This document shows, piece after piece, positions 1 to 64,000 of a stretch of DNA of 64,000 nucleotides. The translations under genes were made by a program, and so were the position numbers. A model generated the notes under the pieces. The model was not told the DNA's origin. It saw nothing but the letters and a program-made list of their open reading frames with translations, and ran no database searches. Each line of letters begins with the position of its first letter. The stretch's first letter is position 1. Source of the stretch: Neocallimastix lanati (nom. inval.) (taxonomy: Eukaryota; Neocallimastigomycota; Neocallimastigomycetes; Neocallimastigales; Neocallimastigaceae); contig JACVTC010000140.1 of NCBI GenBank assembly GCA_016946835.1, forward strand, positions 186,001-250,000, in the 5' to 3' direction.

Positions 1-1
1 T

Positions 2-955
2 TTACCAACTATGTTCCTTTCAGAATGTGTTATGATTTATATGGATCCCATTGATTCTGATGCAATTGTTCAATGGATTAGTGATAATGTTCCAACAGCT
101 CTGATTTTAGCTTATGAACAAATTTTACCAAATGATGCTTTTGGTCAAATGATGATTAAGAATTTAAATGTAAGACATAAATAGATATGGTATATTTGTA
201 TCAATAAATTCATAAAATTAATAAATTTAAATATTTATTTATTTACTTTTATTATTTGATTAGTAATTTTTTTTTCTTCATATTTCATATTAATTTTTTA
301 TTTTATTTTTTTTTTTTTTTCATTTTATTTTATTTTTTTTTTTTTATTATTATTATCTTTCATAATATAATACATAATATATAGGCTAGAAATATTGAAT
401 TAAAGGGTATTGATGCATATCCAGATCTTGAAGATCAAAAGAAAAGATATCTTAGTCGAGGATGGGACCAAGCTAATGCTATTAATATTAATTACTTCTT
501 TAATAGCCATATTGACCCATCAGAATATCATAGGTAAATATTCTTGAATAAATATATAGAAGAAAATAATTTTTAATTTACTTTTTTTTTTTTTTTTTTT
601 TTTTTATTTTTATTTTTATTTTTTATTTAATAATAACTAATTATTTTTATTATTTATAAATATAATTATACATTACTAAACAACTTCAAAAACTACTACT
701 ATTACTACTAATAATAATAATAATAATATATCATTACAAATTAGACAAATGTTAATTGAAATTTTCGATGAAATTGAAGAATGGAAACTTATTGCACAAC
801 ACTATTGTTTTGCTTGGGCTTTCAATAACAAGAATGAATCCTATAAAAACATTTTTGATGATATAAAATTCCCGACCTATAGTCTTTCCATTCCAAAGAA
901 TGCTTTGCCAAAAAAATTGGGTTCTAAGGAGGATAATATGGACGTGGACAACTAA
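2..955 (+). CDS. PPM1/LCMT1: Leucine carboxyl methyltransferase 1 (PP2A methyltransferase), 3' part of gene, three exons
   Basis: Exons read at 2-169, 385-533 and 745-955 (stop TAA), joined by GT-AG introns 170-384 and 534-744; the 5' end lies outside the window. LCMT1 methylates the C-terminal leucine carboxylate of the PP2A catalytic subunit using S-adenosylmethionine, in the cytosol. The visible residues match the family's C-terminal half: LPTMFLSECVMIYMDP, then YEQILPNDAFGQMMIKNL, then PDLEDQKKRYLSRGW, then FDEIEEWKLIAQHYCFAWA. The reading frame stays open across both splice junctions (phase 0, then phase 2, where AG+A gives Arg). The protein ends in a short acidic tail, EDNMDVDN. The exact acceptor of the last exon is inferred; a slightly earlier AG could be used. 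Family assignment is from motif memory. Confidence 0.88.
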
Positions 956-957
956 AA

Positions 958-1018
<61 letters not shown>

Positions 1019-1344
1019 TAAAATAAATAAAATAAAAACAAAATATAATAGCAATAATTTTAGTTGATAAATATATAAATTTTTTTATATTTTTAAATAA
1101 TATTTTTAAATTATTAAATATTCAGTTAAATCTATTATTACTAATTTTAAACGTACTATTTAATAAATAAAATAAATAAATAAATAAATAAAACAAATAA
1201 ATTAATTTCTAAATTTTTTATATAATATGTATAAATTAACAATACGAATAATTTCCTTTCATTAGTAAAAAAAGTATTATAAATTATTTTTAAATTTTTT
1301 TTTATACATTTTTATAATATATTTTAATTTTTTATTTTAAATTC
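956..1344. other. Intergenic A/T spacer with (AAT)n microsatellite
   Basis: Right after the LCMT1 stop codon lies an uninterrupted AAT/TAA trinucleotide run (about 958-1020). The rest is AT-rich spacer leading into the TTTTA array. No coding signal seen on either strand. Confidence 0.8.
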
Positions 1345-4190
1345 AATTTTATTTTATTTTATTTTATTCAATCTTTTTATTTTATTTTATTTTATTTTAT
1401 TCAATCTGTACTTTATATTTAATATTCTACTATTTATTTTATTTTATTTTATTTTATTCAATCTGTACTTTATATTTAATATTCTACTATTTATTTTATT
1501 TTATTTTATTTTATTCAATCTGTACTTTATATTTAATATTCTACTATTTATTTTATTTTATTTTATTTTATTCAATCTGTACTTTATATTTAATATTCTA
1601 CTATTTATTTTATTTTATTTTATTTTATTCAATCTGTACTTTATATTTAATATTCTACTATTTATTTTATTTTATTTTATTTTATTTTATTTTATTTTAT
1701 TTTATTTTATTTTATTCAATCTGTACTTTATATTTAATATTCTACTATTTATTTTATTTTATTTTATTTTATTTTATTTTATTTTATTTTATTTTATTCA
1801 ATCTGTACTTTATATTTAATATTCTACTATTTATTTTATTTTATTTTATTTTATTTTATTTTATTTTATTTTATTTTATTTTATTTTATTTTATTTTATT
1901 CAATCTGTACTTTATATTTAATATTCTACTATTTATTTTATTTTATTTTATTTTATTTTATTTTATTTTATTTTATTTTATTTTATTTTATTTTATTTTA
2001 TTTTATTCAATCTGTACTTTATATTTAATATTCTACTATTTATTTTATTTTATTTTATTTTATTTTATTTTATTTTATTTTATTTTATTCAATCTGTACT
2101 TTATATTTAATATTCTACTATTTATTTTATTTTATTTTATTTTATTTTATTTTATTTTATTTTATTTTATTTTATTCAATCTGTACTTTATATTTAATAT
2201 TCTACTATTTATTTTATTTTATTTTATTTTATTTTATTTTATTTTATTTTATTTTATTTTATTTTATTCAATCTGTACTTTATATTTAATATTCTACTAT
2301 TTATTTTATTTTATTTTATTTTATTTTATTTTATTTTATTTTATTTTATTTTATTTTATTCAATCTGTACTTTATATTTAATATTCTACTATTTATTTTA
2401 TTTTATTTTATTTTATTTTATTTTATTTTATTCAATCTGTACTTTATATTTAATATTCTACTATTTATTTTATTTTATTTTATTTTATTTTATTTTATTT
2501 TATTCAATCTGTACTTTATATTTAATATTCTACTATTTATTTTATTTTATTTTATTTTATTTTATTTTATTTTATTTTATTTTATTCAATCTGTACTTTA
2601 TATTTAATATTCTACTATTTATTTTATTTTATTTTATTTTATTTTATTTTATTTTATTCAATCTGTACTTTATATTTAATATTCTACTATTTATTTTATT
2701 TTATTTTATTTTATTTTATTTTATTTTATTCAATCTGTACTTTATATTTAATATTCTACTATTTATTTTATTTTATTTTATTTTATTTTATTTTATTTTA
2801 TTCAATCTGTACTTTATATTTAATATTCTACTATTTATTTTATTTTATTTTATTTTATTTTATTTTATTTTATTCAATCTGTACTTTATATTTAATATTC
2901 TACTATTTATTTTATTTTATTTTATTTTATTTTATTTTATTTTATTCAATCTGTACTTTATATTTAATATTCTACTATTTATTTTATTTTATTTTATTTT
3001 ATTTTATTTTATTTTATTTTATTTTATTCAATCTGTACTTTATATTTAATATTCTACTATTTATTTTATTTTATTTTATTTTATTTTATTTTATTTTATT
3101 CAATCTGTACTTTATATTTAATATTCTACTATTTATTTTATTTTATTTTATTTTATTTTATTTTATTTTATTCAATCTGTACTTTATATTTAATATTCTA
3201 CTATTTATTTTATTTTATTTTATTTTATTTTATTTTATTTTATTCAATCTGTACTTTATATTTAATATTCTACTATTTATTTTATTTTATTTTATTTTAT
3301 TTTATTTTATTTTATTCAATCTGTACTTTATATTTAATATTCTACTATTTATTTTATTTTATTTTATTTTATTTTATTTTATTTTATTCAATCTGTACTT
3401 TATATTTAATATTCTACTATTTATTTTATTTTATTTTATTTTATTTTATTTTATTTTATTTTATTTTATTCAATCTGTACTTTATATTTAATATTCTACT
3501 ATTTATTTTATTTTATTTTATTTTATTTTATTTTATTTTATTCAATCTGTACTTTATATTTAATATTCTACTATTTATTTTATTTTATTTTATTTTATTT
3601 TATTTTATTTTATTCAATCTGTACTTTATATTTAATATTCTACTATTTATTTTATTTTATTTTATTTTATTTTATTTTATTTTATTCAATCTGTACTTTA
3701 TATTTAATATTCTACTATTTATTTTATTTTATTTTATTTTATTTTATTTTATTTTATTCAATCTGTACTTTATATTTAATATTCTACTATTTATTTTATT
3801 TTATTTTATTTTATTTTATTTTATTTTATTCAATCTGTACTTTATATTTAATATTCTACTATTTATTTTATTTTATTTTATTTTATTTTATTTTATTTTA
3901 TTCAATCTGTACTTTATATTTAATATTCTACTATTTATTTTATTTTATTTTATTTTATTTTATTTTATTTTATTCAATCTGTACTTTATATTTAATATTC
4001 TACTATTTATTTTATTTTATTTTATTTTATTTTATTTTATTTTATTCAATCTGTACTTTATATTTAATATTCTACTATTTATTTTATTTTATTTTATTTT
4101 ATTTTATTTTATTTTATTCAATCTGTACTTTATATTTAATATTCTACTATTTATTTTATTTTATTTTATTTTATTTTTATTTTTATTTTT
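1345..4190 (+). repeat. Compound minisatellite: (TTTTA)n alternating with a 40-bp core, about 37 copies
   Basis: A core containing CAATCTGTACTTTATATTTA, followed by ATATTCTACTATTTA, recurs about 37 times by my count of CTGTAC. Copies are separated by TTTTA pentamers. Where I measured it (about 2657-2945 and 3541-3685) the period is 72 bp; one step near 2945-3027 is 82 bp, that is, two extra pentamers. In the first part the pentamer block varies from about 4 to 14 units. The core sequence itself is nearly invariant, so the array looks recently homogenised. The same core recurs near 49.4, 60-62.6 and 62.9-63.9 kb. Not coding. Confidence 0.97.
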
Positions 4191-4299
4191 ATTATATTTA
4201 AATTAATTAGTTAATTCTTTTATGATTTTCTTCATTTTCTTATTTTTAACTTTTTTTTTTTTTTTTTTTGGTTTTGGTTTTATATATATATATTAATTT

Positions 4300-5199
4300 T
4301 TATGATTCATCTCTACATTTGTGACGAGTAAGACGGTAGTCACTAAGACCAGTACAATCTTGTGAAAAAAAACTAAATTCATTATATCCAAACTAAATCA
4401 TATCTATTTTTTGGATATTCTAGAGCACTACGATAATTCATACCGAAATAAATTAGAAATTTAAGAATATCTCCATGATTTCAAGAAACAAGAACTTACT
4501 AGGTTAATAGATGAGTTAAATTCACCAATATTATAAACAAATTCTTTTACTTCAGGTGCTAAAAAACTGTTATAGATTTCTTGTTTTAAAGCTCTAGCTA
4601 ATGGACCAACTGTTTGAATTTGACGACATGAATCTTGAAGGTTTTCTTCTTTTTTATCAGAAGTTGCTTTTTGAGTATAAATCCTTTTTGGTATTAATGT
4701 TTCATTTTTAGTAATTAATTCCTTTATACATTCAGCTCTTAACCACCCTCTTTCAGATAAATTCTATAAATATGAATATATATATATATATATTAAATTG
4801 TATTTTAAAATAAATATTGTACTATAAAAATTTTATGTTTAATAAATTTATTTTCATATTATATTAACAATTTTAAAGGATAACAAAGACGTATCTGTTT
4901 AAGATAGAGCTATTTTAAATTTATCTTTTATAATTCCAAATTATATATTAGATAGTTTTTTCTAAAATTAAAAATATATGCTTTACAAATACCTATAACC
5001 AATTTTTAACATTTTTGGAATATTTTAATAAAACATATTTAATTCTTTATAATGCAGAAGTTTGGAATTACAATAATAGTATTGAATAAATAACAAAAAA
5101 ATGCTTACGAATCTTCTAACAATTATTAAAATATGTTATTTGTAAAAAAAAAAAAACCTACTTGTTTTAAATTAAGATATACATTAAATAAAGAGGAAT
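4300..5199 (-). pseudogene. 3' exons of an unrecognised gene, split by the LINE insertion
   Basis: Reading the minus strand, three exons fit: 5199-5162, 4763-4500 and 4392-4300 (stop TAA). Introns 5161-4764 and 4499-4393 begin GTAGGT and GTAAGT and end TATAG and TTTAG, and both are phase 0. The 88-codon middle exon is open and looks coding (for example QTVGPLARALKQEIYN), and the last exon ends TRHKCRDES. I do not recognise the family. The first of these exons begins inside the 12-bp duplication flanking the LINE, with an acceptor-like CAG just beyond it, also present at 10133-10137. The LINE therefore appears to have landed at the 5' edge of this exon. No further exons are readable beyond 10.14 kb, so the gene is probably dead. 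The splice model is inferred; the middle exon is the most secure part. Confidence 0.5.
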
Positions 5200-5201
5200 C
5201 T
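5190..5201. repeat. Target-site duplication, left copy
   Basis: AAAGAGGAATCT lies immediately before the inferred 5' end of the LINE and is repeated at 10123-10134, directly after its poly(A). The first three A's are ambiguous because the right copy abuts the A-tail, so the duplication is 9-12 bp. Confidence 0.75.
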
Positions 5202-5928
5202 TCCCCAATGAAGTGGACTGTTTTTCCAGGTCCATGGAGGGTTGATGGAAAAGGAATAACCTATATCAGGTGTACTAATTACAGCTTTCTGTGATTCTGA
5301 TGATAATATATGGTTATCCTTTCTAAAGTGGCTTCTAGTACGAAGAGTGAAAACTGGAATACTGGAAGACTGTAGAAAGTGAACCTGATGTTTTATATTG
5401 TTTTAAACTGGATATGTAGTAACATTGGAGTTGTATAATTAATAATATCATGTAGTTTCTACATATTATCATTGTAATGAATCTATTGTATTTTTTACTT
5501 TAGCATTATTTTGTATTTGTATTTTTCTATAGTATTTTTTATACTTTCATGTAGCTATTGTAAAATGGAAATGTAGGAGATTGATTCACTCCAAAGCTTG
5601 TGTTTAAGACATTATTTAACGGATGGGAATCTTTTTATAGTTTTTCACAACTATTATTTCATTAACATTTAAATTTTATATTATATATGATTATTTTACA
5701 GAAATTTTTACATAAAACAGGAATTTATAATTGAAAATCATTAATTAAAAACTAGTCAACACAAAAAGAAAGAAAAACAAACAAGTTTTAGCAAACAATA
5801 TACACGAAAGAGAAGACAACAGCAATAAATTTTTATTTTTTTTAATTTTTTAATTTTTTACTAATTTTATTTTTTATTTTTATATTACATTTACTTTTTA
5901 TTAATATAGATAAGTTTTTTATTTTATT

Positions 5929-8900
5929 ATGTTAACTATACGAAGAGGTCTGCGACATTATGGTCCTGACCATGATAAATTTGTTTTAATTTTCATTCAT
6001 GATCTTGAATCTTGGACTGAAAGTAGACTATGGGAATTTTTAAGCAAAAAGATATCAAATTGTAATGAAGTTATTCATGGAATCGTTAAAAAACACTATA
6101 TTAATATGGAAAACTACTTCATCCTAAGAGTTAACTATAATAATTATACGGATTATTTGAAGGTTATTTATTTGATTACTAAGCACTTACCTGTTAAAAG
6201 AATAAAATGGAAGATTACTTCAAGGATACGCACATATAGCAATGTTAATCATAATAGAACCAGGTATTATTCTGAGCCCTCATTCCCCATCTCTGAAAGC
6301 CTCCTGTATGCTAACCCTTTCTCGAATACTAAATATTTCAACCTCTGTATTAGCTGGAACATAAATGGTTGGAATTCTGAAAAACGTGACGGACTTACCA
6401 ATTTTAATTCAATCTTTAATCCTATTTGTATTTGTCTTCAAGAAGTCGGTAATAGTTCATTCCTTAACTCATTTTCTAACTCATATCCATTCCTTAATCA
6501 TTATAAAACAGTACTGAGACGTGCGGACAAAAAAATCCCTGGTATGAGGGGCCTTTATATAGGTGTGCACTCCTCCTGCCAATTCACTAATGATGATTTT
6601 GAATATAGATATATACTCTCAGTAAATATATTCTCTTTTTGGGGTGTCAGATGTTCTTTAGGGAACATTTACATCCCTAGCAAAAAACACAAAGACTCTA
6701 GAGAAAAAGCAGAAACTGATTTTGCTAATTGGCTCAAGAACCATCAGAATAACCCTTCGGCTATTGTTGGTGATTTCAACATGACTAAGCAACAACTCAA
6801 AGATCTTATTCTTAGAATTTCCCCTCAATGGTTTGTTATGGATATGGTAGGTCATCAATTTACTTGGTCTAATGGTGGAAAGAATTCTTGTATTGATTTT
6901 ATAGTAGTGAACGATAAATTAAGAAATTATTTGAATATTGCTTCTGTATGCTACTCTTTTAATGACATCTCTGACCATTTACCACTTATTCTTTCTTGTA
7001 AAAAAATATCTCCTGATGGTTTTGTTACTCCCCCTCGGGATAAACAAATTAAGTGGTCTAATCGAATTTGTAGGGATAAACGTGAAGCAATCTTCTCTCA
7101 TAATAAATACACATGTTTACTGGATGAATTTGAACATAATGATAATCTAGACTCTAATACAATGGTTAAAAAACTTCTTGACACAGCAAATAAAATAGGC
7201 GATGACATTCATGCAAGAGTTCCTACAAATTTACAGGGTTCAGCGTTCCATTGTCCTGCTTATATTAAGAAATTATCACATGAAAAACATCTATTGTATA
7301 AAAGGATTAAAAATTTTAAACTTAGTAATGATTTGTCAAATCTTCAAGAATTTTGTGATCTCTCAAAAGAATATAGAGTTCTTTCTGATTATATCATTAG
7401 TATTAAAAGAAATATTAGGAATATTAGATTTAAAAATTTGATTCATTCCATCGGCGAATGTTTCTTAAAAAATGATGCCCAGCGTGGTTGGTCTGGACTT
7501 AAGAAAATTTCTAAACCTTCTTACTCTCCTTCCCAATCACCTGTATACATTAAAGATAAAGAAGGTAATGTTCTAGTATCCCAAGAAGATCAACTCAATC
7601 GTTTTGCAGAACACTATGAAGAACTTGCTTCTGATATAACTGGTCACAGTCTTAATGAAAATTATTGGAAAAGAATACTTAATAATTCTTCTACTCCTCA
7701 GGAATCATGGGATATTAATCAACCTATTTCCATGTCAGAAATTCATTCAACTGTTCTTTCAATGAAAAATAACAAAGCACCTGGTCCTGATGGTATACCT
7801 ACAGAATTTTTTAAAGCATTTTTTAATTCTGAGAGTAGAAATTCTTCTCAGGATGACTCTAATCAAGAGGTTACTTATTCCGATTGTGCAAAGTGTCTGT
7901 TATTACTTTTTAATAAAATTTGGGATGGTGACTTTCCTAATGAATGGAACTCTGCTTCTATTGTTTCTATTCCTAAAAAAGGGGATCTTTCAGATTGTAA
8001 TAATTATCGTGGTATTTCACTCATCAATGTAGGTTTAAAAATTCTATCAAAAATTGTCACTAAAAGAATATCGGACTATGCTTTTTCTAATGGAATAATT
8101 AGACCAGAACAGTTTGGTTTTAGAAATAAAGAAGAATGTATTAGTTTATTTGTATCCATTCGTGAAATTTGTCAAAGAAGAAAATTTAAGGATAAATTTA
8201 CCTTTCTTGCCTTTCTTGACCTTAAAAAAGCTTATGATTCAGTTCCAATTTACAATATACTTACTAAACTAAATAATCTTGGTATTCGTGGTAAATGCCT
8301 TCAATTCATTACTAATCTATACCTTACCTCGAAAGCTCGTGCAAACTTTAATGGTAAACTTTCAAAAGAATTTCCAATACACCGTGGTGTTCGCCAAGGG
8401 TGTCCTCTCTCACCTATTTTATTCAATATATTTATCAATGATATTTTTGATAAATGTAAAAGTTATGGTGTGATTACTGAAAAGAAAAAGTGTTGTGGTG
8501 GATTATTTGCTGATGATATTGTATTATTAGCTCCTACAAAATCTTCACTTAAAAACCTTTTGAATATTGCTCATGATTGGGGTATTAAAAATGAAATGAC
8601 CTTTGGAATCAATAAATGCGCTACACTAGTTGTTAAACCAAAGAATTTTATACCTTCAAGACATTATGAAAATCCTACATTTAAACTTGGTATGAACTAT
8701 ATACCAAGCACTAATCAATATTCATATCTTGGTATACCTTTTAATGAATCGTTGGATTTAAAACCTATTATTGCTAAGATGAACAGTAAAATTAATTATA
8801 CAGTTAACTCTTTCTTTAGATTTTTAACCAATAGGAATGTTCCTTTCTACTTTAAAACTCGTATACTAGTTTCTTTTGTCCTTAGTTCAGTTCTTTATTA

Positions 8901-9219
8901 TGCTCCCTTACTTGGTTCAAATAAAAAGAATACTGAAAAAGCTCAAACTGCTTTTAATCGAGGTTTGTATTGGAGTTTCGGGTTTAAAAATAAAACCTCC
9001 AATACTTCAATTTATAATATGTCTAAGGAACTTTCTATACCTCCTATAGCTAGTTTTTGTGCTAAGGCGATGATTCGATGCTTTAAAAAGTGGAAAGATT
9101 CTTCTTGTATTATTTCTCATTTAGTCAAAAATATACCTACACTTTCTCACTATTCATGGACGAAAAAAGCACGGAGTTTAGCAGTACACAGCACAATAAT
9201 AAACTTCCTGGAGAAATAA
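5929..9219 (+). CDS. LINE ORF2: AP-like endonuclease and reverse transcriptase, 1096 codons
   Basis: An APE-type endonuclease domain spans about residues 138-355: SWNINGW (about 141), CLQEVG, GDFNM (about 281) and SDHLPL (about 348) carry the expected Asn, Glu, Asp/Asn and Asp-His catalytic residues. The reverse transcriptase follows: NKAPGPDGIPTEFF (about 614), the fingers segment NNYRGISL, motif A FLDLKKAYDSVP (about 762), motif B RGVRQGCPLSPILFN, and motif C GLFADDIVLLAP with both Asp residues intact (about 859). The N-terminal 130 residues resemble no domain I know. The frame stops at 9217-9219, but the usual C-terminal zinc-finger part continues from 9234 in another frame. The copy therefore carries one frameshift, or an assembly error. 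The start was chosen as the first ATG of the open frame; initiation was not otherwise tested. Confidence 0.92.
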   Translation: MLTIRRGLRHYGPDHDKFVLIFIHDLESWTESRLWEFLSKKISNCNEVIHGIVKKHYINMENYFILRVNYNNYTDYLKVIYLITKHLPVKRIKWKITSRIRTYSNVNHNRTRYYSEPSFPISESLLYANPFSNTKYFNLCISWNINGWNSEKRDGLTNFNSIFNPICICLQEVGNSSFLNSFSNSYPFLNHYKTVLRRADKKIPGMRGLYIGVHSSCQFTNDDFEYRYILSVNIFSFWGVRCSLGNIYIPSKKHKDSREKAETDFANWLKNHQNNPSAIVGDFNMTKQQLKDLILRISPQWFVMDMVGHQFTWSNGGKNSCIDFIVVNDKLRNYLNIASVCYSFNDISDHLPLILSCKKISPDGFVTPPRDKQIKWSNRICRDKREAIFSHNKYTCLLDEFEHNDNLDSNTMVKKLLDTANKIGDDIHARVPTNLQGSAFHCPAYIKKLSHEKHLLYKRIKNFKLSNDLSNLQEFCDLSKEYRVLSDYIISIKRNIRNIRFKNLIHSIGECFLKNDAQRGWSGLKKISKPSYSPSQSPVYIKDKEGNVLVSQEDQLNRFAEHYEELASDITGHSLNENYWKRILNNSSTPQESWDINQPISMSEIHSTVLSMKNNKAPGPDGIPTEFFKAFFNSESRNSSQDDSNQEVTYSDCAKCLLLLFNKIWDGDFPNEWNSASIVSIPKKGDLSDCNNYRGISLINVGLKILSKIVTKRISDYAFSNGIIRPEQFGFRNKEECISLFVSIREICQRRKFKDKFTFLAFLDLKKAYDSVPIYNILTKLNNLGIRGKCLQFITNLYLTSKARANFNGKLSKEFPIHRGVRQGCPLSPILFNIFINDIFDKCKSYGVITEKKKCCGGLFADDIVLLAPTKSSLKNLLNIAHDWGIKNEMTFGINKCATLVVKPKNFIPSRHYENPTFKLGMNYIPSTNQYSYLGIPFNESLDLKPIIAKMNSKINYTVNSFFRFLTNRNVPFYFKTRILVSFVLSSVLYYAPLLGSNKKNTEKAQTAFNRGLYWSFGFKNKTSNTSIYNMSKELSIPPIASFCAKAMIRCFKKWKDSSCIISHLVKNIPTLSHYSWTKKARSLAVHSTIINFLEK

Positions 9220-9233
9220 GGAAGTTTTACTGA

Positions 9234-10013
9234 GAAAATATTCATTATTCAAGCACTCCTGCGATCAGATCTACAAAATACAAGAAATTTAAATTTGGTT
9301 TTAAAAAATTTATTCAACGTCTATCACTTAAATATTCACAATTTTCTCTTGGATTTTTTTGGATTGGACGAATTAAATGTGGATTCAAATTTGATGTAAA
9401 AACGTATGTTAAAAGTAATCTAGTATCAGAAAATTGCCCAACATACTGCCCTTTTTGTGGTGAGAGCAACAGCATACCTAGTTTTACACACTGGATACTT
9501 TTATGTCCTAAATTTGAAGAATTTAGGCAACATTTCATTCCCTTTGTTGATGAAATTTTTATTAATTTTTCTCTAATTGTTCATGAGAAATCATTGAACA
9601 TTCCTGATGATAAAGAGGAAGATTTTGATGATAATATCAATTTTTACGTGCTGTGTCTCCTTCTTGGCGGAAATGCAGTATTTGAAATCTTAAAGATCGG
9701 CTCGGGGGAAAGAAGGCGATATATTAATAATATTTTTCAATCACCTTTGAACGAGTCTTCTTTCCCGATTTCATATTTTGTGGGGCTTGCGGAATTCCTT
9801 ACTAACGTTATGCCTATTGTGATTGGTGATTTTTACACCATGATCGATTTGTATAGTGTTAGACCTACCGTTGTCAAGAGCGTCGACGTCGTAACGATAA
9901 GGCAAAGAAGAAATTCTGATACAGATTCGAATGATAATTTTCATCCACATGGAGTTATCTTCGATGAATGGGAAGAGTTAGAGGCCTTTTCGTCCTCGAA
10001 TCTCATAACGTAG
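9234..10013 (+). pseudogene. LINE ORF2 C-terminal part in shifted frame, with Cys/His zinc finger
   Basis: This is an open frame of 259 codons plus stop that starts just after a TGA. It has no ATG at its head, so it is best read as the frameshifted continuation of the ORF ending at 9219. It contains FSLGFFWIGRIKCGF, then a Cys/His cluster CPTYCPFCGE followed by FTHWILLCP (about 9435-9510). This is the kind of C-terminal zinc-binding segment found after the reverse transcriptase in many LINEs. The final residues, GVIFDEWEELEAF, reappear almost unchanged (GVIIEEWEKLEAI) in the copy at 51.4 kb. An internal ATG at 9594 is probably not a real start. Confidence 0.8.
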
Positions 10014-10122
10014 TTTTTTAATATTAATATAAAAAATAATTTCATGTATTTAAATTTCATGTATTTTTTAAAAAAAATATTATTAAATAAAGTTTATTCC
10101 TAGTCTAAAAAAAAAAAAAAAA

Positions 10123-10134
10123 AAAGAGGAATCT
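10123..10134. repeat. Target-site duplication, right copy
   Basis: Second copy of AAAGAGGAATCT, directly after the LINE poly(A). The following bases, GTCGGAGAG, read on the minus strand as CTCTCCGACAG, an acceptor-like sequence for the interrupted gene. Confidence 0.75.
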
Positions 10135-10730
10135 GTCGGAGAGTTACATTTTGTCAAGGTTCATTTCACCAGGTTGCAGTTAATATTATTTATTTACAAT
10201 TGTTAAGGAGTTAATACGAATGTGACGTGTTTACAATAAATTATAATACTCTTTAATTAATTTTTTATTTATTATTTATATTCATATATATATATTACTT
10301 ATTCAATAAATATTTAAAAGACTAAAATATTAAATTTATGAAATAATTTTCCTTTTTATATTTTACATTCAACTTATTTCATATTTACACATTATAAATA
10401 TTTATACAAGTTTAACGGAAAAATTTAAATATTAGATTAACCATAACAATAATTAAAGTATTTATATGTATTTTTATTTTATACTATTTTTATTTTATAT
10501 ACATATATATATATATTTTAATAAATAATCTTTATGTTATATATAAAATGTAACGCAAAATTTTATAATAAAAGATTCCTTTTTTTTTTCTACTAATTAA
10601 TTCATAATGTTTATTTTTATATATTTTAAAATATATAATTTCTTTCATTTTAAATTTATTATTTTCAACGAATCATACATATAAAAACGTAATTCAATGA
10701 ATTTTGAATTGTTATTATTTATGATTTTAA

Positions 10731-10774
<44 letters not shown>

Positions 10775-10778
10775 TAAA

Positions 10779-10844
<66 letters not shown>

Positions 10845-10935
10845 TATAATAATAATACACATTATTGTAAATAAAAATTAAATTCATTATAAAAAATTCA
10901 TATTACCTATTCTATATTATATTGATATTTGAACA
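10135..10935. other. Intergenic spacer with long AAT microsatellite
   Basis: A/T-rich spacer. An AAT trinucleotide run with one AAAATA-rich interruption spans about 10731-10855. No convincing exon was seen, including on the minus strand, where the interrupted gene's upstream exons would lie. Confidence 0.7.
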
Positions 10936-11218
10936 ATGTCGATAGATTCAAGAGAAAATACAAATAAACAAAAAATAGAGAATAGAGATAAAACTGGTTC
11001 AAATAATGAAAGACAATAGTAATAAAAATGGTCATACACACAAGATCAAAAAGATGATAAAGACAATTTAATAATTGATTTGTATTTATATTCAGTTTTA
11101 GGGAAAAAAGAAGAATAAAGCTGAGTGGACCCTTTTTTAGTGGTTGCAATAATGTTGATATGTATAGAAAAATTAGTCGAATTGGGGAAGGAACATATGG
11201 AATTGGTAATAATATTAT

Positions 11219-11259
<41 letters not shown>

Positions 11260-11478
11260 ATATATAAATCCATATTTTAATATGAATAAAAGTTGTACTA
11301 ATTAATTATCTTATAAAATAGAAAGAAAATTATAACATTAATTAATAATAATAATGATAATAATGTTGATTTTTATTTATTATTTATAATAATTATACCA
11401 ATTTTTACAGAAATAAAAGCAACAGGCATAGCAATTTCCAAAGAAAAAAAAATCTTACTATTATTGTCACATCTATAA
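10936..11478 (+). pseudogene. 5' exons of a CDK10-like protein kinase gene, apparently a remnant
   Basis: Exon 1 runs from ATG 10936 to 11018 (27 codons plus 2 nt; donor GTAATA). Exon 2 runs 11096-11205 (acceptor TTCAG, donor GTAATA). Splicing keeps one frame and gives a Ser/Asn-rich N-terminus followed by FREKRRIKLSGPFFSGCNN and then YRKISRIGEGTYGI. The last is the glycine-rich ATP loop of a CMGC kinase. The Cys plus Val-Asp plus aromatic spacing before it is typical of CDK10/CDK11-like kinases. The next acceptor (CAG at 11408-11410) leads to EIKATGIAISKEKK and a stop at 11476-11478. That segment only dimly resembles the expected KATG..VA.KK strand. No downstream kinase motifs (HRD, DFG) were seen, so the gene seems broken after the N-lobe. 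Alternatively a distant exon was missed. Confidence 0.55.
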
Positions 11479-13580
11479 ACAAGGCCTCTTAATTAACAAG
11501 TGTCATTACAACGGAAGAACGAATGGAAACATGTATCAATCTAAATTTATCAATAATAATAATAGCTATAATAACAAATTTAATAACAATAATAATAATA
11601 TTATGATAATAAAAATTATAAAAATAATAATTAAAATTATAAAATTGTAATTATTAAATTAATAATATCGAAAATAGTGAAAATAGTGAATATGATATTG
11701 ATATATATTATGAATTTTAAGTCACATGACTAATAATAGTCTAAGATAATGTATGAATTTTTAAATCCATTAATAACCTTAATAATTATAAAATGTTAAA
11801 AATAAATAAAATTTTAGTTATAAAATTTTTATCTAAATTATTATTTTTATTTTTATAATTATAAAATTATTATAATACTTGTTGCAGATAGTGTTAATTA
11901 TATAAACAATTATGATAATAATAATAATTGTACAACCCCAAATTACAAATGAACTTAAATTTTATGATAGTTTCAACTCATTTTATTTATGAAAAATATT
12001 AGAATAAAACTTATTTATGAAAAATTTTATTTATGAAAAATATTAGAATAAAACTTATTTATGAAAAATATTAGTATAAAACTTACTTATGAAAAATATT
12101 AGTTTAAAACTTAATAGTTCATATCAATTTAAATGTTGTATAAATTTAATATTAGATCTATAGTTTTTAAAAAGAACAACTCAATAAATTATATTTTTTA
12201 TTAACCTTACTTTTTTTTTTATCATGAAGTTAATAAAAAAAAAGTAAACATGATTTCATTTTTTAATAAATAAGATCATAACTCAAAATATTATATTTAA
12301 TTATTTATCTCTAGTTATTAAATAAAAAATATTAGTTTAATCTATATGTTATTATTTTCCTTTAAATAATAAAAAAAAAAAAAAAAATTTATATAGAAAA
12401 AGTACTCTATTGTTTGGAGTGCACCAGTTCTTAACTTTTAATATAACCTAACCATGAAAATAGTACTATCTCACATTGTAAATGAGTAAACATCAAAAAG
12501 ATTACAATTTAGTAAATATATCTACATCACAAAGTTGAATATATATCTGCAAGGGCACATGAAATCATGTATCCAAATGTCAGTAATTCCCTCTAAAAAT
12601 AAAAAAAATCTATTGTTTTTTATTGTTTTTATTAAATTAAAAATCATTTTAAAGTCAGAGTTCTATAATATATTACAATATAAATTAATATATTATAAAT
12701 TAATTAATTTTTCTATAGAAATAATTTAATTAAATAAAATAAAAATACACATGAATTTCCAAAAGATATAATTATTTTGATAGGTTTATAAATAAATAAA
12801 TAAAATTCTATTCAAAAAATTTTATTTTATATTTATTTATCTATTAATTAATTATTAAAATTAAAAATTATAAAACATATTTGAATATATTTGAATATAT
12901 ATATAATATATATAACATGTGAAAAAATAAAATATAAAAAAAAATAAAAATTAAACAATTATTATTATTAAATATTCCAACTGTCAATTAAAACAATAAA
13001 AATTTATTAATTTTAATATTACTCATTTGCTCCAAATTTAATATTTTAATATAATATAATAGTAATATGAATAAAATCGTGATTTATTATTATTTTTTTT
13101 TATATTAAATATTATAACTTTTCTTAAAATATTTCATTAATACAAAAATCTTTTTTAATAAATAATATTAAATTTTTTTTCTTTTTTAATATAGCTTTTA
13201 AAATGAGATATAAAAAATATATAAAAAGAATAATTTTTTTTTTTTTTTGTAATATGTATAAAATAAAAAATAATTATATAAAATAAATAATATTTATAAA
13301 AGTATTAAAAAAGAAATTAACAAGAATATAAACTAATAAAAAAAGAAATATATATATATAAATAAAGATAAAAATATTATAACAATATTAAAATACGAAA
13401 CATGAAATTTATCTTTACTTGATAAGCTTTCTTTAGCTTAACATATATTTTTACTAATATATAAATATTTTAGGAAGAAAAATTCATTATATAAATAATT
13501 TAATATTAATATTTGTAAAATAATATAAATAAATTAAATTAATATTTTAAATATACATTGATTTTATTATCTAAAATCAA

Positions 13581-13615
<35 letters not shown>

Positions 13616-13657
13616 TGTAAAAGTAATATAAAACCAATTAATATATATATCTTAAAA
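11479..13657. other. Long A/T spacer before the RNase T2 gene
   Basis: No gene found. A 38-45 bp tract beginning TTATTTATGAAAAATATTAG recurs three or four times at about 11985-12110. Long A-runs lie at 12370-12387 and 13580-13610, the latter just upstream of the next gene's start codon, as is common for promoters in such genomes. The moderately GC-richer stretch 12400-12600 has no usable frame. Confidence 0.6.
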
Positions 13658-14902
13658 ATGAAATATATTTTAACTGTTTTATCAACTCTTATCTTCACCA
13701 TTCAAGCATATGGTAAAGCATTTAATTCCCAAATATTACTTACTAATAGTGTAAAAGATTTTGAATGTCCATCATTTGATGTTGTTGCTTGCTCTGAAAA
13801 TCAAGACTTAGTAAATAAGTGTTGTGTTCCAGACCAAGGACATTTAGTTCTTTCACTTCAATGGCTTCCAAGGTATATATAATAGTAATAGTAGTAATAA
13901 TAATTTATTTATTAGTTGTAAATAAAATGAAATAAAAAAATAAATCAACAACATTTTAATATCATATGTATATTTAATAACAATAGTTATTGTAAAAATG
14001 CTGGTAGAAATAAGCCATGTAAAAAAGGAACCTTAAAGAAAGTTGAAAAAGATACTTGGACTTTACATGGTCTTTGGCCAGGTAATTGTGATGGTAGAAC
14101 ATATTTAACCAATTGTAATCCACAAAGAGAGGAAGAAAATATTGAAGAAGTCATTCGTTCCAAGGATAAAGATTTACTTTCTGAAATGGAAAAAATTTGG
14201 CTTAGTGGTAATCCAGATCCACTTAAAGATAATAATTGGTTCTGGGCTCACGAATGGAATAAACATGGTCAATGTGTGTCTACTATTACTCCACAATGTA
14301 TGGGAGCTAATTACAAAAAGAATGATGATATTATTTCCTATTTTGAAAAAGCTGTAGAATTACGTTCACTTTATGATTTATATCCAATACTTGAAAATGC
14401 TGAAATTGTTCCAAACGACAAAGATGGCTATTATCTTGATACCCTTCAAAGTGCATTCAGAAATGCCTTTAATAATACCCAAGTTGAAATTAACTGTGTC
14501 TATAATAAACGTGAAAAGCGTCAGTACATGTCTGAAGTACGTTTATGTTTCCATGCGAAGAATGCATTTGAAGTAGAAGGTCCAATTAATTGTATTAATG
14601 CTTCCTCAAGATGTAATCCAAAATACAAAGTATTCTATGCTGTTAATCCAACAAAGCCAAAAATTCCAAAAAATCCAGAAAATGATAATAATTTTTATAT
14701 TAATGAAGAAGATTCGGATGAAGAATATTATTATAATGAAGAAAATGATGAATATCATGATAATTATGAAGAAGATGATGATGATAATAATTTTGATATT
14801 GATGATAATTATGATTTTAGTGATCTAGATGAAGAGTTTAAATTAAATGATATTGATGATTCATATCCAAAATTCTTCAATTTATATGAAGATGATGATT
14901 AA
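13658..14902 (+). CDS. Secreted ribonuclease T2 with acidic C-terminal tail, two exons
   Basis: Exons 13658-13872 and 13987-14902; the intron has GTATAT at its start and AATAG at its end, phase 2. The product is about 376 residues. An N-terminal signal peptide (MKYILTVLSTLIFTIQAYG) directs secretion. RNase T2 enzymes cut single-stranded RNA through a 2',3'-cyclic phosphate. Both catalytic boxes are present: CAS I as WTLHGLWPG (about residue 96) and CAS II as HEWNKHGQC (about residue 160). Family-type cysteines surround them. The last 70 residues or so are an unusual tail rich in Asp, Glu, Asn and Tyr (EEDSDEEYYYNEEN, then runs of D), absent from standard T2 enzymes. The start is the only ATG giving a signal peptide. 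An 81-bp tandem duplication begins inside the last coding part and covers the stop codon. Confidence 0.9.
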
Positions 14903-15008
14903 TCTATCAATTCAAAAGTAATTAAAAATGATATTGATGATTCATATCCAAAATTCTTCAATTTATATGAAGATGATGATTAATTTATCAATTCAAAAGT
15001 AATTAAAG
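14849..15008. repeat. 81-bp tandem duplication spanning the RNase T2 stop codon
   Basis: GATATTGATGATTCATATCC starts at 14849 and again at 14930. Each copy includes the last 17 codons, the TAA and about 25 bp of 3' UTR, with very few differences. The second copy lies wholly behind the first stop codon, so it does not add to the protein. Confidence 0.92.
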
Positions 15009-15866
15009 AAGATTATATTACATATAATTTCAATTAAAACAATTTTTAAAATTATATTAAAATATTATTTTCTTTTCTATTAAATTAAAAAAAAAAAAAA
15101 TAATAATAATAATTAATTAAGTATAAAAAATCTTTATATAATAAGAATTAATGTTATTATTATACGATTATCATATTTATTTAATTTCTTATATTATTAA
15201 TATCTACAATATATAGGAATAAAATAAATAATTAATTAATTAATTAAAAAATATCTCAACGCATAATCAATAAATTTATTAAATTTCTTATATTATTAAT
15301 ATCTAAAATATACTGGAATAAAATAAATAAATAATTAAAAAATATCTCAACGCATAATCAATAAATAATAGTAATAAATTATTTATTTATTTATCATAAT
15401 CATAATTAAATATTTAATTTTGTAAATACATTTTTGTATTATTTTAATTATTACATTTCATTTAATAATAATAATAATATTAATAAAAAAAAAAAAAAAA
15501 AAAAAAAAAATTTAATAAAAAATGAAATTTTTTTATTACTTTAATTATATATTTCTATTTATTTAAATTTGAATTTGAATTGTATTTCATAAAATATATC
15601 CATATATTATAAAAGGTCAAAATATTATATGATGGAAAAAAAAAAATTTTTTTTGTTTTAGAAAAGTAATTCTTTTTTTTATGGACGAATCTTGCATTCC
15701 TTATTAAGAATATTGTTCAAATAATTGAATGTAATGAAAATTATTTTAATATATTCATTTCAATTTAAAATAATTCTTTTATTTATTTATCTATTTATTT
15801 ATTCATTTATTTAGTTTTAAATAAATAGACTAATTATCATTTGTAAAACACAACACTTCCATTTTA

Positions 15867-15910
<44 letters not shown>

Positions 15911-16809
15911 GTTTGTTTAACTTTATTTAAATTTTGTGATAACTTTAAAGAAAAAAAAAAAATAAAAATAAAAATAAAAAAAAATGAAAAAAAAAAAAAT
16001 TTTTTTATTAATGATTTTGATAATAAAAATAATTTTAAATTTATAATTATAATAAACTATAAATGTCATGTTAAAAAATATATGAAATGAAAAAAAAAAT
16101 AAAAAAAATTTTTTTTTTCTATTAAAATAATTAAAATAAGAAAATAATAATAATAATAATTATTATTATAACGTTACAATATAAAATTATAAAATTATAC
16201 CAAAGTAATATTTAATGAAATTTAAATTTACTAAAAAAATTTTATGGATTTAATAACCAACTAATTATAATAATAATAATAAAAAAAAAAAAGTAAAAAC
16301 TTTAAATTATAAAAAAAATTATAATAATAATTTAATTAAATTAAATGTTAAAAAAAAAAAATTATTAGATATATAAAAAGTATAAATAGGTTTATATTAT
16401 GGATGAATAAAATAATTGTTTTTATTATTTCATTCCTTTATGTACTTGGGATGGTATATAAAAACATGTTAAAACAATTATAATTTATTAAATATAGAAA
16501 AAGTTAGAAAAACATTAAAATATATATAAAATTATATAATAATATTTTCTAAAACGTATTAAATAAAATCTTAATTTAAATTTATGTATATTATTTTTTT
16601 CTGTCTTCCTAAAATAGTTAAAAACATTTTCTATTTATTGATTTATATTAAGAAGACTATTTTTTCTCGCTATATTACACAATCGTTAATTTTCTTTTTT
16701 GCTTTCTTAAAAAATGTTTAAATTTTTTTTTTTTTTTTTTAATTTTTTCCTCTTTTTTTATTATTATTATCTTACTTTTTTTTTTTTTTTATTATTATTA
16801 TTAATTCAT
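15009..16809. other. Intergenic spacer with imperfect tandem duplication and homopolymers
   Basis: Two roughly 95-bp copies (about 15180-15278 and 15279-15370) share TTTCTTATATTATTAATATC and ATCTCAACGCATAATCAATA. Long A or T runs lie at 15485-15510, 15872-15909 and 16725-16740. ORFs here consist of Lys, Asn, Phe and Ile only and are not credible genes. Confidence 0.65.
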
Positions 16810-18303
16810 TTAATTCTTTTGCTTTCTCTTATTACCATTTTTCTTCTTTTGTTGAAAACGCTTATTCTTTTGAAATTTAATTGGTTGATAAATAATTTTT
16901 TGAACAGTAACTTCAACAGGTTCTAAATGAAGTGCTTTCTTTAATCTTTCTTTACCAGTAAAGTATCGATTACCAAAATCAAAATCAGAACCACTATAAT
17001 ATTTAGTATAATTTGGATTATAAATATCATTATATAAATAATCGGATTTTTTCTTTAATGGGGAAGATGAATTATCATTACTTTCTTCACTTTCACTATT
17101 ACTTGTACTGTCTTCACTAACTTCTTCATCTTCTTCCCACTCCCTTTTATATAATCGTCTGTAACAATCAATAAGACATGATTTTTTATCACATCTTCTT
17201 TGTAAATCTAATTTCTTCATAACATGACCATATTCATTAAAAACTTCATCTTTTTCATTAAAACAAACATTCTTCTTTGAATGTACTTTTTTATCCCTAG
17301 TCTTATTTTCATTTTTATTACCTTTTTTTTTGTTTTCTTTGGTATTATCAATTATATCATCAATACTAAAGTTTGAGGAAGAACTATTCCTTGAAGATTT
17401 CTTAATGGTTACTACCTTAGTTTTAGCAAATTGTTTACCGTTAACAATAGTATTCTTTTCAGTTAAAGCATCAACTTCTTTTTCAATTAAACCCATAAAT
17501 TTTATATTCTTAAAAATTGCATTTAACTCTTCATTAACTTTTTTAGCATTTGTTTGATTCTTCCTTTCATTCTCCTTAGTTTTATTTTCACTATTATTGT
17601 TATTATTTATGGTATTATCATTTTCATTTTTATTATTATTTTTATTTCTAAAATTATTGTTTCTTTTATTTCTCCTGTTTTGTTTTTTCGTATTATTTGA
17701 CGGGTTTTCATTATTTATTGTTGTTGGCGAAGAAGCTAACTTTACTATTTCAGAAAATGACGGCTTCTTAGAGATGCCTATAACATTTTCATTTCCTTTC
17801 TTTTGATCTTTATTTTCCTTCGTTTGAACTTTATTTTCCTTATTTTCACTTTTTTCTTTATTATTATTTTTCTTTATATTTTCCACAGATTTTATTTTTG
17901 AAGCAGTTCTCCACCATGTTTGTATTTTAATAATACTATCTAAATTATTTTGATATTTCTTTTGAATATCTTCTTTTTTTTGTTTTACATTATTTTTATT
18001 ACTTTCATTTTTATTATTTTCTGAATGTTGCTTAGACATAACATGTTCAACCGTTGATTTATTACTAAGTGAAATTTTTTCAGTAATTTCTGAAATATTA
18101 TTAATTAAAGTATCTGTTTTTGCAGCTTTGTTTGTTTGTTTCTCAACTATTTCACTAAATTTTAAAGCATTATTGATGGTATTAGTCTTTTTTTGTTTTA
18201 ATACGTCTGAATATTTCATTACTATTGACTTCTGTATTACTGCATCATTATTTGAAGCCGGTACTGATTTCTTCAAGCTAGGAAAATTATTTTCACTTAA
18301 CAT
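16810..18303 (-). CDS. Asn/Lys/Glu-rich protein with IQ-like motif, 497 residues, family not recognised
   Basis: A single open frame from ATG at 18303 to TAA at 16810-16812, no intron needed. The codon content is far richer than the surrounding spacer, which supports a real gene. Near residues 124-139 lies IIKIQTWWRTASKIKS, which resembles an IQ-type calmodulin or myosin-light-chain site (IQxxxR with hydrophobics). A short motif recurs three times: YSDVLK (about 31), FSEIVEK (about 49) and FSEIVKL (about 184), suggesting a repeated peptide-binding module. An N-terminal FPSL box precedes the first. Long Asn and Lys tracts fill the middle. A Cys-containing segment (CDKKSCLIDCYRRLYKREW, about 375) is followed by an acidic/Ser tract and a very basic C-terminus. 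Probably a disordered, RNA- or cytoskeleton-associated protein; function unknown. Confidence 0.7.
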   Translation of the reverse strand: MLSENNFPSLKKSVPASNNDAVIQKSIVMKYSDVLKQKKTNTINNALKFSEIVEKQTNKAAKTDTLINNISEITEKISLSNKSTVEHVMSKQHSENNKNESNKNNVKQKKEDIQKKYQNNLDSIIKIQTWWRTASKIKSVENIKKNNNKEKSENKENKVQTKENKDQKKGNENVIGISKKPSFSEIVKLASSPTTINNENPSNNTKKQNRRNKRNNNFRNKNNNKNENDNTINNNNNSENKTKENERKNQTNAKKVNEELNAIFKNIKFMGLIEKEVDALTEKNTIVNGKQFAKTKVVTIKKSSRNSSSSNFSIDDIIDNTKENKKKGNKNENKTRDKKVHSKKNVCFNEKDEVFNEYGHVMKKLDLQRRCDKKSCLIDCYRRLYKREWEEDEEVSEDSTSNSESEESNDNSSSPLKKKSDYLYNDIYNPNYTKYYSGSDFDFGNRYFTGKERLKKALHLEPVEVTVQKIIYQPIKFQKNKRFQQKKKNGNKRKQKN

Positions 18304-19114
18304 ATTAAATTATTTTAATACAATATCTCAAATAAAAATTATTAATAGTACCTTATTAAAATATTTTATTATTATAATATATAATTTTTATTTCTATATT
18401 TCCTTTTTGTTTGTTATTTAATTTATAAATTTTTACTAATAAAATACTTAAAAAACTATATTCAGATATACTTTAAAATACTTTTAGGATAATACTTTAA
18501 ATTTATTATATATAAATTTCGAATTTAAGATCTATAATTTAAAATTATAATTAAATTTAAAAGTTGAACTCGAACTAAAACTTCTAGTTTAATATTTTTA
18601 TATCTAATTTTTTTAACTACTATAATAAAATACTTTATACCTTAATAATATTATATTAAATTTTAATATGATAACGTTTGAATACTAAAATAATTAAATT
18701 TCATATTATAATATTTATATTAAATCTATCAACTAATAATTTATATACTATCTTTTTATTTTGTACGTAATATATAAATTATTAATTATAATCACAATTT
18801 ACAATATTTTTTTTTTTTTTTTTTTAATTTATCTCAAATGTTAATTTACTAAAAAAATAATTACAATAATTTTTTAAAATCTTCTACTATTTTCTTTTTT
18901 TTTAATTTATACTTTCAAGTATTCTATTTTAATTATTGTTCATTTGTTTTTCTATTATAAAATACATAAAGAGAATAATAAAAAAAAAATATAATTTAAT
19001 TTATTTATTCTATTATCTTTATATGTATATATGTATTTTTTTTTTTTTTTTTGTTTTTTTTTCTTATGTTATTTTTTTATTTTTTTTTTTTTTGTTATGT
19101 TTGTTAATGTTTTG

Positions 19115-19162
<48 letters not shown>

Positions 19163-19594
19163 CAAAGGTTGCTTTTTTATTATATATTAAATCCAAAAGC
19201 TGATACTTTTTAATAAAGTTTTAGTTCATTTAATAAATGGTTATTATTATTTATTCTTAACTCTTTTTTTCTTTAACTTAAAAAAAATTAAAAATAAATT
19301 AATTACACTAATTTATATGTTTTCAATTATATTATTATGATATTTTTAATTCTGTTTAATCTAAATTTCTAATGCAAAAAATAAACAGAATTCTTTTAAC
19401 ATAAATAAATTTTCTCTAAACTTTCTTTTTTTTTTTTATTTTTTTAAAAAAATACTCTTTAAATTCAAATATTTTATTTTTAGTTTTTTTTAAATTTATA
19501 TTTTTCCTTTATTTTATTTTATTTTTCCTTAAATAAAATAACAATAATTTCACAATTCTTTTTTTTCCCTATGATCTATATGATAATAACAAAG

Positions 19595-19636
<42 letters not shown>

Positions 19637-20413
19637 TTCTTTTAAAAAAAATATATATATATATAATGATAAGTAAATTATTAATTAATAGTATATTTAA
19701 AATATTTTTTATTTTATGATTATTTAAATTGATTAAAATATAATATATCTTTATCAATACTAAAGTAATATATTTGTTAATATATAATATTTTTCTTTAA
19801 TTTATTATTCTTTCATGTATTTTATAAATTTTTTTAAAAATTATATCCTATACCTAATTTATTAATAATTCATATAAAAAATTTATTTAATTTGTTATCT
19901 AATATTTAATATATAAAATAATATATAATTAAATACTATAAGAGAATAGATATATTAGTAATATAATATATGGACTATTTAAATTAATAAATTTCAATAG
20001 AATCTAGTGATTATTAAAATATAATGAAAAAAAATGCTAAAATATTAATTTATTTCTATTTTTATTAAATTATTAATATATAGAATAATATAAAATATTA
20101 AAATATCTATATATATTTTGGAATATATTAAATTTTAAATTAAATTGTTCCAAAATATATATATGGATAGTTAAATTTTTTTTTAAAAAAAAAACTAAAA
20201 TAAATAACTAAAATAACTGACTAATAAATAACTAACTTACTAAATAACTAACTAACTAAATAAAAAAATAAATAAATAAATATATATATATATATATAAT
20301 CAATAATCAATAATCAATAATCAATAATTTATAATTAATAATTAATAAAAAAGAGTATAATCAATAAAAAAGAGTATTTATTAATCAATAAATAATAACT
20401 AATAAATAATAAT
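18304..20413. other. Intergenic A/T spacer
   Basis: Long T runs (19038-19052, 19117-19160) and an A run (19599-19630). At 20118-20166 the sequence TATATATTTTGGAATATATT and its near complement flank a short loop, giving a potential hairpin. No coding region supported on either strand. Confidence 0.6.
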
Positions 20414-20683
20414 TAAATATTAAATTATTAATAATGATTAATAATTAAAAATTATAAATAATAAATATTTTATATAAAATTTATACATATGCCTTACAAA
20501 TTTTTTTTATTCAAATTAGTATTAATAAGTTATGCTAATATTGTTAAATAAATATTAAATTATTAATAATGATTAATAATTAAAAATTATAAATAATAAA
20601 TATTTTATATAAAATTTATACATATGCCTTACAAATTTTTTTTATTCAAATTAATATTAATAAGTTATGCTAATATTGTTAAA
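20414..20683. repeat. 135-bp tandem duplication
   Basis: Two head-to-tail copies, 20414-20548 and 20549-20683, nearly identical (one visible G/A difference in the AAATTAGTATTAATAAG part). Each contains CATATGCCTTACAAATTTTT. Confidence 0.92.
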
Positions 20684-21817
20684 TATATATGTTAAGTTGA
20701 TATTGTTAATATATATATAGTTATGCTAGTTAATTATTTTATAAATAAATTTATATAAAATATTCTTTCTCTTAACTTAATTCATTAAATATATAAAAAA
20801 AAGTATTTAGAATAGAATATATATTTGTGTATACAAATATTATTAATATATTATTAATAAATATTTTAATAATTATTATAATTAAAGTAAAAATATTTTT
20901 ATTTTAGTGTGGAAAAAAAAAAAAGTATTATTTTAAATTATTTTATATTCTAATCTAAATTAAAATTACATATAAAATTTCTTTTTTTGGCATTTTAAAT
21001 ACATATTTATAGCTCACTCTTCATGATTTTTAATACTAAACATTACTTTTTAAATAATATTTAATGAATTTTATTATAATTAACCATTAATACATATTTT
21101 TTTTTTTTTTGGATTTGTATACTTGTATTATTATATGTAAATTATTAAATGTAAATTAACTTATCTGCAAGATTTTAATTAAAATTCTTGAGTATTTTGA
21201 ACTAACTTTACAGAATTATAGTTAATTAAAATATTATAATTTAATCTAATAAATAAATAAAGGGTAAAATCTAACTAAATAATAAAAAAAATTAATAAAA
21301 TTTTATGAATATTAAAAAAGTTTTAAGCTTTGATTTATGAAACTTTTATTATAGTATTTATTTTTGGAAAACAGAAAAAAAATAATTAAAAAAATATTTT
21401 ACATTATTTTTTTTCCTAATAATTAAAATTTTATATTTATTCTTTTTCTTCTAATTATTATAATATAAATTTACAAAATTTCATGAGTGATAAAATTATA
21501 AAAATTTCTTGAAAAAAGATTAATAGCATTAATATTTAAACTTTACATGATTAATTATTTAAAATGTTATTAATGGATAATCCATTAATACCATTTTAAA
21601 TAATGTTGACGACAATAATAGCTATATATTATCAATTAACCTTGATATAAATATTTTATTCCGTTATTTTATTAAATAAAGAATAATAGTAAAAAAAGTA
21701 TTACAACATTTAATGATGATATATTAAAAAAAATTTTATATCTGGAAATGAGTATAGATACACATTATAAAGAAATTAAATGACCAACCATTTTAATTTT
21801 TAAATGTATTATTTGAA
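20684..21817. other. Intergenic A/T spacer
   Basis: No gene or RNA feature seen. A short inverted pair, AAATGTTATTAATGGATAAT and ATTAATACCATTTTAAATAAT, around 21559-21603 could form a hairpin. Confidence 0.55.
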
Positions 21818-22880
21818 ATGATCAAGAAGAGAAAGCAGCAAACTAGGTTTCCAATTTTTGCATTAAATAAAGTTAACCACTTAAAAAGAGTCCAAGAAGG
21901 TGATAAAGGAAAAGAAAATACCCCAAGATTATTTCATTTTTTTGAATGCTATAATGGATTGGAATCATGGATTAATCAACTTTCCCAAGAAGAAGCCACC
22001 ATTATTAGTGATTTGTTTTTAAAATATATTAATGAATATATTGAAGAAACCATTGTTAATCCATATAATTCATCTGATATCTTTTGAGTTTCTTTAATTA
22101 ATTCCAGACCATGTATTTTGTTCCAAAGTGTGGAGCGTCTTTTAGCATAGAGTCAGTTTGTAATAACTATGTTGATAAATTAGGAGATAAAATGTGGCCT
22201 TCTTCATATATGGTAGAAATTGAATTTTTTTTTATAAAACCTCGTTCTGTTGATAAAAAGGGTGAAAATTTATTATGCTATGAACTCCTTCTAACTAAAG
22301 GTTTTATCGAATGGCTAGAGTTACTCTGCTGAGGGTGGCTGGATCAAATAATATTACTGAACCCAAATGGGAAGCTAAGTATAATGCATCAGTTAGTCGT
22401 TCTTCTAACTCATTGACATTTGATCCTAATTCCGCAAAAGATACTGAATATAATGATCTATTAAAGAGTCTAGCAAGATTTTTACAGTCATTGCTTTACC
22501 TGCACCAGGAGAACTATATAATAAAAATTAAGAACCAACTTCACGAGTACTAACAATATCTCTTGCTTTATATCTTGGAGGTTTAGATTAAAGATTCATC
22601 AGTAAAGAAGTTGTAAGGAAAAATGTTTTAGTAATAATAATAAATAATAATCAACCACGAGGAGAAAAGGTAATATGTTATTAATAATTTTGATTTGAAT
22701 ATATTGGAACAATAAAAAAAAGTGGATGATCGGTTAATGCAGTCATTAGATCGGTCATTTGTTTATCCAATAAAAGAAATGAACCTCTTTCCTATAAAAT
22801 AATTCAAGATGCAATGCAATTGATGTTTATGCTCAATTTAATAATGAGTTATTAAAAGAATGGCTTGAAGAATGGAACTA
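21818..22880 (+). pseudogene. Frameshifted pseudogene of an unrecognised protein
   Basis: This stretch is clearly richer in G/C than its surroundings and holds coding-like segments in all three frames in sequence. Frame one has a block with FPIFALNKVNHLKRVQEG and LESWINQLSQEEATIISDL (21818-22087). The next has CGASFSIESVCNNYVDKLGD and CYELLLTKGFIEWLELL (22111-22330). Then come VAGSNNITEPKWEAKYNAS (22311-22553), LPAPGELYNKN and LTISLALYLGGLD (about 22490-22585), and finally IDVYAQFNNELLKEWLEEWN (about 22820-22880). At least four frameshifts or stops separate them. The order is consistent with one decayed protein of 300 residues or more. I could not name the family. Confidence 0.5.
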
Positions 22881-23740
22881 AAGTTACACTAGATTAATAA
22901 TAATAATATTAATAATATATATTACTGAAATAATAATAATATTAATATAATAATAATATTAATATAATAATAATATTAATATTAAAAGATAAATTAAATA
23001 ATTACGACAGAAACTAAAGGTAAAATAATAGGTTATTTTTATATAAATAAAAGTAGATCTAGTAATATAAAATTTTTATATCATCACATAACAAAATTAA
23101 AGATAAACCAATTAAAGACAGAAAAATCTAACAACTAATTTGAAAAATTTAATTTAATACACTAAATTAAAAAAAAAAAAATTTTTTTAATAGGTATAAT
23201 TGTTTTTATGTATTTCTTTATATATTACAAAATTGTTTATTTTTTCTTAGAATAACTTATTTTAACAATTTGTATAACCTAAAATTTATAAAAAATATAT
23301 GAAAAAATATATGTTACTACTTATAATAATTTCAATAATTTAAATTTTTATGATAATGAATTTGTTTTGAATATTATTGAAAGTATAGAAGCAATACACA
23401 CTTTTGTTATTATTGTATTGATAAAAAGTTTTAGTATCATTAATTTAATTTAATTACATATATTTGGGCTAAAAAAATTTATATATTTGATAAAGTACTC
23501 AGGAGAAGTTATATAGTTTATTTATTTATGTAATTTATTCATTCATTTACTAATTTATTTTATAATTTAAATTTATTTAATTAAATACTAAATTTTATAA
23601 ATTCATATTAATATTACTAAACTAGTTTTATTAATAAAAATATATTTGATTATGGCAATAACATTACTATTACAATTGCATTATATTGTATTTCAAAGAA
23701 TTAATATAAAGAAAAAGTATTCTTTATATAGTACTGAGGA
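22881..23740. other. Intergenic A/T spacer
   Basis: Begins with a short AATAATATT-type repeat (22893-22985). Nothing else identifiable. Confidence 0.55.
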
Positions 23741-25838
23741 GCATTTCGAAAAATTTCATTTCGAAAAAGTGTCATTTCGCAAAATTTTTAATAAATAAAT
23801 AAATTAATAATAAAATAAATAAATAATATATATGATTTAAATAAATAACTAAATAAATAAAAATAAATAAATGAAACTATAATAAATAAATAAATTTTAA
23901 AATTAAATTTTTAAAAAAAAAATATATATATATATGGACATATACATAATAAATATACATTATATAATAATAAATATTCATTAGAATTAACGCTTTAAAA
24001 AAATAAAATATTTTATCATATGTTTTAAACGTTTTATAATTTTTTAAAATATATATAAGAATTTTATATATATAAAAAAAGTTAAGTATTAATAATTTAA
24101 AAGATGTAAAGGATAATAATTTAAAATATAACTATTAAAATTAAAAATAATTAAAAAAAAAATTATTATAAAGATTAAAAAATAATATATAAATAATTAA
24201 TTGATCATTTTACACCTTTTAAGTCCTTGCGCAGTATTTTAAAAAAATCTTAAATTACTATTAAGTTTTTTTAATAAAAGAAATATTTATAAATAATTCA
24301 GTAAAAAAAAAAAAAAAAAAAAAAAAAGATGAGGACATCATAAAAAAGAAAGGGAGTTAAAAGTAGCACAAAGTTAGGATGATTTTAGATGGTATCTATT
24401 TTTTTTATTTTATATTTTATATTTTAATATTTTATATTTTATATTTTATATTTTATATTTTATATTTTATATTTTATATTTTATATTTTATATTTTTATT
24501 TTTATTTTTTTTATTTTTTTTTTATTTTATATTTTATATTTTATATTTTATATTTCATATTTTATATTTCATATTTCATATTTTATATTTTATATTTCAT
24601 ATTTTATATTTCTATATTTTATATTTTATATTTTTTTTTTATTTTTTATTTTATATTTCTATATTTTATATTTTATATTTCTATATTTTATATTTTATTT
24701 TTTATTTTTTTTTATTTTTTATTTTTTTTTATTTTTTATTTTATATTTTATATTTTATATTTTATATTTTATATTTCATATTTCTATATTTTATATTTTA
24801 TATTTTATATTTTTATATTTTTTATTTTTATATTTTTTATTTTTTATTTTTTATTTTTTTTTATTTTTTATTTTTTTTTATTTTTTATTTTATATTTTAT
24901 ATTTCTATATTTTATATTTTATATTTTTATTTTTTTTTTTTATTTTTTTTTATTTTATATTTTATATTTTATATTTTATATTTTATATTTTATATTTTAT
25001 ATTTTATATTTCATATTTCATATTTTATATTTCATATTTCATATTTTATATTTCTATATTTTATATTTTATATTTTATATTTTATATTTTTTTTTATTTT
25101 TAATTTTATATTTTATATTTTATATTTTATATTTCATATTTCATATTTCATATTTCATATTTTATATTTCATATTTCATATTTTATATTTCATATTTCAT
25201 ATTTTATATTTCTATATTTTATATTTTATATTTTTATTTTTATTTTTTTTATTTTTTTTTTATTTTATATTTTATATTTTATATTTTATATTTCATATTT
25301 TATATTTCATATTTCATATTTTATATTTCATATTTCATATTTTATATTTCTATATTTTATATTTTATATTTTTTTTTTATTTTTTATTTTATATTTCTAT
25401 ATTTTATATTTTTTTTTTTTTTATTTTTTATTTTATATTTCTATATTTTATATTTTATTTTTTTTTATTTTTTATTTTATATTTTTTTTTATTTTTTATT
25501 TTATATTTTATATTTTTTATTTTATATTTCATATTTTATATTTCATATTTCATATTTTATATTTCATATTTCATATTTTATATTTCTATATTTTATATTT
25601 TATATTTTTTTTTTTATTTTATATTTTATATTTCTATATTTTATATTTTATATTTGAATATTTTTTTTTTTATTTTTTTATTATTTATTTATTTATTTAT
25701 TTATTTTATTATTTATTTATCTATTTATTAAAATTTTACGAAATGAAACTTTTCCGAAATGAAACTTTCGCGAAATGACACAAAAAATTTTGCGAAATGA
25801 AACTTTTCCGAAATGAAATTTTGCGAAATGACACACAC
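23741..25838. mobile_element. Element with terminal inverted repeats built of CGAAATGA units, about 2.1 kb
   Basis: The left end (23741-23825) carries CATTTCG units, including GTGTCATTTCGCAAAATTTT, followed by AATAAATAAATAAAT. The right end (about 25690-25838) carries the same in inverted orientation: ATTTATTAAAATTTTACG, then repeats of CGAAATGAAACTTT, CGAAATGACAC and TTTTGCGAAATGA. The left end holds one set of three CATTTCG units and the right end two sets of about three, so the ends are inverted copies with an extra duplication on the right. The interior has no transposase; it contains A/T spacer and the TATTTTATATTT satellite. Likely a non-autonomous DNA transposon or foldback element of unknown superfamily. 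I could not identify a clear target-site duplication. Confidence 0.6.
24400..25735 (+). repeat. TATTTTATATTT-type satellite inside the inverted-repeat element
   Basis: Irregular tandem array of ATTTTATATTTTAT with variants ATTTCAT and ATTTCTAT, about 1.3 kb. Blocks of 120-200 bp recur; for example the runs beginning TTTTTATTTTTATTTTTTTT at about 24494 and 25230 are followed by the same series of variants. The 450-codon open frame across it is made of Phe, Ile, Leu and Tyr only and is a by-product of the repeat. Confidence 0.9.
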
Positions 25839-26895
25839 TCAAATAAAACATAACTTAAAATTAATTTATAAATTATTTACATATTTACATAACATAAAAT
25901 TTATGTTATAAAATTTATGTTTACATTAATTTTATGTATTTTATAGAATTTATGATATTACATAAATTTGTTTTATATCACGCTATTTTAATTTAATTAT
26001 TAATGCTTATTAATTTATTTTTATGTAATTATTAATAAAATAATTTAATAATAATTAAAATTTTTATTTTCATTTTTTATCATATTATTATTATTTTTTT
26101 AATATTAAATGAGAATATTAATATTCAAATAATAATAGTTAATAGCTTGTAACAAATAAATAAAGATCTTTTGTAATTTTTTTTTGTTTGAATAGTGGTT
26201 ATTTCTATAAATAATTTTTTATTTATATGTAATATAAATATAAATAATAAATAAAAAAAAATAATAATATTTTACTATATATAGAAAGCAATATATGTAA
26301 ATTATTAAAATTTTACACGTTTCCATTTATAAAAAAAAATTTTTGTTTAATATAATTAATACGTTTTAATTTATTAAAAAATATTATTATTTAATATATT
26401 TTTGATTAAAAAAATATTTTTATTTATTAATAATTTTTTTTTTTTTTACAACCTCAATTATTACAAACTTTTAATGTTATTTATTTATTCATAATATTTA
26501 TTAATTTTCGTAATTTGTGGATTTGAAAAATAAACATCATTTACATAAAAATAACAAATAATTCAAATGTTATATATATATATATATATCAAAGATATTA
26601 AATTAAAAAAACTAATTTTTTCATTTTTTCAATTCTCATATTTTTTTATTTTATCTTTATTTTTGATTTATTTAAATTCTACAACTTTTATCTAAATAAA
26701 AATCTTTTTTTTAAAAATTCTATTACTAATAAAAAATATCAAATAAATTATTTAAAAAGATGATTTTGTGTTAAATAATTAGAAAAAAATAAAATGATTA
26801 TGATTTTAATATAAAATTTCTCTTTCAATAAACATTTTTTTTTCTTTTAAAAAAAAAACTTTATATACATATTAATTTTATTTTCCTATAGCTTT

Positions 26896-26928
<33 letters not shown>

Positions 26929-27205
26929 TCAATATTGAATTTAAATAAAAATTGATATAAAATTTTGTAATAATTTATAATTTTTTTTTCTGTAATTAAT
27001 ATATTAAATTGAGTATAAAAAAAAAAAATATTAAACAATCTTGAAGCAATAAAATTAAATTATTCATTTTTATGGATTACTTAAACTAACAAGATATTTA
27101 TAAATTTAATATTATTTTTCTCAATTCAGTATTATTTTTATTATTAATTTTTGCTTTAATTATGTTTTAATTATTACTTTTCTCTTTTTTTTTTTTTATA
27201 TTTAT
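25839..27205. other. Intergenic A/T spacer
   Basis: A T-run at 26436-26448 followed by ACAACCTCAATTATTACAAA (26449-26468) resembles the reverse complement of a poly(A)-tailed element end also seen at 50.2 and 50.4 kb. No gene seen. Confidence 0.5.
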
Positions 27206-28483
27206 TTATTGAGTAGATATTGAAATTTCTTGATGAGTTGACTCTGTAACAGGTTTTGCCGGTCTTCTAGTCATTTTTCTTTTAAGTTGTGTGGCACTAC
27301 GAGTTAAATTTCTCTTAACTTGAGTGAATGCTTCAGGGAATTTTTGTTTTAAGTCTTCATATTGATTTGGATTCTTCTTTTTCATAAATACTAAACCTAC
27401 ACCAGCAGCACCAAGAGCAGTACCACCAATAGCAGTTATAATACCAACTGAAGCACCAGCATTACTTTCATCATCTTCTCCTTTAACAGATTCATTTACT
27501 GCTTGTGAAACGACTTTATTGTTTTCTTTAGCTTTAGTAGCAACTTGAGTTGGTTTAGCACCATTTACAGTAGCTTTTGGTGCTCCAGCTTGAAGTGGAA
27601 TATTCTTTGTCATAGTATTATTACCTAACAAGGTTGGAAGAGCACCAGCGGATGTAACAGTCATTGGCATTATTGTTGTAGTAGTTGTTGTAGTAGTTGT
27701 AGTGGTGGTAGTGGTAGTTGTAGTGGTAGTGGTAGTTCTACCAGCAGAAGCATCAAATTCTCTAGTATTACTTGAACTGGAAGCTAATTTCTTAGCATTG
27801 GCTTCGAAAGCTGTAATAAAGGATTTACTAGAAGAAAAACCTAAATGTTCAGCGGCAGAACTAGCATTATTTTCGTATGGACCTGATAATTTTTCACCGG
27901 ACTTTGAATAGATAGCCCAAATAATATTAGATTCACCTTTACTCTTTTCTTCAACGGCAGTAAATGCAGAAACAGATAAATCAACGTGGTACTTATCACA
28001 AGATCCACATGAATCTACAATTCTTGCCTTAACTATTATATTTATTTTTTGTATTTAATATTTTTTATTATTATTAATGATATTATATATTGTTATTTTA
28101 ATGTTTTAAATACATACCCATCTTTTTAGTACCACTAGTTGGCATAAGAACTACATATTGAAAACAATTACCTTTCCAATCAAAATCATTACTCTTTTAT
28201 TTTAAAATAATGATTTTTTTAAATTTATATTTCATTAGTTTTTTTTTTTAAAAAAAAATTGATGAAAATTATTGTATATTCATTAAATTAAATATATTTA
28301 TTAATTGCTTACTAAAGCAGCAAAGTATTCATGTTCACCGAGGTTTAAACTTCCATCACATGCTGGTCTTTTTTGAGTTTCACACTCAGATGGACAACCA
28401 TAGTATGTAATTTCATAATTACCACCAGCAATAACAGTGGCAACAAGACCAGTAAATATAGTAACTAAACCACTTAACTTCAT
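27206..28483 (-). CDS. Membrane-anchored expansin-like (DPBB) protein, paralogue A, three exons
   Basis: Minus-strand exons 28483-28313, 28193-28118 and 28032-27206, phases 0 and 1, giving about 357 residues. A signal peptide (MKLSGLVTIFTGLVATVIAG) is followed by a double-psi beta-barrel-like domain. It starts YEITYYGCPSEC, has one Cys in exon 2, and continues ARIVDSCGSCDKYHVDLS with the AF that usually follows in expansin/RlpA-like proteins (to about residue 130). Then come a Ser/Thr-rich stalk with 21 consecutive threonines (27671-27738), a Pro/Ala/Thr region, an acidic patch, one membrane helix with GAAGVGLVFM (about 275-298) and a basic cytosolic tail, YEDLKQKFPEAF..VKR. It is probably a type I surface protein whose outer domain contacts wall polysaccharide. 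Expansin-like domains loosen cellulose or chitin networks without hydrolysis; activity here is inferred. Confidence 0.85.
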
Positions 28484-29279
28484 TTTAATATATATATTTT
28501 ATTATAATTTTATAAAGTTTTATTTTATTATTGAATAATACGTTTATAATTTATTGCTTCAAAATTTTTTGAATATTTTTATTTGAAATATTATTTATTG
28601 TTTTAAATTTTCTTTTTCGAACAATAAATAATATTTTTTTTTATTTTTTTCTCTTTTTTTTTTTATTATTATTTATTTTTGTTATTTTTTCTTTTTTTTT
28701 TTTCTTGATATATTTATTCAATATCAATATTCCAAGAAAAATGAAAGAAAAAAGTGAAAAGTTATTACTATTAAAGCTTTTTATATAATTTTTGATAAAT
28801 TATTATTAGAATTTTATATGTTCAAATTAATATTGTTTTTTAAAATTTTTTTATGTATTTTTATTTATAATTAATATATTTAAATATATTAAAGTATATA
28901 TTAAATACAATGAAAATATTAAGACAATTTATAACCAATATATTATTTTAATATATATATATTATATATTATATTTTTGTGTAACAATTTAACTATATTA
29001 ATTTTAATATTAGAATAAATACTTTTTTTTTATTTTTTAAAATTTTTAAAATAAAAAAAAATAAAAATTTATAGATAATATATAAGGTAGATTAAAATTT
29101 TATATATATAGTATATTTAAAATAAATTACAAAAAAAAAGAGCATATTTATTTATTATTTTTAATATTATTTATTAATTCTTATTATTATTTAGTATCAT
29201 TATTTATTATTATTAATTTTAATAATATTTTTTAATATTTCTTATTATTTCTTTTTATTTGCTGTTAAAATTTATTATT
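28484..29279. other. Upstream region of paralogue A and A/T spacer
   Basis: T-rich on the plus strand (A-rich on the gene's coding strand) within 200 bp of the start codon. Nothing else identifiable. Confidence 0.5.
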
Positions 29280-29596
29280 TATTAATATTCATTAATATTC
29301 ATTATAATTATTTATTATTTATTAATATTCATTAATATTCATTATAATTATTTATTATTTATTAATATTCATTAATATTCATTATAATTATTTATTATTT
29401 ATTAATATTCATTAATATTCATTATAATTATTTATTATTTATTAATATTCATTAATATTCATTATAATTATTTATTATTTATTAATATTCATTAATATTC
29501 ATTATAATTATTTATTATTTATTAATATTCATTAATATTCATTATAATTATTTATTATTTATTAATATTCATTAATATTCATTATAATTATTTATT
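29280..29596 (+). repeat. 40-bp tandem repeat, about 8 copies
   Basis: The unit ATTAATATTCATTAATATTC followed by ATTATAATTATTTATTATTT repeats without visible change about eight times. Confidence 0.95.
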
Positions 29597-31270
29597 AATA
29601 ACTTTATAATACTTTTATTATATTTTTATTATATTTTATTATTAGTTTATAATTATAATTTTTTAATATTAATCATTATTTATTATTATTTATTATTATT
29701 TATTATTTAAATTTATTATTTATTATTATTTATTATTTAAATTTATTATTTATTATTATTTATTATTTAAATTTATTATTTAAATTTATTATTTATTATT
29801 ATTTATTATTTAAATTTATTATTTAAATTTATTATTTATTAATATTAATTAATATTTATTAATATTCATTATTATTAGTTTTTAATTATTTTAATATTTA
29901 TCATTATTTATTATTATTTATTATTATTTATTTTTTATTATTATTTTGTTATAAAAAATTATATTAAAATATTTAAATATTAATTAAAGTATGAATATAA
30001 TAATAAAGTAAAAAATTTAACAATATTAATAATCATAGTAATAATATAAAATATTATAATATTTTTTTGTTATATAATTAATTATTTAATAATACTTTTT
30101 TTGTTATATAATTAATTATTTAATAATACTTTTTTTGTTATATAATTAATTAATAATTATAAAATAATTTATATATATTTCTTTTTATTTAATATATTTT
30201 ATGTTTATAATATTTTAGATATTTGTAGATTAAATATTATAAATTAAAATTTATTATTATGGCCCAACAAAACTTTCATGAATATTTTTTTTTTCTGTAT
30301 GAATAAAATAATCAATACATTGTATTTATTTTAATTTTTGACTATATTTTTTTATCTAATAATAATTAAAAATATAAATTGTGCAACCATAATTTTTTAT
30401 CTAATAATTATTAAAATTATAAACTGTGCAACAATTTCAAACTAATTTTTATTTTTTATATTTGTATTTTTAAATATATATATATCTATGAAAAATTATT
30501 AATATTTATAAAATTAAAGATAATAATATTATAGTATTAAATAATAAATAACAAATATTTAGTATTAATCAAATTTATTATATTGTATAATAGTATGTAA
30601 TTATGAAATTTAATATGGGGAAAATAAAATATATAATAATTAAAACCTATTACTATTAGCTTATTTTTTATTGGAACAAAAAAGATAAAATTTGGACAGA
30701 TGATGTTAAATTATATTTAACGAAGACTCTATATTAAAATAAGTAAATATTATAAATGTTCTAGAAGATGTATCATATAGATACTAGTTAGTAATAATCT
30801 AATAGTATTTATTATATTATATTAAGATATATCGTTATAGATTATATAGTAATAACGAGCTTACTTATTATCTATATAGTCTTGCAGCATGAGAATGTAC
30901 TTATTAACTTATAAATAATAATAACTCCTAGTATTAGCGCTTTTAACATCAATATTATGATACATAATAATTAAATATAAATATCGAGTATAAATATTAT
31001 ATTGAATTATAGATATAATATGTTATATTAGATATACTAAGATATATTAATAGCTTAATTTAAGTATTTAGATATACTTAAATAGTCTCTAAGAGTATTT
31101 ATCTGAAGGTTTCATAAGAATTAAACCACAATTTATACAAAATTTCAATTATTAATAAATTATTAAAAGTAATAAATATCTTTTAATATTGGCATTTGAT
31201 GCATAAAAACGATTGATTCAATATTATCTTAATATAATTTTTATAAAAACTTTAAAGAAAAAAAAATTTT
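29597..31270. other. Intergenic A/T spacer with minor tandem repeats
   Basis: At 29690-29840 ATTTATTATTTAAATTTATT units are repeated. At about 30064-30147 a 33-bp unit, TTTTTGTTATATAATTAATT plus ATTTAATAATAC, occurs three times. 30650-31150 is slightly more complex in sequence but has no usable frame. Confidence 0.6.
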
Positions 31271-31627
31271 TTTTTTTTATAAAATTTTTAAGAATACTAG
31301 AGTATAATTATTACTTCCAAATTCTAAAGAAGAAAATAAAGGAGACAAAAAAGAGCTTTCAATAGTTAAAATAGATGAACAAGAAAAGGTTGAAAATACT
31401 AAATTTGATGATGATGATGAATTTAAGGATGTTTAAGGATGATAATTACATATTAGAAAAATTAAAAAATATAATATAAATTTTTTAATAAATATTTTTA
31501 ATTATAATTATTTCAATATATTGTATATTTATTTTATAATATATATATTAATATTTACTTTCTTATTCTTTTATTCTTTTAAATTTTTATAAATAATAAA
31601 TTTTAATTATTAATACTAAATAATAAT

Positions 31628-31679
<52 letters not shown>

Positions 31680-31704
31680 TCAATAATTTCGTTTATAAAT
31701 TAAA
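31271..31704. other. Spacer with a short coding-like block and an AAT microsatellite
   Basis: 31335-31436 reads on the plus strand as an acidic, charged peptide (KKELSIVKIDEQEKVENTKF, then an Asp run) that may belong to the neighbouring STI1-like remnant. An AAT run spans about 31622-31677. Confidence 0.4.
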
Positions 31705-32250
31705 GATTGCCTGAAGGACTAAAAGAATTATTGAATTAATTTTATCTGCTATGATACCAGAAGGTACCGATGCTCATTTCACAAACTCTCCACCACTGGA
31801 ATATGTCGAAGTTAAAGAAGCAAAATCAGCATAGCGAGTTAATGTAGCTTCAAAATCTTTCTTTTTATAAGCAGTATTACAAAAATTCTTTTCCTTGTCA
31901 CTTTTATCTCTCTCTTATTCTTCTTTTCCTTTTCTTCTTTTATTAATTCTAGCTCTGGTTCTGGCTCTGGTTTTTCCTTTAGTTCTGATTTTGCTTCTTT
32001 AGTTATAAAATTCTACAGCAAGTTTCTTGCTAAGCATTGTACTCCGTAAGTTCTTAAAGCTTTAAAATAGACTGAAAAGGAAAAAGCTGAAGCTTCCATA
32101 TTAAATTACTATGATGTTGCTAAAGTTGATGAAGTTCCTAATCAAGGTAATATTTTATTCAAGGAAGGTAAATATTCTGAAGCTGTTAATAATTAAATTA
32201 ATGGCTATTAGTGAAGCTGAAAAGGATGAAGTCTTCATATGAATTATATA
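31705..32250. pseudogene. Scrambled fragments of an STI1/HOP-like TPR co-chaperone
   Basis: Two pieces in opposite orientation carry TPR signatures. On the minus strand (about 32010-31830) a Lys/Glu-rich linker leads to NTAYKKKDFEATLTRYADFA, close to the TPR helix pair of STI1-type Hsp70-Hsp90 organising proteins. On the plus strand (about 32065-32195) TEKEKAEAS is followed by NQGNILFKEGKYSEAVNN, another classic TPR start, with stop codons around it. Further plus-strand text at 31752-31830 (PEGTDAHFTNSPPLEYVEV) is coding-like. The pieces cannot be joined in one frame or strand, so a rearranged pseudogene is the simplest reading. Family placement rests on TPR wording and is moderate. Confidence 0.5.
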
Positions 32251-32890
32251 ATATTAAAGATTAAATAACCATAATAAATAATACAATAACCAAATTAAAA
32301 TCATTTTTAAGTCAATAATGATGAACATTAACTTTAAATTTCGAATTTTAATTCCAACACTAAGCATGATTAAAAAAAGAACAATATTAATTAAGAAAAA
32401 ATACTTATTTAAAGCTACCTATAAACCTTATTATATTAATAAGTAATATTAATTAATCCTATACATAATCTTTTTTAATAAAAAAATAAATAAAATAAAA
32501 TGAAAATTTTTAGAAAAATTTCAATAAAAAATTATTTTAAGTATATAATTCTTTTTCATTTATTTTTTTTTTTTATTTATCAAAAATTATTGTAAAAGTT
32601 TTAAATATCTAATATTTATTTTAACAATTTTTTTTTAGTTATTAACCATTATTTTTCATATTTCATCATATATTATTTTTTTTAAAATACTTTTCATTTT
32701 TAACCAAAATAAATATAGAAATCAAGATATAATCATATATATATTACTTATTATTACATTAATTAAATCTTATTTTTTTTTCATTGAAATCCAATAACAA
32801 TAAAAGCAACTCTTTAAATATACATTAATACTTAACTTTTTATTCCATTTAATTGAATAAAAAAAATTTATTCATGTTCTTTTAATTCTT

Positions 32891-32931
<41 letters not shown>

Positions 32932-33284
32932 TTAAAAAAAAAAAGTTTTTAAAATACAATGTCAAACATAAATAATTAACCTTTTATTTAAAAAAAATAA
33001 TTTATAAAAATAATAACAATATAAAGTTATACCATATAATTTAATAAAAAAAAAAAAAAAGCATTTTAAAAATTTATGTTAATAATGAATATAATAACTT
33101 TAATATGTCAAATTCCCATGCTTTAGTAAAACTATTTATATATATACACTAAAGATGACAAATATTAATAAATACTTTAAATAAAAAAAAAAAAAACCTT
33201 TAATATATAATTATTACTATTTAAAAATATTATTTATTAAAATTTCAATAATACATTATATTTTTATTTTTATTTTTATTTTTA

Positions 33285-33333
<49 letters not shown>

Positions 33334-33511
33334 ATTTTATTTTTTGAATCTACAATATTAATTTATTCAAATATTTTTATCACACTTTTTTTATACTCTT
33401 TGGATTATCATAAAAATATTAACTTTTCTAGGATATTTTAACATATAAAAAAAAACTTATTATTAGATATAAATTATTCTATACTATAATTTAATTTACA
33501 TGTAACAAATG

Positions 33512-33543
<32 letters not shown>

Positions 33544-33639
33544 TAAATATATAAAATGGATGAATTCTATGTTTTATATTTTAAAATCAATAGCTCATGT
33601 AGAGGATATAAATAAATTCAGAAAAAAATAAAAAGTTCA
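32251..33639. other. Intergenic A/T spacer
   Basis: (ATT)n run at 32893-32932, (TTTTTA)n at 33260-33332, A/T homopolymers. No gene seen. Confidence 0.55.
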
Positions 33640-33790
33640 TAGGTAATGGAACCTCCTCTGTAATTCTCGTTCTTTCTTTGTTCGATCCAAATAGAGGTGC
33701 ATAATATGAGACTTGCCCTATTACTATATAGCAGGAATTAACACGGATAGGAAAAATAAGGATTGTAAGGGTTAGGGTTATGATTTTGTT
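33640..33790 (-). mobile_element. LINE fragment (after the reverse transcriptase domain)
   Basis: On the minus strand it reads VSYYAPLFGSNKERTRITEE, matching SVLYYAPLLGSNKKNTEKAQ of the LINE at 5.9 kb. Short and disconnected. At its plus-strand right end is TAAGGGTTAGGGTTA (33771-33785). Confidence 0.6.
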
Positions 33791-34140
33791 ATTATTGAAA
33801 TCTTATATTAGTTTATTTTTTAATCTTATTTATTTGAAGCAAATGGCATATTTTTTAAGAATACATAATTTAATGTAATTTATACATACAAAATATATTT
33901 GATGGATCATACATATTTCAATACATTAAATACAACTATATAAAAGAGGCTTATAAAATTAAAAATTTTTTAAAACTATATATATATATTCATAAACTAT
34001 ATAAACTATATATTAATATAATATATTCTATTTATTTATAATAACATATTTAATATTTAAAATTATAATAAAAGTTGTAATAAAATAAAAATTATTAATT
34101 AAAATGTTAATTAAATTTGTAAACTAAAAATACTAATTTT

Positions 34141-35100
34141 CTAACAAAATCTAAATTGATTCTTAAGAAATCCATTTATGGAGTAAAGTACTTTTCTAAC
34201 TTTATTATTCATTCTTTGTAAGATAGTTTTCAATTCTAAATCATTTGAAAAAGGTACACCAAGGTAGGCATAGCAATACGTTTTAAATAACTCTTGACTT
34301 GAATGACAAAAAGTGGGGTTACTATTATTAAGAAATCTTGAAACATCTCCTCGTACTTCTAAACTAGTATATTTGTTGATACTAAATTGCATATTTCTTG
34401 ACCATTTTCTGGTTAATTTTAATAATTTCTTAAGTTGAGATTAATATCTACCTCTCGTCCATGACATAGTTGAACCCATTAATTGAAAGAATAAACCAGT
34501 TATCAAGGTTATTGTTGGTTAATTTATCTTGCTAATCAGAAGGAGCTCATGTTAAAGTCTCCAAGAAGAATAAATGGATAGGTAGTGTGATTCTGATGTC
34601 ATATGAGAGCTTCAGAGAATGTATATCAGACTTGTAATGAGTGTTTCTTTGTGGGAATATAGACATTACCTACAGAACACTTAGAGTGATTTCCATAGAC
34701 TATAGGTTATTAAAGAAACAAGATGAATGTTAGGAATTATCCTCAAGGACGACTTGACATGAGACATGATAACCCAAGATATAAACCTCTGCAACCCGGG
34801 GTATTGGAATCCATTCTCTTCTGGAAATATTTGTAGTTGGGAAGTGTTACTTTATATGGATATCTAGCATCATTGGTACCGTTACCTGTTTCCTAAAAAC
34901 GTAGGAATAATGATTTAATAATTCATGTTGAAGTACTCAATGTTATCACTTTTCACAAATCACAAAAAATTCCATCCATTTGTGTTCTAACTAAGACAAA
35001 AAGAAAAACTTTTCTGTGTTAGAATGTGAAATTGGATTTTGAGAATTAAGATTAGATATATTGGGAGCATTGAAATTCATGATTGGCATTTATAATATTT
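34141..35100 (-). mobile_element. Decayed LINE fragments (reverse transcriptase connection and endonuclease pieces)
   Basis: The open frame 34392-34141 reads YCYAYLGVPFSNDLELKTIL, like SYLGIPFNESLDLKPII in the intact LINE. Further along, at about 34543-34575, the minus strand contains FILLGDFNMS, the endonuclease GDFN box. The order on this strand is endonuclease then RT part, but most of the RT is missing. Stops and gaps throughout. Confidence 0.6.
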
Positions 35101-35445
35101 ACTATACTAATTGAACTGAGACTTGCTGAGTTTATATTACTGGATGGTACTATTAGATAATAAATTTTGTTTTAAATGCTAAAAAAGAAAACCTTTTGAT
35201 TCCATTTGGAACATCTACAATATGACATTTTAAATCCTGATATTGTTTTTTTTTCAAATAATTTTAGGTTAATTTCGTTGATTATTATAGAATATAGGTC
35301 CATTAATATTCCATGACTGAGAGTATCTCTGACAATTTCCTAAAGCAACCTCCAAGTAATTTTAAACTATGTCCAGTAATATCTAAAGATAATTCCTTAA
35401 AATGTTAAATCTAAATAGTTAATAATGTACATTAAAAAAAAATTT

Positions 35446-36484
35446 TTTTTTTCTTTTTTTTTTAACGGCAGCAAACTTGTTTCATCTTTATTAATTAAAT
35501 ATTTGAAAAAAATACATGTAATAAAAAGAAAAAAAAAAAAAAAAAAGATAAAAAAATAAACAAAACAAAACAAAAAAAAAACACAAAATAAAATAAAATA
35601 AAATAAAATAATGGTATAAAATATTCTAGTTTTATTTAATTAATATTTGTAAGACTTCACAAGGGCATTATTATACTGAAGTATAATAATTAATTTTGAC
35701 TTAACAATGTTATTCATAATTTTAAGATATGAAATTATGATCTTCATTGGTTGCGCTAGCCCTGCTGGCCTTTCTTCTATCTTACTATTTCTTCAGCATT
35801 GACGTTCTTGGTAGTAAGTAGTACGATTCAATTTGAACCTATTGAACAAAGACCATTGCTGGCCAATAGCAATAGGTATAATTGATTGAAGAAGTGCCGC
35901 AGTAACCACCAAGAATAGAGTATCAGAATAAGCACCTGATTTCATCTGGCACATAAGTAGATCCTTCCATTCCTTTGTACTGTTATTAATACTGTTATTA
36001 AAAATTAGCTTTAATAGAATTGATTTTCATATCTCTTTTCCAATAAAAATCCTTGATTTTATTATCGTTATTACCTCTTTTCTCTGGTTTACGTTTAAGA
36101 GTTCTACTTTCTTTCGTCCATGTATATTTTCTAGATTTTGGAATATTATTAACTAAATAGGAAATAATACAATTTGAATCTTTCCATTTATCAAAACATT
36201 TGACTTGAGACAAAGCATACTTAGCTGACAATGGAAGAATATTTAAATCTTTTTGAAATTGAATATACATTAATAAAAGATTTGGCTTTTTGTAAAGCTG
36301 CAATCTATCTTAATCCTATATTAATTAATTTCTGAGTATTATTTGTTCTCACTTTATTTGAACCAAGTAAGGAATTTTGGAATTTGAAAGAAATTTACTA
36401 ACAGAAAAGAGAGCTTTAGAAACTTTAGAGTTAAGTAATTTAATAATAGGGTTCAACGATAAGCTTTTATCAAATGGTATACCT

Positions 36485-36538
<54 letters not shown>

Positions 36539-36610
36539 GGCAGCAAACTTGCTTCATCTTTATTAATTAAATATAATGGTATACCTAAATAGGTACAACA
36601 TTTAGTTATT
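35446..36610 (-). mobile_element. Decayed LINE copy of a second family, 3' half
   Basis: Starts (minus-strand 3' end) at a T-run before AACGGCAGCAAACTTG (35465-35480), so the poly(A) end of a minus-strand element. The minus strand has TLFLVVTAALLQSIIPIAIG (about 35930-35870), similar to the C-terminal FLTNVMPIVIG part of the 5.9-kb LINE. The frame 36303-35998 has KCFDKWKDSNCIISYLVNNI, and 36480-36361 has LGIPFDKSLSLNPIIKLLNS. The 3' end differs from the 5.9-kb family. Interrupted by stops and by the nested insertion at 36488-36574. Confidence 0.65.
36488..36574 (-). mobile_element. Tiny nested retro-insertion: about 40 bp of element 3' end plus poly(A)
   Basis: A T-run of about 47 followed by AACGGCAGCAAACTTGCTTC and about 19 further bases, flanked by direct repeats AATGGTATACCTAAA(T) at 36473-36488 and 36575-36590. 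The inserted tail is the same 3' end as at 35.46 kb. This is a severely 5'-truncated retrotransposition event inside an older LINE. Confidence 0.88.
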
Positions 36611-37570
36611 GGGATTGGTGTACATTAAAAATGTAATTTGAATAATACTTAATAATATAAAAAGTATTTTATAATAATATAAAATAAATATAAAAAATAA
36701 ATAAAATTTTTATATTTAAAAATATTAAAAAAAAAAATAAAAATAAAAATAAAAAATAAAAATAAAAAATAAAGAATTAATAGTTTTATTATTAATAACA
36801 TTATTTGATAACCAATTTTTCTTTTTATTTATTTTTATTTATTATTATTTTTATTTATATTTTTATTTTATTTGTTAAATGAATTGAATTTATTATAATT
36901 TTTTATTCCTTTTTGAATTATAAAATTCTTGGTAATAAATTTTTTTTTTTTAATGTTTTACTTTTCTATTATATAAAATATATATTAAATATTTAACTAT
37001 CAGAAATATTATCATTTATAATATATATATTATATTCTATTTTATACTTTAATTTTTTTAACTAAAGATTAATAAATTACATTCCTTTACATTTTTTTTA
37101 ATAATAATAAAATATAATAGGAATATAAAACAAAATTTTATTATATTAAAATAAAATTCATTTAACTTTTATTATTATATATATTATGATAGTAAATTTT
37201 CATAATATATTAAATTAGTAAATATCTTTTTTTTTTTTTTTTTTTTTTTTTGCAATAATACGTGATATAATCATTTTTTAATAATTATTTTATAATATTA
37301 AAAAATTATAAATATATAAAAAATTGAAAATTATTAAAAATTATAATAATTATTAAGTATAATATTAAAAAATTGATTTATACTAAAAATTTTTGAAAAC
37401 TTTGACAACAGTTAAATTTTGTTTTTAATAATACACGTTTATAATGAAAAAAAAAAAAATTTAATGATTAAATAATCATTAAATTTAAATAAAATTAATT
37501 ATTAAATTTTTTTTTTTTTTTTTTTTTTTTGTAATTTAAAATTTTCTTTCAATTTATAATATCAATTAAA
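36611..37570. other. Intergenic A/T spacer downstream of paralogue B
   Basis: T-runs at 37227-37251 and 37507-37530. No gene seen. Confidence 0.6.
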
Positions 37571-38673
37571 TTAAACATATAATGTGTCAGTAGATTGTTT
37601 TGGTGCTCTCTTAGTAACTCTTCTTTTGATTGAGGTAGCACTACGACTTAATCCTCTCTTAACATTATTGAAAGCTTCTGGGAACTTTTGTTTCATTTCT
37701 TCATAAGTACTTGGGTTCTTCTTCTTCATGAAAAGTAAACCTACACCAGCAGCACCGAGAACACCTCCACCAATAGCAAGAAGTCCGATTGTGGTACCAG
37801 TACTATTTTCATCATCTTCTTCTTTTTCTTTCTTATCTTCACTAATAACCTTTTCAATTGTTTTAACTGATTGGGTTTGTTGTGGTGCCTTACCAGCAGA
37901 AGTAACTGGTACTTTGACACCTGGTACAACAACTGGATTGACAGAAGCAGTTACATTTTTAGAAACACCAACCGGTAAATCTTTAGCTGGTAAGGTATTG
38001 TTTGGTAAAGTCTTGACTGGAACAGCTGAAGGAATTAAGGCTTTAGTCGTTAGAATTGGAGCAAGGGTTTTAGATGTAATTCTAGAAGAAGTAGTGGATA
38101 CAATCTTTTTTGAAGTAGATTTCTTTTCAACAGAACCACTACTAGAAGAATTGAAGCTTCCGCTACTGCTGCTACTTGAAGCTAATTTCTTAGCATTACC
38201 ATCAAAAGCAGATATGAAAGCATCAGAAGACATACCAAGTTTTTTGGCAGAGCCTTCGACACTATTATAGAATGGGCCAGCTAATCTACTACCACTTTTA
38301 GAGTATATACCCCAAATAATTTTACCAGTACCTTTACTCTTTTCACGTATTTCTTTGAAAGCAACTTCGGATAAATCAAGATGATATCTAGCACAAGATC
38401 CACAAGAATCAACAACAGTGGCCTTAGCTATATCAATATTAATTATTAATAACAAAATTGTTATTTATATAATATTTATTGATGAATTAATAAATGTATA
38501 TTTTTTCATTTGAAATGCTTTCAATTTTAGAAATAAATAAAATTAAGATAAAATATATTAAATATAATTAATATACATACCAAGTTTTTCGACATTACTA
38601 CCATCAGCCATCATGTAAACAGCATAATTACCACAGTAGTCTTCATAATTTTTTAATTTTTTACTCTTTCAAG

Positions 38674-38709
<36 letters not shown>

Positions 38710-39055
38710 ATAAAATTTGTATTTTTTTTTTTTTTTTAATGATGAAAAATATTTTAAAAAATATTTTAATTGTAAAAGAACTTTATTTCTTATATATATA
38801 TATATATTTTACTTTAAAAATAAAAAAAAAAAAAAAACTATTTTAATAATATTAACTATTTATTTTAATACTTACTAAAGCAGCAAAATGAGATGGAAGA
38901 TTGTCATTATCAAAATGTGGACAAGATGGATTACGTTGAGCTGAACATTCGCTTGGACAACCATAGTATGTAATTTCATTGTCAGCTTCACCTCCACTGG
39001 CATATACTGAGGCAATAGCTAATGTTAATAAAGAAATAGCTTTTAATAATTTCAT
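37571..39055 (-). CDS. Membrane-anchored expansin-like (DPBB) protein, paralogue B, three exons
   Basis: Minus-strand exons 39055-38876, 38665-38581 and about 38427-37571, phases 0 and 1 as in the two paralogues, giving about 373 residues. Signal peptide MKLLKAISLLTLAIASVYA; then ITYYGCPSECSAQ with NPSC, a Cys in exon 2 (EDYCGNYAVYMMADG), and TVVDSCGSCARYHLDLSEV followed by AF; IIWGIYSKSGSRLAGPFYNS closes the domain. A Ser-rich stretch follows (about 165-195), then a stalk with KTLP and PAKDLP motifs, an acidic/Lys patch, one membrane helix with GGVLGAAGVGLLFM (about 298-320) and the tail YEEMKQKFPEAF..VKR followed by SRSAT. Compared with A it has no Thr run. Surface expansin-like role inferred; no catalytic residue can be assigned. 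Confidence 0.87.
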
Positions 39056-41485
39056 TTCTATTTCTAATTTTTTATTTATTATTTTCTAATTATTTATTTT
39101 TTAATTTTTTTTATTTTTTATTAATTTTTTAATATAAAAAAAAAATTAAAATAAATTTTTTTTTATAATATTTTTTTTATTAAAAAATTTTTATTTTTAT
39201 TTTAATTTATGTTCATTTCAATACTTTATATATATTGATATTTTCTCTTTTTTTTGTTTTTGTTTTGATTTTTGGTTTTTGAATATTAAAAATATTAAAG
39301 AATATAATTAAAATTGATTTTTAATTGAAAATTTATTATTGCATATTATATTAACATAACATATATTAATATATAAATATATATTTTTAATAAAACTTTT
39401 TTTATGTTACATAATTATTATATTTTTTATTTTTTTATTTTTAAATTAATTAAATTTCCTATTGTTCATAAAAAAACGGTGTTTCATAATAAACTTTAAT
39501 AAATAACTTTAATAAGACATTAATTTAGTGATATTTCCATATTTATATTTGATTTTAATTGGTTGATTTTTATTTTGAAAAAAGAAAAAAAAAAAAAATT
39601 TTTTTTTTTTTAAAAAAATAATTAATATTTGAAGCTTATACAAACAAAAAGTTATTTTACTTTTAAAATAAATTTATAAATAATAATTATTGCTATTTTA
39701 GTATTCTTTTCTCTCTCTCTCTTTTTTTTTATATCTTATTTTTTCCTTTATAACAGTATATATTTAAACGATTATTTTTTATTATTAGATTAGATAAATT
39801 TTATATTTAAAAAAAAAAAATAAAAATAAAAATAAAAATAAAAATAAAAATAAAAATAAAAAAAATTCAATAAATAAATAAAATTTCATTTGTTATTAAA
39901 TATTTATAAAAAATAATAATAAATAAAATGAATTAATTATATTCCAATTTCCAATATTGATATATTAAAAAAAATTATAAATATATATATAATCAAAATA
40001 TTATTTAATTATAATAACTCTATACTAATTAATTTTTTTTTAATTGAATAATATATTAGTTAAAGTGAATAAAATATTTTCGTATAAAATTGAAACCGAA
40101 GTCTCATTTTTCTTTATAAAAAGTTTTTATTTTTACTTTTATCTTTTTTTTATTATTATATTATAAGTTTTTTTGAAATGACATTTTTAACTTCTCCAGA
40201 AAGTAATACATCTTTTTTTTTTTTTTAAAAAAAAAAAAAATTCATTTTCATTTCCATTTAATTCTTCAACATAAAAAATTTTTTTTCTTATTTATTTAAA
40301 AATTAAAATAAACTTCATTAATCCTCATAATTATATAAAAATAATTGAATTATTCAAAGAATAATTGATTGGTTTAATGGTCAATTAGATAATCTGCAAA
40401 TTGACATTCAATCAAAATATAAAATAAAAATAAAAAAAAATAAAATAAAATAAAATAAAATAAAACAAAACAAAATAAAATAAAATAAAATAAAATAAAA
40501 TAAAATAAAATAAAAAATAAATCAATAAATAACTATGTAAAAATTTAAAATAATTATATTTAAAATATTTAAATTTTTAAATATTTTGTTTACTCTTATT
40601 ATTTAAATTGAAGAATTATTATAAATAATAAAGAAAATTTCAACAAAAAAATAAAATAGAAAATTTCTAAAATATTTTAATATATATAAAAAATAATAAT
40701 ATTAATAATTTTTTTAATACAATAAATTAAATATTATTTAAGAAAAAAAAATTTTTTTTCTTTAATTTATTAGGAGTAAATACATTTAATTAAAAAATAT
40801 ATAAAATATTAATGTTCGTATTCATAAACTATTTAGCATGAGTTGACCATTATTATTATATTATACTTGATAACTCTTAATTTAAAAATTATTTATATAT
40901 ATATATTTTAGAGTTGAAATTATCTTTAATAGTTTTTAACTGGTTTAATAAAAAAAATTTAAATTTCTATTTTATATTTACTACTTACTATTATTTGATT
41001 ATAAATAGGAAAAAAAAAAAAAATTTGAGTAGTTTATCAAGATTAACCTTTTTCACTAATTATTTAATTTATTATGTAAATGTCATTACACAAAATAAAA
41101 AAAAAAAAAAAATATTAAATCCTTTTATAGTAAATTAATCCATGTCAAAGTCTACCATTTAAATTAAAATAAAAAAAAAATTTTTTTTTTTTTGTTTTTT
41201 TTAAATCTTTATATTTTAAAAAGATGTATTCATAATATTTAATATATTAAACTTTATTATATAAAAAAATACAATAACTTTAATAAATAATATATTTAAA
41301 GTTTTAATATAAAATTTTATATTAAATAATTTTGGTAACTGTGAAATGTATACATTTTCAATTCTACATTTGTACATTTATTTACTAAAGATTATTATAA
41401 ATAATAGAACAAATAAATATAATAAATAATATATTCTCTATAAATATTTATTATCCATACACAAATAATAAACAATATTGAACGT
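39056..41485. other. Upstream region of paralogue B and long A/T spacer
   Basis: AAAAT pentamer array at about 40423-40517 with two AAAAC variants; AAAAAT runs at 39815-39860. An inverted pair of long T and A runs at 40212-40243. The Lys/Asn-rich ORF at 40914-41138 is not a credible gene. Confidence 0.6.
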
Positions 41486-41871
41486 AGTGCATTTCGGAAT
41501 ATGGCTTTATATGAAATGCGGCGTACTTTAATAAACTGTTAATGTAAGGATGGTTTAAATTATTTTTGATAAATAAATAATATTTAAATTTTTAATAAAC
41601 AATAAAATAATGAAATAATATCTAATAATATTTAATTTTTAAAAAATATTTTAATATTTTTTGTTAAAATAATAATAAAATATATAATAAAATATATTTA
41701 TATTTGATTTTAAAGACATATTTAAAAGTTTTTTGTTAAAATAATAATAAAATATATAATAATATTTAATTTTAAAGATATATTTTAATATTGTTTATTA
41801 AAATTAGGATAAAATATTTAAAATAATTTAATAATAAAAAAAAAAAGAAAAAAAAATTAACCCATTCGCAT

Positions 41872-41902
<31 letters not shown>

Positions 41903-41988
41903 CAATCATTCAAAAAAGAAAAAAAATGTGGGGCGTTAAATTACTAATCAAAATTGGATTTATAAGCCATGTTACGAAATGCAACACT
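41486..41988. mobile_element. MITE-like element with about 25-bp imperfect terminal inverted repeats, about 0.5 kb
   Basis: Left end AGTGCATTTCGGAATATGGC then TTTATA (41486-41511). Right end, reverse-complemented, AGTGTTGCATTTCGTAACAT then GGCTTATA (41988-41961). Both contain GCATTTCG and ATGGCTT in the same spacing. The interior is A/T only, with AAAATATATAATAATATTTA units near 41690-41770, and codes for nothing. The CATTTCG core is also the end motif of the 23.7-25.8 kb element, so the two may be related. Target-site duplication not evident. Confidence 0.55.
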
Positions 41989-42640
41989 CTAAATTAACAT
42001 AATATATGTAATCTTTAACAAATATGTGGTAAAACATATAAAAATAGTTAATAATTATTATGAAATTATTTTATTTAATACTAAATTTTCTTCATAATTT
42101 AAATAAATAATTTCATATTCAATTAATTTTATAAATTAGATTAAAATATAATATATTATTTTTATATTAAGATTATATAATTATAATTATAATTATATTT
42201 ATATTTATATTTATATTTATATTTATTATATATCACATATATATTATATATTACTATATTTTTTAACTATTTATATTTACTAGTATAATTCATTATATAA
42301 TCCATTATATTATAATTCTATCTTTCTATAATAATTATTTAACAATAAAAATTTTATACTTATTATTTATATTATTATTTACATTAATCCTTGTATATTA
42401 ATTAGGAAAAAACTAGGAAATACTAATTTTTAAATAAATATAATGCCATGATAATAATACAAATTGAAGTTGTTGAACCTTAATGATAATGATAATGGTT
42501 ATAAAATTAATTTAAAACTTAAAAATTTTAAATAATAATGATAATGCTTATTTAATTAATATATAAATTAAAATTTTTAACATTAATTATAGGGCTATAA
42601 AATTATTATTTAAATTAAAATTTCAATATGAGTGAATTCA
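41989..42640. other. Intergenic A/T spacer
   Basis: TTTATA repeats at 42190-42222; nothing else identifiable. Confidence 0.55.
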
Positions 42641-43965
42641 TTAGCTTAGTTTTTATTTTGAAATATCGATTATATGTCTGAGAGATGCTTTGTTATTAAT
42701 AATGAAAAAATTGTTTTAACTTTCATTTATGACCTTGAATCTTGAACTGAAAGAGGACTATGAAAATTTTTCAGTAAAAAAAATATATATATCAAATTAT
42801 AAGGAAACTATTTATGGATTTTTTAAAAATATAATATAATAATATAGAAAACTACTTCATCCTAAGAGTTAACTATAATAATAATACGTATTATTTGAAG
42901 GTTATATTTATATGATGACAAAACACTTAATCTTCTAAAAGAATAAATCGAAAAATTATTTCAAGGATTTATACATTTAACAGAATAAATTATAATAGAA
43001 CCAGTCATTATTCTGAACCCATTATTCCTATCTCTGAAAGTCTTCTTTTTTTGCTAATCTCTTCTCGAATACTTAATATTTTAACCTCTGTATTACCTGG
43101 AATATTAATGGTTGAAACTCTGAAAAAAAAAAGGGATGGACTTGACTTATTTTAATACAGATTAATTCTATTTGTATTTCAAGAAGTTCGGTAAAAAGTC
43201 ATTCCTGAATTCTTTCACAAGTTTATTGGATGAATTTGAACCTAATGATAATCTGGACTCTAACCCCAATACTATAAAAAAAAAAAAAAAAAAACATCTT
43301 GATACAGTCAATGAAGTAGGTAATAAAATTCACAAAAGAGTTCCCTAAAGATCTACAGAGTTCAGTATTCCATTGACCTATTTACATTAAGAAATTATCT
43401 CATGAAAAGTATTTATTTTTATAAAAGGATTAAAAAATTTTAAAGTTAGAAGTGACTTATCTAATATTCAAGTATTCTACAATTTCTCCAAAGAATACAG
43501 GGAGTTCTTTTCAGATTCATATCGTTAGTATTAAGTGGAATATTAGAATAATTAAATTTAAAAAATTTGATTTATTCCATCTGGCGAATGTTTCTTAAAA
43601 AAAAATGAAACTCAAAGTGGTTGGTCTGGACTTAAAAATTTCTTTCTCTCCCTTTCCAAATCACCTTTGACATTAAAGATAAAGCAAGTAATGCTCTAAT
43701 ATCCCAAGAAGATCAAACTCAACTTTTTTTTTTTTACAGAACGCTATGAAGAATTTGATTTTGATATAATCGGGTTACAATTGTAATGAAAATTATTGGA
43801 AAGGAATACTAAATAATTCTTCTTCTCCTCAGGAATCATGAGAAACATTAATCAACCATTTTCAATATCAGAAATTCTCTCCACTTTTCTTTCAATGAAA
43901 AGCAACAAAAACCAACCTGATCCTTGGTGGTATATCAATAGAATTTTTTTTTTTAAAAAAGAATT
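42641..43965 (+). mobile_element. Decayed LINE copy with internal deletion
   Basis: Aligns by eye with the 5.9-kb LINE: TTTATGACCTTGAATCTTGA (42725) with CATGATCTTGAATCTTGGAC (5998), and AACTACTTCATCCTAAGAGT (42851) with the same text at 6110. Near 43210 the match jumps from the 6.47-kb to the 7.12-kb part of the intact copy, so most of the endonuclease is deleted. It ends near 43950 at the CCTGATGGTATACC (RT start) region. Many stops and indels. Confidence 0.85.
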
Positions 43966-44093
43966 TTTCAACTCCAATTTATTATAAATTAGAATTTTAT
44001 TTTTCTAACCTTTTATAAAATAAAATTATACTTAAACCTATATGTTTTACTTTATAATTTTAATTTTTTAAATTTTATCTAAATCAATAATAC

Positions 44094-44139
<46 letters not shown>

Positions 44140-45541
44140 TAATACTATCAATATCAATAGTATATATTTTATTATTATAATACTATTATTAATATAAAAT
44201 ATCAATATTATATATATTTTATTATAATAACACTATTATTAATATAAATAATATATATTTTGTTATTATAATCCTATTATTATTATTACTAACATCAATA
44301 TTATATTTTAGTAAAGTTATTAAAAATATTTAATTTTATAAAAAATTTTATTTTTGTTTTATTGAAATTTTAATTGTTAATTTAACCTTTCTGAAATAAA
44401 CCAAAATATTTACATTTTTTTTTAATTACATTAATTTAAAATGAAAATTAAGACTTTTAACTTAATCAATAAACTAAAGATCAATCATAAGCAATATAGT
44501 TTTGCTTTTCTTTTATTTAATATTCTGTGTTTTTCAAATCTAAAAATACCTTTTTTTTTATATATATAAGAGTCTTATATAACATATCTTTTTATAGAAA
44601 ATATATATTAATATTAAATATTAAATATATTAAATATTATAATAATTTTATTAATACTAAGTTTGATTCAGAGTTTATGAAATAGTTCGTAAGAATTTAA
44701 AAGGTTTAAAACGATTAATTAATTATTTAAATCTTTTAATTTAATTACATATATTTTAAATTATTATTAATTATCTTAACCATAAATCTATATATTTATT
44801 AATAGTTTTTTTTTTTTTTTTTTTTTTATATTTATATATATAAAATTTAAATTATATTAATAATACTATATATAAATGTTTTGTATCAAATTCTACACAT
44901 AGAGTTTTGGATAGATTATTATATCTTTTAATGTTTAAATTTTTATATTTAATCACTCAATTTAATTATTATATATTTTTATTAGTATTTTAATATCTTT
45001 TAAATTTATTATAATTTATTTATTTATTTATTTATTACATTATATTATATTATATTATTTATTATATTATATTATATTATATATTATATTATAATATTTA
45101 TTATAATATTTATTATATTATTTATTTATTGATTTATCAGTTTTTTAAAAATTATTTTCGAAAAGTCCAGTTATAGTTCAAAACATTTTTGACATTCTTA
45201 TATTTTAAATATTATTGTATTAAAAGTCGAGGTGTGGTATAATAAAAGGTTTTTCCAACATACATTCAAAGAATTTTTGACATTCTTTGTTTATATTATG
45301 ACCAAATCTTTAATAAAGTTTTGATCATAGTTTAATATATATTATGTCTATTATTAAATATAAAGAAAAATGAAATGATGATTTTTAATGGTGATAGATA
45401 ATTAATTTTTTTAAAAATCGTATATATATTGATACTTTTTTTTCTTTTTTTTTTTTTATTTTTCCAATATTATAATGTTTAATACTTTATAATAATAATA
45501 AAATTTTTTTTAAAAAAAAAAAAATTAAAATAAAAATAAAA
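43966..45541. other. Intergenic A/T spacer upstream of the ATPase-DUF3883 gene
   Basis: T-run at 44099-44137; ATTATATTAT repeats at 45035-45120. Two similar stretches containing AAAACATTTTTGACATTCTT (45180) and AAGAATTTTTGACATTCTTT (45269) lie 90 bp apart. A T-rich block (45437-45460) and an A-rich block (45512-45530) precede the start codon. Confidence 0.5.
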
Positions 45542-48500
45542 ATGATTAATATTCAAGATAATATAAATACGAATAATTCAAATGAAATATCGAATCTTTT
45601 CGATGAAGAAATTGTAGAAATTTTCGGAAACCTTTATATTGCTAATGTCAGCAATAGACTTAGAGAATTAGAAAATCCTAATGATGTCGATTGTAAAAGA
45701 TGGGTTTGGGAATTAGTTCAAAATGCTAAAGACAGTATTGCAGGTAATTCTGATCGAACTTCTGTTGATATTGAAATACCTATATCTTTAAACATGATGG
45801 ATCTCCATTTACTTTTAAAAATCTTACTGCTATTCTTTATAAATATAGTGATGGTAAAAAGAAGGATTGTGAAAGTACTGGTCGTTTTGGAACAGGTTTT
45901 CTTACTACTCATTGTCTTTCTAAAACTGTAGAAATTATTGGAGATGTTATTTTAAAAAACGAAACTAAACCTAAGGGGTTTACTGTTACGATGTATAGAG
46001 AAGGTGAAGATGAAGAACTTAAAAATGGCTTAGACAGAATGAAAAGAAGTTTTAATTGTCCAATTCCATCTGATGGCTGGACTACCTATACGTATGGAAG
46101 CAGTTACCGAGAGAAACAAAGAAGCGGGAAGATTAGGTATTACTAACTTTAAAGAAAATATTGCCAGGGTTATGCTATTTTGTTCTGAAATCAAAAGTAT
46201 TAAACTTATTGATAATGATCAAGAATATAATATTGAGCGTGGAAAAAGTTCTCCTGATCTTTTTGGATGTCAAATTTTACCATTCTATATAACGGATAAT
46301 GGAAAATCATACGTCAAAAACTTTTTGCATAATCAAATTAATGAATATAATGAAAAATTAACTCAAAAATTTGGAAAAAAACCAAGAAATCTTAGAATCT
46401 GTTGTGCTTTGGAATTAGATGAAAATAATAATATAGTTAACGATTGTAGATTACCATGTCTCTTTTGTTCTCTTCCATTAGTTGGATCGGAAAGTCATGA
46501 ACTACCATTTATCATAAATAGTCCTGATTTTGAACCAGATTCTGAAAGACAAGCTATTTTATTAGATGGTAATGAAATTAATGAAAAAACCAAAAAGCTT
46601 TCCGATTCTGGAGTTAATATGATGATTCTTGACCGAGCTCATGAAATATTTGAAAATCTTCTTAGATATATCAGTAGAAATGAAGAAATTGGAAAAAGGT
46701 ACCAATTAACAAGAGGATTATGTCATACTCCGTATGTTACAAGATTTTTTGATAGTAAATGGTATAAAAACGAATTTATAATCCCAATGCGAGAAATTTT
46801 ATTACAATATGAAATTGTATGGGATGGAAATAAATTTGTGAAATTGACTGATGTTAATATTCCACAGTTTAGTCCTAACTATAATCATATTATGTCCATT
46901 ATATCCAACAAGTTATATGATAGAAAGGTTCCTGAATTTAATGAATCTATTCTTATTGAAAAGAATATTTGGACAAATGATTCAAAATTACATTATATTG
47001 ATATGATAAAATGCATTGAAAAAATTGAAAAGTTTAGAACTATGGATGTATTAAGTTCTAAAGTTAGTAATGCTTGGCATTGGCTCGATGAATTCCTTGT
47101 CTTTATTAAAAGAAATCATCCAGGTTATCTTGAAGAACATGCTATTATTCCAAATATGAATTCCGATTTCGTAAAGTTAACGAAAACACTTTCGTCGTCC
47201 AAAAATGTTCCAGAAAATATGATTGAATGTATTGAAGAGTTTGGTATTTCATGGAAAGATGAACATATTAACAAAAATATTGAAGAATACACAACTGGTA
47301 CTGATCATGATATTGATTATACTGTTTCTCGTATGCGTGGTTGCCTTAAACAATGGCCAAACAATGGTCAAAACAATATTTTAACTTTAATGCATTATAT
47401 TCCTCATGATCTAGATGAAAAATTTATAGAAAAACGTGAAAATCTTTATGATTTTTGTAGTACAATTTGGAATAGTGAGATGACTGACAAGAAAAATGGA
47501 AATAATTTTCCTATCGAATTATGGAATGGTATTGATGATATGGTATTTGAACATCTATGCATGAATATTTCAGCTTTTAAAAAATTAAATGATCGCATAA
47601 CCATAGATTTCATGAAAAAATTTTTGGAATGTGCTTCTCAGTATTATCAAATGTATCGTCATTATTCCTTAGTTCCTAATCAAAATGGGGAATTTTGTGT
47701 TATTGATAAAATATATGAGGATGATAATATTCCAGAAATATTTTAAAGAATGTTTAAGCGTTTGCTTTAATTACGATATAAATAAAGAATTACTTGATAA
47801 AGAAATGTTACCTATAAAGCATTTATTTAATAGAGATAAAAAGAGTATTAACAGCTATAGTTATAAATTGAAAAGTTTCTTTGATTTACCTGAAAGTTAT
47901 ATTACTAATTCTGGTTATGGAAAAAAAATTAATTCAAACTATATACCTATAGAAAAAAAAGAATTGGCTGCAAATTATCTTATTAGAATAATTCCAGAAC
48001 AAAATTTAAGTAGTTCAAATCGACAAAGAAAACTTTTCAATTTATATGAAATATTTACTAATAAGAGTTATGATAAATTTGAAATTAAAAATAATTTGTA
48101 TAATGATGAAATTTGGCGTTCATCTAACAAATATATCTTTAAATTTATCAGAAAGGAAATTGAAAAACACGAAAATCTTAAATCTTTAGAAGATTATATT
48201 TGTAAAAATGAGGAGGAGACATTAAATTACCTTTTAGAATTTATTAAATATTCAAAAGAAGGAAGAGTTATACTTAATCAAAATGACCAATTTTGTCAAA
48301 GAGACCAATTACAAAATGATGAATTTGAAAATAATGCTTTCATACCGGATATATTAAAAGATATTTATAAATTATTAGGTGTAGATATAAGAAATTCACT
48401 TGCACATACTCGAATGAATAGACCATGTGAAAAAGCATTAACTTTTCAAAATATTTGTGTGGAAATTGATGAAAAAATGAGTAATAAATATAATGAACCA

Positions 48501-49361
48501 AAAAATCACTCTGATCCTGATTTTAAAAAAGCCTCAAGCTGCTTAATTGAAGAGTATTTCGAGAAAATTGGTGATGAAGAAGCTAAAAAGAACTTCCCAT
48601 TAATATATAAGTTAAAGGATCCTATTACATTAAATGTTATTTTTAATAAAGAAACTCGTCAGAGCATGACCAAATTTGGTAAATTATATGACAATGAGGA
48701 TATTGAAAAATTAATAAAAAATAATGAAATCGTGAAAAAAATTCTGAATAATACAAATATTTTAAATAAAATTAAAAATGACGATATTTCAGATCAAACT
48801 TATTCAAGTATCGAAAAATTTTCCGATTTTGATGATGATAGCAAGAGTATGAGTATTACATTTAGTTCTACCATTAGTTCTAATCTTGAAACTTTGAATG
48901 AATATAAAGAATATATCAGAAATATTTTTACCCATATTGATTTTATTAACTCTGTGAATCTTAGAACTGGTAGATGTGGTGAAGCATATATCTATGAATA
49001 TCTTCGTAATTCTGGCTTATACAAAAATGTAAAATGGAATATGTTAAGTCAAGATAGTAATGGGGAACTTTTAGAATATCGGAATAATACATATCTTATT
49101 AAAAAAGAAGGAGCTCCTTATGACATAGAAATAGAAACATATGATAATCGTACAATTTATGTTGAGGTTAAATCGACACGTCACGAATTTGGAAATAAGA
49201 TTCCATTTTACATTAGTGAACATCAAATTAATGCCATGAGAGAGACTCTTCCACCAAATAAATATGTATTAGCTATAGTATTTGATGTTATGAACCATCC
49301 TAGACATTTCTTTATGTCATTAAGAGAAAATATTGGTAACTTAAAATTAGTTGAAAATTGA
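45542..49361 (+). pseudogene. NO VEIN-like GHKL ATPase-DUF3883 protein, intronless, interrupted by three frameshifts
   Basis: One long coding region of about 1,270 codons in four frame segments: 45542 to about 45790, about 45790 to 46090, 46073 to 47746, and about 47740 to 49361. The N-terminus has the GHKL ATP-binding boxes: WVWELVQNAKDSI (N-box, about 45704), HDGSPF (about 45792) and GRFGTGFLTTHCLSKTVEI (about 45880). These are as in sacsin-type and NO VEIN ATPases. The C-terminus (about 48930-49330) matches DUF3883, a PD-(D/E)XK-like fold: RCGEAYIYEYL, then APYDIEIE, then IYVEVKST, with Asp and Glu-Val-Lys in the catalytic positions. The middle is unassigned. The breaks lie near 45790 (possibly with a few lost codons), 46085-46110 and a T-run at 47737-47744. 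No stop codons occur otherwise, so it is either a very young pseudogene or affected by assembly errors. Substrate and role unknown. Confidence 0.78.
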
Positions 49362-49375
49362 TTTAATTATGATAT

Positions 49376-49738
49376 TAAATGAAATAAAATAAAATAAAAT
49401 AAAATAAAATAAAATAATATAAAATAAAATAAAATAAATATTGAATATGAATATAAAGTACAAATTGAATAAAATAAAGTAAAATAAATATTGAATATGA
49501 ATATAAAGTACAAATTGAATAAAATAAAATAAATATTGAATATGAATATAAAGTACAAATTGAATAAAATAAAATAAAATAAAATAAAATAAAATAAAAT
49601 AAAATAAAATAAAATAAAATAAAATAAAATAAAATAAAATAAAATAAAATAAAATAAAATAAAATAAAATAAAATAAAATAAAATAAAATAAAATAAAAC
49701 AAAATAAAATAAAATAAAATAAAATAAAATAAAATAAA
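49376..49738 (-). repeat. Small array of the AAAAT/core compound minisatellite
   Basis: Directly after the ATPase-DUF3883 gene. AAAAT pentamers plus three copies of TTGAATATGAATATAAAGTA followed by CAAATTGAATAAAAT (49438-49565). This is a diverged version of the core in the 60-kb array, in the same orientation (reverse of the 1.3-4.2 kb array). Confidence 0.93.
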
Positions 49739-50189
49739 TGAAAAAAAATTCAAATCGTTAGTGAATAGTATGTAATTATAAAAAAAAATTTTTTTGTTTA
49801 AAATAGAGTTTAAATTTATTATGGTTCTCTTATTGATATCCATAAATAATTTACCATATTATTGGTGAAGAAATGAAAATATTAATAAAAATAAATTGTT
49901 ATTATTTTTTTATAAAAAAAATGTTAAGGATATCAAATATGAAAAGTATTTTGAAAAATTAAAAAAAAAAAAAAAATACATAATAAATATAACATTATAG
50001 TATTATTCATACAAGAAGACATATCAAAATATAAAAAAAAATACATGGAAGAAAAATGATACTATTTAAAATTAATATCGATTACAAATAACTGTATCAA
50101 AATTATTCATTGAGTAATGTTTAAATTTTTTTACCATTACCCTCTTAACTACGAGAATTAAGATGAACATCATTTAGTGAACCTCATTG
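49739..50189. other. Intergenic A/T spacer
   Basis: No gene seen; 50120-50185 is slightly GC-richer and leads into the poly(T) start of the next repeat. Confidence 0.5.
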
Positions 50190-50575
50190 TTTTTTTTTTT
50201 TTAACAGACTCAATTATTGTGAACTTTAATTTTTATTTATTTATTTATTTATTTTTTAATTACATGAATATTTTTTATTTATAAAAAAAAACAAAGAATT
50301 AATAAAAAAATAAATATTATTTGTCTAAATTGAACATAATAAGTTTTAAAATAGTGATTTGAAATAAAAAGTAATATTCAAAAATAAAATGTATAATTTT
50401 TTTTTTTTTTTTAAAGCTGCAATTATTGTCAACTTTACGAATATTTTTAATTTAATTAAATTACAAAGAATTAATAAAAAAAAATAAATATTATTTGTCC
50501 AATTAGAACATAATAATATTTAAAATAGTAACTTAAAATAAAAAGTAATATACAAAAATAAAGTGTGTAAATAAA
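50190..50575 (-). repeat. Two tandem copies of an about 190-bp poly(A)-ended (SINE-like) sequence
   Basis: Copy 1 (about 50190-50398) starts with T12 then AACAGACTCAATTATTGTGA. Copy 2 (about 50399-50578) starts with T14 then AAAGCTGCAATTATTGTCAA. Both continue with CAAAGAATTAATAAAAAAA, TAAATATTATTTGTC and AAAAAGTAATATNCAAAAAT. On the minus strand each ends in poly(A). The head also resembles 26436-26470. Type uncertain. Confidence 0.7.
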
Positions 50576-50579
50576 TTCA

Positions 50580-50900
50580 GAAAAAAGTCAATGAACCTCA
50601 TATCCTTATGGATTAGAATTTGAATTGACTATCTGAAAAGAAATTATGGTCTTCTTTTCCTTCAGAAGCACTGGTCCTGCTAGATAGCCTATCCATATTG
50701 CATTTTCAGCACTGACACTCCTGGTTAATTTGCACTTGTTACTGTCGGAATAGCAACCCTTGATGAGGTACTAGCCCTCCTGGGCATAATATTTGTAAAG
50801 AGAGAGTCACAGAGAGCACCAAGAATGGCGTTTTGTAATAATCATCAGAAATGATTTTGTTCTTAAAAAAAAAACATCCCCATTCCTTTATTATTAACTT
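50580..50900 (-). mobile_element. LINE fragment of the second family (3' region)
   Basis: Plus-strand text GAAATTATGGTCTTCTTTTC, CAGCACTGACACTCCTGGT and CACCAAGAATGGCGT matches 35.73-35.98 kb (GAAATTATGATCTTCATTGG, CAGCATTGACGTTCTTGGT, CACCAAGAATAGAGT), the 3' part of the second LINE family. No open frame left. Confidence 0.6.
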
Positions 50901-51257
50901 AAATCAATAATGTCTGTATCTCTTCCACCAAAAAAGAAGTTAAATAATCTGAACTTCGTTACGTATATATTTACACACTTATTATTCAGAAAATTACTTA
51001 AAATTAACACGATTTTCACCAATTGAACTATTCACTAAATTATTAGTAACGATACTTATCACTATCATTATTATTAAATAATATTCCTATATATTTTCAC
51101 TATCACTAATTCTACTATTATTAACAATAATATTTCTATTGTTATTATTATTAATATTATACTCTTCTTTACTACTATTAGAATCAATATTCGATTCTAC
51201 AATATTCATATCTATGACTACAGTGTTTTCATTACCATTTGATATTGGACAATTTGT
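50901..51257. other. Spacer with an Asn-rich coding-like remnant on the minus strand
   Basis: The minus strand from about 51253 to 51095 reads SNGNENTVVIDMN and then Asn/Ser-rich text to a stop. It may be a fragment of a host or element ORF. Its head is repeated at 53.05 kb beyond the LINE copy that follows. Confidence 0.35.
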
Positions 51258-53043
51258 TTTTTTTTTTTTTTTTTTTTTTTAGACTTAGAGAAAACTTTAT
51301 TTAATTTATAATAATAATAAAATTACATGATTTTAGTGAAAAAAGAAAAAAATAAAATACATGAAATAAAATATTATACATTATAAAATTATAAAAGTGC
51401 ATTAGAAGTAATAGCCTCTAACTTTTCCCATTCCTCGATGATAACACCACGTCCATTATTGCGAGTAATAATTTCAGTATTAGTGTTATCAAACAAATCT
51501 GTATCAGTTCTTTCACCGGGTGGTGAAAATCCATACCTAATTACTTCGACGTCGATGCTCTTATCAACGGTTGATTCAATAGATTCATCGGAATACCATT
51601 TCATCATCAATCTAAAAGATCGACAAATTAATATTATTATGTTTGTTAGAAACTACGCAATCCCTACAAAATACGGAACAATCGACGAAGTTGAACTTTA
51701 TTTAAAAATATTGTCAACTAATTATCTTTGTTCCCCATCATTAACTTTAATTTTTGAATATATTGAACGCCCACCAAGAAGTGCACTCAATATAAAGTAA
51801 TAAATATTATTATCATAATCCTTTTCTGAATCTAAAGAAACATCCAAGGATTTTTGTTCTATTATCATTGCAAACTTCAAAAAGAGATTATCTAGAAAAG
51901 GTAAAAGATTTATTTCTGTAATTTTCCAATACTTACAGAAAAGCTAGGTACACTAACACCACAGCAAGGCAAACATTTAGGGCAATCTTCTGAGACGATT
52001 TTTCTTTTAATGAAAATACTAATGTCAAATTTAAAACCACACCTAATTCGAGAAATCCAAAAGAATCCAAACTGATACTTAGGATATTGAAATGTTAAGT
52101 TTCTGATTTCTGAAATAAATCCAAAATCATTCTCCTTGTAAATAATTGCTTTTTTAGCTTTTGAGGAGGTATTCTCAATTCACGAGTAATATCATAGAGA
52201 CTAACATAAGAATTGCGAGATTTAAATCCATAACTCCAATAAAGTCCTCTATTAATAATTTTTTGAGCTTTAGAACATCTGCTCTTATTTGAACCAAAAA
52301 GAGGAGCATAATATATAATAAGACTAAGAATAAACGAAAATAAAACATATTTCTTCAATGGAAGAGGAATAGATTTATTAATAAGAAATCGAAATTACAA
52401 ATTTAACTTGACATTTAAATTACTGTTTAATTTGGATTGTATAGGTTTCAATGATAAAGATTCATCAAAAGGAATATCAAGATAAGTATAGTTGTCAGTT
52501 TTAGGTAATTTATTACTATCAATAAAGAAAGATGGATCTTCATAATTTTTCGGTTTAACAAAGTTAATTGGTTTTACGACAAGAGTAACACACTTATAAA
52601 TTCCAAAAGTCATTTCATTTTTAATAGTCCATTCATGAACTATACTCAAAATTTTCTTAAGAGCTTGTTTAGATGGAGCAACTAAAACAATATTATCCTC
52701 AAAAAGTCCACCACAATAATATTGAGAATCTAAATATACAACATACTTATCACAATTATCTAGTACATCATTAATGAACAAATTGAATAAATTAGGAGAT
52801 AGAGGAGGGCATCCTTGTCTAACACCACGATTAATCGAAATTTCTTCAGAGAGATTACCATTAAAAAAAGCACGAGCTTTAGAGGATAGATAAAGATTCT
52901 TTAAAAACAGATGACATTTATCTCTAATTCCTAAGTTATATAATTTAGTCAAAATATTAAAGATAGGTACCAAGAGAAGTGTTGATAGTAATACCCCCTC
53001 AGGGACACCATTTCTGGTGGTACGCTCCTCAGGAGGTCTACAC
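51258..53043 (-). mobile_element. 5'-truncated, dead LINE copy of the 5.9-kb family
   Basis: The minus-strand 3' end is the T-run at about 51258-51281, followed by the same 3' UTR end as the 5.9-kb LINE (AGACTTAGAGAAAACTTTAT on the plus strand). Open pieces: 51610-51389 (GVIIEEWEKLEAI C-terminus), 52358-52095 (YYAPLFGSNK) and 52973-52395 (RT from just after motif A to the connection). Motif B has an extra Pro (GCPPLSPNLFN). Motif C reads GLFEDNIVLVAP in place of GLFADDIVLLAP, so one of the two catalytic aspartates is lost. The copy starts at VPIFNILTK, so everything upstream of motif A is missing. Confidence 0.88.
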
Positions 53044-53094
53044 TATTCATATCTATGACGATAGTATCTTCATTACCATTTGATATTGGTTTGT

Positions 53095-53710
53095 ACATTA
53101 AAATTATATATAAAAATAGAAAATATATAATTATATTAACTATAAATTAATATGAGATAGCTATATTAAAAAATTATTCATTTGTTTTTATTTTATTATA
53201 TATATATACGTATATATATTTATTTTTTATTGATAAATTTTTGTAATTTATAATAAATTTATAATTTATATTATTTGTTATTTATCTAAAAAATATATAT
53301 ATAATTCTTAAAATGGAATAAAATAAAAATAATATATCCTAATTATAAAATAATTAGGAAAACAAAACAAAACAAAACAAAGAAAAAAAAAAAAAAAAAA
53401 AAAAAAATTTGGATTTAATGTTAAATAATATTTCATTTTATTTTATTGTGTATATAATAAATAAAATAAATATAATATTAACAAATAAATAAATAATAAA
53501 ATTTTTAAATATGATATGATATAATAAATATTATTAAATAATAAAAAATAAACAAGAATTATATAAAAAATTGATAATTTTTATTCAATAGTAATTTAGT
53601 TTATATTACAAAAAACAAAAATATAAAAAAAAAAAAAAAAAAAAAAAAATAAACTACTATACAATATAACAATTAATTTTCTTTTCTATAATAAAATAGA
53701 TAACATAATT

Positions 53711-53760
<50 letters not shown>

Positions 53761-53777
53761 ATATTATCTAGTTAATT
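53095..53777. other. Intergenic A/T spacer downstream of paralogue C
   Basis: A-runs at 53382-53407 and 53621-53649, T-run at 53710-53752. No gene seen. Confidence 0.65.
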
Positions 53778-55909
53778 TTATACATAAAATCTACCATCAT
53801 TTGGTGATCTATGAGATGATAGCCCTCTTTTTATTGAAGTTGCTCTATGAGATAAACTTCTTTTAACAGTGGAGAAAGCTTCTGGAAATTTTTGTTTCAT
53901 ACCTTCATAGGTACTTGGACTTTTCTTTTTCAGTAAGAGTAAACCAACACCAGCAGCTCCGATACAACCACCACCAATAGCAATGATACCAATAGTAGTA
54001 TCTATATTGCTTTTCTTATTTTCAGGTTCCTTTTCCTTATTATTATTAGAAACAGTTGATGAGGATATTTGAGATGGAATAGTGGAGACTTGTGTTGGAA
54101 CTGTATTAGTAATTGAATTGAATGTAGCAGTAGCTTGATTAGTATTATTAATATCATTTGGTAAATTCTTAGCTGGTAAAGTTTTTACAGGTAATGTATT
54201 GATGTTATCTGGTAAAGTCTTTGTATCATTAGTGATTCCATTATCAATTGATGGTGGTAAAGTCTTTGTATCATTAGTGATTCCATTATTAAATGATGGT
54301 GGTAAAGATTTTGTATCATTAGTGATTCCATTATCAAATGATGGTGGTAAAGATTTTGTATCATTAGTGATTCCATTATCAAATGATGGTGGTAAAGATT
54401 TTGTATCATTAGTAATTCCATTATTATATTTTGGAAGTAATGTCTTAGTATTACTAGTGTAATTTGGATTTACTGGTAAAGTTTTTGCATTATTAGTAAT
54501 TCCATTATTATATTTTGGAGGAAAAGTCTTCGTATTACTAGTGTAATTTGGATTTACAGGCAAAGTTTTGACATTATTAGAGTAACCAGAATCAACAACT
54601 GGTAAAGTTTTAGAATTGGAATAATCTATATTAATTGGAATTGTTTTAGTGTTGGTGTAACCTGGATTGGCTGGAGTAGTTTTAATGTTAGAATAATCTA
54701 TATTAATCGGAAGAGTCTTTGGATTACGAGTGATGGGAAGAGTTTTAGTTGTGACTCTCTTAGGTGGGAATTTAGTAATATATCTAGTGGTGGTTGTTCT
54801 AGTTGTAGATCTAGTAGTCCATCTAATTATTGATCTAGTTGTTCTAGTTGTTGTTCTTGTTGTTGATCTGATAGTAGAACTAGTAGTAGATCTAGTAGTA
54901 GATCTAGTAGTCCATCTAGTTGTTGATGATCTAGTAGTAGATCTAGTTGTAGATCTAGATGAAGTAGTTTTCCTTGAAGTAGAAGAATCATAATTATCAC
55001 TCTTTCCAGAAGAAGAGAATTTAGCAGAATTATGACTACTAGAAGCTAAACTTCTAGCATTTGAATCGAATGTAGAAATGAATGAATCTTCAGACATACC
55101 AAGTTGGCTAGATACACCACTAACACTGTTATAAAATGGACCAGCTAATCTTTCACCATTTTTAGTATAAATACCCCAAATAATCTTACCAGTACCCTTA
55201 ATATGTTCACGAAGTTCTCCAAATGCAGTTTTTGATAAATCGAGATGATATTTAGAACATGAACTACATGAATCAACAACAACAGCTCTGGCTATATATA
55301 TTCAATAGTAATTAATTACATATAATATTTATAATTGCATAATAAATATAAATATTTATATATTAGACATACAATATTCAATAAGAACATTTTTTTTTTT
55401 AATAAAAGAAAAAAAAATTAAAAGAATAAAATAAAATAAAATAGTAATTACAAATAAACAAATTAATTTATTTAATTATACCTAATTTATCAGATTTGTT
55501 ACCATCGGCCATCATGTAAACTGCGTAATGACCACAATAATCATCATAATGAGATAATTTAGTACTCTGAATATTTAATGTTTATTTTAATTATAATTCA
55601 ATTTTTTTTATAGTATTAATAATTTATGCATTTTAGTAAAATATAATATAATATTTATTAATATAAGACAAATTAAAAATATTAATAAATCAATAAATCA
55701 ATACTATCATTATATATATAAATACTTACTAAAGCAGCAAAGTGTGATGGAAGATTGTCATCATCAAATTGTGGACAAGAGGGTCTTCTTTGAGCTGAAC
55801 ATTCTTCTGGACAACCATAGAAAGTCATTTCATTATCTGCTTCACCTCCACTAGCATACACAGAAGCAAATGTACAAACTAATAGTGTAATTATATTATA
55901 TAATTTCAT
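53778..55909 (-). CDS. Membrane-anchored expansin-like (DPBB) protein with long Thr/KTLP stalk, paralogue C, three exons
   Basis: Minus-strand exons 55909-55730, 55566-55482 and 55291-53778, phases 0 and 1, giving about 592 residues, the longest of the three. Signal peptide MKLYNIITLLVCTFASVYA; domain with MTFYGCPEECSAQ, one Cys in exon 2 (DDYCGHYAVYMMADG), then VVVDSCSSCSKYHLDLSKT with AF and IIWGIYTKNGERLAGPFYNS. Then a Ser region, a mucin-like block of TTR/STTR repeats (about residues 195-260), many KTLP units spaced by Asn/Tyr/Pro linkers, and five 15-residue repeats of the type NGITNDTKSLPPSFD (54211-54435). A membrane helix with GCIGAAGVGLLLL (about 520-542) and the tail YEGMKQKFPEAF..VKR finish the protein. 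The stalk looks built to hold the barrel away from the cell surface. Function inferred from domain type. Confidence 0.88.
54211..54435 (-). repeat. Five in-frame 45-bp repeats in the stalk of paralogue C
   Basis: The unit TATCATTAGTGATTCCATTA (plus strand) recurs every 45 bp. Copies differ in a few bases only, so the 15-residue protein repeat is recent. Related but more diverged KTLP units extend the stalk up to about 54720. Confidence 0.93.
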
Positions 55910-56415
55910 TGTTTTATATAAATTCTAATATATTATTGAAAATTATAAATAACTAAAAAAATAATGTGGAATAATATTTATATTGATGTTTTTTAAATTT
56001 GTTCTTATTTAACAAGTTATTTTAATTAATTTATATTAGATTAATTTTTATTTTTTATTTTTATTATTTTATATTATATTTTTTTTATTTTTTATAAAAT
56101 TTTCATACTTTTTGAACCTTTTTATACAAAATACCAAAGAATCAAATATGTTTCTTTTTTACAAAAAAAATTTTTTTAATAATATTTATTAAAAAAAGAT
56201 TATATTTTTTTTTTGTTGAAATTATCTTAGTCCCCATTTATATGTATTAAAATTATATTGATTTAATAAAAAAAAACTAATTGAATAGATTTAATATTAA
56301 AAATTAATATTTTGTGTTACAAACATAATTTTAATTTTAATCAATAGAAATATAATAGAAAGGATAGAATAAACATCATAATATATAACAGAATTATAAT
56401 TTAAAATTAAATATA

Positions 56416-56446
<31 letters not shown>

Positions 56447-58839
56447 CATGAAAATTATAATTTAATAGTTTAATATATTATTATTAAATATTATTTTGGT
56501 TATTCAAAATAAGGAAATAAAAATGTTCAACATTAATTATAATATAATTAATATTAAAAATATATTATATGTATAATATATAAAATGTTTTTTTTTTTTT
56601 ATTAATTTTATTTTTATATTTTTTTTAAAAAAAAAAAAAAAAGTAAAAGTTCAGACATTTTTTAATTTTGTTTTTGATTTCTTTCATATATATTTTTTAT
56701 TTATTTTATTCAATCCAAGTAGAAAAATATATATATAAATAAATATATACAAAAATCTTTTTTTTTTACATTATTTGTATGGTAAAATCACTGAATAAAA
56801 TGTTTAAATATAATATAAAATTATATAAATATTATTTATTGTAATTTTATGGAAAATGATTATAATGAATAATAATGAATTAAAATTTAATTATTCATTC
56901 AATTATTATAACATTATTAATAATAATTTTAACCTATTTTGGAATTCTCTTCTTAATTTATTCATTATTATTATTATCATCATTTAAAGTAATATAATAA
57001 AAAAAAAAAGATTAATAAATATTAATTATTGAATTGTTATAATAATTGTATTTTAATATATTGTTATATATTATAATATATTCTAATACACTGTAAAATT
57101 AATTATTTAAATAAAATTTTGTACAACGTTAAATATTAATTTTAAAGTTTATTCAAAAAAAAAACAATTTTAACAATGAATAAAAAAAATAAAAAAAATA
57201 AAAATTAAATATAATCGATGAAATGTCATTAAAAATATTATATATATACAGATATATAAACAACTCTTATTTTTTCTTATTATAACCATCTAAATCTTAT
57301 TTATTAAAGTTTAAATTTTTACTATTAGGTAACTGAAAATTTTCCAATTTATACCCTAATTTAATTATTTAAATAAAAAATTAATAATATATATTAAAAA
57401 AAGATTACAATTATCTTTTTTTTGTTGAAATTAATTAGCCCCCACTTATATGTATTAAAATTTTATTGATATAATATATATAATATTAAAAATTACGAAT
57501 TGATTTTTATATCATATCAAAGAAATAACTTCTTTGTAAAAAAAAAAAAAATAATACACAAAATTAAAACTTCTTTGCAAAATATATATATAAATTTAAT
57601 GATAAACAAAGAGATTAATTTAAATAATTTGAATATTATTACTACTTCAAAAAGAATATAAAGTAAAATATATTTTAGTATAGTTTAAAATAGTAAAAGT
57701 AAATCACATGATATAATCTATAAATTAAGACTTTAAAAGGAAATATTAATTTAACAAACATAGAAATGCAAATTAAAAATTGTAAACATTTTCACAGAAA
57801 AATAAAAAAAAAAGAAAAGAAAAGAAAAGAAAAGAAAGACATAGATTTATACATTTTATTATTTTTTTTATACATTTTATTTATATTGTAATTGATATTG
57901 TTTATTAAATTATATAATACATATATAGTAATTCAATATTTGAAAGCACGTGAACTCTATTCATTATATAAAAGTATCAAGAGATTAAAAAATTTAAAAA
58001 AAAAATAATTAAATATTATTGATTTATTTAATTATTATTATATTTAATTATATATAATAATAAATACTATTTTATTTGAATATATTCATTTAATTTTACT
58101 TTAATATTCATTTTGTTGAAATTGTTTTAAAACTTTAATATTAAATGTTTTCTAGATTTATAAATAATAATTAAAATTTATATTATTTTATATGATTATT
58201 ATTTCAAATTATTAAATATTTTCTAGATTAATCACATTATTTGTTTATCATTATTAAATTTTATTTGATTTTTTTTTTCTAGGGTTCAATTTTATATTAT
58301 CTGAATTATTCTTAGAAAATACATTAATAACAATATGACAGATAAAATTTTAATGATCATGTGATATGAACATACATTATTAAGGGGAGGTTGCATTACG
58401 CCAATTTTTTTCACGTGATATATATAAATTTGTGGCTATAGATATTTTATGCTACATAATATTATTTTATTGTATTATTTTGTTATTTCAAATTTTAAAT
58501 TAATTATTAAGTGAATAATTAAATAAATCATATAATGGTTAGATTTTATGATTTTAATTCTTTTATTTAAATGCTATTAATAAAAAAAATTATATAAAAA
58601 TATAAATGTTATTAAAAATATAAATATTATTAATAATAATTCTTTTATTTAAATGTTATTAAAAAAATAATAGTTATAATGATAAAATTAATAATTATAG
58701 AGACGTATTTGAATATTTATTTAAACTGTATAAATTTAATAAGCTTTATAAATTAAATTTTTGAATGACAGAATTCTGATTATTTCGTTTGGTTATTCCT
58801 CATTTTTTAATTTTTTATTATAAAATAATATTTATATTA
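55910..58839. other. Upstream region of paralogue C and long A/T spacer
   Basis: A roughly 75-bp block occurs twice, at about 56196-56270 (TTGTTGAAATTATCTTAGTC, CCCATTTATATGTATTAAAA) and 57415-57480 (TTGTTGAAATTAATTAGCCC, CCACTTATATGTATTAAAAT). AAAAG repeats at 57805-57835. A GC-richer island at 58380-58440 (AGGTTGCATTACGCCAATTT, CACGTGATATATA) is short and non-coding. No gene seen. Confidence 0.55.
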
Positions 58840-59770
58840 TATTATTTAATTCAGTTAAACAATCAAACCACAAATTAATAGTATTATTTCTATCACATTT
58901 AGTATCAATTAACTTGGTTTCAATATTTTTGTAGCGTTCAATTAAGACACTGATTTCATTAGCTTTATTTATTGCTCTTTTTTTTATTTTCTAAATTAAT
59001 CTTATTTTTCTTTGATAATCATAATATGGCAAATGTTCAAGTTCATTTAATTTATCTTTTAATTTATAATAAGATGGTATTGTTAGAAATAAATTATTTA
59101 AATAACTATTGATTCTGCAATTATAATATTATTGTTACATATACTAGCTTTTTTTTTAATTTTTTAAATATTTTATATATTTCTTGTTCTTTATTTTATA
59201 ATATTGCAAAAGAAGTAGTGTAAAAACTATCTAATTCTTTAGCGTAAGTTCTTGTAATAAATATTTGATAACTAAATTTAGGGGCAATAAAAAATGTACC
59301 ATCAACAAATATATCATCATTATATTCCTTAAATAATTTTACTTGAAAAGGAGATTGAAAAATTATTAAATTAATATTTTTTGAATATCATAAAATTTTC
59401 ACCTCACTTTGTTTTATAATATTCAGATCCATTAGAAATTTCAGTAAATGTTGTTACATTGGATGGTAGTTTTTATTTAAATTTCTTGATATTTGGGATT
59501 TAATTGAATTATCTTCTGAACATATAAATCACATTTCCTTAGAAATTTTATTATATAGGGGTTTTATTTTTATACCATGGAATTGAACTTTTTTTCAATT
59601 CCATCTTTAATTTTATGTTTCATTATAGATAGAGATACATCGTATTCTTTTTCAGGATGATTATGTGAACTATCATATTTTAAGATTTCTTTCTTATCAT
59701 TTAAAATAATAAAAGATTTACATTTATTTCTGTACATAAACTTTTGAATTATCTTTTCTTATATATGAAA
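58840..59770 (-). pseudogene. Mutator-like (MULE) transposase pseudogene with FLYWCH-type zinc finger
   Basis: Reading the minus strand from 59770: MYRNKCKSFIILNDKKEI followed by SSHNHPEKEYDVSL has the Cys and His-x-His spacing of a FLYWCH-type DNA-binding finger. Then IFVDGTFFIAPKFSYQIFI (about 59320-59265) is the hallmark DGTF block of MULE transposases, with QSPFQVKLFKE before it and NKEQEIYKIFKKLKK after it. Next come TIPSYYKLKDKLNELEHLPY (about 59090-59030) and an Arg/Lys helix. It ends near VLIERYKNIETKLID and NLWFDCLTELNN. At least six stops or frameshifts break it. MULE transposases cut and paste DNA at long terminal inverted repeats; I could not find the repeats here. Confidence 0.72.
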
Positions 59771-60004
59771 AATTAAATTTATTTTTTTTATTAATAATTA
59801 TTTATTTTTTTCCTTTGTTAGACTCACTTATATCGATAATAAGATTTTTTTCCATTTCTATATTTTTATAAATATTTTTTAATTATATAATTAAAATTAT
59901 TATATTAATTATCCAATATTATTCTAAATACTAATTTTGAAAAATTAGTTTTTCAATTATTTGTAAAAAAAAAAATAAATAAATAAATAATGTAATAGTA
60001 AGTA
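59771..60004. other. A/T spacer between MULE remnant and minisatellite
   Basis: No feature seen. Confidence 0.5.
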
Positions 60005-62640
60005 CAAGTATACAAAATAAAATAAAATAAAATAAAATAAAATAAAATAAAATAAAATAAAATAAATAGTAGAAATATGAATATAAAGTACAGATTGAAT
60101 AAAATAAAATAAATAGTAGAAATATGAATATAAAGTAGAGATTTAATAAAATAAAATAAAATAAAATAAAATAAATAGTAGAATTAGAAATGTAAAGTAT
60201 AGATTGAATATAATAAAATAAAATAAAATAAATAGTAGAACTATGAATATAAAGTACAGATTTAATAAAATAAAATAAAATAAAATAAAATAAAATAAAA
60301 TAAAATAAAATAAAATAAAATAAAATAAAATAAAATAAAATAAAATAAAATAAAATAAAATAAAATAAAATAAAATAAAATAAAATAAAATAAAATAAAA
60401 TAAAATAAACAGTAGAATATTAAATATAAAGTACAGATTGAATAAAATAAAATAAAATAAAATAAAATAAAATAAAATAAAATAAAATAAAATAAAATAA
60501 AATAAAATAAAATAAAATAAAATAAAATAAAATAAAATAAAATAAAATAAAATAAAATAAAATAAAATAAAATAAAATAAAATAAAATAAAATAAATAGT
60601 AGAATATGAATATAAAGTACAGATTGAATAAAATAAAATAAAATAAAATAAAATAAAATAAAATAAAATAAAATAAAATAAAATAAAATAAAATAAAATA
60701 AAATAAAATAAAATAAAATAAAATAAAATAAAATAAAATAAAATAAAATAAAATAAAATAAAATAAAATAAAATAAAATAAAATAAAATAAATAAATAGT
60801 AGAAATATGAATATAAATTACAGATTGAATAAAATAAAATAAAATAAAATAAAATAAAATAAAATAAAATAAAATAAAATAAAATAAAATAAAATAAAAT
60901 AAAATAAAATAAAATAAAATAAAATAAAATAAAATAAAATAAAATAAAATAAAATAAAATAAAATAAAATAAAATAAAATAAAATAAAATAAAATAAAAT
61001 AAAATAAAATAAAATAAAATAAAATAAAATAAAATAAAATAAAATAAAATAAAATAAAATAAAATAAAATAAAATAAAATAAAATAAAATAAAATAAAAT
61101 AAAATAAAATAAAATAAAATAAAATAAAATAAAATAAAATAAAATAAAATAAAATAAAATAAAATAAAATAAAATAAAATAAAATAAAATAAAATAAAAT
61201 AAATAGTAGAATATTAAATATAAAGTACAGATTGAATAAAATAAAATAAAATAAAATAAAATAAATAGTAGAATATTAAATATAAAGTACAGATTGAATA
61301 AAATAAAATAAAATAAAATAAAATAAAATAAAATAAAATGAAATAAAATAAATAGTAAAAATATGAATATAAAGTACAGATTTAATAAAATAAAATAAAA
61401 TAAAATAAAATAAAATAAAATAAAATAAAATAAAATAAAATAAAATAAAATAAAATAAATAGTAGAAATATGAATATAAATTACAGATTGAATAAAATAA
61501 AATAAAATAAAATAAAATAAAATAAAATAAAATAAAATAAAATAAAATAAAATAAATAGTAGAATATTAAATATAAAGTACAGATTGAATAAAATAAAAT
61601 AAAATAAAATAAAATAAATAGTAGAATATTAAATATAAAGTACAGATTGAATAAAATAAAATAAAATAAAATAAAATAAAATAAAATAAAATGAAATAAA
61701 ATAAATAGTAAAAATATGAATATAAAGTACAGATTTAATAAAATAAAATAAAATAAAATAAAATAAAATAAAATAAAATAAAATAAAATAAAATAAAATA
61801 AAATAAAATAAAATAAATAGTAGAAATATGAATATAAATTACAGATTGAATAAAATAAAATAAAATAAAATAAAATAAAATAAAATAAAATAAAATAAAA
61901 TAAAATAAAATAAAATAAAATAAAATAAAATAAAATAAAATAAAATAAATAGTAGAAATATGAATATAAATTACAGATTGAATAAAATAAAATAAAATAA
62001 AATAAAATAAAATAAAATAAAATAAAATAAAATAAAATAAAATAAAATAAAATAAAATAAAATAAAATAAAATAAAATAAAATAAATAGTAGAATATTAA
62101 ATATAAAGTACAGATTGAATAAAATAAAATAAAATAAAATAAAATAAAATAAAATAAAATAAAATAAATAGTAGAATATTAAATATAAAGTACAGATTGA
62201 ATAAAATAAAATAAAATAAAATAAAATAAAATAAATAAAATAAAATAAAATAAAATAAAATAAAATAAAATAAAATAAAATAAAATAAAATAAAATAAAA
62301 TAAATAAAATAAATAGTAAAAATATGAATATAAAGTACAGATTTAATAAAATAAAATAAAATAAATAGTAGAAATATGAATATAAATTACAGATTGAATA
62401 AAATAAAATAAAATAAAATAAAATAAAATAAAATAAAATAAAATAAAATAAAATAAAATAAAATAAAATAAAATAAAATAAAATAAATAGTAGAATATTA
62501 AATATAAAGTACAGATTGAATAAAATAAAATAAAATAAAATTAAATAAATATTGAATGTAATAATATAAAAGTACAAGTAATAAAATAAAATAAAATAAA
62601 TATTGAATATAATAATATAAAAGTACTAATATATAAAATA
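60005..62640 (-). repeat. Compound minisatellite, reverse orientation, about 21 cores
   Basis: AAAAT pentamers separated by the reverse complement of the 1.3-4.2 kb core (AATAGTAGAATATTAAATAT, AAAGTACAGATTGAATAAAA). Variants GAAATATGAATATAAATTAC and GTAAAAATATGAATATAAAG alternate in blocks: the set near 61200-61480 is repeated at about 61555-61840, a higher-order unit of about 355 bp. One pentamer block (about 60840-61200) runs some 70 units without a core. Confidence 0.97.
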
Positions 62641-62889
62641 AAATAAATATTTATCATTATTTTTTATTAAAGAATATTAAAGACGATTTATTTTTAAAAA
62701 TAAAATGTTTTATTTAATTATATATGTTAGAAAGTAAAAAAATCATTTATATTTAATGAGATTATTAACAATCAATAATATTGTTTTATATATTAAATTA
62801 CATCATCAATTGAATACAATAAAAATGTAAAAAAATTTCATTTCTAAAACATTGATCTGTAATATTCTTTAATAAAAAATTATTAGATA
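62641..62889. other. Spacer between the two opposed minisatellite arrays
   Basis: About 250 bp of ordinary A/T-rich sequence with no repeat unit. It forms the loop of the large inverted repeat 60.0-63.9 kb. No coding potential seen. Confidence 0.7.
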
Positions 62890-63865
62890 TTTATTTTATT
62901 TTATTTTATTCAATCTGTACTTTATATTTATATTTCAACTATTTATTTTATTTTATTCAATCTGTACTTATATTTATATTCTATTATTTATTTTATTTTA
63001 TTTTATTTTATTTTATTTTATTAAATCTGTACTTTATATTCATATTTTTACTATTTATTTTATTTTATTTTATTTTATTTTATTCAATTTGTACTTTATA
63101 TTTATATTTCAACTATTTATTTTATTTTATTCAATCTGTACTTTATATTTATATTTCAACTATTTATTTTATTTTATTCAATCTGTACTTATATTTATAT
63201 TCTATTATTTATTTTATTTTATTTTATTTTATTTTATTTTATTAAATCTGTACTTTATATTCATATTTCTACTATTTATTTTATTTTATTATATTTTATT
63301 TTATTTTATTTTATTAAATCTGTACTTTATATTCATATTTTTACTATTTATTTTACTTTATTTTATTTTATTTTATTCAATTTGTACTTTATATTTATAT
63401 TTCAACTATTTATTTTATTTTATTCAATCTGTACTTATATTTATATTCTACTATTTATTTTATTTTATTTTATTTTATTTTATTAAATCTGTACTTTATA
63501 TTCATAGTTCTACTATTTATTTTATTTTATTTTATTTTATTTTATTAAATCTGTACTTTATATTCATAGTTCTACTATTTATTTTATTTTATTTTATTTT
63601 ATTTTATTAAATCTGTACTTTATATTCATAGTTCTACTATTTATTTTATTTTATTTTATTTTATTTTATTTTATTTTATTTTATTAAATCTGTACTTTAT
63701 ATTCATAGTTCTACTATTTATTTTATTTTATTTTATTTTATTTTATTTTATTTTATTTTATTAAATCTGTACTTTATATTCATATTTCAATTATTTATTT
63801 TATTTTATTTTATTAAATCTGTACTTTATATTCATATTTCTACTATTTATTTTATTTTATATACT
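62890..63865 (+). repeat. Compound minisatellite, forward orientation, about 16 cores
   Basis: Same core as at 1.3-4.2 kb but with the sequence variants of the neighbouring reverse array (TCTGTACTTTATATTCATA, TTCTACTATTTATTTTA). A block of several cores near 62910-63050 recurs at about 63120-63270 and again near 63365-63500. Confidence 0.97.
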
Positions 63866-64000
63866 TATTACATTCTTTGTTTATTTATTTATTTGTTTGT
63901 TTATTTATTTATACATTTATTTTTTTTTACATATAATTTTATTAAAATTTTTATGGCGTCAACAAAAAATTTTACAAGCCATTAAAAATAAATGGCGTAT
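63866..64000. other. Window end, no feature assignable
   Basis: TTTA repeats, then TTTATGGCGTCAACAAAAAA and AATAAATGGCGTAT at the edge. Too short to interpret. Confidence 0.5.

Follow-up and report, generated by a model that had tools for sequence, protein, structure and literature searches.

A membrane helix and 11-residue-repeat cytosolic tail borne by expansin-like, CAP/PR-1 and GH114 ectodomains in an anaerobic fungus: a candidate modular plasma-membrane anchor

The MARCKS effector domain is a basic, hydrophobic-spotted, kinase-site-rich stretch that lies beside the membrane and acts as an electrostatic switch. In perilipins, synucleins and apolipoproteins, 11-residue repeats form lipid-dependent 3-11 helices (PMC5889406). 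Fungal wall sensors of the WSC type are laid out as a Cys-rich head, a Ser/Thr-rich stalk, a membrane helix and a cytoplasmic tail (PMC9024836), and one of them, Wsc1, acts through Rom2 (PMC6469404). Rumen fungal expansin-like proteins have been described in terms of YoaJ, CBM and DPBB domains (PMC12632131); in the main text of that report the words 'transmembrane', 'membrane' and 'anchor' each have 0 occurrences.

The window analysed here, a 64,000-nucleotide stretch of a Neocallimastix lanati contig, contains three genes (A, B and C) that share one plan: a signal peptide, a Cys-rich expansin-like head, a stalk, one membrane helix and a basic tail. The gene models, predicted from the DNA, have three exons each, with GT..AG introns and no internal stop, and both introns stand at matching places in the three genes (phase 0 after ...AAL, then phase 1). 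The features, all on the (-) strand, are as follows.

28483..27206 (-): gene A, expansin-like membrane protein, 357 aa; exons 28483-28313, 28193-28118, 28032-27206
27806..28429 (-): gene A Cys-rich double-psi-barrel-like domain, over three exons; PF03330 22.2 bits (cut-off 28.8) and PDB profile matches
27449..27805 (-): gene A Thr-rich stalk, from the translation
27383..27448 (-): gene A membrane helix; Kyte-Doolittle 1.90 over 19 residues
27209..27382 (-): gene A cytosolic tail; YEDL at 27350-27361, three 11-mer units at 27254-27352
39055..37571 (-): gene B, 373 aa; exons 39055-38876, 38665-38581, 38427-37571
38201..39001 (-): gene B double-psi-barrel-like domain; PF03330 22.6 bits and PDB profile matches
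37793..38200 (-): gene B Ser/Thr/Pro stalk with KTLP, from the translation
37727..37792 (-): gene B membrane helix; Kyte-Doolittle 2.08
37574..37726 (-): gene B cytosolic tail; YEEM at 37694-37705, three 11-mer units at 37598-37696, AlphaFold helix
55909..53778 (-): gene C, 592 aa; exons 55909-55730, 55566-55482, 55291-53778
55065..55855 (-): gene C double-psi-barrel-like domain; PF03330 19.8 bits and PDB profile matches
53997..55064 (-): gene C long stalk with TTR-type and KTLP repeats, from the translation
53931..53996 (-): gene C membrane helix; Kyte-Doolittle 2.26
53781..53930 (-): gene C cytosolic tail; YEGM at 53898-53909, three 11-mer units at 53802-53900

Kyte-Doolittle hydropathy over 19 residues peaks, for A, B and C respectively, at residue 3 (signal peptide; 1.84, 1.62 and 1.48) and at residues 280, 304 and 524 (membrane helix; 1.90, 2.08 and 2.26). 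The spliced models and hydropathy bear out the original prediction of one shared architecture, and hydropathy confirms the predicted membrane helix; of two AlphaFold models, one lacks this helix and the other shows it with modest confidence. The prediction of a stalk with KTLP holds for B and C and fails for A, the stalk of which is without KTLP. The layout of A, B and C is that of the WSC-type sensors; however, the three proteins give no Pfam row for the WSC domain (PF01822), and their tail is an 11-residue repeat. We conclude from these sequence comparisons that A, B and C are not WSC sensors, though laid out alike.

Assignment of the heads to the expansin D1 double-psi barrel (DPBB) comes from profile comparison, not from the Pfam cut-off. 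DPBB_1 (PF03330) scores for A, B and C were 19.8-22.6 bits, all below the cut-off of 28.8, whereas a profile of 9 barrels matched PDB chains of a papain inhibitor (5ntb) and of 4jcw, 9ms5, 4js7 and 7wvr at E 9e-8 to 4.4e-6 (1.4e-7 to 4.4e-6 for the last four) and, weakly, 2bh0 (E 0.039). PDB names 9ms5 and 7wvr as expansin/EXLX1; 4jcw and 4js7 we take to be expansins as well. The matches to expansin chains uphold the predicted expansin-like double-psi-barrel sequence. The barrel core reads D-x-C-x2-C-x3-[HQ]-[LV]-D-[LV]-S, all 9 aligned barrels keep both the D and the S of D-x-S, and the conserved Asp presumably corresponds to D82 of EXLX1. For Expansin_C (D2/CBM63), A, B and C yielded no Pfam row at E<=1, in a search in which the HMMER filters drop most weak matches. 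Judged by these domain searches, A, B and C have the D1-like one of the two expansin halves and not the other: they share the DPBB D1 core with the microbial expansin-like proteins (EXLX1/YoaJ, swollenin, loosenin), but have no D2 and instead have a stalk, a membrane helix and a tail. Expansins are secreted without a membrane segment, whereas A, B and C each have a membrane helix (Kyte-Doolittle 1.90-2.26). Pfam rows for RWP-RK, Dicty_REP and YtxH in A, B and C were far below cut-off and were discarded.

Identity among the three window proteins differs between their parts: 69% (A-B), 59% (A-C) and 71% (B-C) for the membrane helix plus tail, 49%, 43% and 75% for the barrel, and 22%, 33% and 23% for the stalk. 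In the three pairs the tail has dN of 0.21-0.31 against dS of 0.65-0.99, a pattern that reflects purifying selection and not recent copying. The tail had been described as conserved as well as the barrel; it is conserved above the barrel in A-B and A-C and below it in B-C, and in a wider set of eight compared pairs the helix plus tail is the more identical part in 5 and the barrel in 3 (B-C, C20_238-C and C312-C146). The description 'almost invariant' is apt among A, B and C but not family-wide, where the tails of C20_229, C20_238, C312 and C446 are worn or shortened.

A search of the genome with the tail gave 24 matches (best non-self E 3.9e-28), which exclude chance likeness and establish that the tail is kept in other members, as predicted. 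Two loci from a further search bring the number that carry both membrane helix and tail to at least 26, and two additional searches (19 and 23 rows) added 0 new loci. By ectodomain, the 26 loci comprise 13 with a type-1 barrel, 5 with a type-2 barrel, 6 with a CAP/PR-1 domain and 2 with a GH114 domain, the class of C223 and C446 being set by likeness, by eye, and C9 and C57:1185 having Pfam matches below cut-offs only. All 13 type-1 loci also match the barrel query, and all 6 CAP loci and both GH114 loci exceed the Pfam cut-off; in single-protein Pfam searches, the type-2 barrel of C666 scored 23.6 bits as Barwin (cut-off 21), a CAP protein 45.1 and a GH114 protein 197.3. The tail had been proposed as a feature of an expansin-like family. 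This does not stand: since the same helix and tail are borne by CAP/PR-1 and GH114 ectodomains, both of them kinds of secreted protein, the tail is not specific to expansin-like proteins. Type-1 tails and CAP/GH114 tails match each other in profile-profile comparison (probability 98.5%), with an alignment-dependent offset between type-1 and CAP tails: the profile-profile alignment has an 11-residue gap, and MAFFT sets each unit against a single unit and leaves a gap of 4 residues. The tail tree, which is weak, places CAP and GH114 tails together (91/87, a node that is not starred), with one row on a long branch (C57_1185). Many of the tail-bearing genes are clustered paralogues.

Four other barrel proteins of the genome (L001, L002, L003 and L048) have a membrane helix followed, by eye, by different tails, so that this tail is not required for anchoring as such. 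The tail profile gave no match in PDB at E<=1. Pattern matches numbered 133 in viral contigs and 175 in a bacterial and archaeal genome collection, 0 of which were confirmed in either set, and we therefore see no prokaryotic or viral source of the tail in these collections. No established name for the tail was found in literature represented mainly by titles and the starts of abstracts, with PMC5168858 and PMC8262932.

The tail consists of about 2-4 tandem copies of an 11-residue unit, [LIVM]-K-R-x-hydrophobic-[ST]-R-x-A-[ST]-x. Self-similarity at lag 11 has z 18.3 for 26 tails and z 13.0 for 9 representatives, and was reached by 0 of 500 and 0 of 1000 shuffles; relatedness of paralogues makes these z-scores overstate independence, for which the 9 representatives are a partial cure. 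The next-best lags within 3-18 are lag 4 (z 8.1 and 4.8 for the two sets) and lag 7 (z 6.3 and 4.4). The CAP tail C20:314 is set apart from its relative C47:298 by one inserted 11-residue unit, SVKRSATTVTS|SVKRSATNVTR. Some tails are less regular: about two units remain in C446; the register is lost in C312 and C20_238; two CAP tails (C47_298 and C20_314) are off register in the unit table; and the FPEAF unit contains a proline. Among nine angles, the hydrophobic moment peaks at 98.2 degrees (z 15.7) but is nearly equal at 96.4 (15.5) and 100 degrees (14.5), so that a 3-11 helix is not separable from an ordinary alpha-helix. If helical, the tail is predicted to be amphipathic, with a strongly basic, Ser/Thr-rich polar face. 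An AlphaFold single-sequence model of the gene B tail, which has no membrane helix (overall pLDDT 68.5, pTM 0.33), predicts a helix at 42-66, with mean pLDDT of 89-91 for residues 41-60 and 74 for residues 61-70; a three-row model is weaker (pLDDT 60.4, tail blocks 72-61).

Two kinds of short motif accompany the repeat. R-x-x-[ST] occurs 81 times in the 26 proximal tails (26.7 +- 4.4 in shuffled tails), an excess that may be a consequence of the repeat itself. In most members the membrane-proximal sequence is [KR]K[NS]PxxYxxPhi, followed by the 11-residue units. YxxPhi, at a distance of 7-8 residues from the membrane, is found in 22 of 26 tails; these come from three ectodomain families and include the tails of A, B and C. 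The four tails without YxxPhi (C666, C223, C9 and C446) keep repeat-like tails; YxxPhi is thus not the universal function, and an account of the tail by YxxPhi alone was rejected. A talin-type NPxY reading was rejected, the tails having [NS]PxxY, one residue longer than NPxY, as was glycine-zipper clustering in the membrane helix, where GxxxG is not enriched (18 of 26, vs. 15.5 +- 2.1).

We tentatively favour the reading that the membrane helix and tail form a modular plasma-membrane anchor, in which a polybasic, amphipathic helix would lie along the inner leaflet, with probable phospho-regulation and an adaptor-sorting motif. In this mechanism, the head would contact polysaccharide in or past the fungal wall and the stalk, probably glycosylated, would bridge the wall; the tail helix would rest on the acidic inner leaflet by MARCKS-like electrostatic binding, from which basophilic kinases acting at R-x-x-[ST] sites might free it; and an AP-type adaptor would read YxxPhi, such that the protein is recycled and retained at growing surfaces. 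The tail would then be a common localisation-and-switch tag, and the ectodomain would decide what is contacted outside. The module and its 11-residue period are seen directly in the tails, and from them we infer the lipid binding, the phosphorylation and the sorting. Both likenesses on which the mechanism draws are seen at the level of design. The MARCKS effector domain is likewise basic, hydrophobic-spotted and kinase-site-rich, but the fungal tail adjoins a membrane helix. The perilipin, synuclein and apolipoprotein repeats share the 11-residue period and helical amphipathicity (PMC5889406), whereas the fungal repeat is the cytosolic tail of type I surface proteins, has about 2-4 units, is basic, contains R-x-x-[ST] sites and follows another consensus. 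For YxxPhi, reading by AP-2 is reported to be needed for recycling of the wall enzyme Chs3 in Candida (PMC6426607).

Conservation of the tail had been taken to imply an intracellular partner. For an 11-residue-periodic amphipathic basic segment this is not required, because such a design serves lipid contact elsewhere (PMC5889406). In a rival reading A, B and C would be wall sensors, in which the head would report the state of the wall and the tail would bind a putative signalling or cytoskeletal protein, as Wsc1 does through Rom2. The common layout with WSC sensors (PMC9024836) and tail conservation above that of the barrel in 2 of 3 window pairs favour this, as do the 0 matches to PF01822 in the genome, although that search was equally silent in 14 of 14 control genomes and does not count as evidence that the WSC domain is missing; a generic amphipathic repeat with a variable number of units, however, suits a lipid surface better than it suits a specific docking peptide. 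A, B and C may have a wall-sensor or wall-cytoskeleton role; we consider the sensor account unlikely. About equally doubtful is that the tail is a trafficking tag first, with [NS]PxxYxxPhi conserved for a role in endocytosis, recycling, or endosome/vacuole sorting, while the repeat helix would serve as a basic spacer. The fixed distance of YxxPhi from the membrane in 22 tails of all three ectodomain families fits such a tag, as do the AP-2 requirement in Candida (PMC6426607) and the use of tail YxxPhi by LAMP1/2 (PMC5297682), but four tails dispense with the motif and retain repeat-like tails, and in a 16-tail alignment without those four the repeat's V-K shows no less invariance than the motif's P and Y.

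A plain stop-transfer anchor, a basic positive-inside segment whose likeness reflects recent duplication and composition, is already disfavoured and very improbable. Basic tails are usual after membrane helices, and many tail genes are clustered paralogues; against this stand the substitution rates among A, B and C given above (dS 0.65-0.99 with dN 0.21-0.31 for helix plus tail), the lag-11 signal above composition-preserving shuffles, the insertion of an 11-residue unit between two close CAP tails, and, by eye, other membrane-anchored barrel proteins of the genome that have no repeat. We regard targeting of internal membranes or lipid droplets by the tail helix as the most remote of the alternatives: perilipins are not known to have an N-terminal signal peptide or an outside glycosylated domain, and the wall-type ectodomains indicate the cell surface, even though 11-mer repeats are the design of perilipins and synucleins (PMC5889406).

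The tail thus has the look of a tag for regulated membrane binding and sorting, not of an expansin-specific feature: one anchor module joined to at least three unrelated kinds of ectodomain within a single genome. The modular-anchor reading suggests a way for a rumen fungus to hold expansin-like, CAP and glycosidase domains at the surface touching plant cell walls, where they would stand beside its secreted dockerin-bearing enzymes. Several predictions that can be tested follow from the repeat structure (binding to lipid, indels by unit, kinase sites and an adaptor motif), and the tail is a short transplantable tag that could be used in yeast to probe 11-mer helices as phospho-switches on type I membrane proteins. 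A broader version, in which anaerobic fungi generally would use the module as a plug-in receptor tail, connecting many extracellular heads that bind wall or substrate through a phospho-regulated 11-mer helix lying on the membrane to a common intracellular read-out, we consider decidedly improbable. On that version the module could even be the missing membrane anchor of the integrin-less talin/vinculin/paxillin/IPP scaffold described in Orpinomyces C1A (PMC5042518), the available portion of that report making no mention of such tail-bearing proteins.

Three further loci lie outside the 26, as do the weak tail matches C82 and C2. C135 is a CAP gene with a weak tail match (E 0.126) and a basic KKPEKYQKL tail, C113:1698183 has a weak match (E 0.0067) to the membrane-helix part only, and C6 (L047) has a membrane helix and, by eye, a short, divergent, repeat-like tail.

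Genes A, B and C encode the window's three expansin-like membrane proteins:

27206..28483, minus strand: gene A
37571..39055, minus strand: gene B
53778..55909, minus strand: gene C

Spliced from the DNA, each reads through without an internal stop; its two introns are GT..AG and sit at corresponding places in the three genes. Hydropathy gives the signal peptide and single membrane helix that the original prediction claimed for all three. KKK lies past the membrane helix, and an acidic stretch lies ahead of it in A and B; both features fit a predicted topology with the head outside and the tail cytosolic.

Amino-acid identity between window genes
Segment: A-B, A-C, B-C
Barrel: 49%, 43%, 75%
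Stalk: 22%, 33%, 23%
Membrane helix + tail: 69%, 59%, 71%

The stalks differ as had been stated (22-33%), and membrane helix plus tail exceed the barrel in identity in A-B and A-C (69 vs. 49% and 59 vs. 43%), not in B-C (71 vs. 75%). Across the 66 pairs of 12 full models, median identity is 44% for barrel, 23% for stalk, and 55% for membrane helix plus tail; tail identity exceeds barrel identity in 5 of 8 tabulated pairs and not in the other 3. Tail dN for window gene pairs is 0.21-0.31 at dS of 0.65-0.99, and the tail is therefore held by selection.

Locus counts for tails and ectodomains come from one fungal genome, that of the window (199 Mb in 762 contigs; AT-rich DNA). The last 78 residues of B gave 24 genome matches at E<=0.001, a CAP-type tail query added two loci, and two further genome queries yielded none beyond these 26, a lower bound because scoring covers first-look candidates only. 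Ectodomains were assigned from upstream reading frames and family searches.

Ectodomains at the tail loci
Window's barrel type (type 1): 13/26
Second, barwin/DPBB-type barrel: 5/26 (one passes a Pfam cut-off, two fall short, and the other two were assigned by eye)
CAP domain: 6/26
GH114 domain: 2/26

Conversely, tail loci hold 13 of 16 barrel matches, 6 of 15 CAP matches, 2 of 26 GH114 matches and 2 of 10 DPBB_1 matches. We therefore conclude that the tail is confined to no one ectodomain family and is universal within none. In both GH114 genes an intron at the same place can join the GH114 exon to stalk, helix and tail; alternative joins exist (5 and 14 candidates). In the tail tree, GH114 tails and CAP tails form one group (support 91/87, not starred), and the type-1-barrel tail profile matches the CAP/GH114 tail profile with 98.5% probability, in an alignment with an 11-residue tail gap where MAFFT pairs the units otherwise and leaves a 4-residue gap. 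A change by a whole unit is clearest among the CAP tails, where C20:314 exceeds C47:298 by one 11-residue unit.

Over the first 48 residues of the tail, lag-11 similarity has a z of 18.3 for the 26 tails (reached by 0 of 500 shuffles) and of 13.0 for 9 chosen representatives (0 of 1000). All z-scores given for the tails overstate the independent evidence because the sequences are paralogues. Lesser peaks occur at lags 4 and 7, as in an amphipathic helix.

Tail units in register (two CAP tails fall outside this register)
A: LKQKFPEAFTQ / VKRNLTRSATQ / LKRKMTRR..
C9 protein: LREKFPEAFSN / IKRSISRGSTV / VKRSLSQSGKA / LKRSLSKKG..

The mean hydrophobic moment reaches its maximum (z 15.7) at the angle of a 3-11 helix, 98.2 degrees, and is hardly lower at 96.4 or 100 degrees; an ordinary alpha-helix therefore fits equally well. 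R-x-x-[ST] sites number 81, vs. 26.7 +- 4.4 in shuffles. Of the 26 tails, 22 have the Tyr-x-x-hydrophobic adaptor motif, YxxPhi, at residue 7 or 8 of the tail; the 4 that lack it all belong to proteins with the second type of barrel. AlphaFold, given the membrane helix and tail of B alone, predicts a tail helix at 42-66 (pLDDT 89-91 over 41-60) and does not form the membrane helix; with three window rows it predicts helices at 14-29, 31-40 and 42-64, at modest confidence.

Most simply, the tail would be a basic, kinase-site-rich helix lying on the membrane and carrying an adaptor motif. The account draws on the 11-mer repeats of perilipin and synuclein, which fold as 3-11 helices on lipid according to PMC5889406, and on fungal AP-2, which PMC6426607 reports to read YxxPhi when recycling a wall-building enzyme. 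The tail might thus serve as a localisation and switch tag of surface proteins whose heads would touch wall material; in this account, contact with lipid, phosphorylation, sorting and what the heads do are all inferred. The main rival is that the tail would signal by way of a protein partner, on the pattern of WSC sensors (PMC9024836). No name for the tail appears in the titles and abstract starts of the open-literature papers listed.

Pfam DPBB_1 scores 19.8-22.6 bits on A, B and C, under the cut-off of 28.8. A profile built from the barrels of 9 of the 12 full models matched 11 PDB sequences at E<=1.

Nine-barrel profile vs. PDB
5ntb, papain inhibitor: E 9e-8
4jcw, 9ms5, 4js7, 7wvr: E 1.4e-7 to 4.4e-6
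9l08, cytochrome-trimer chain: E 0.0006, out of place
9ms4, an expansin: ranked below 9l08
2bh0, EXLX1/YoaJ: E 0.039
Two kiwellins and an RlpA-like chain: weak matches

These matches bear out, by sequence, the predicted likeness to an expansin-like double-psi-barrel head. Pfam found no second expansin domain in A, B or C, and on sequence grounds the heads are single-domain, D1-like and expansin-like.

Other features of the window are:

5929-9216, plus strand: LINE-like retroelement frame, endonuclease and reverse transcriptase
14186-14902, plus strand: ribonuclease T2 domain (97.9 bits), C-terminus acidic and low-complexity
16810-18303, minus strand: Lys/Asn-rich frame of 497 aa, no Pfam match at E<=0.01
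45542-49358, plus strand: three frames that probably form a single NO VEIN-like gene; the third has a NO VEIN C-terminal domain (39.1 bits) at its end, and neither of the other two has a match over cut-off
52398-52973, minus strand: reverse-transcriptase fragment

The window's contig (C47:213-325 kb) and another (C20:203-331 kb) share one layout, a minus-strand expansin-like tail-gene cluster followed by a plus-strand CAP tail-gene cluster, which suggests that a segment was duplicated long ago or that the two are diverged haplotypes. The CBM_10 family, which we take to be the fungal dockerin of anaerobic fungi, has 1440 first-look candidates in the genome (150 scored, all 150 over cut-off) and matches in 0 of 14 control genomes. 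Taken with the AT-rich DNA, this points by a wide margin to an anaerobic gut fungus (Neocallimastigomycota) as the most probable source.

By eye, a second mode of expansin anchoring is found in L002 (C201:117837) and L003 (C157:317169), longer expansin-like proteins with a C-terminal membrane helix, a part past the barrel that by eye resembles a two-domain expansin, and a cytosolic end of other sequence, unrelated to the window tail; L005 and L006 are similar, by eye, without the membrane helix. Barrel proteins L048 (C111:34366) and L001 (C113:1696878) have, by eye, a membrane helix and different tails, L001 with a long charged stretch ahead of the helix. CAP gene L085 (C135:707500-710200) encodes both a membrane helix and a basic tail that contains KKPEKYQKL; it is perhaps a diverged member. 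In the close pair L038/L039 (C20_217, C20_224), pN exceeds pS in the barrel (0.071 vs. 0.049), with pN 0.007 and pS 0.214 in membrane helix plus tail; from these small counts, a diversifying head or local conversion is possible.
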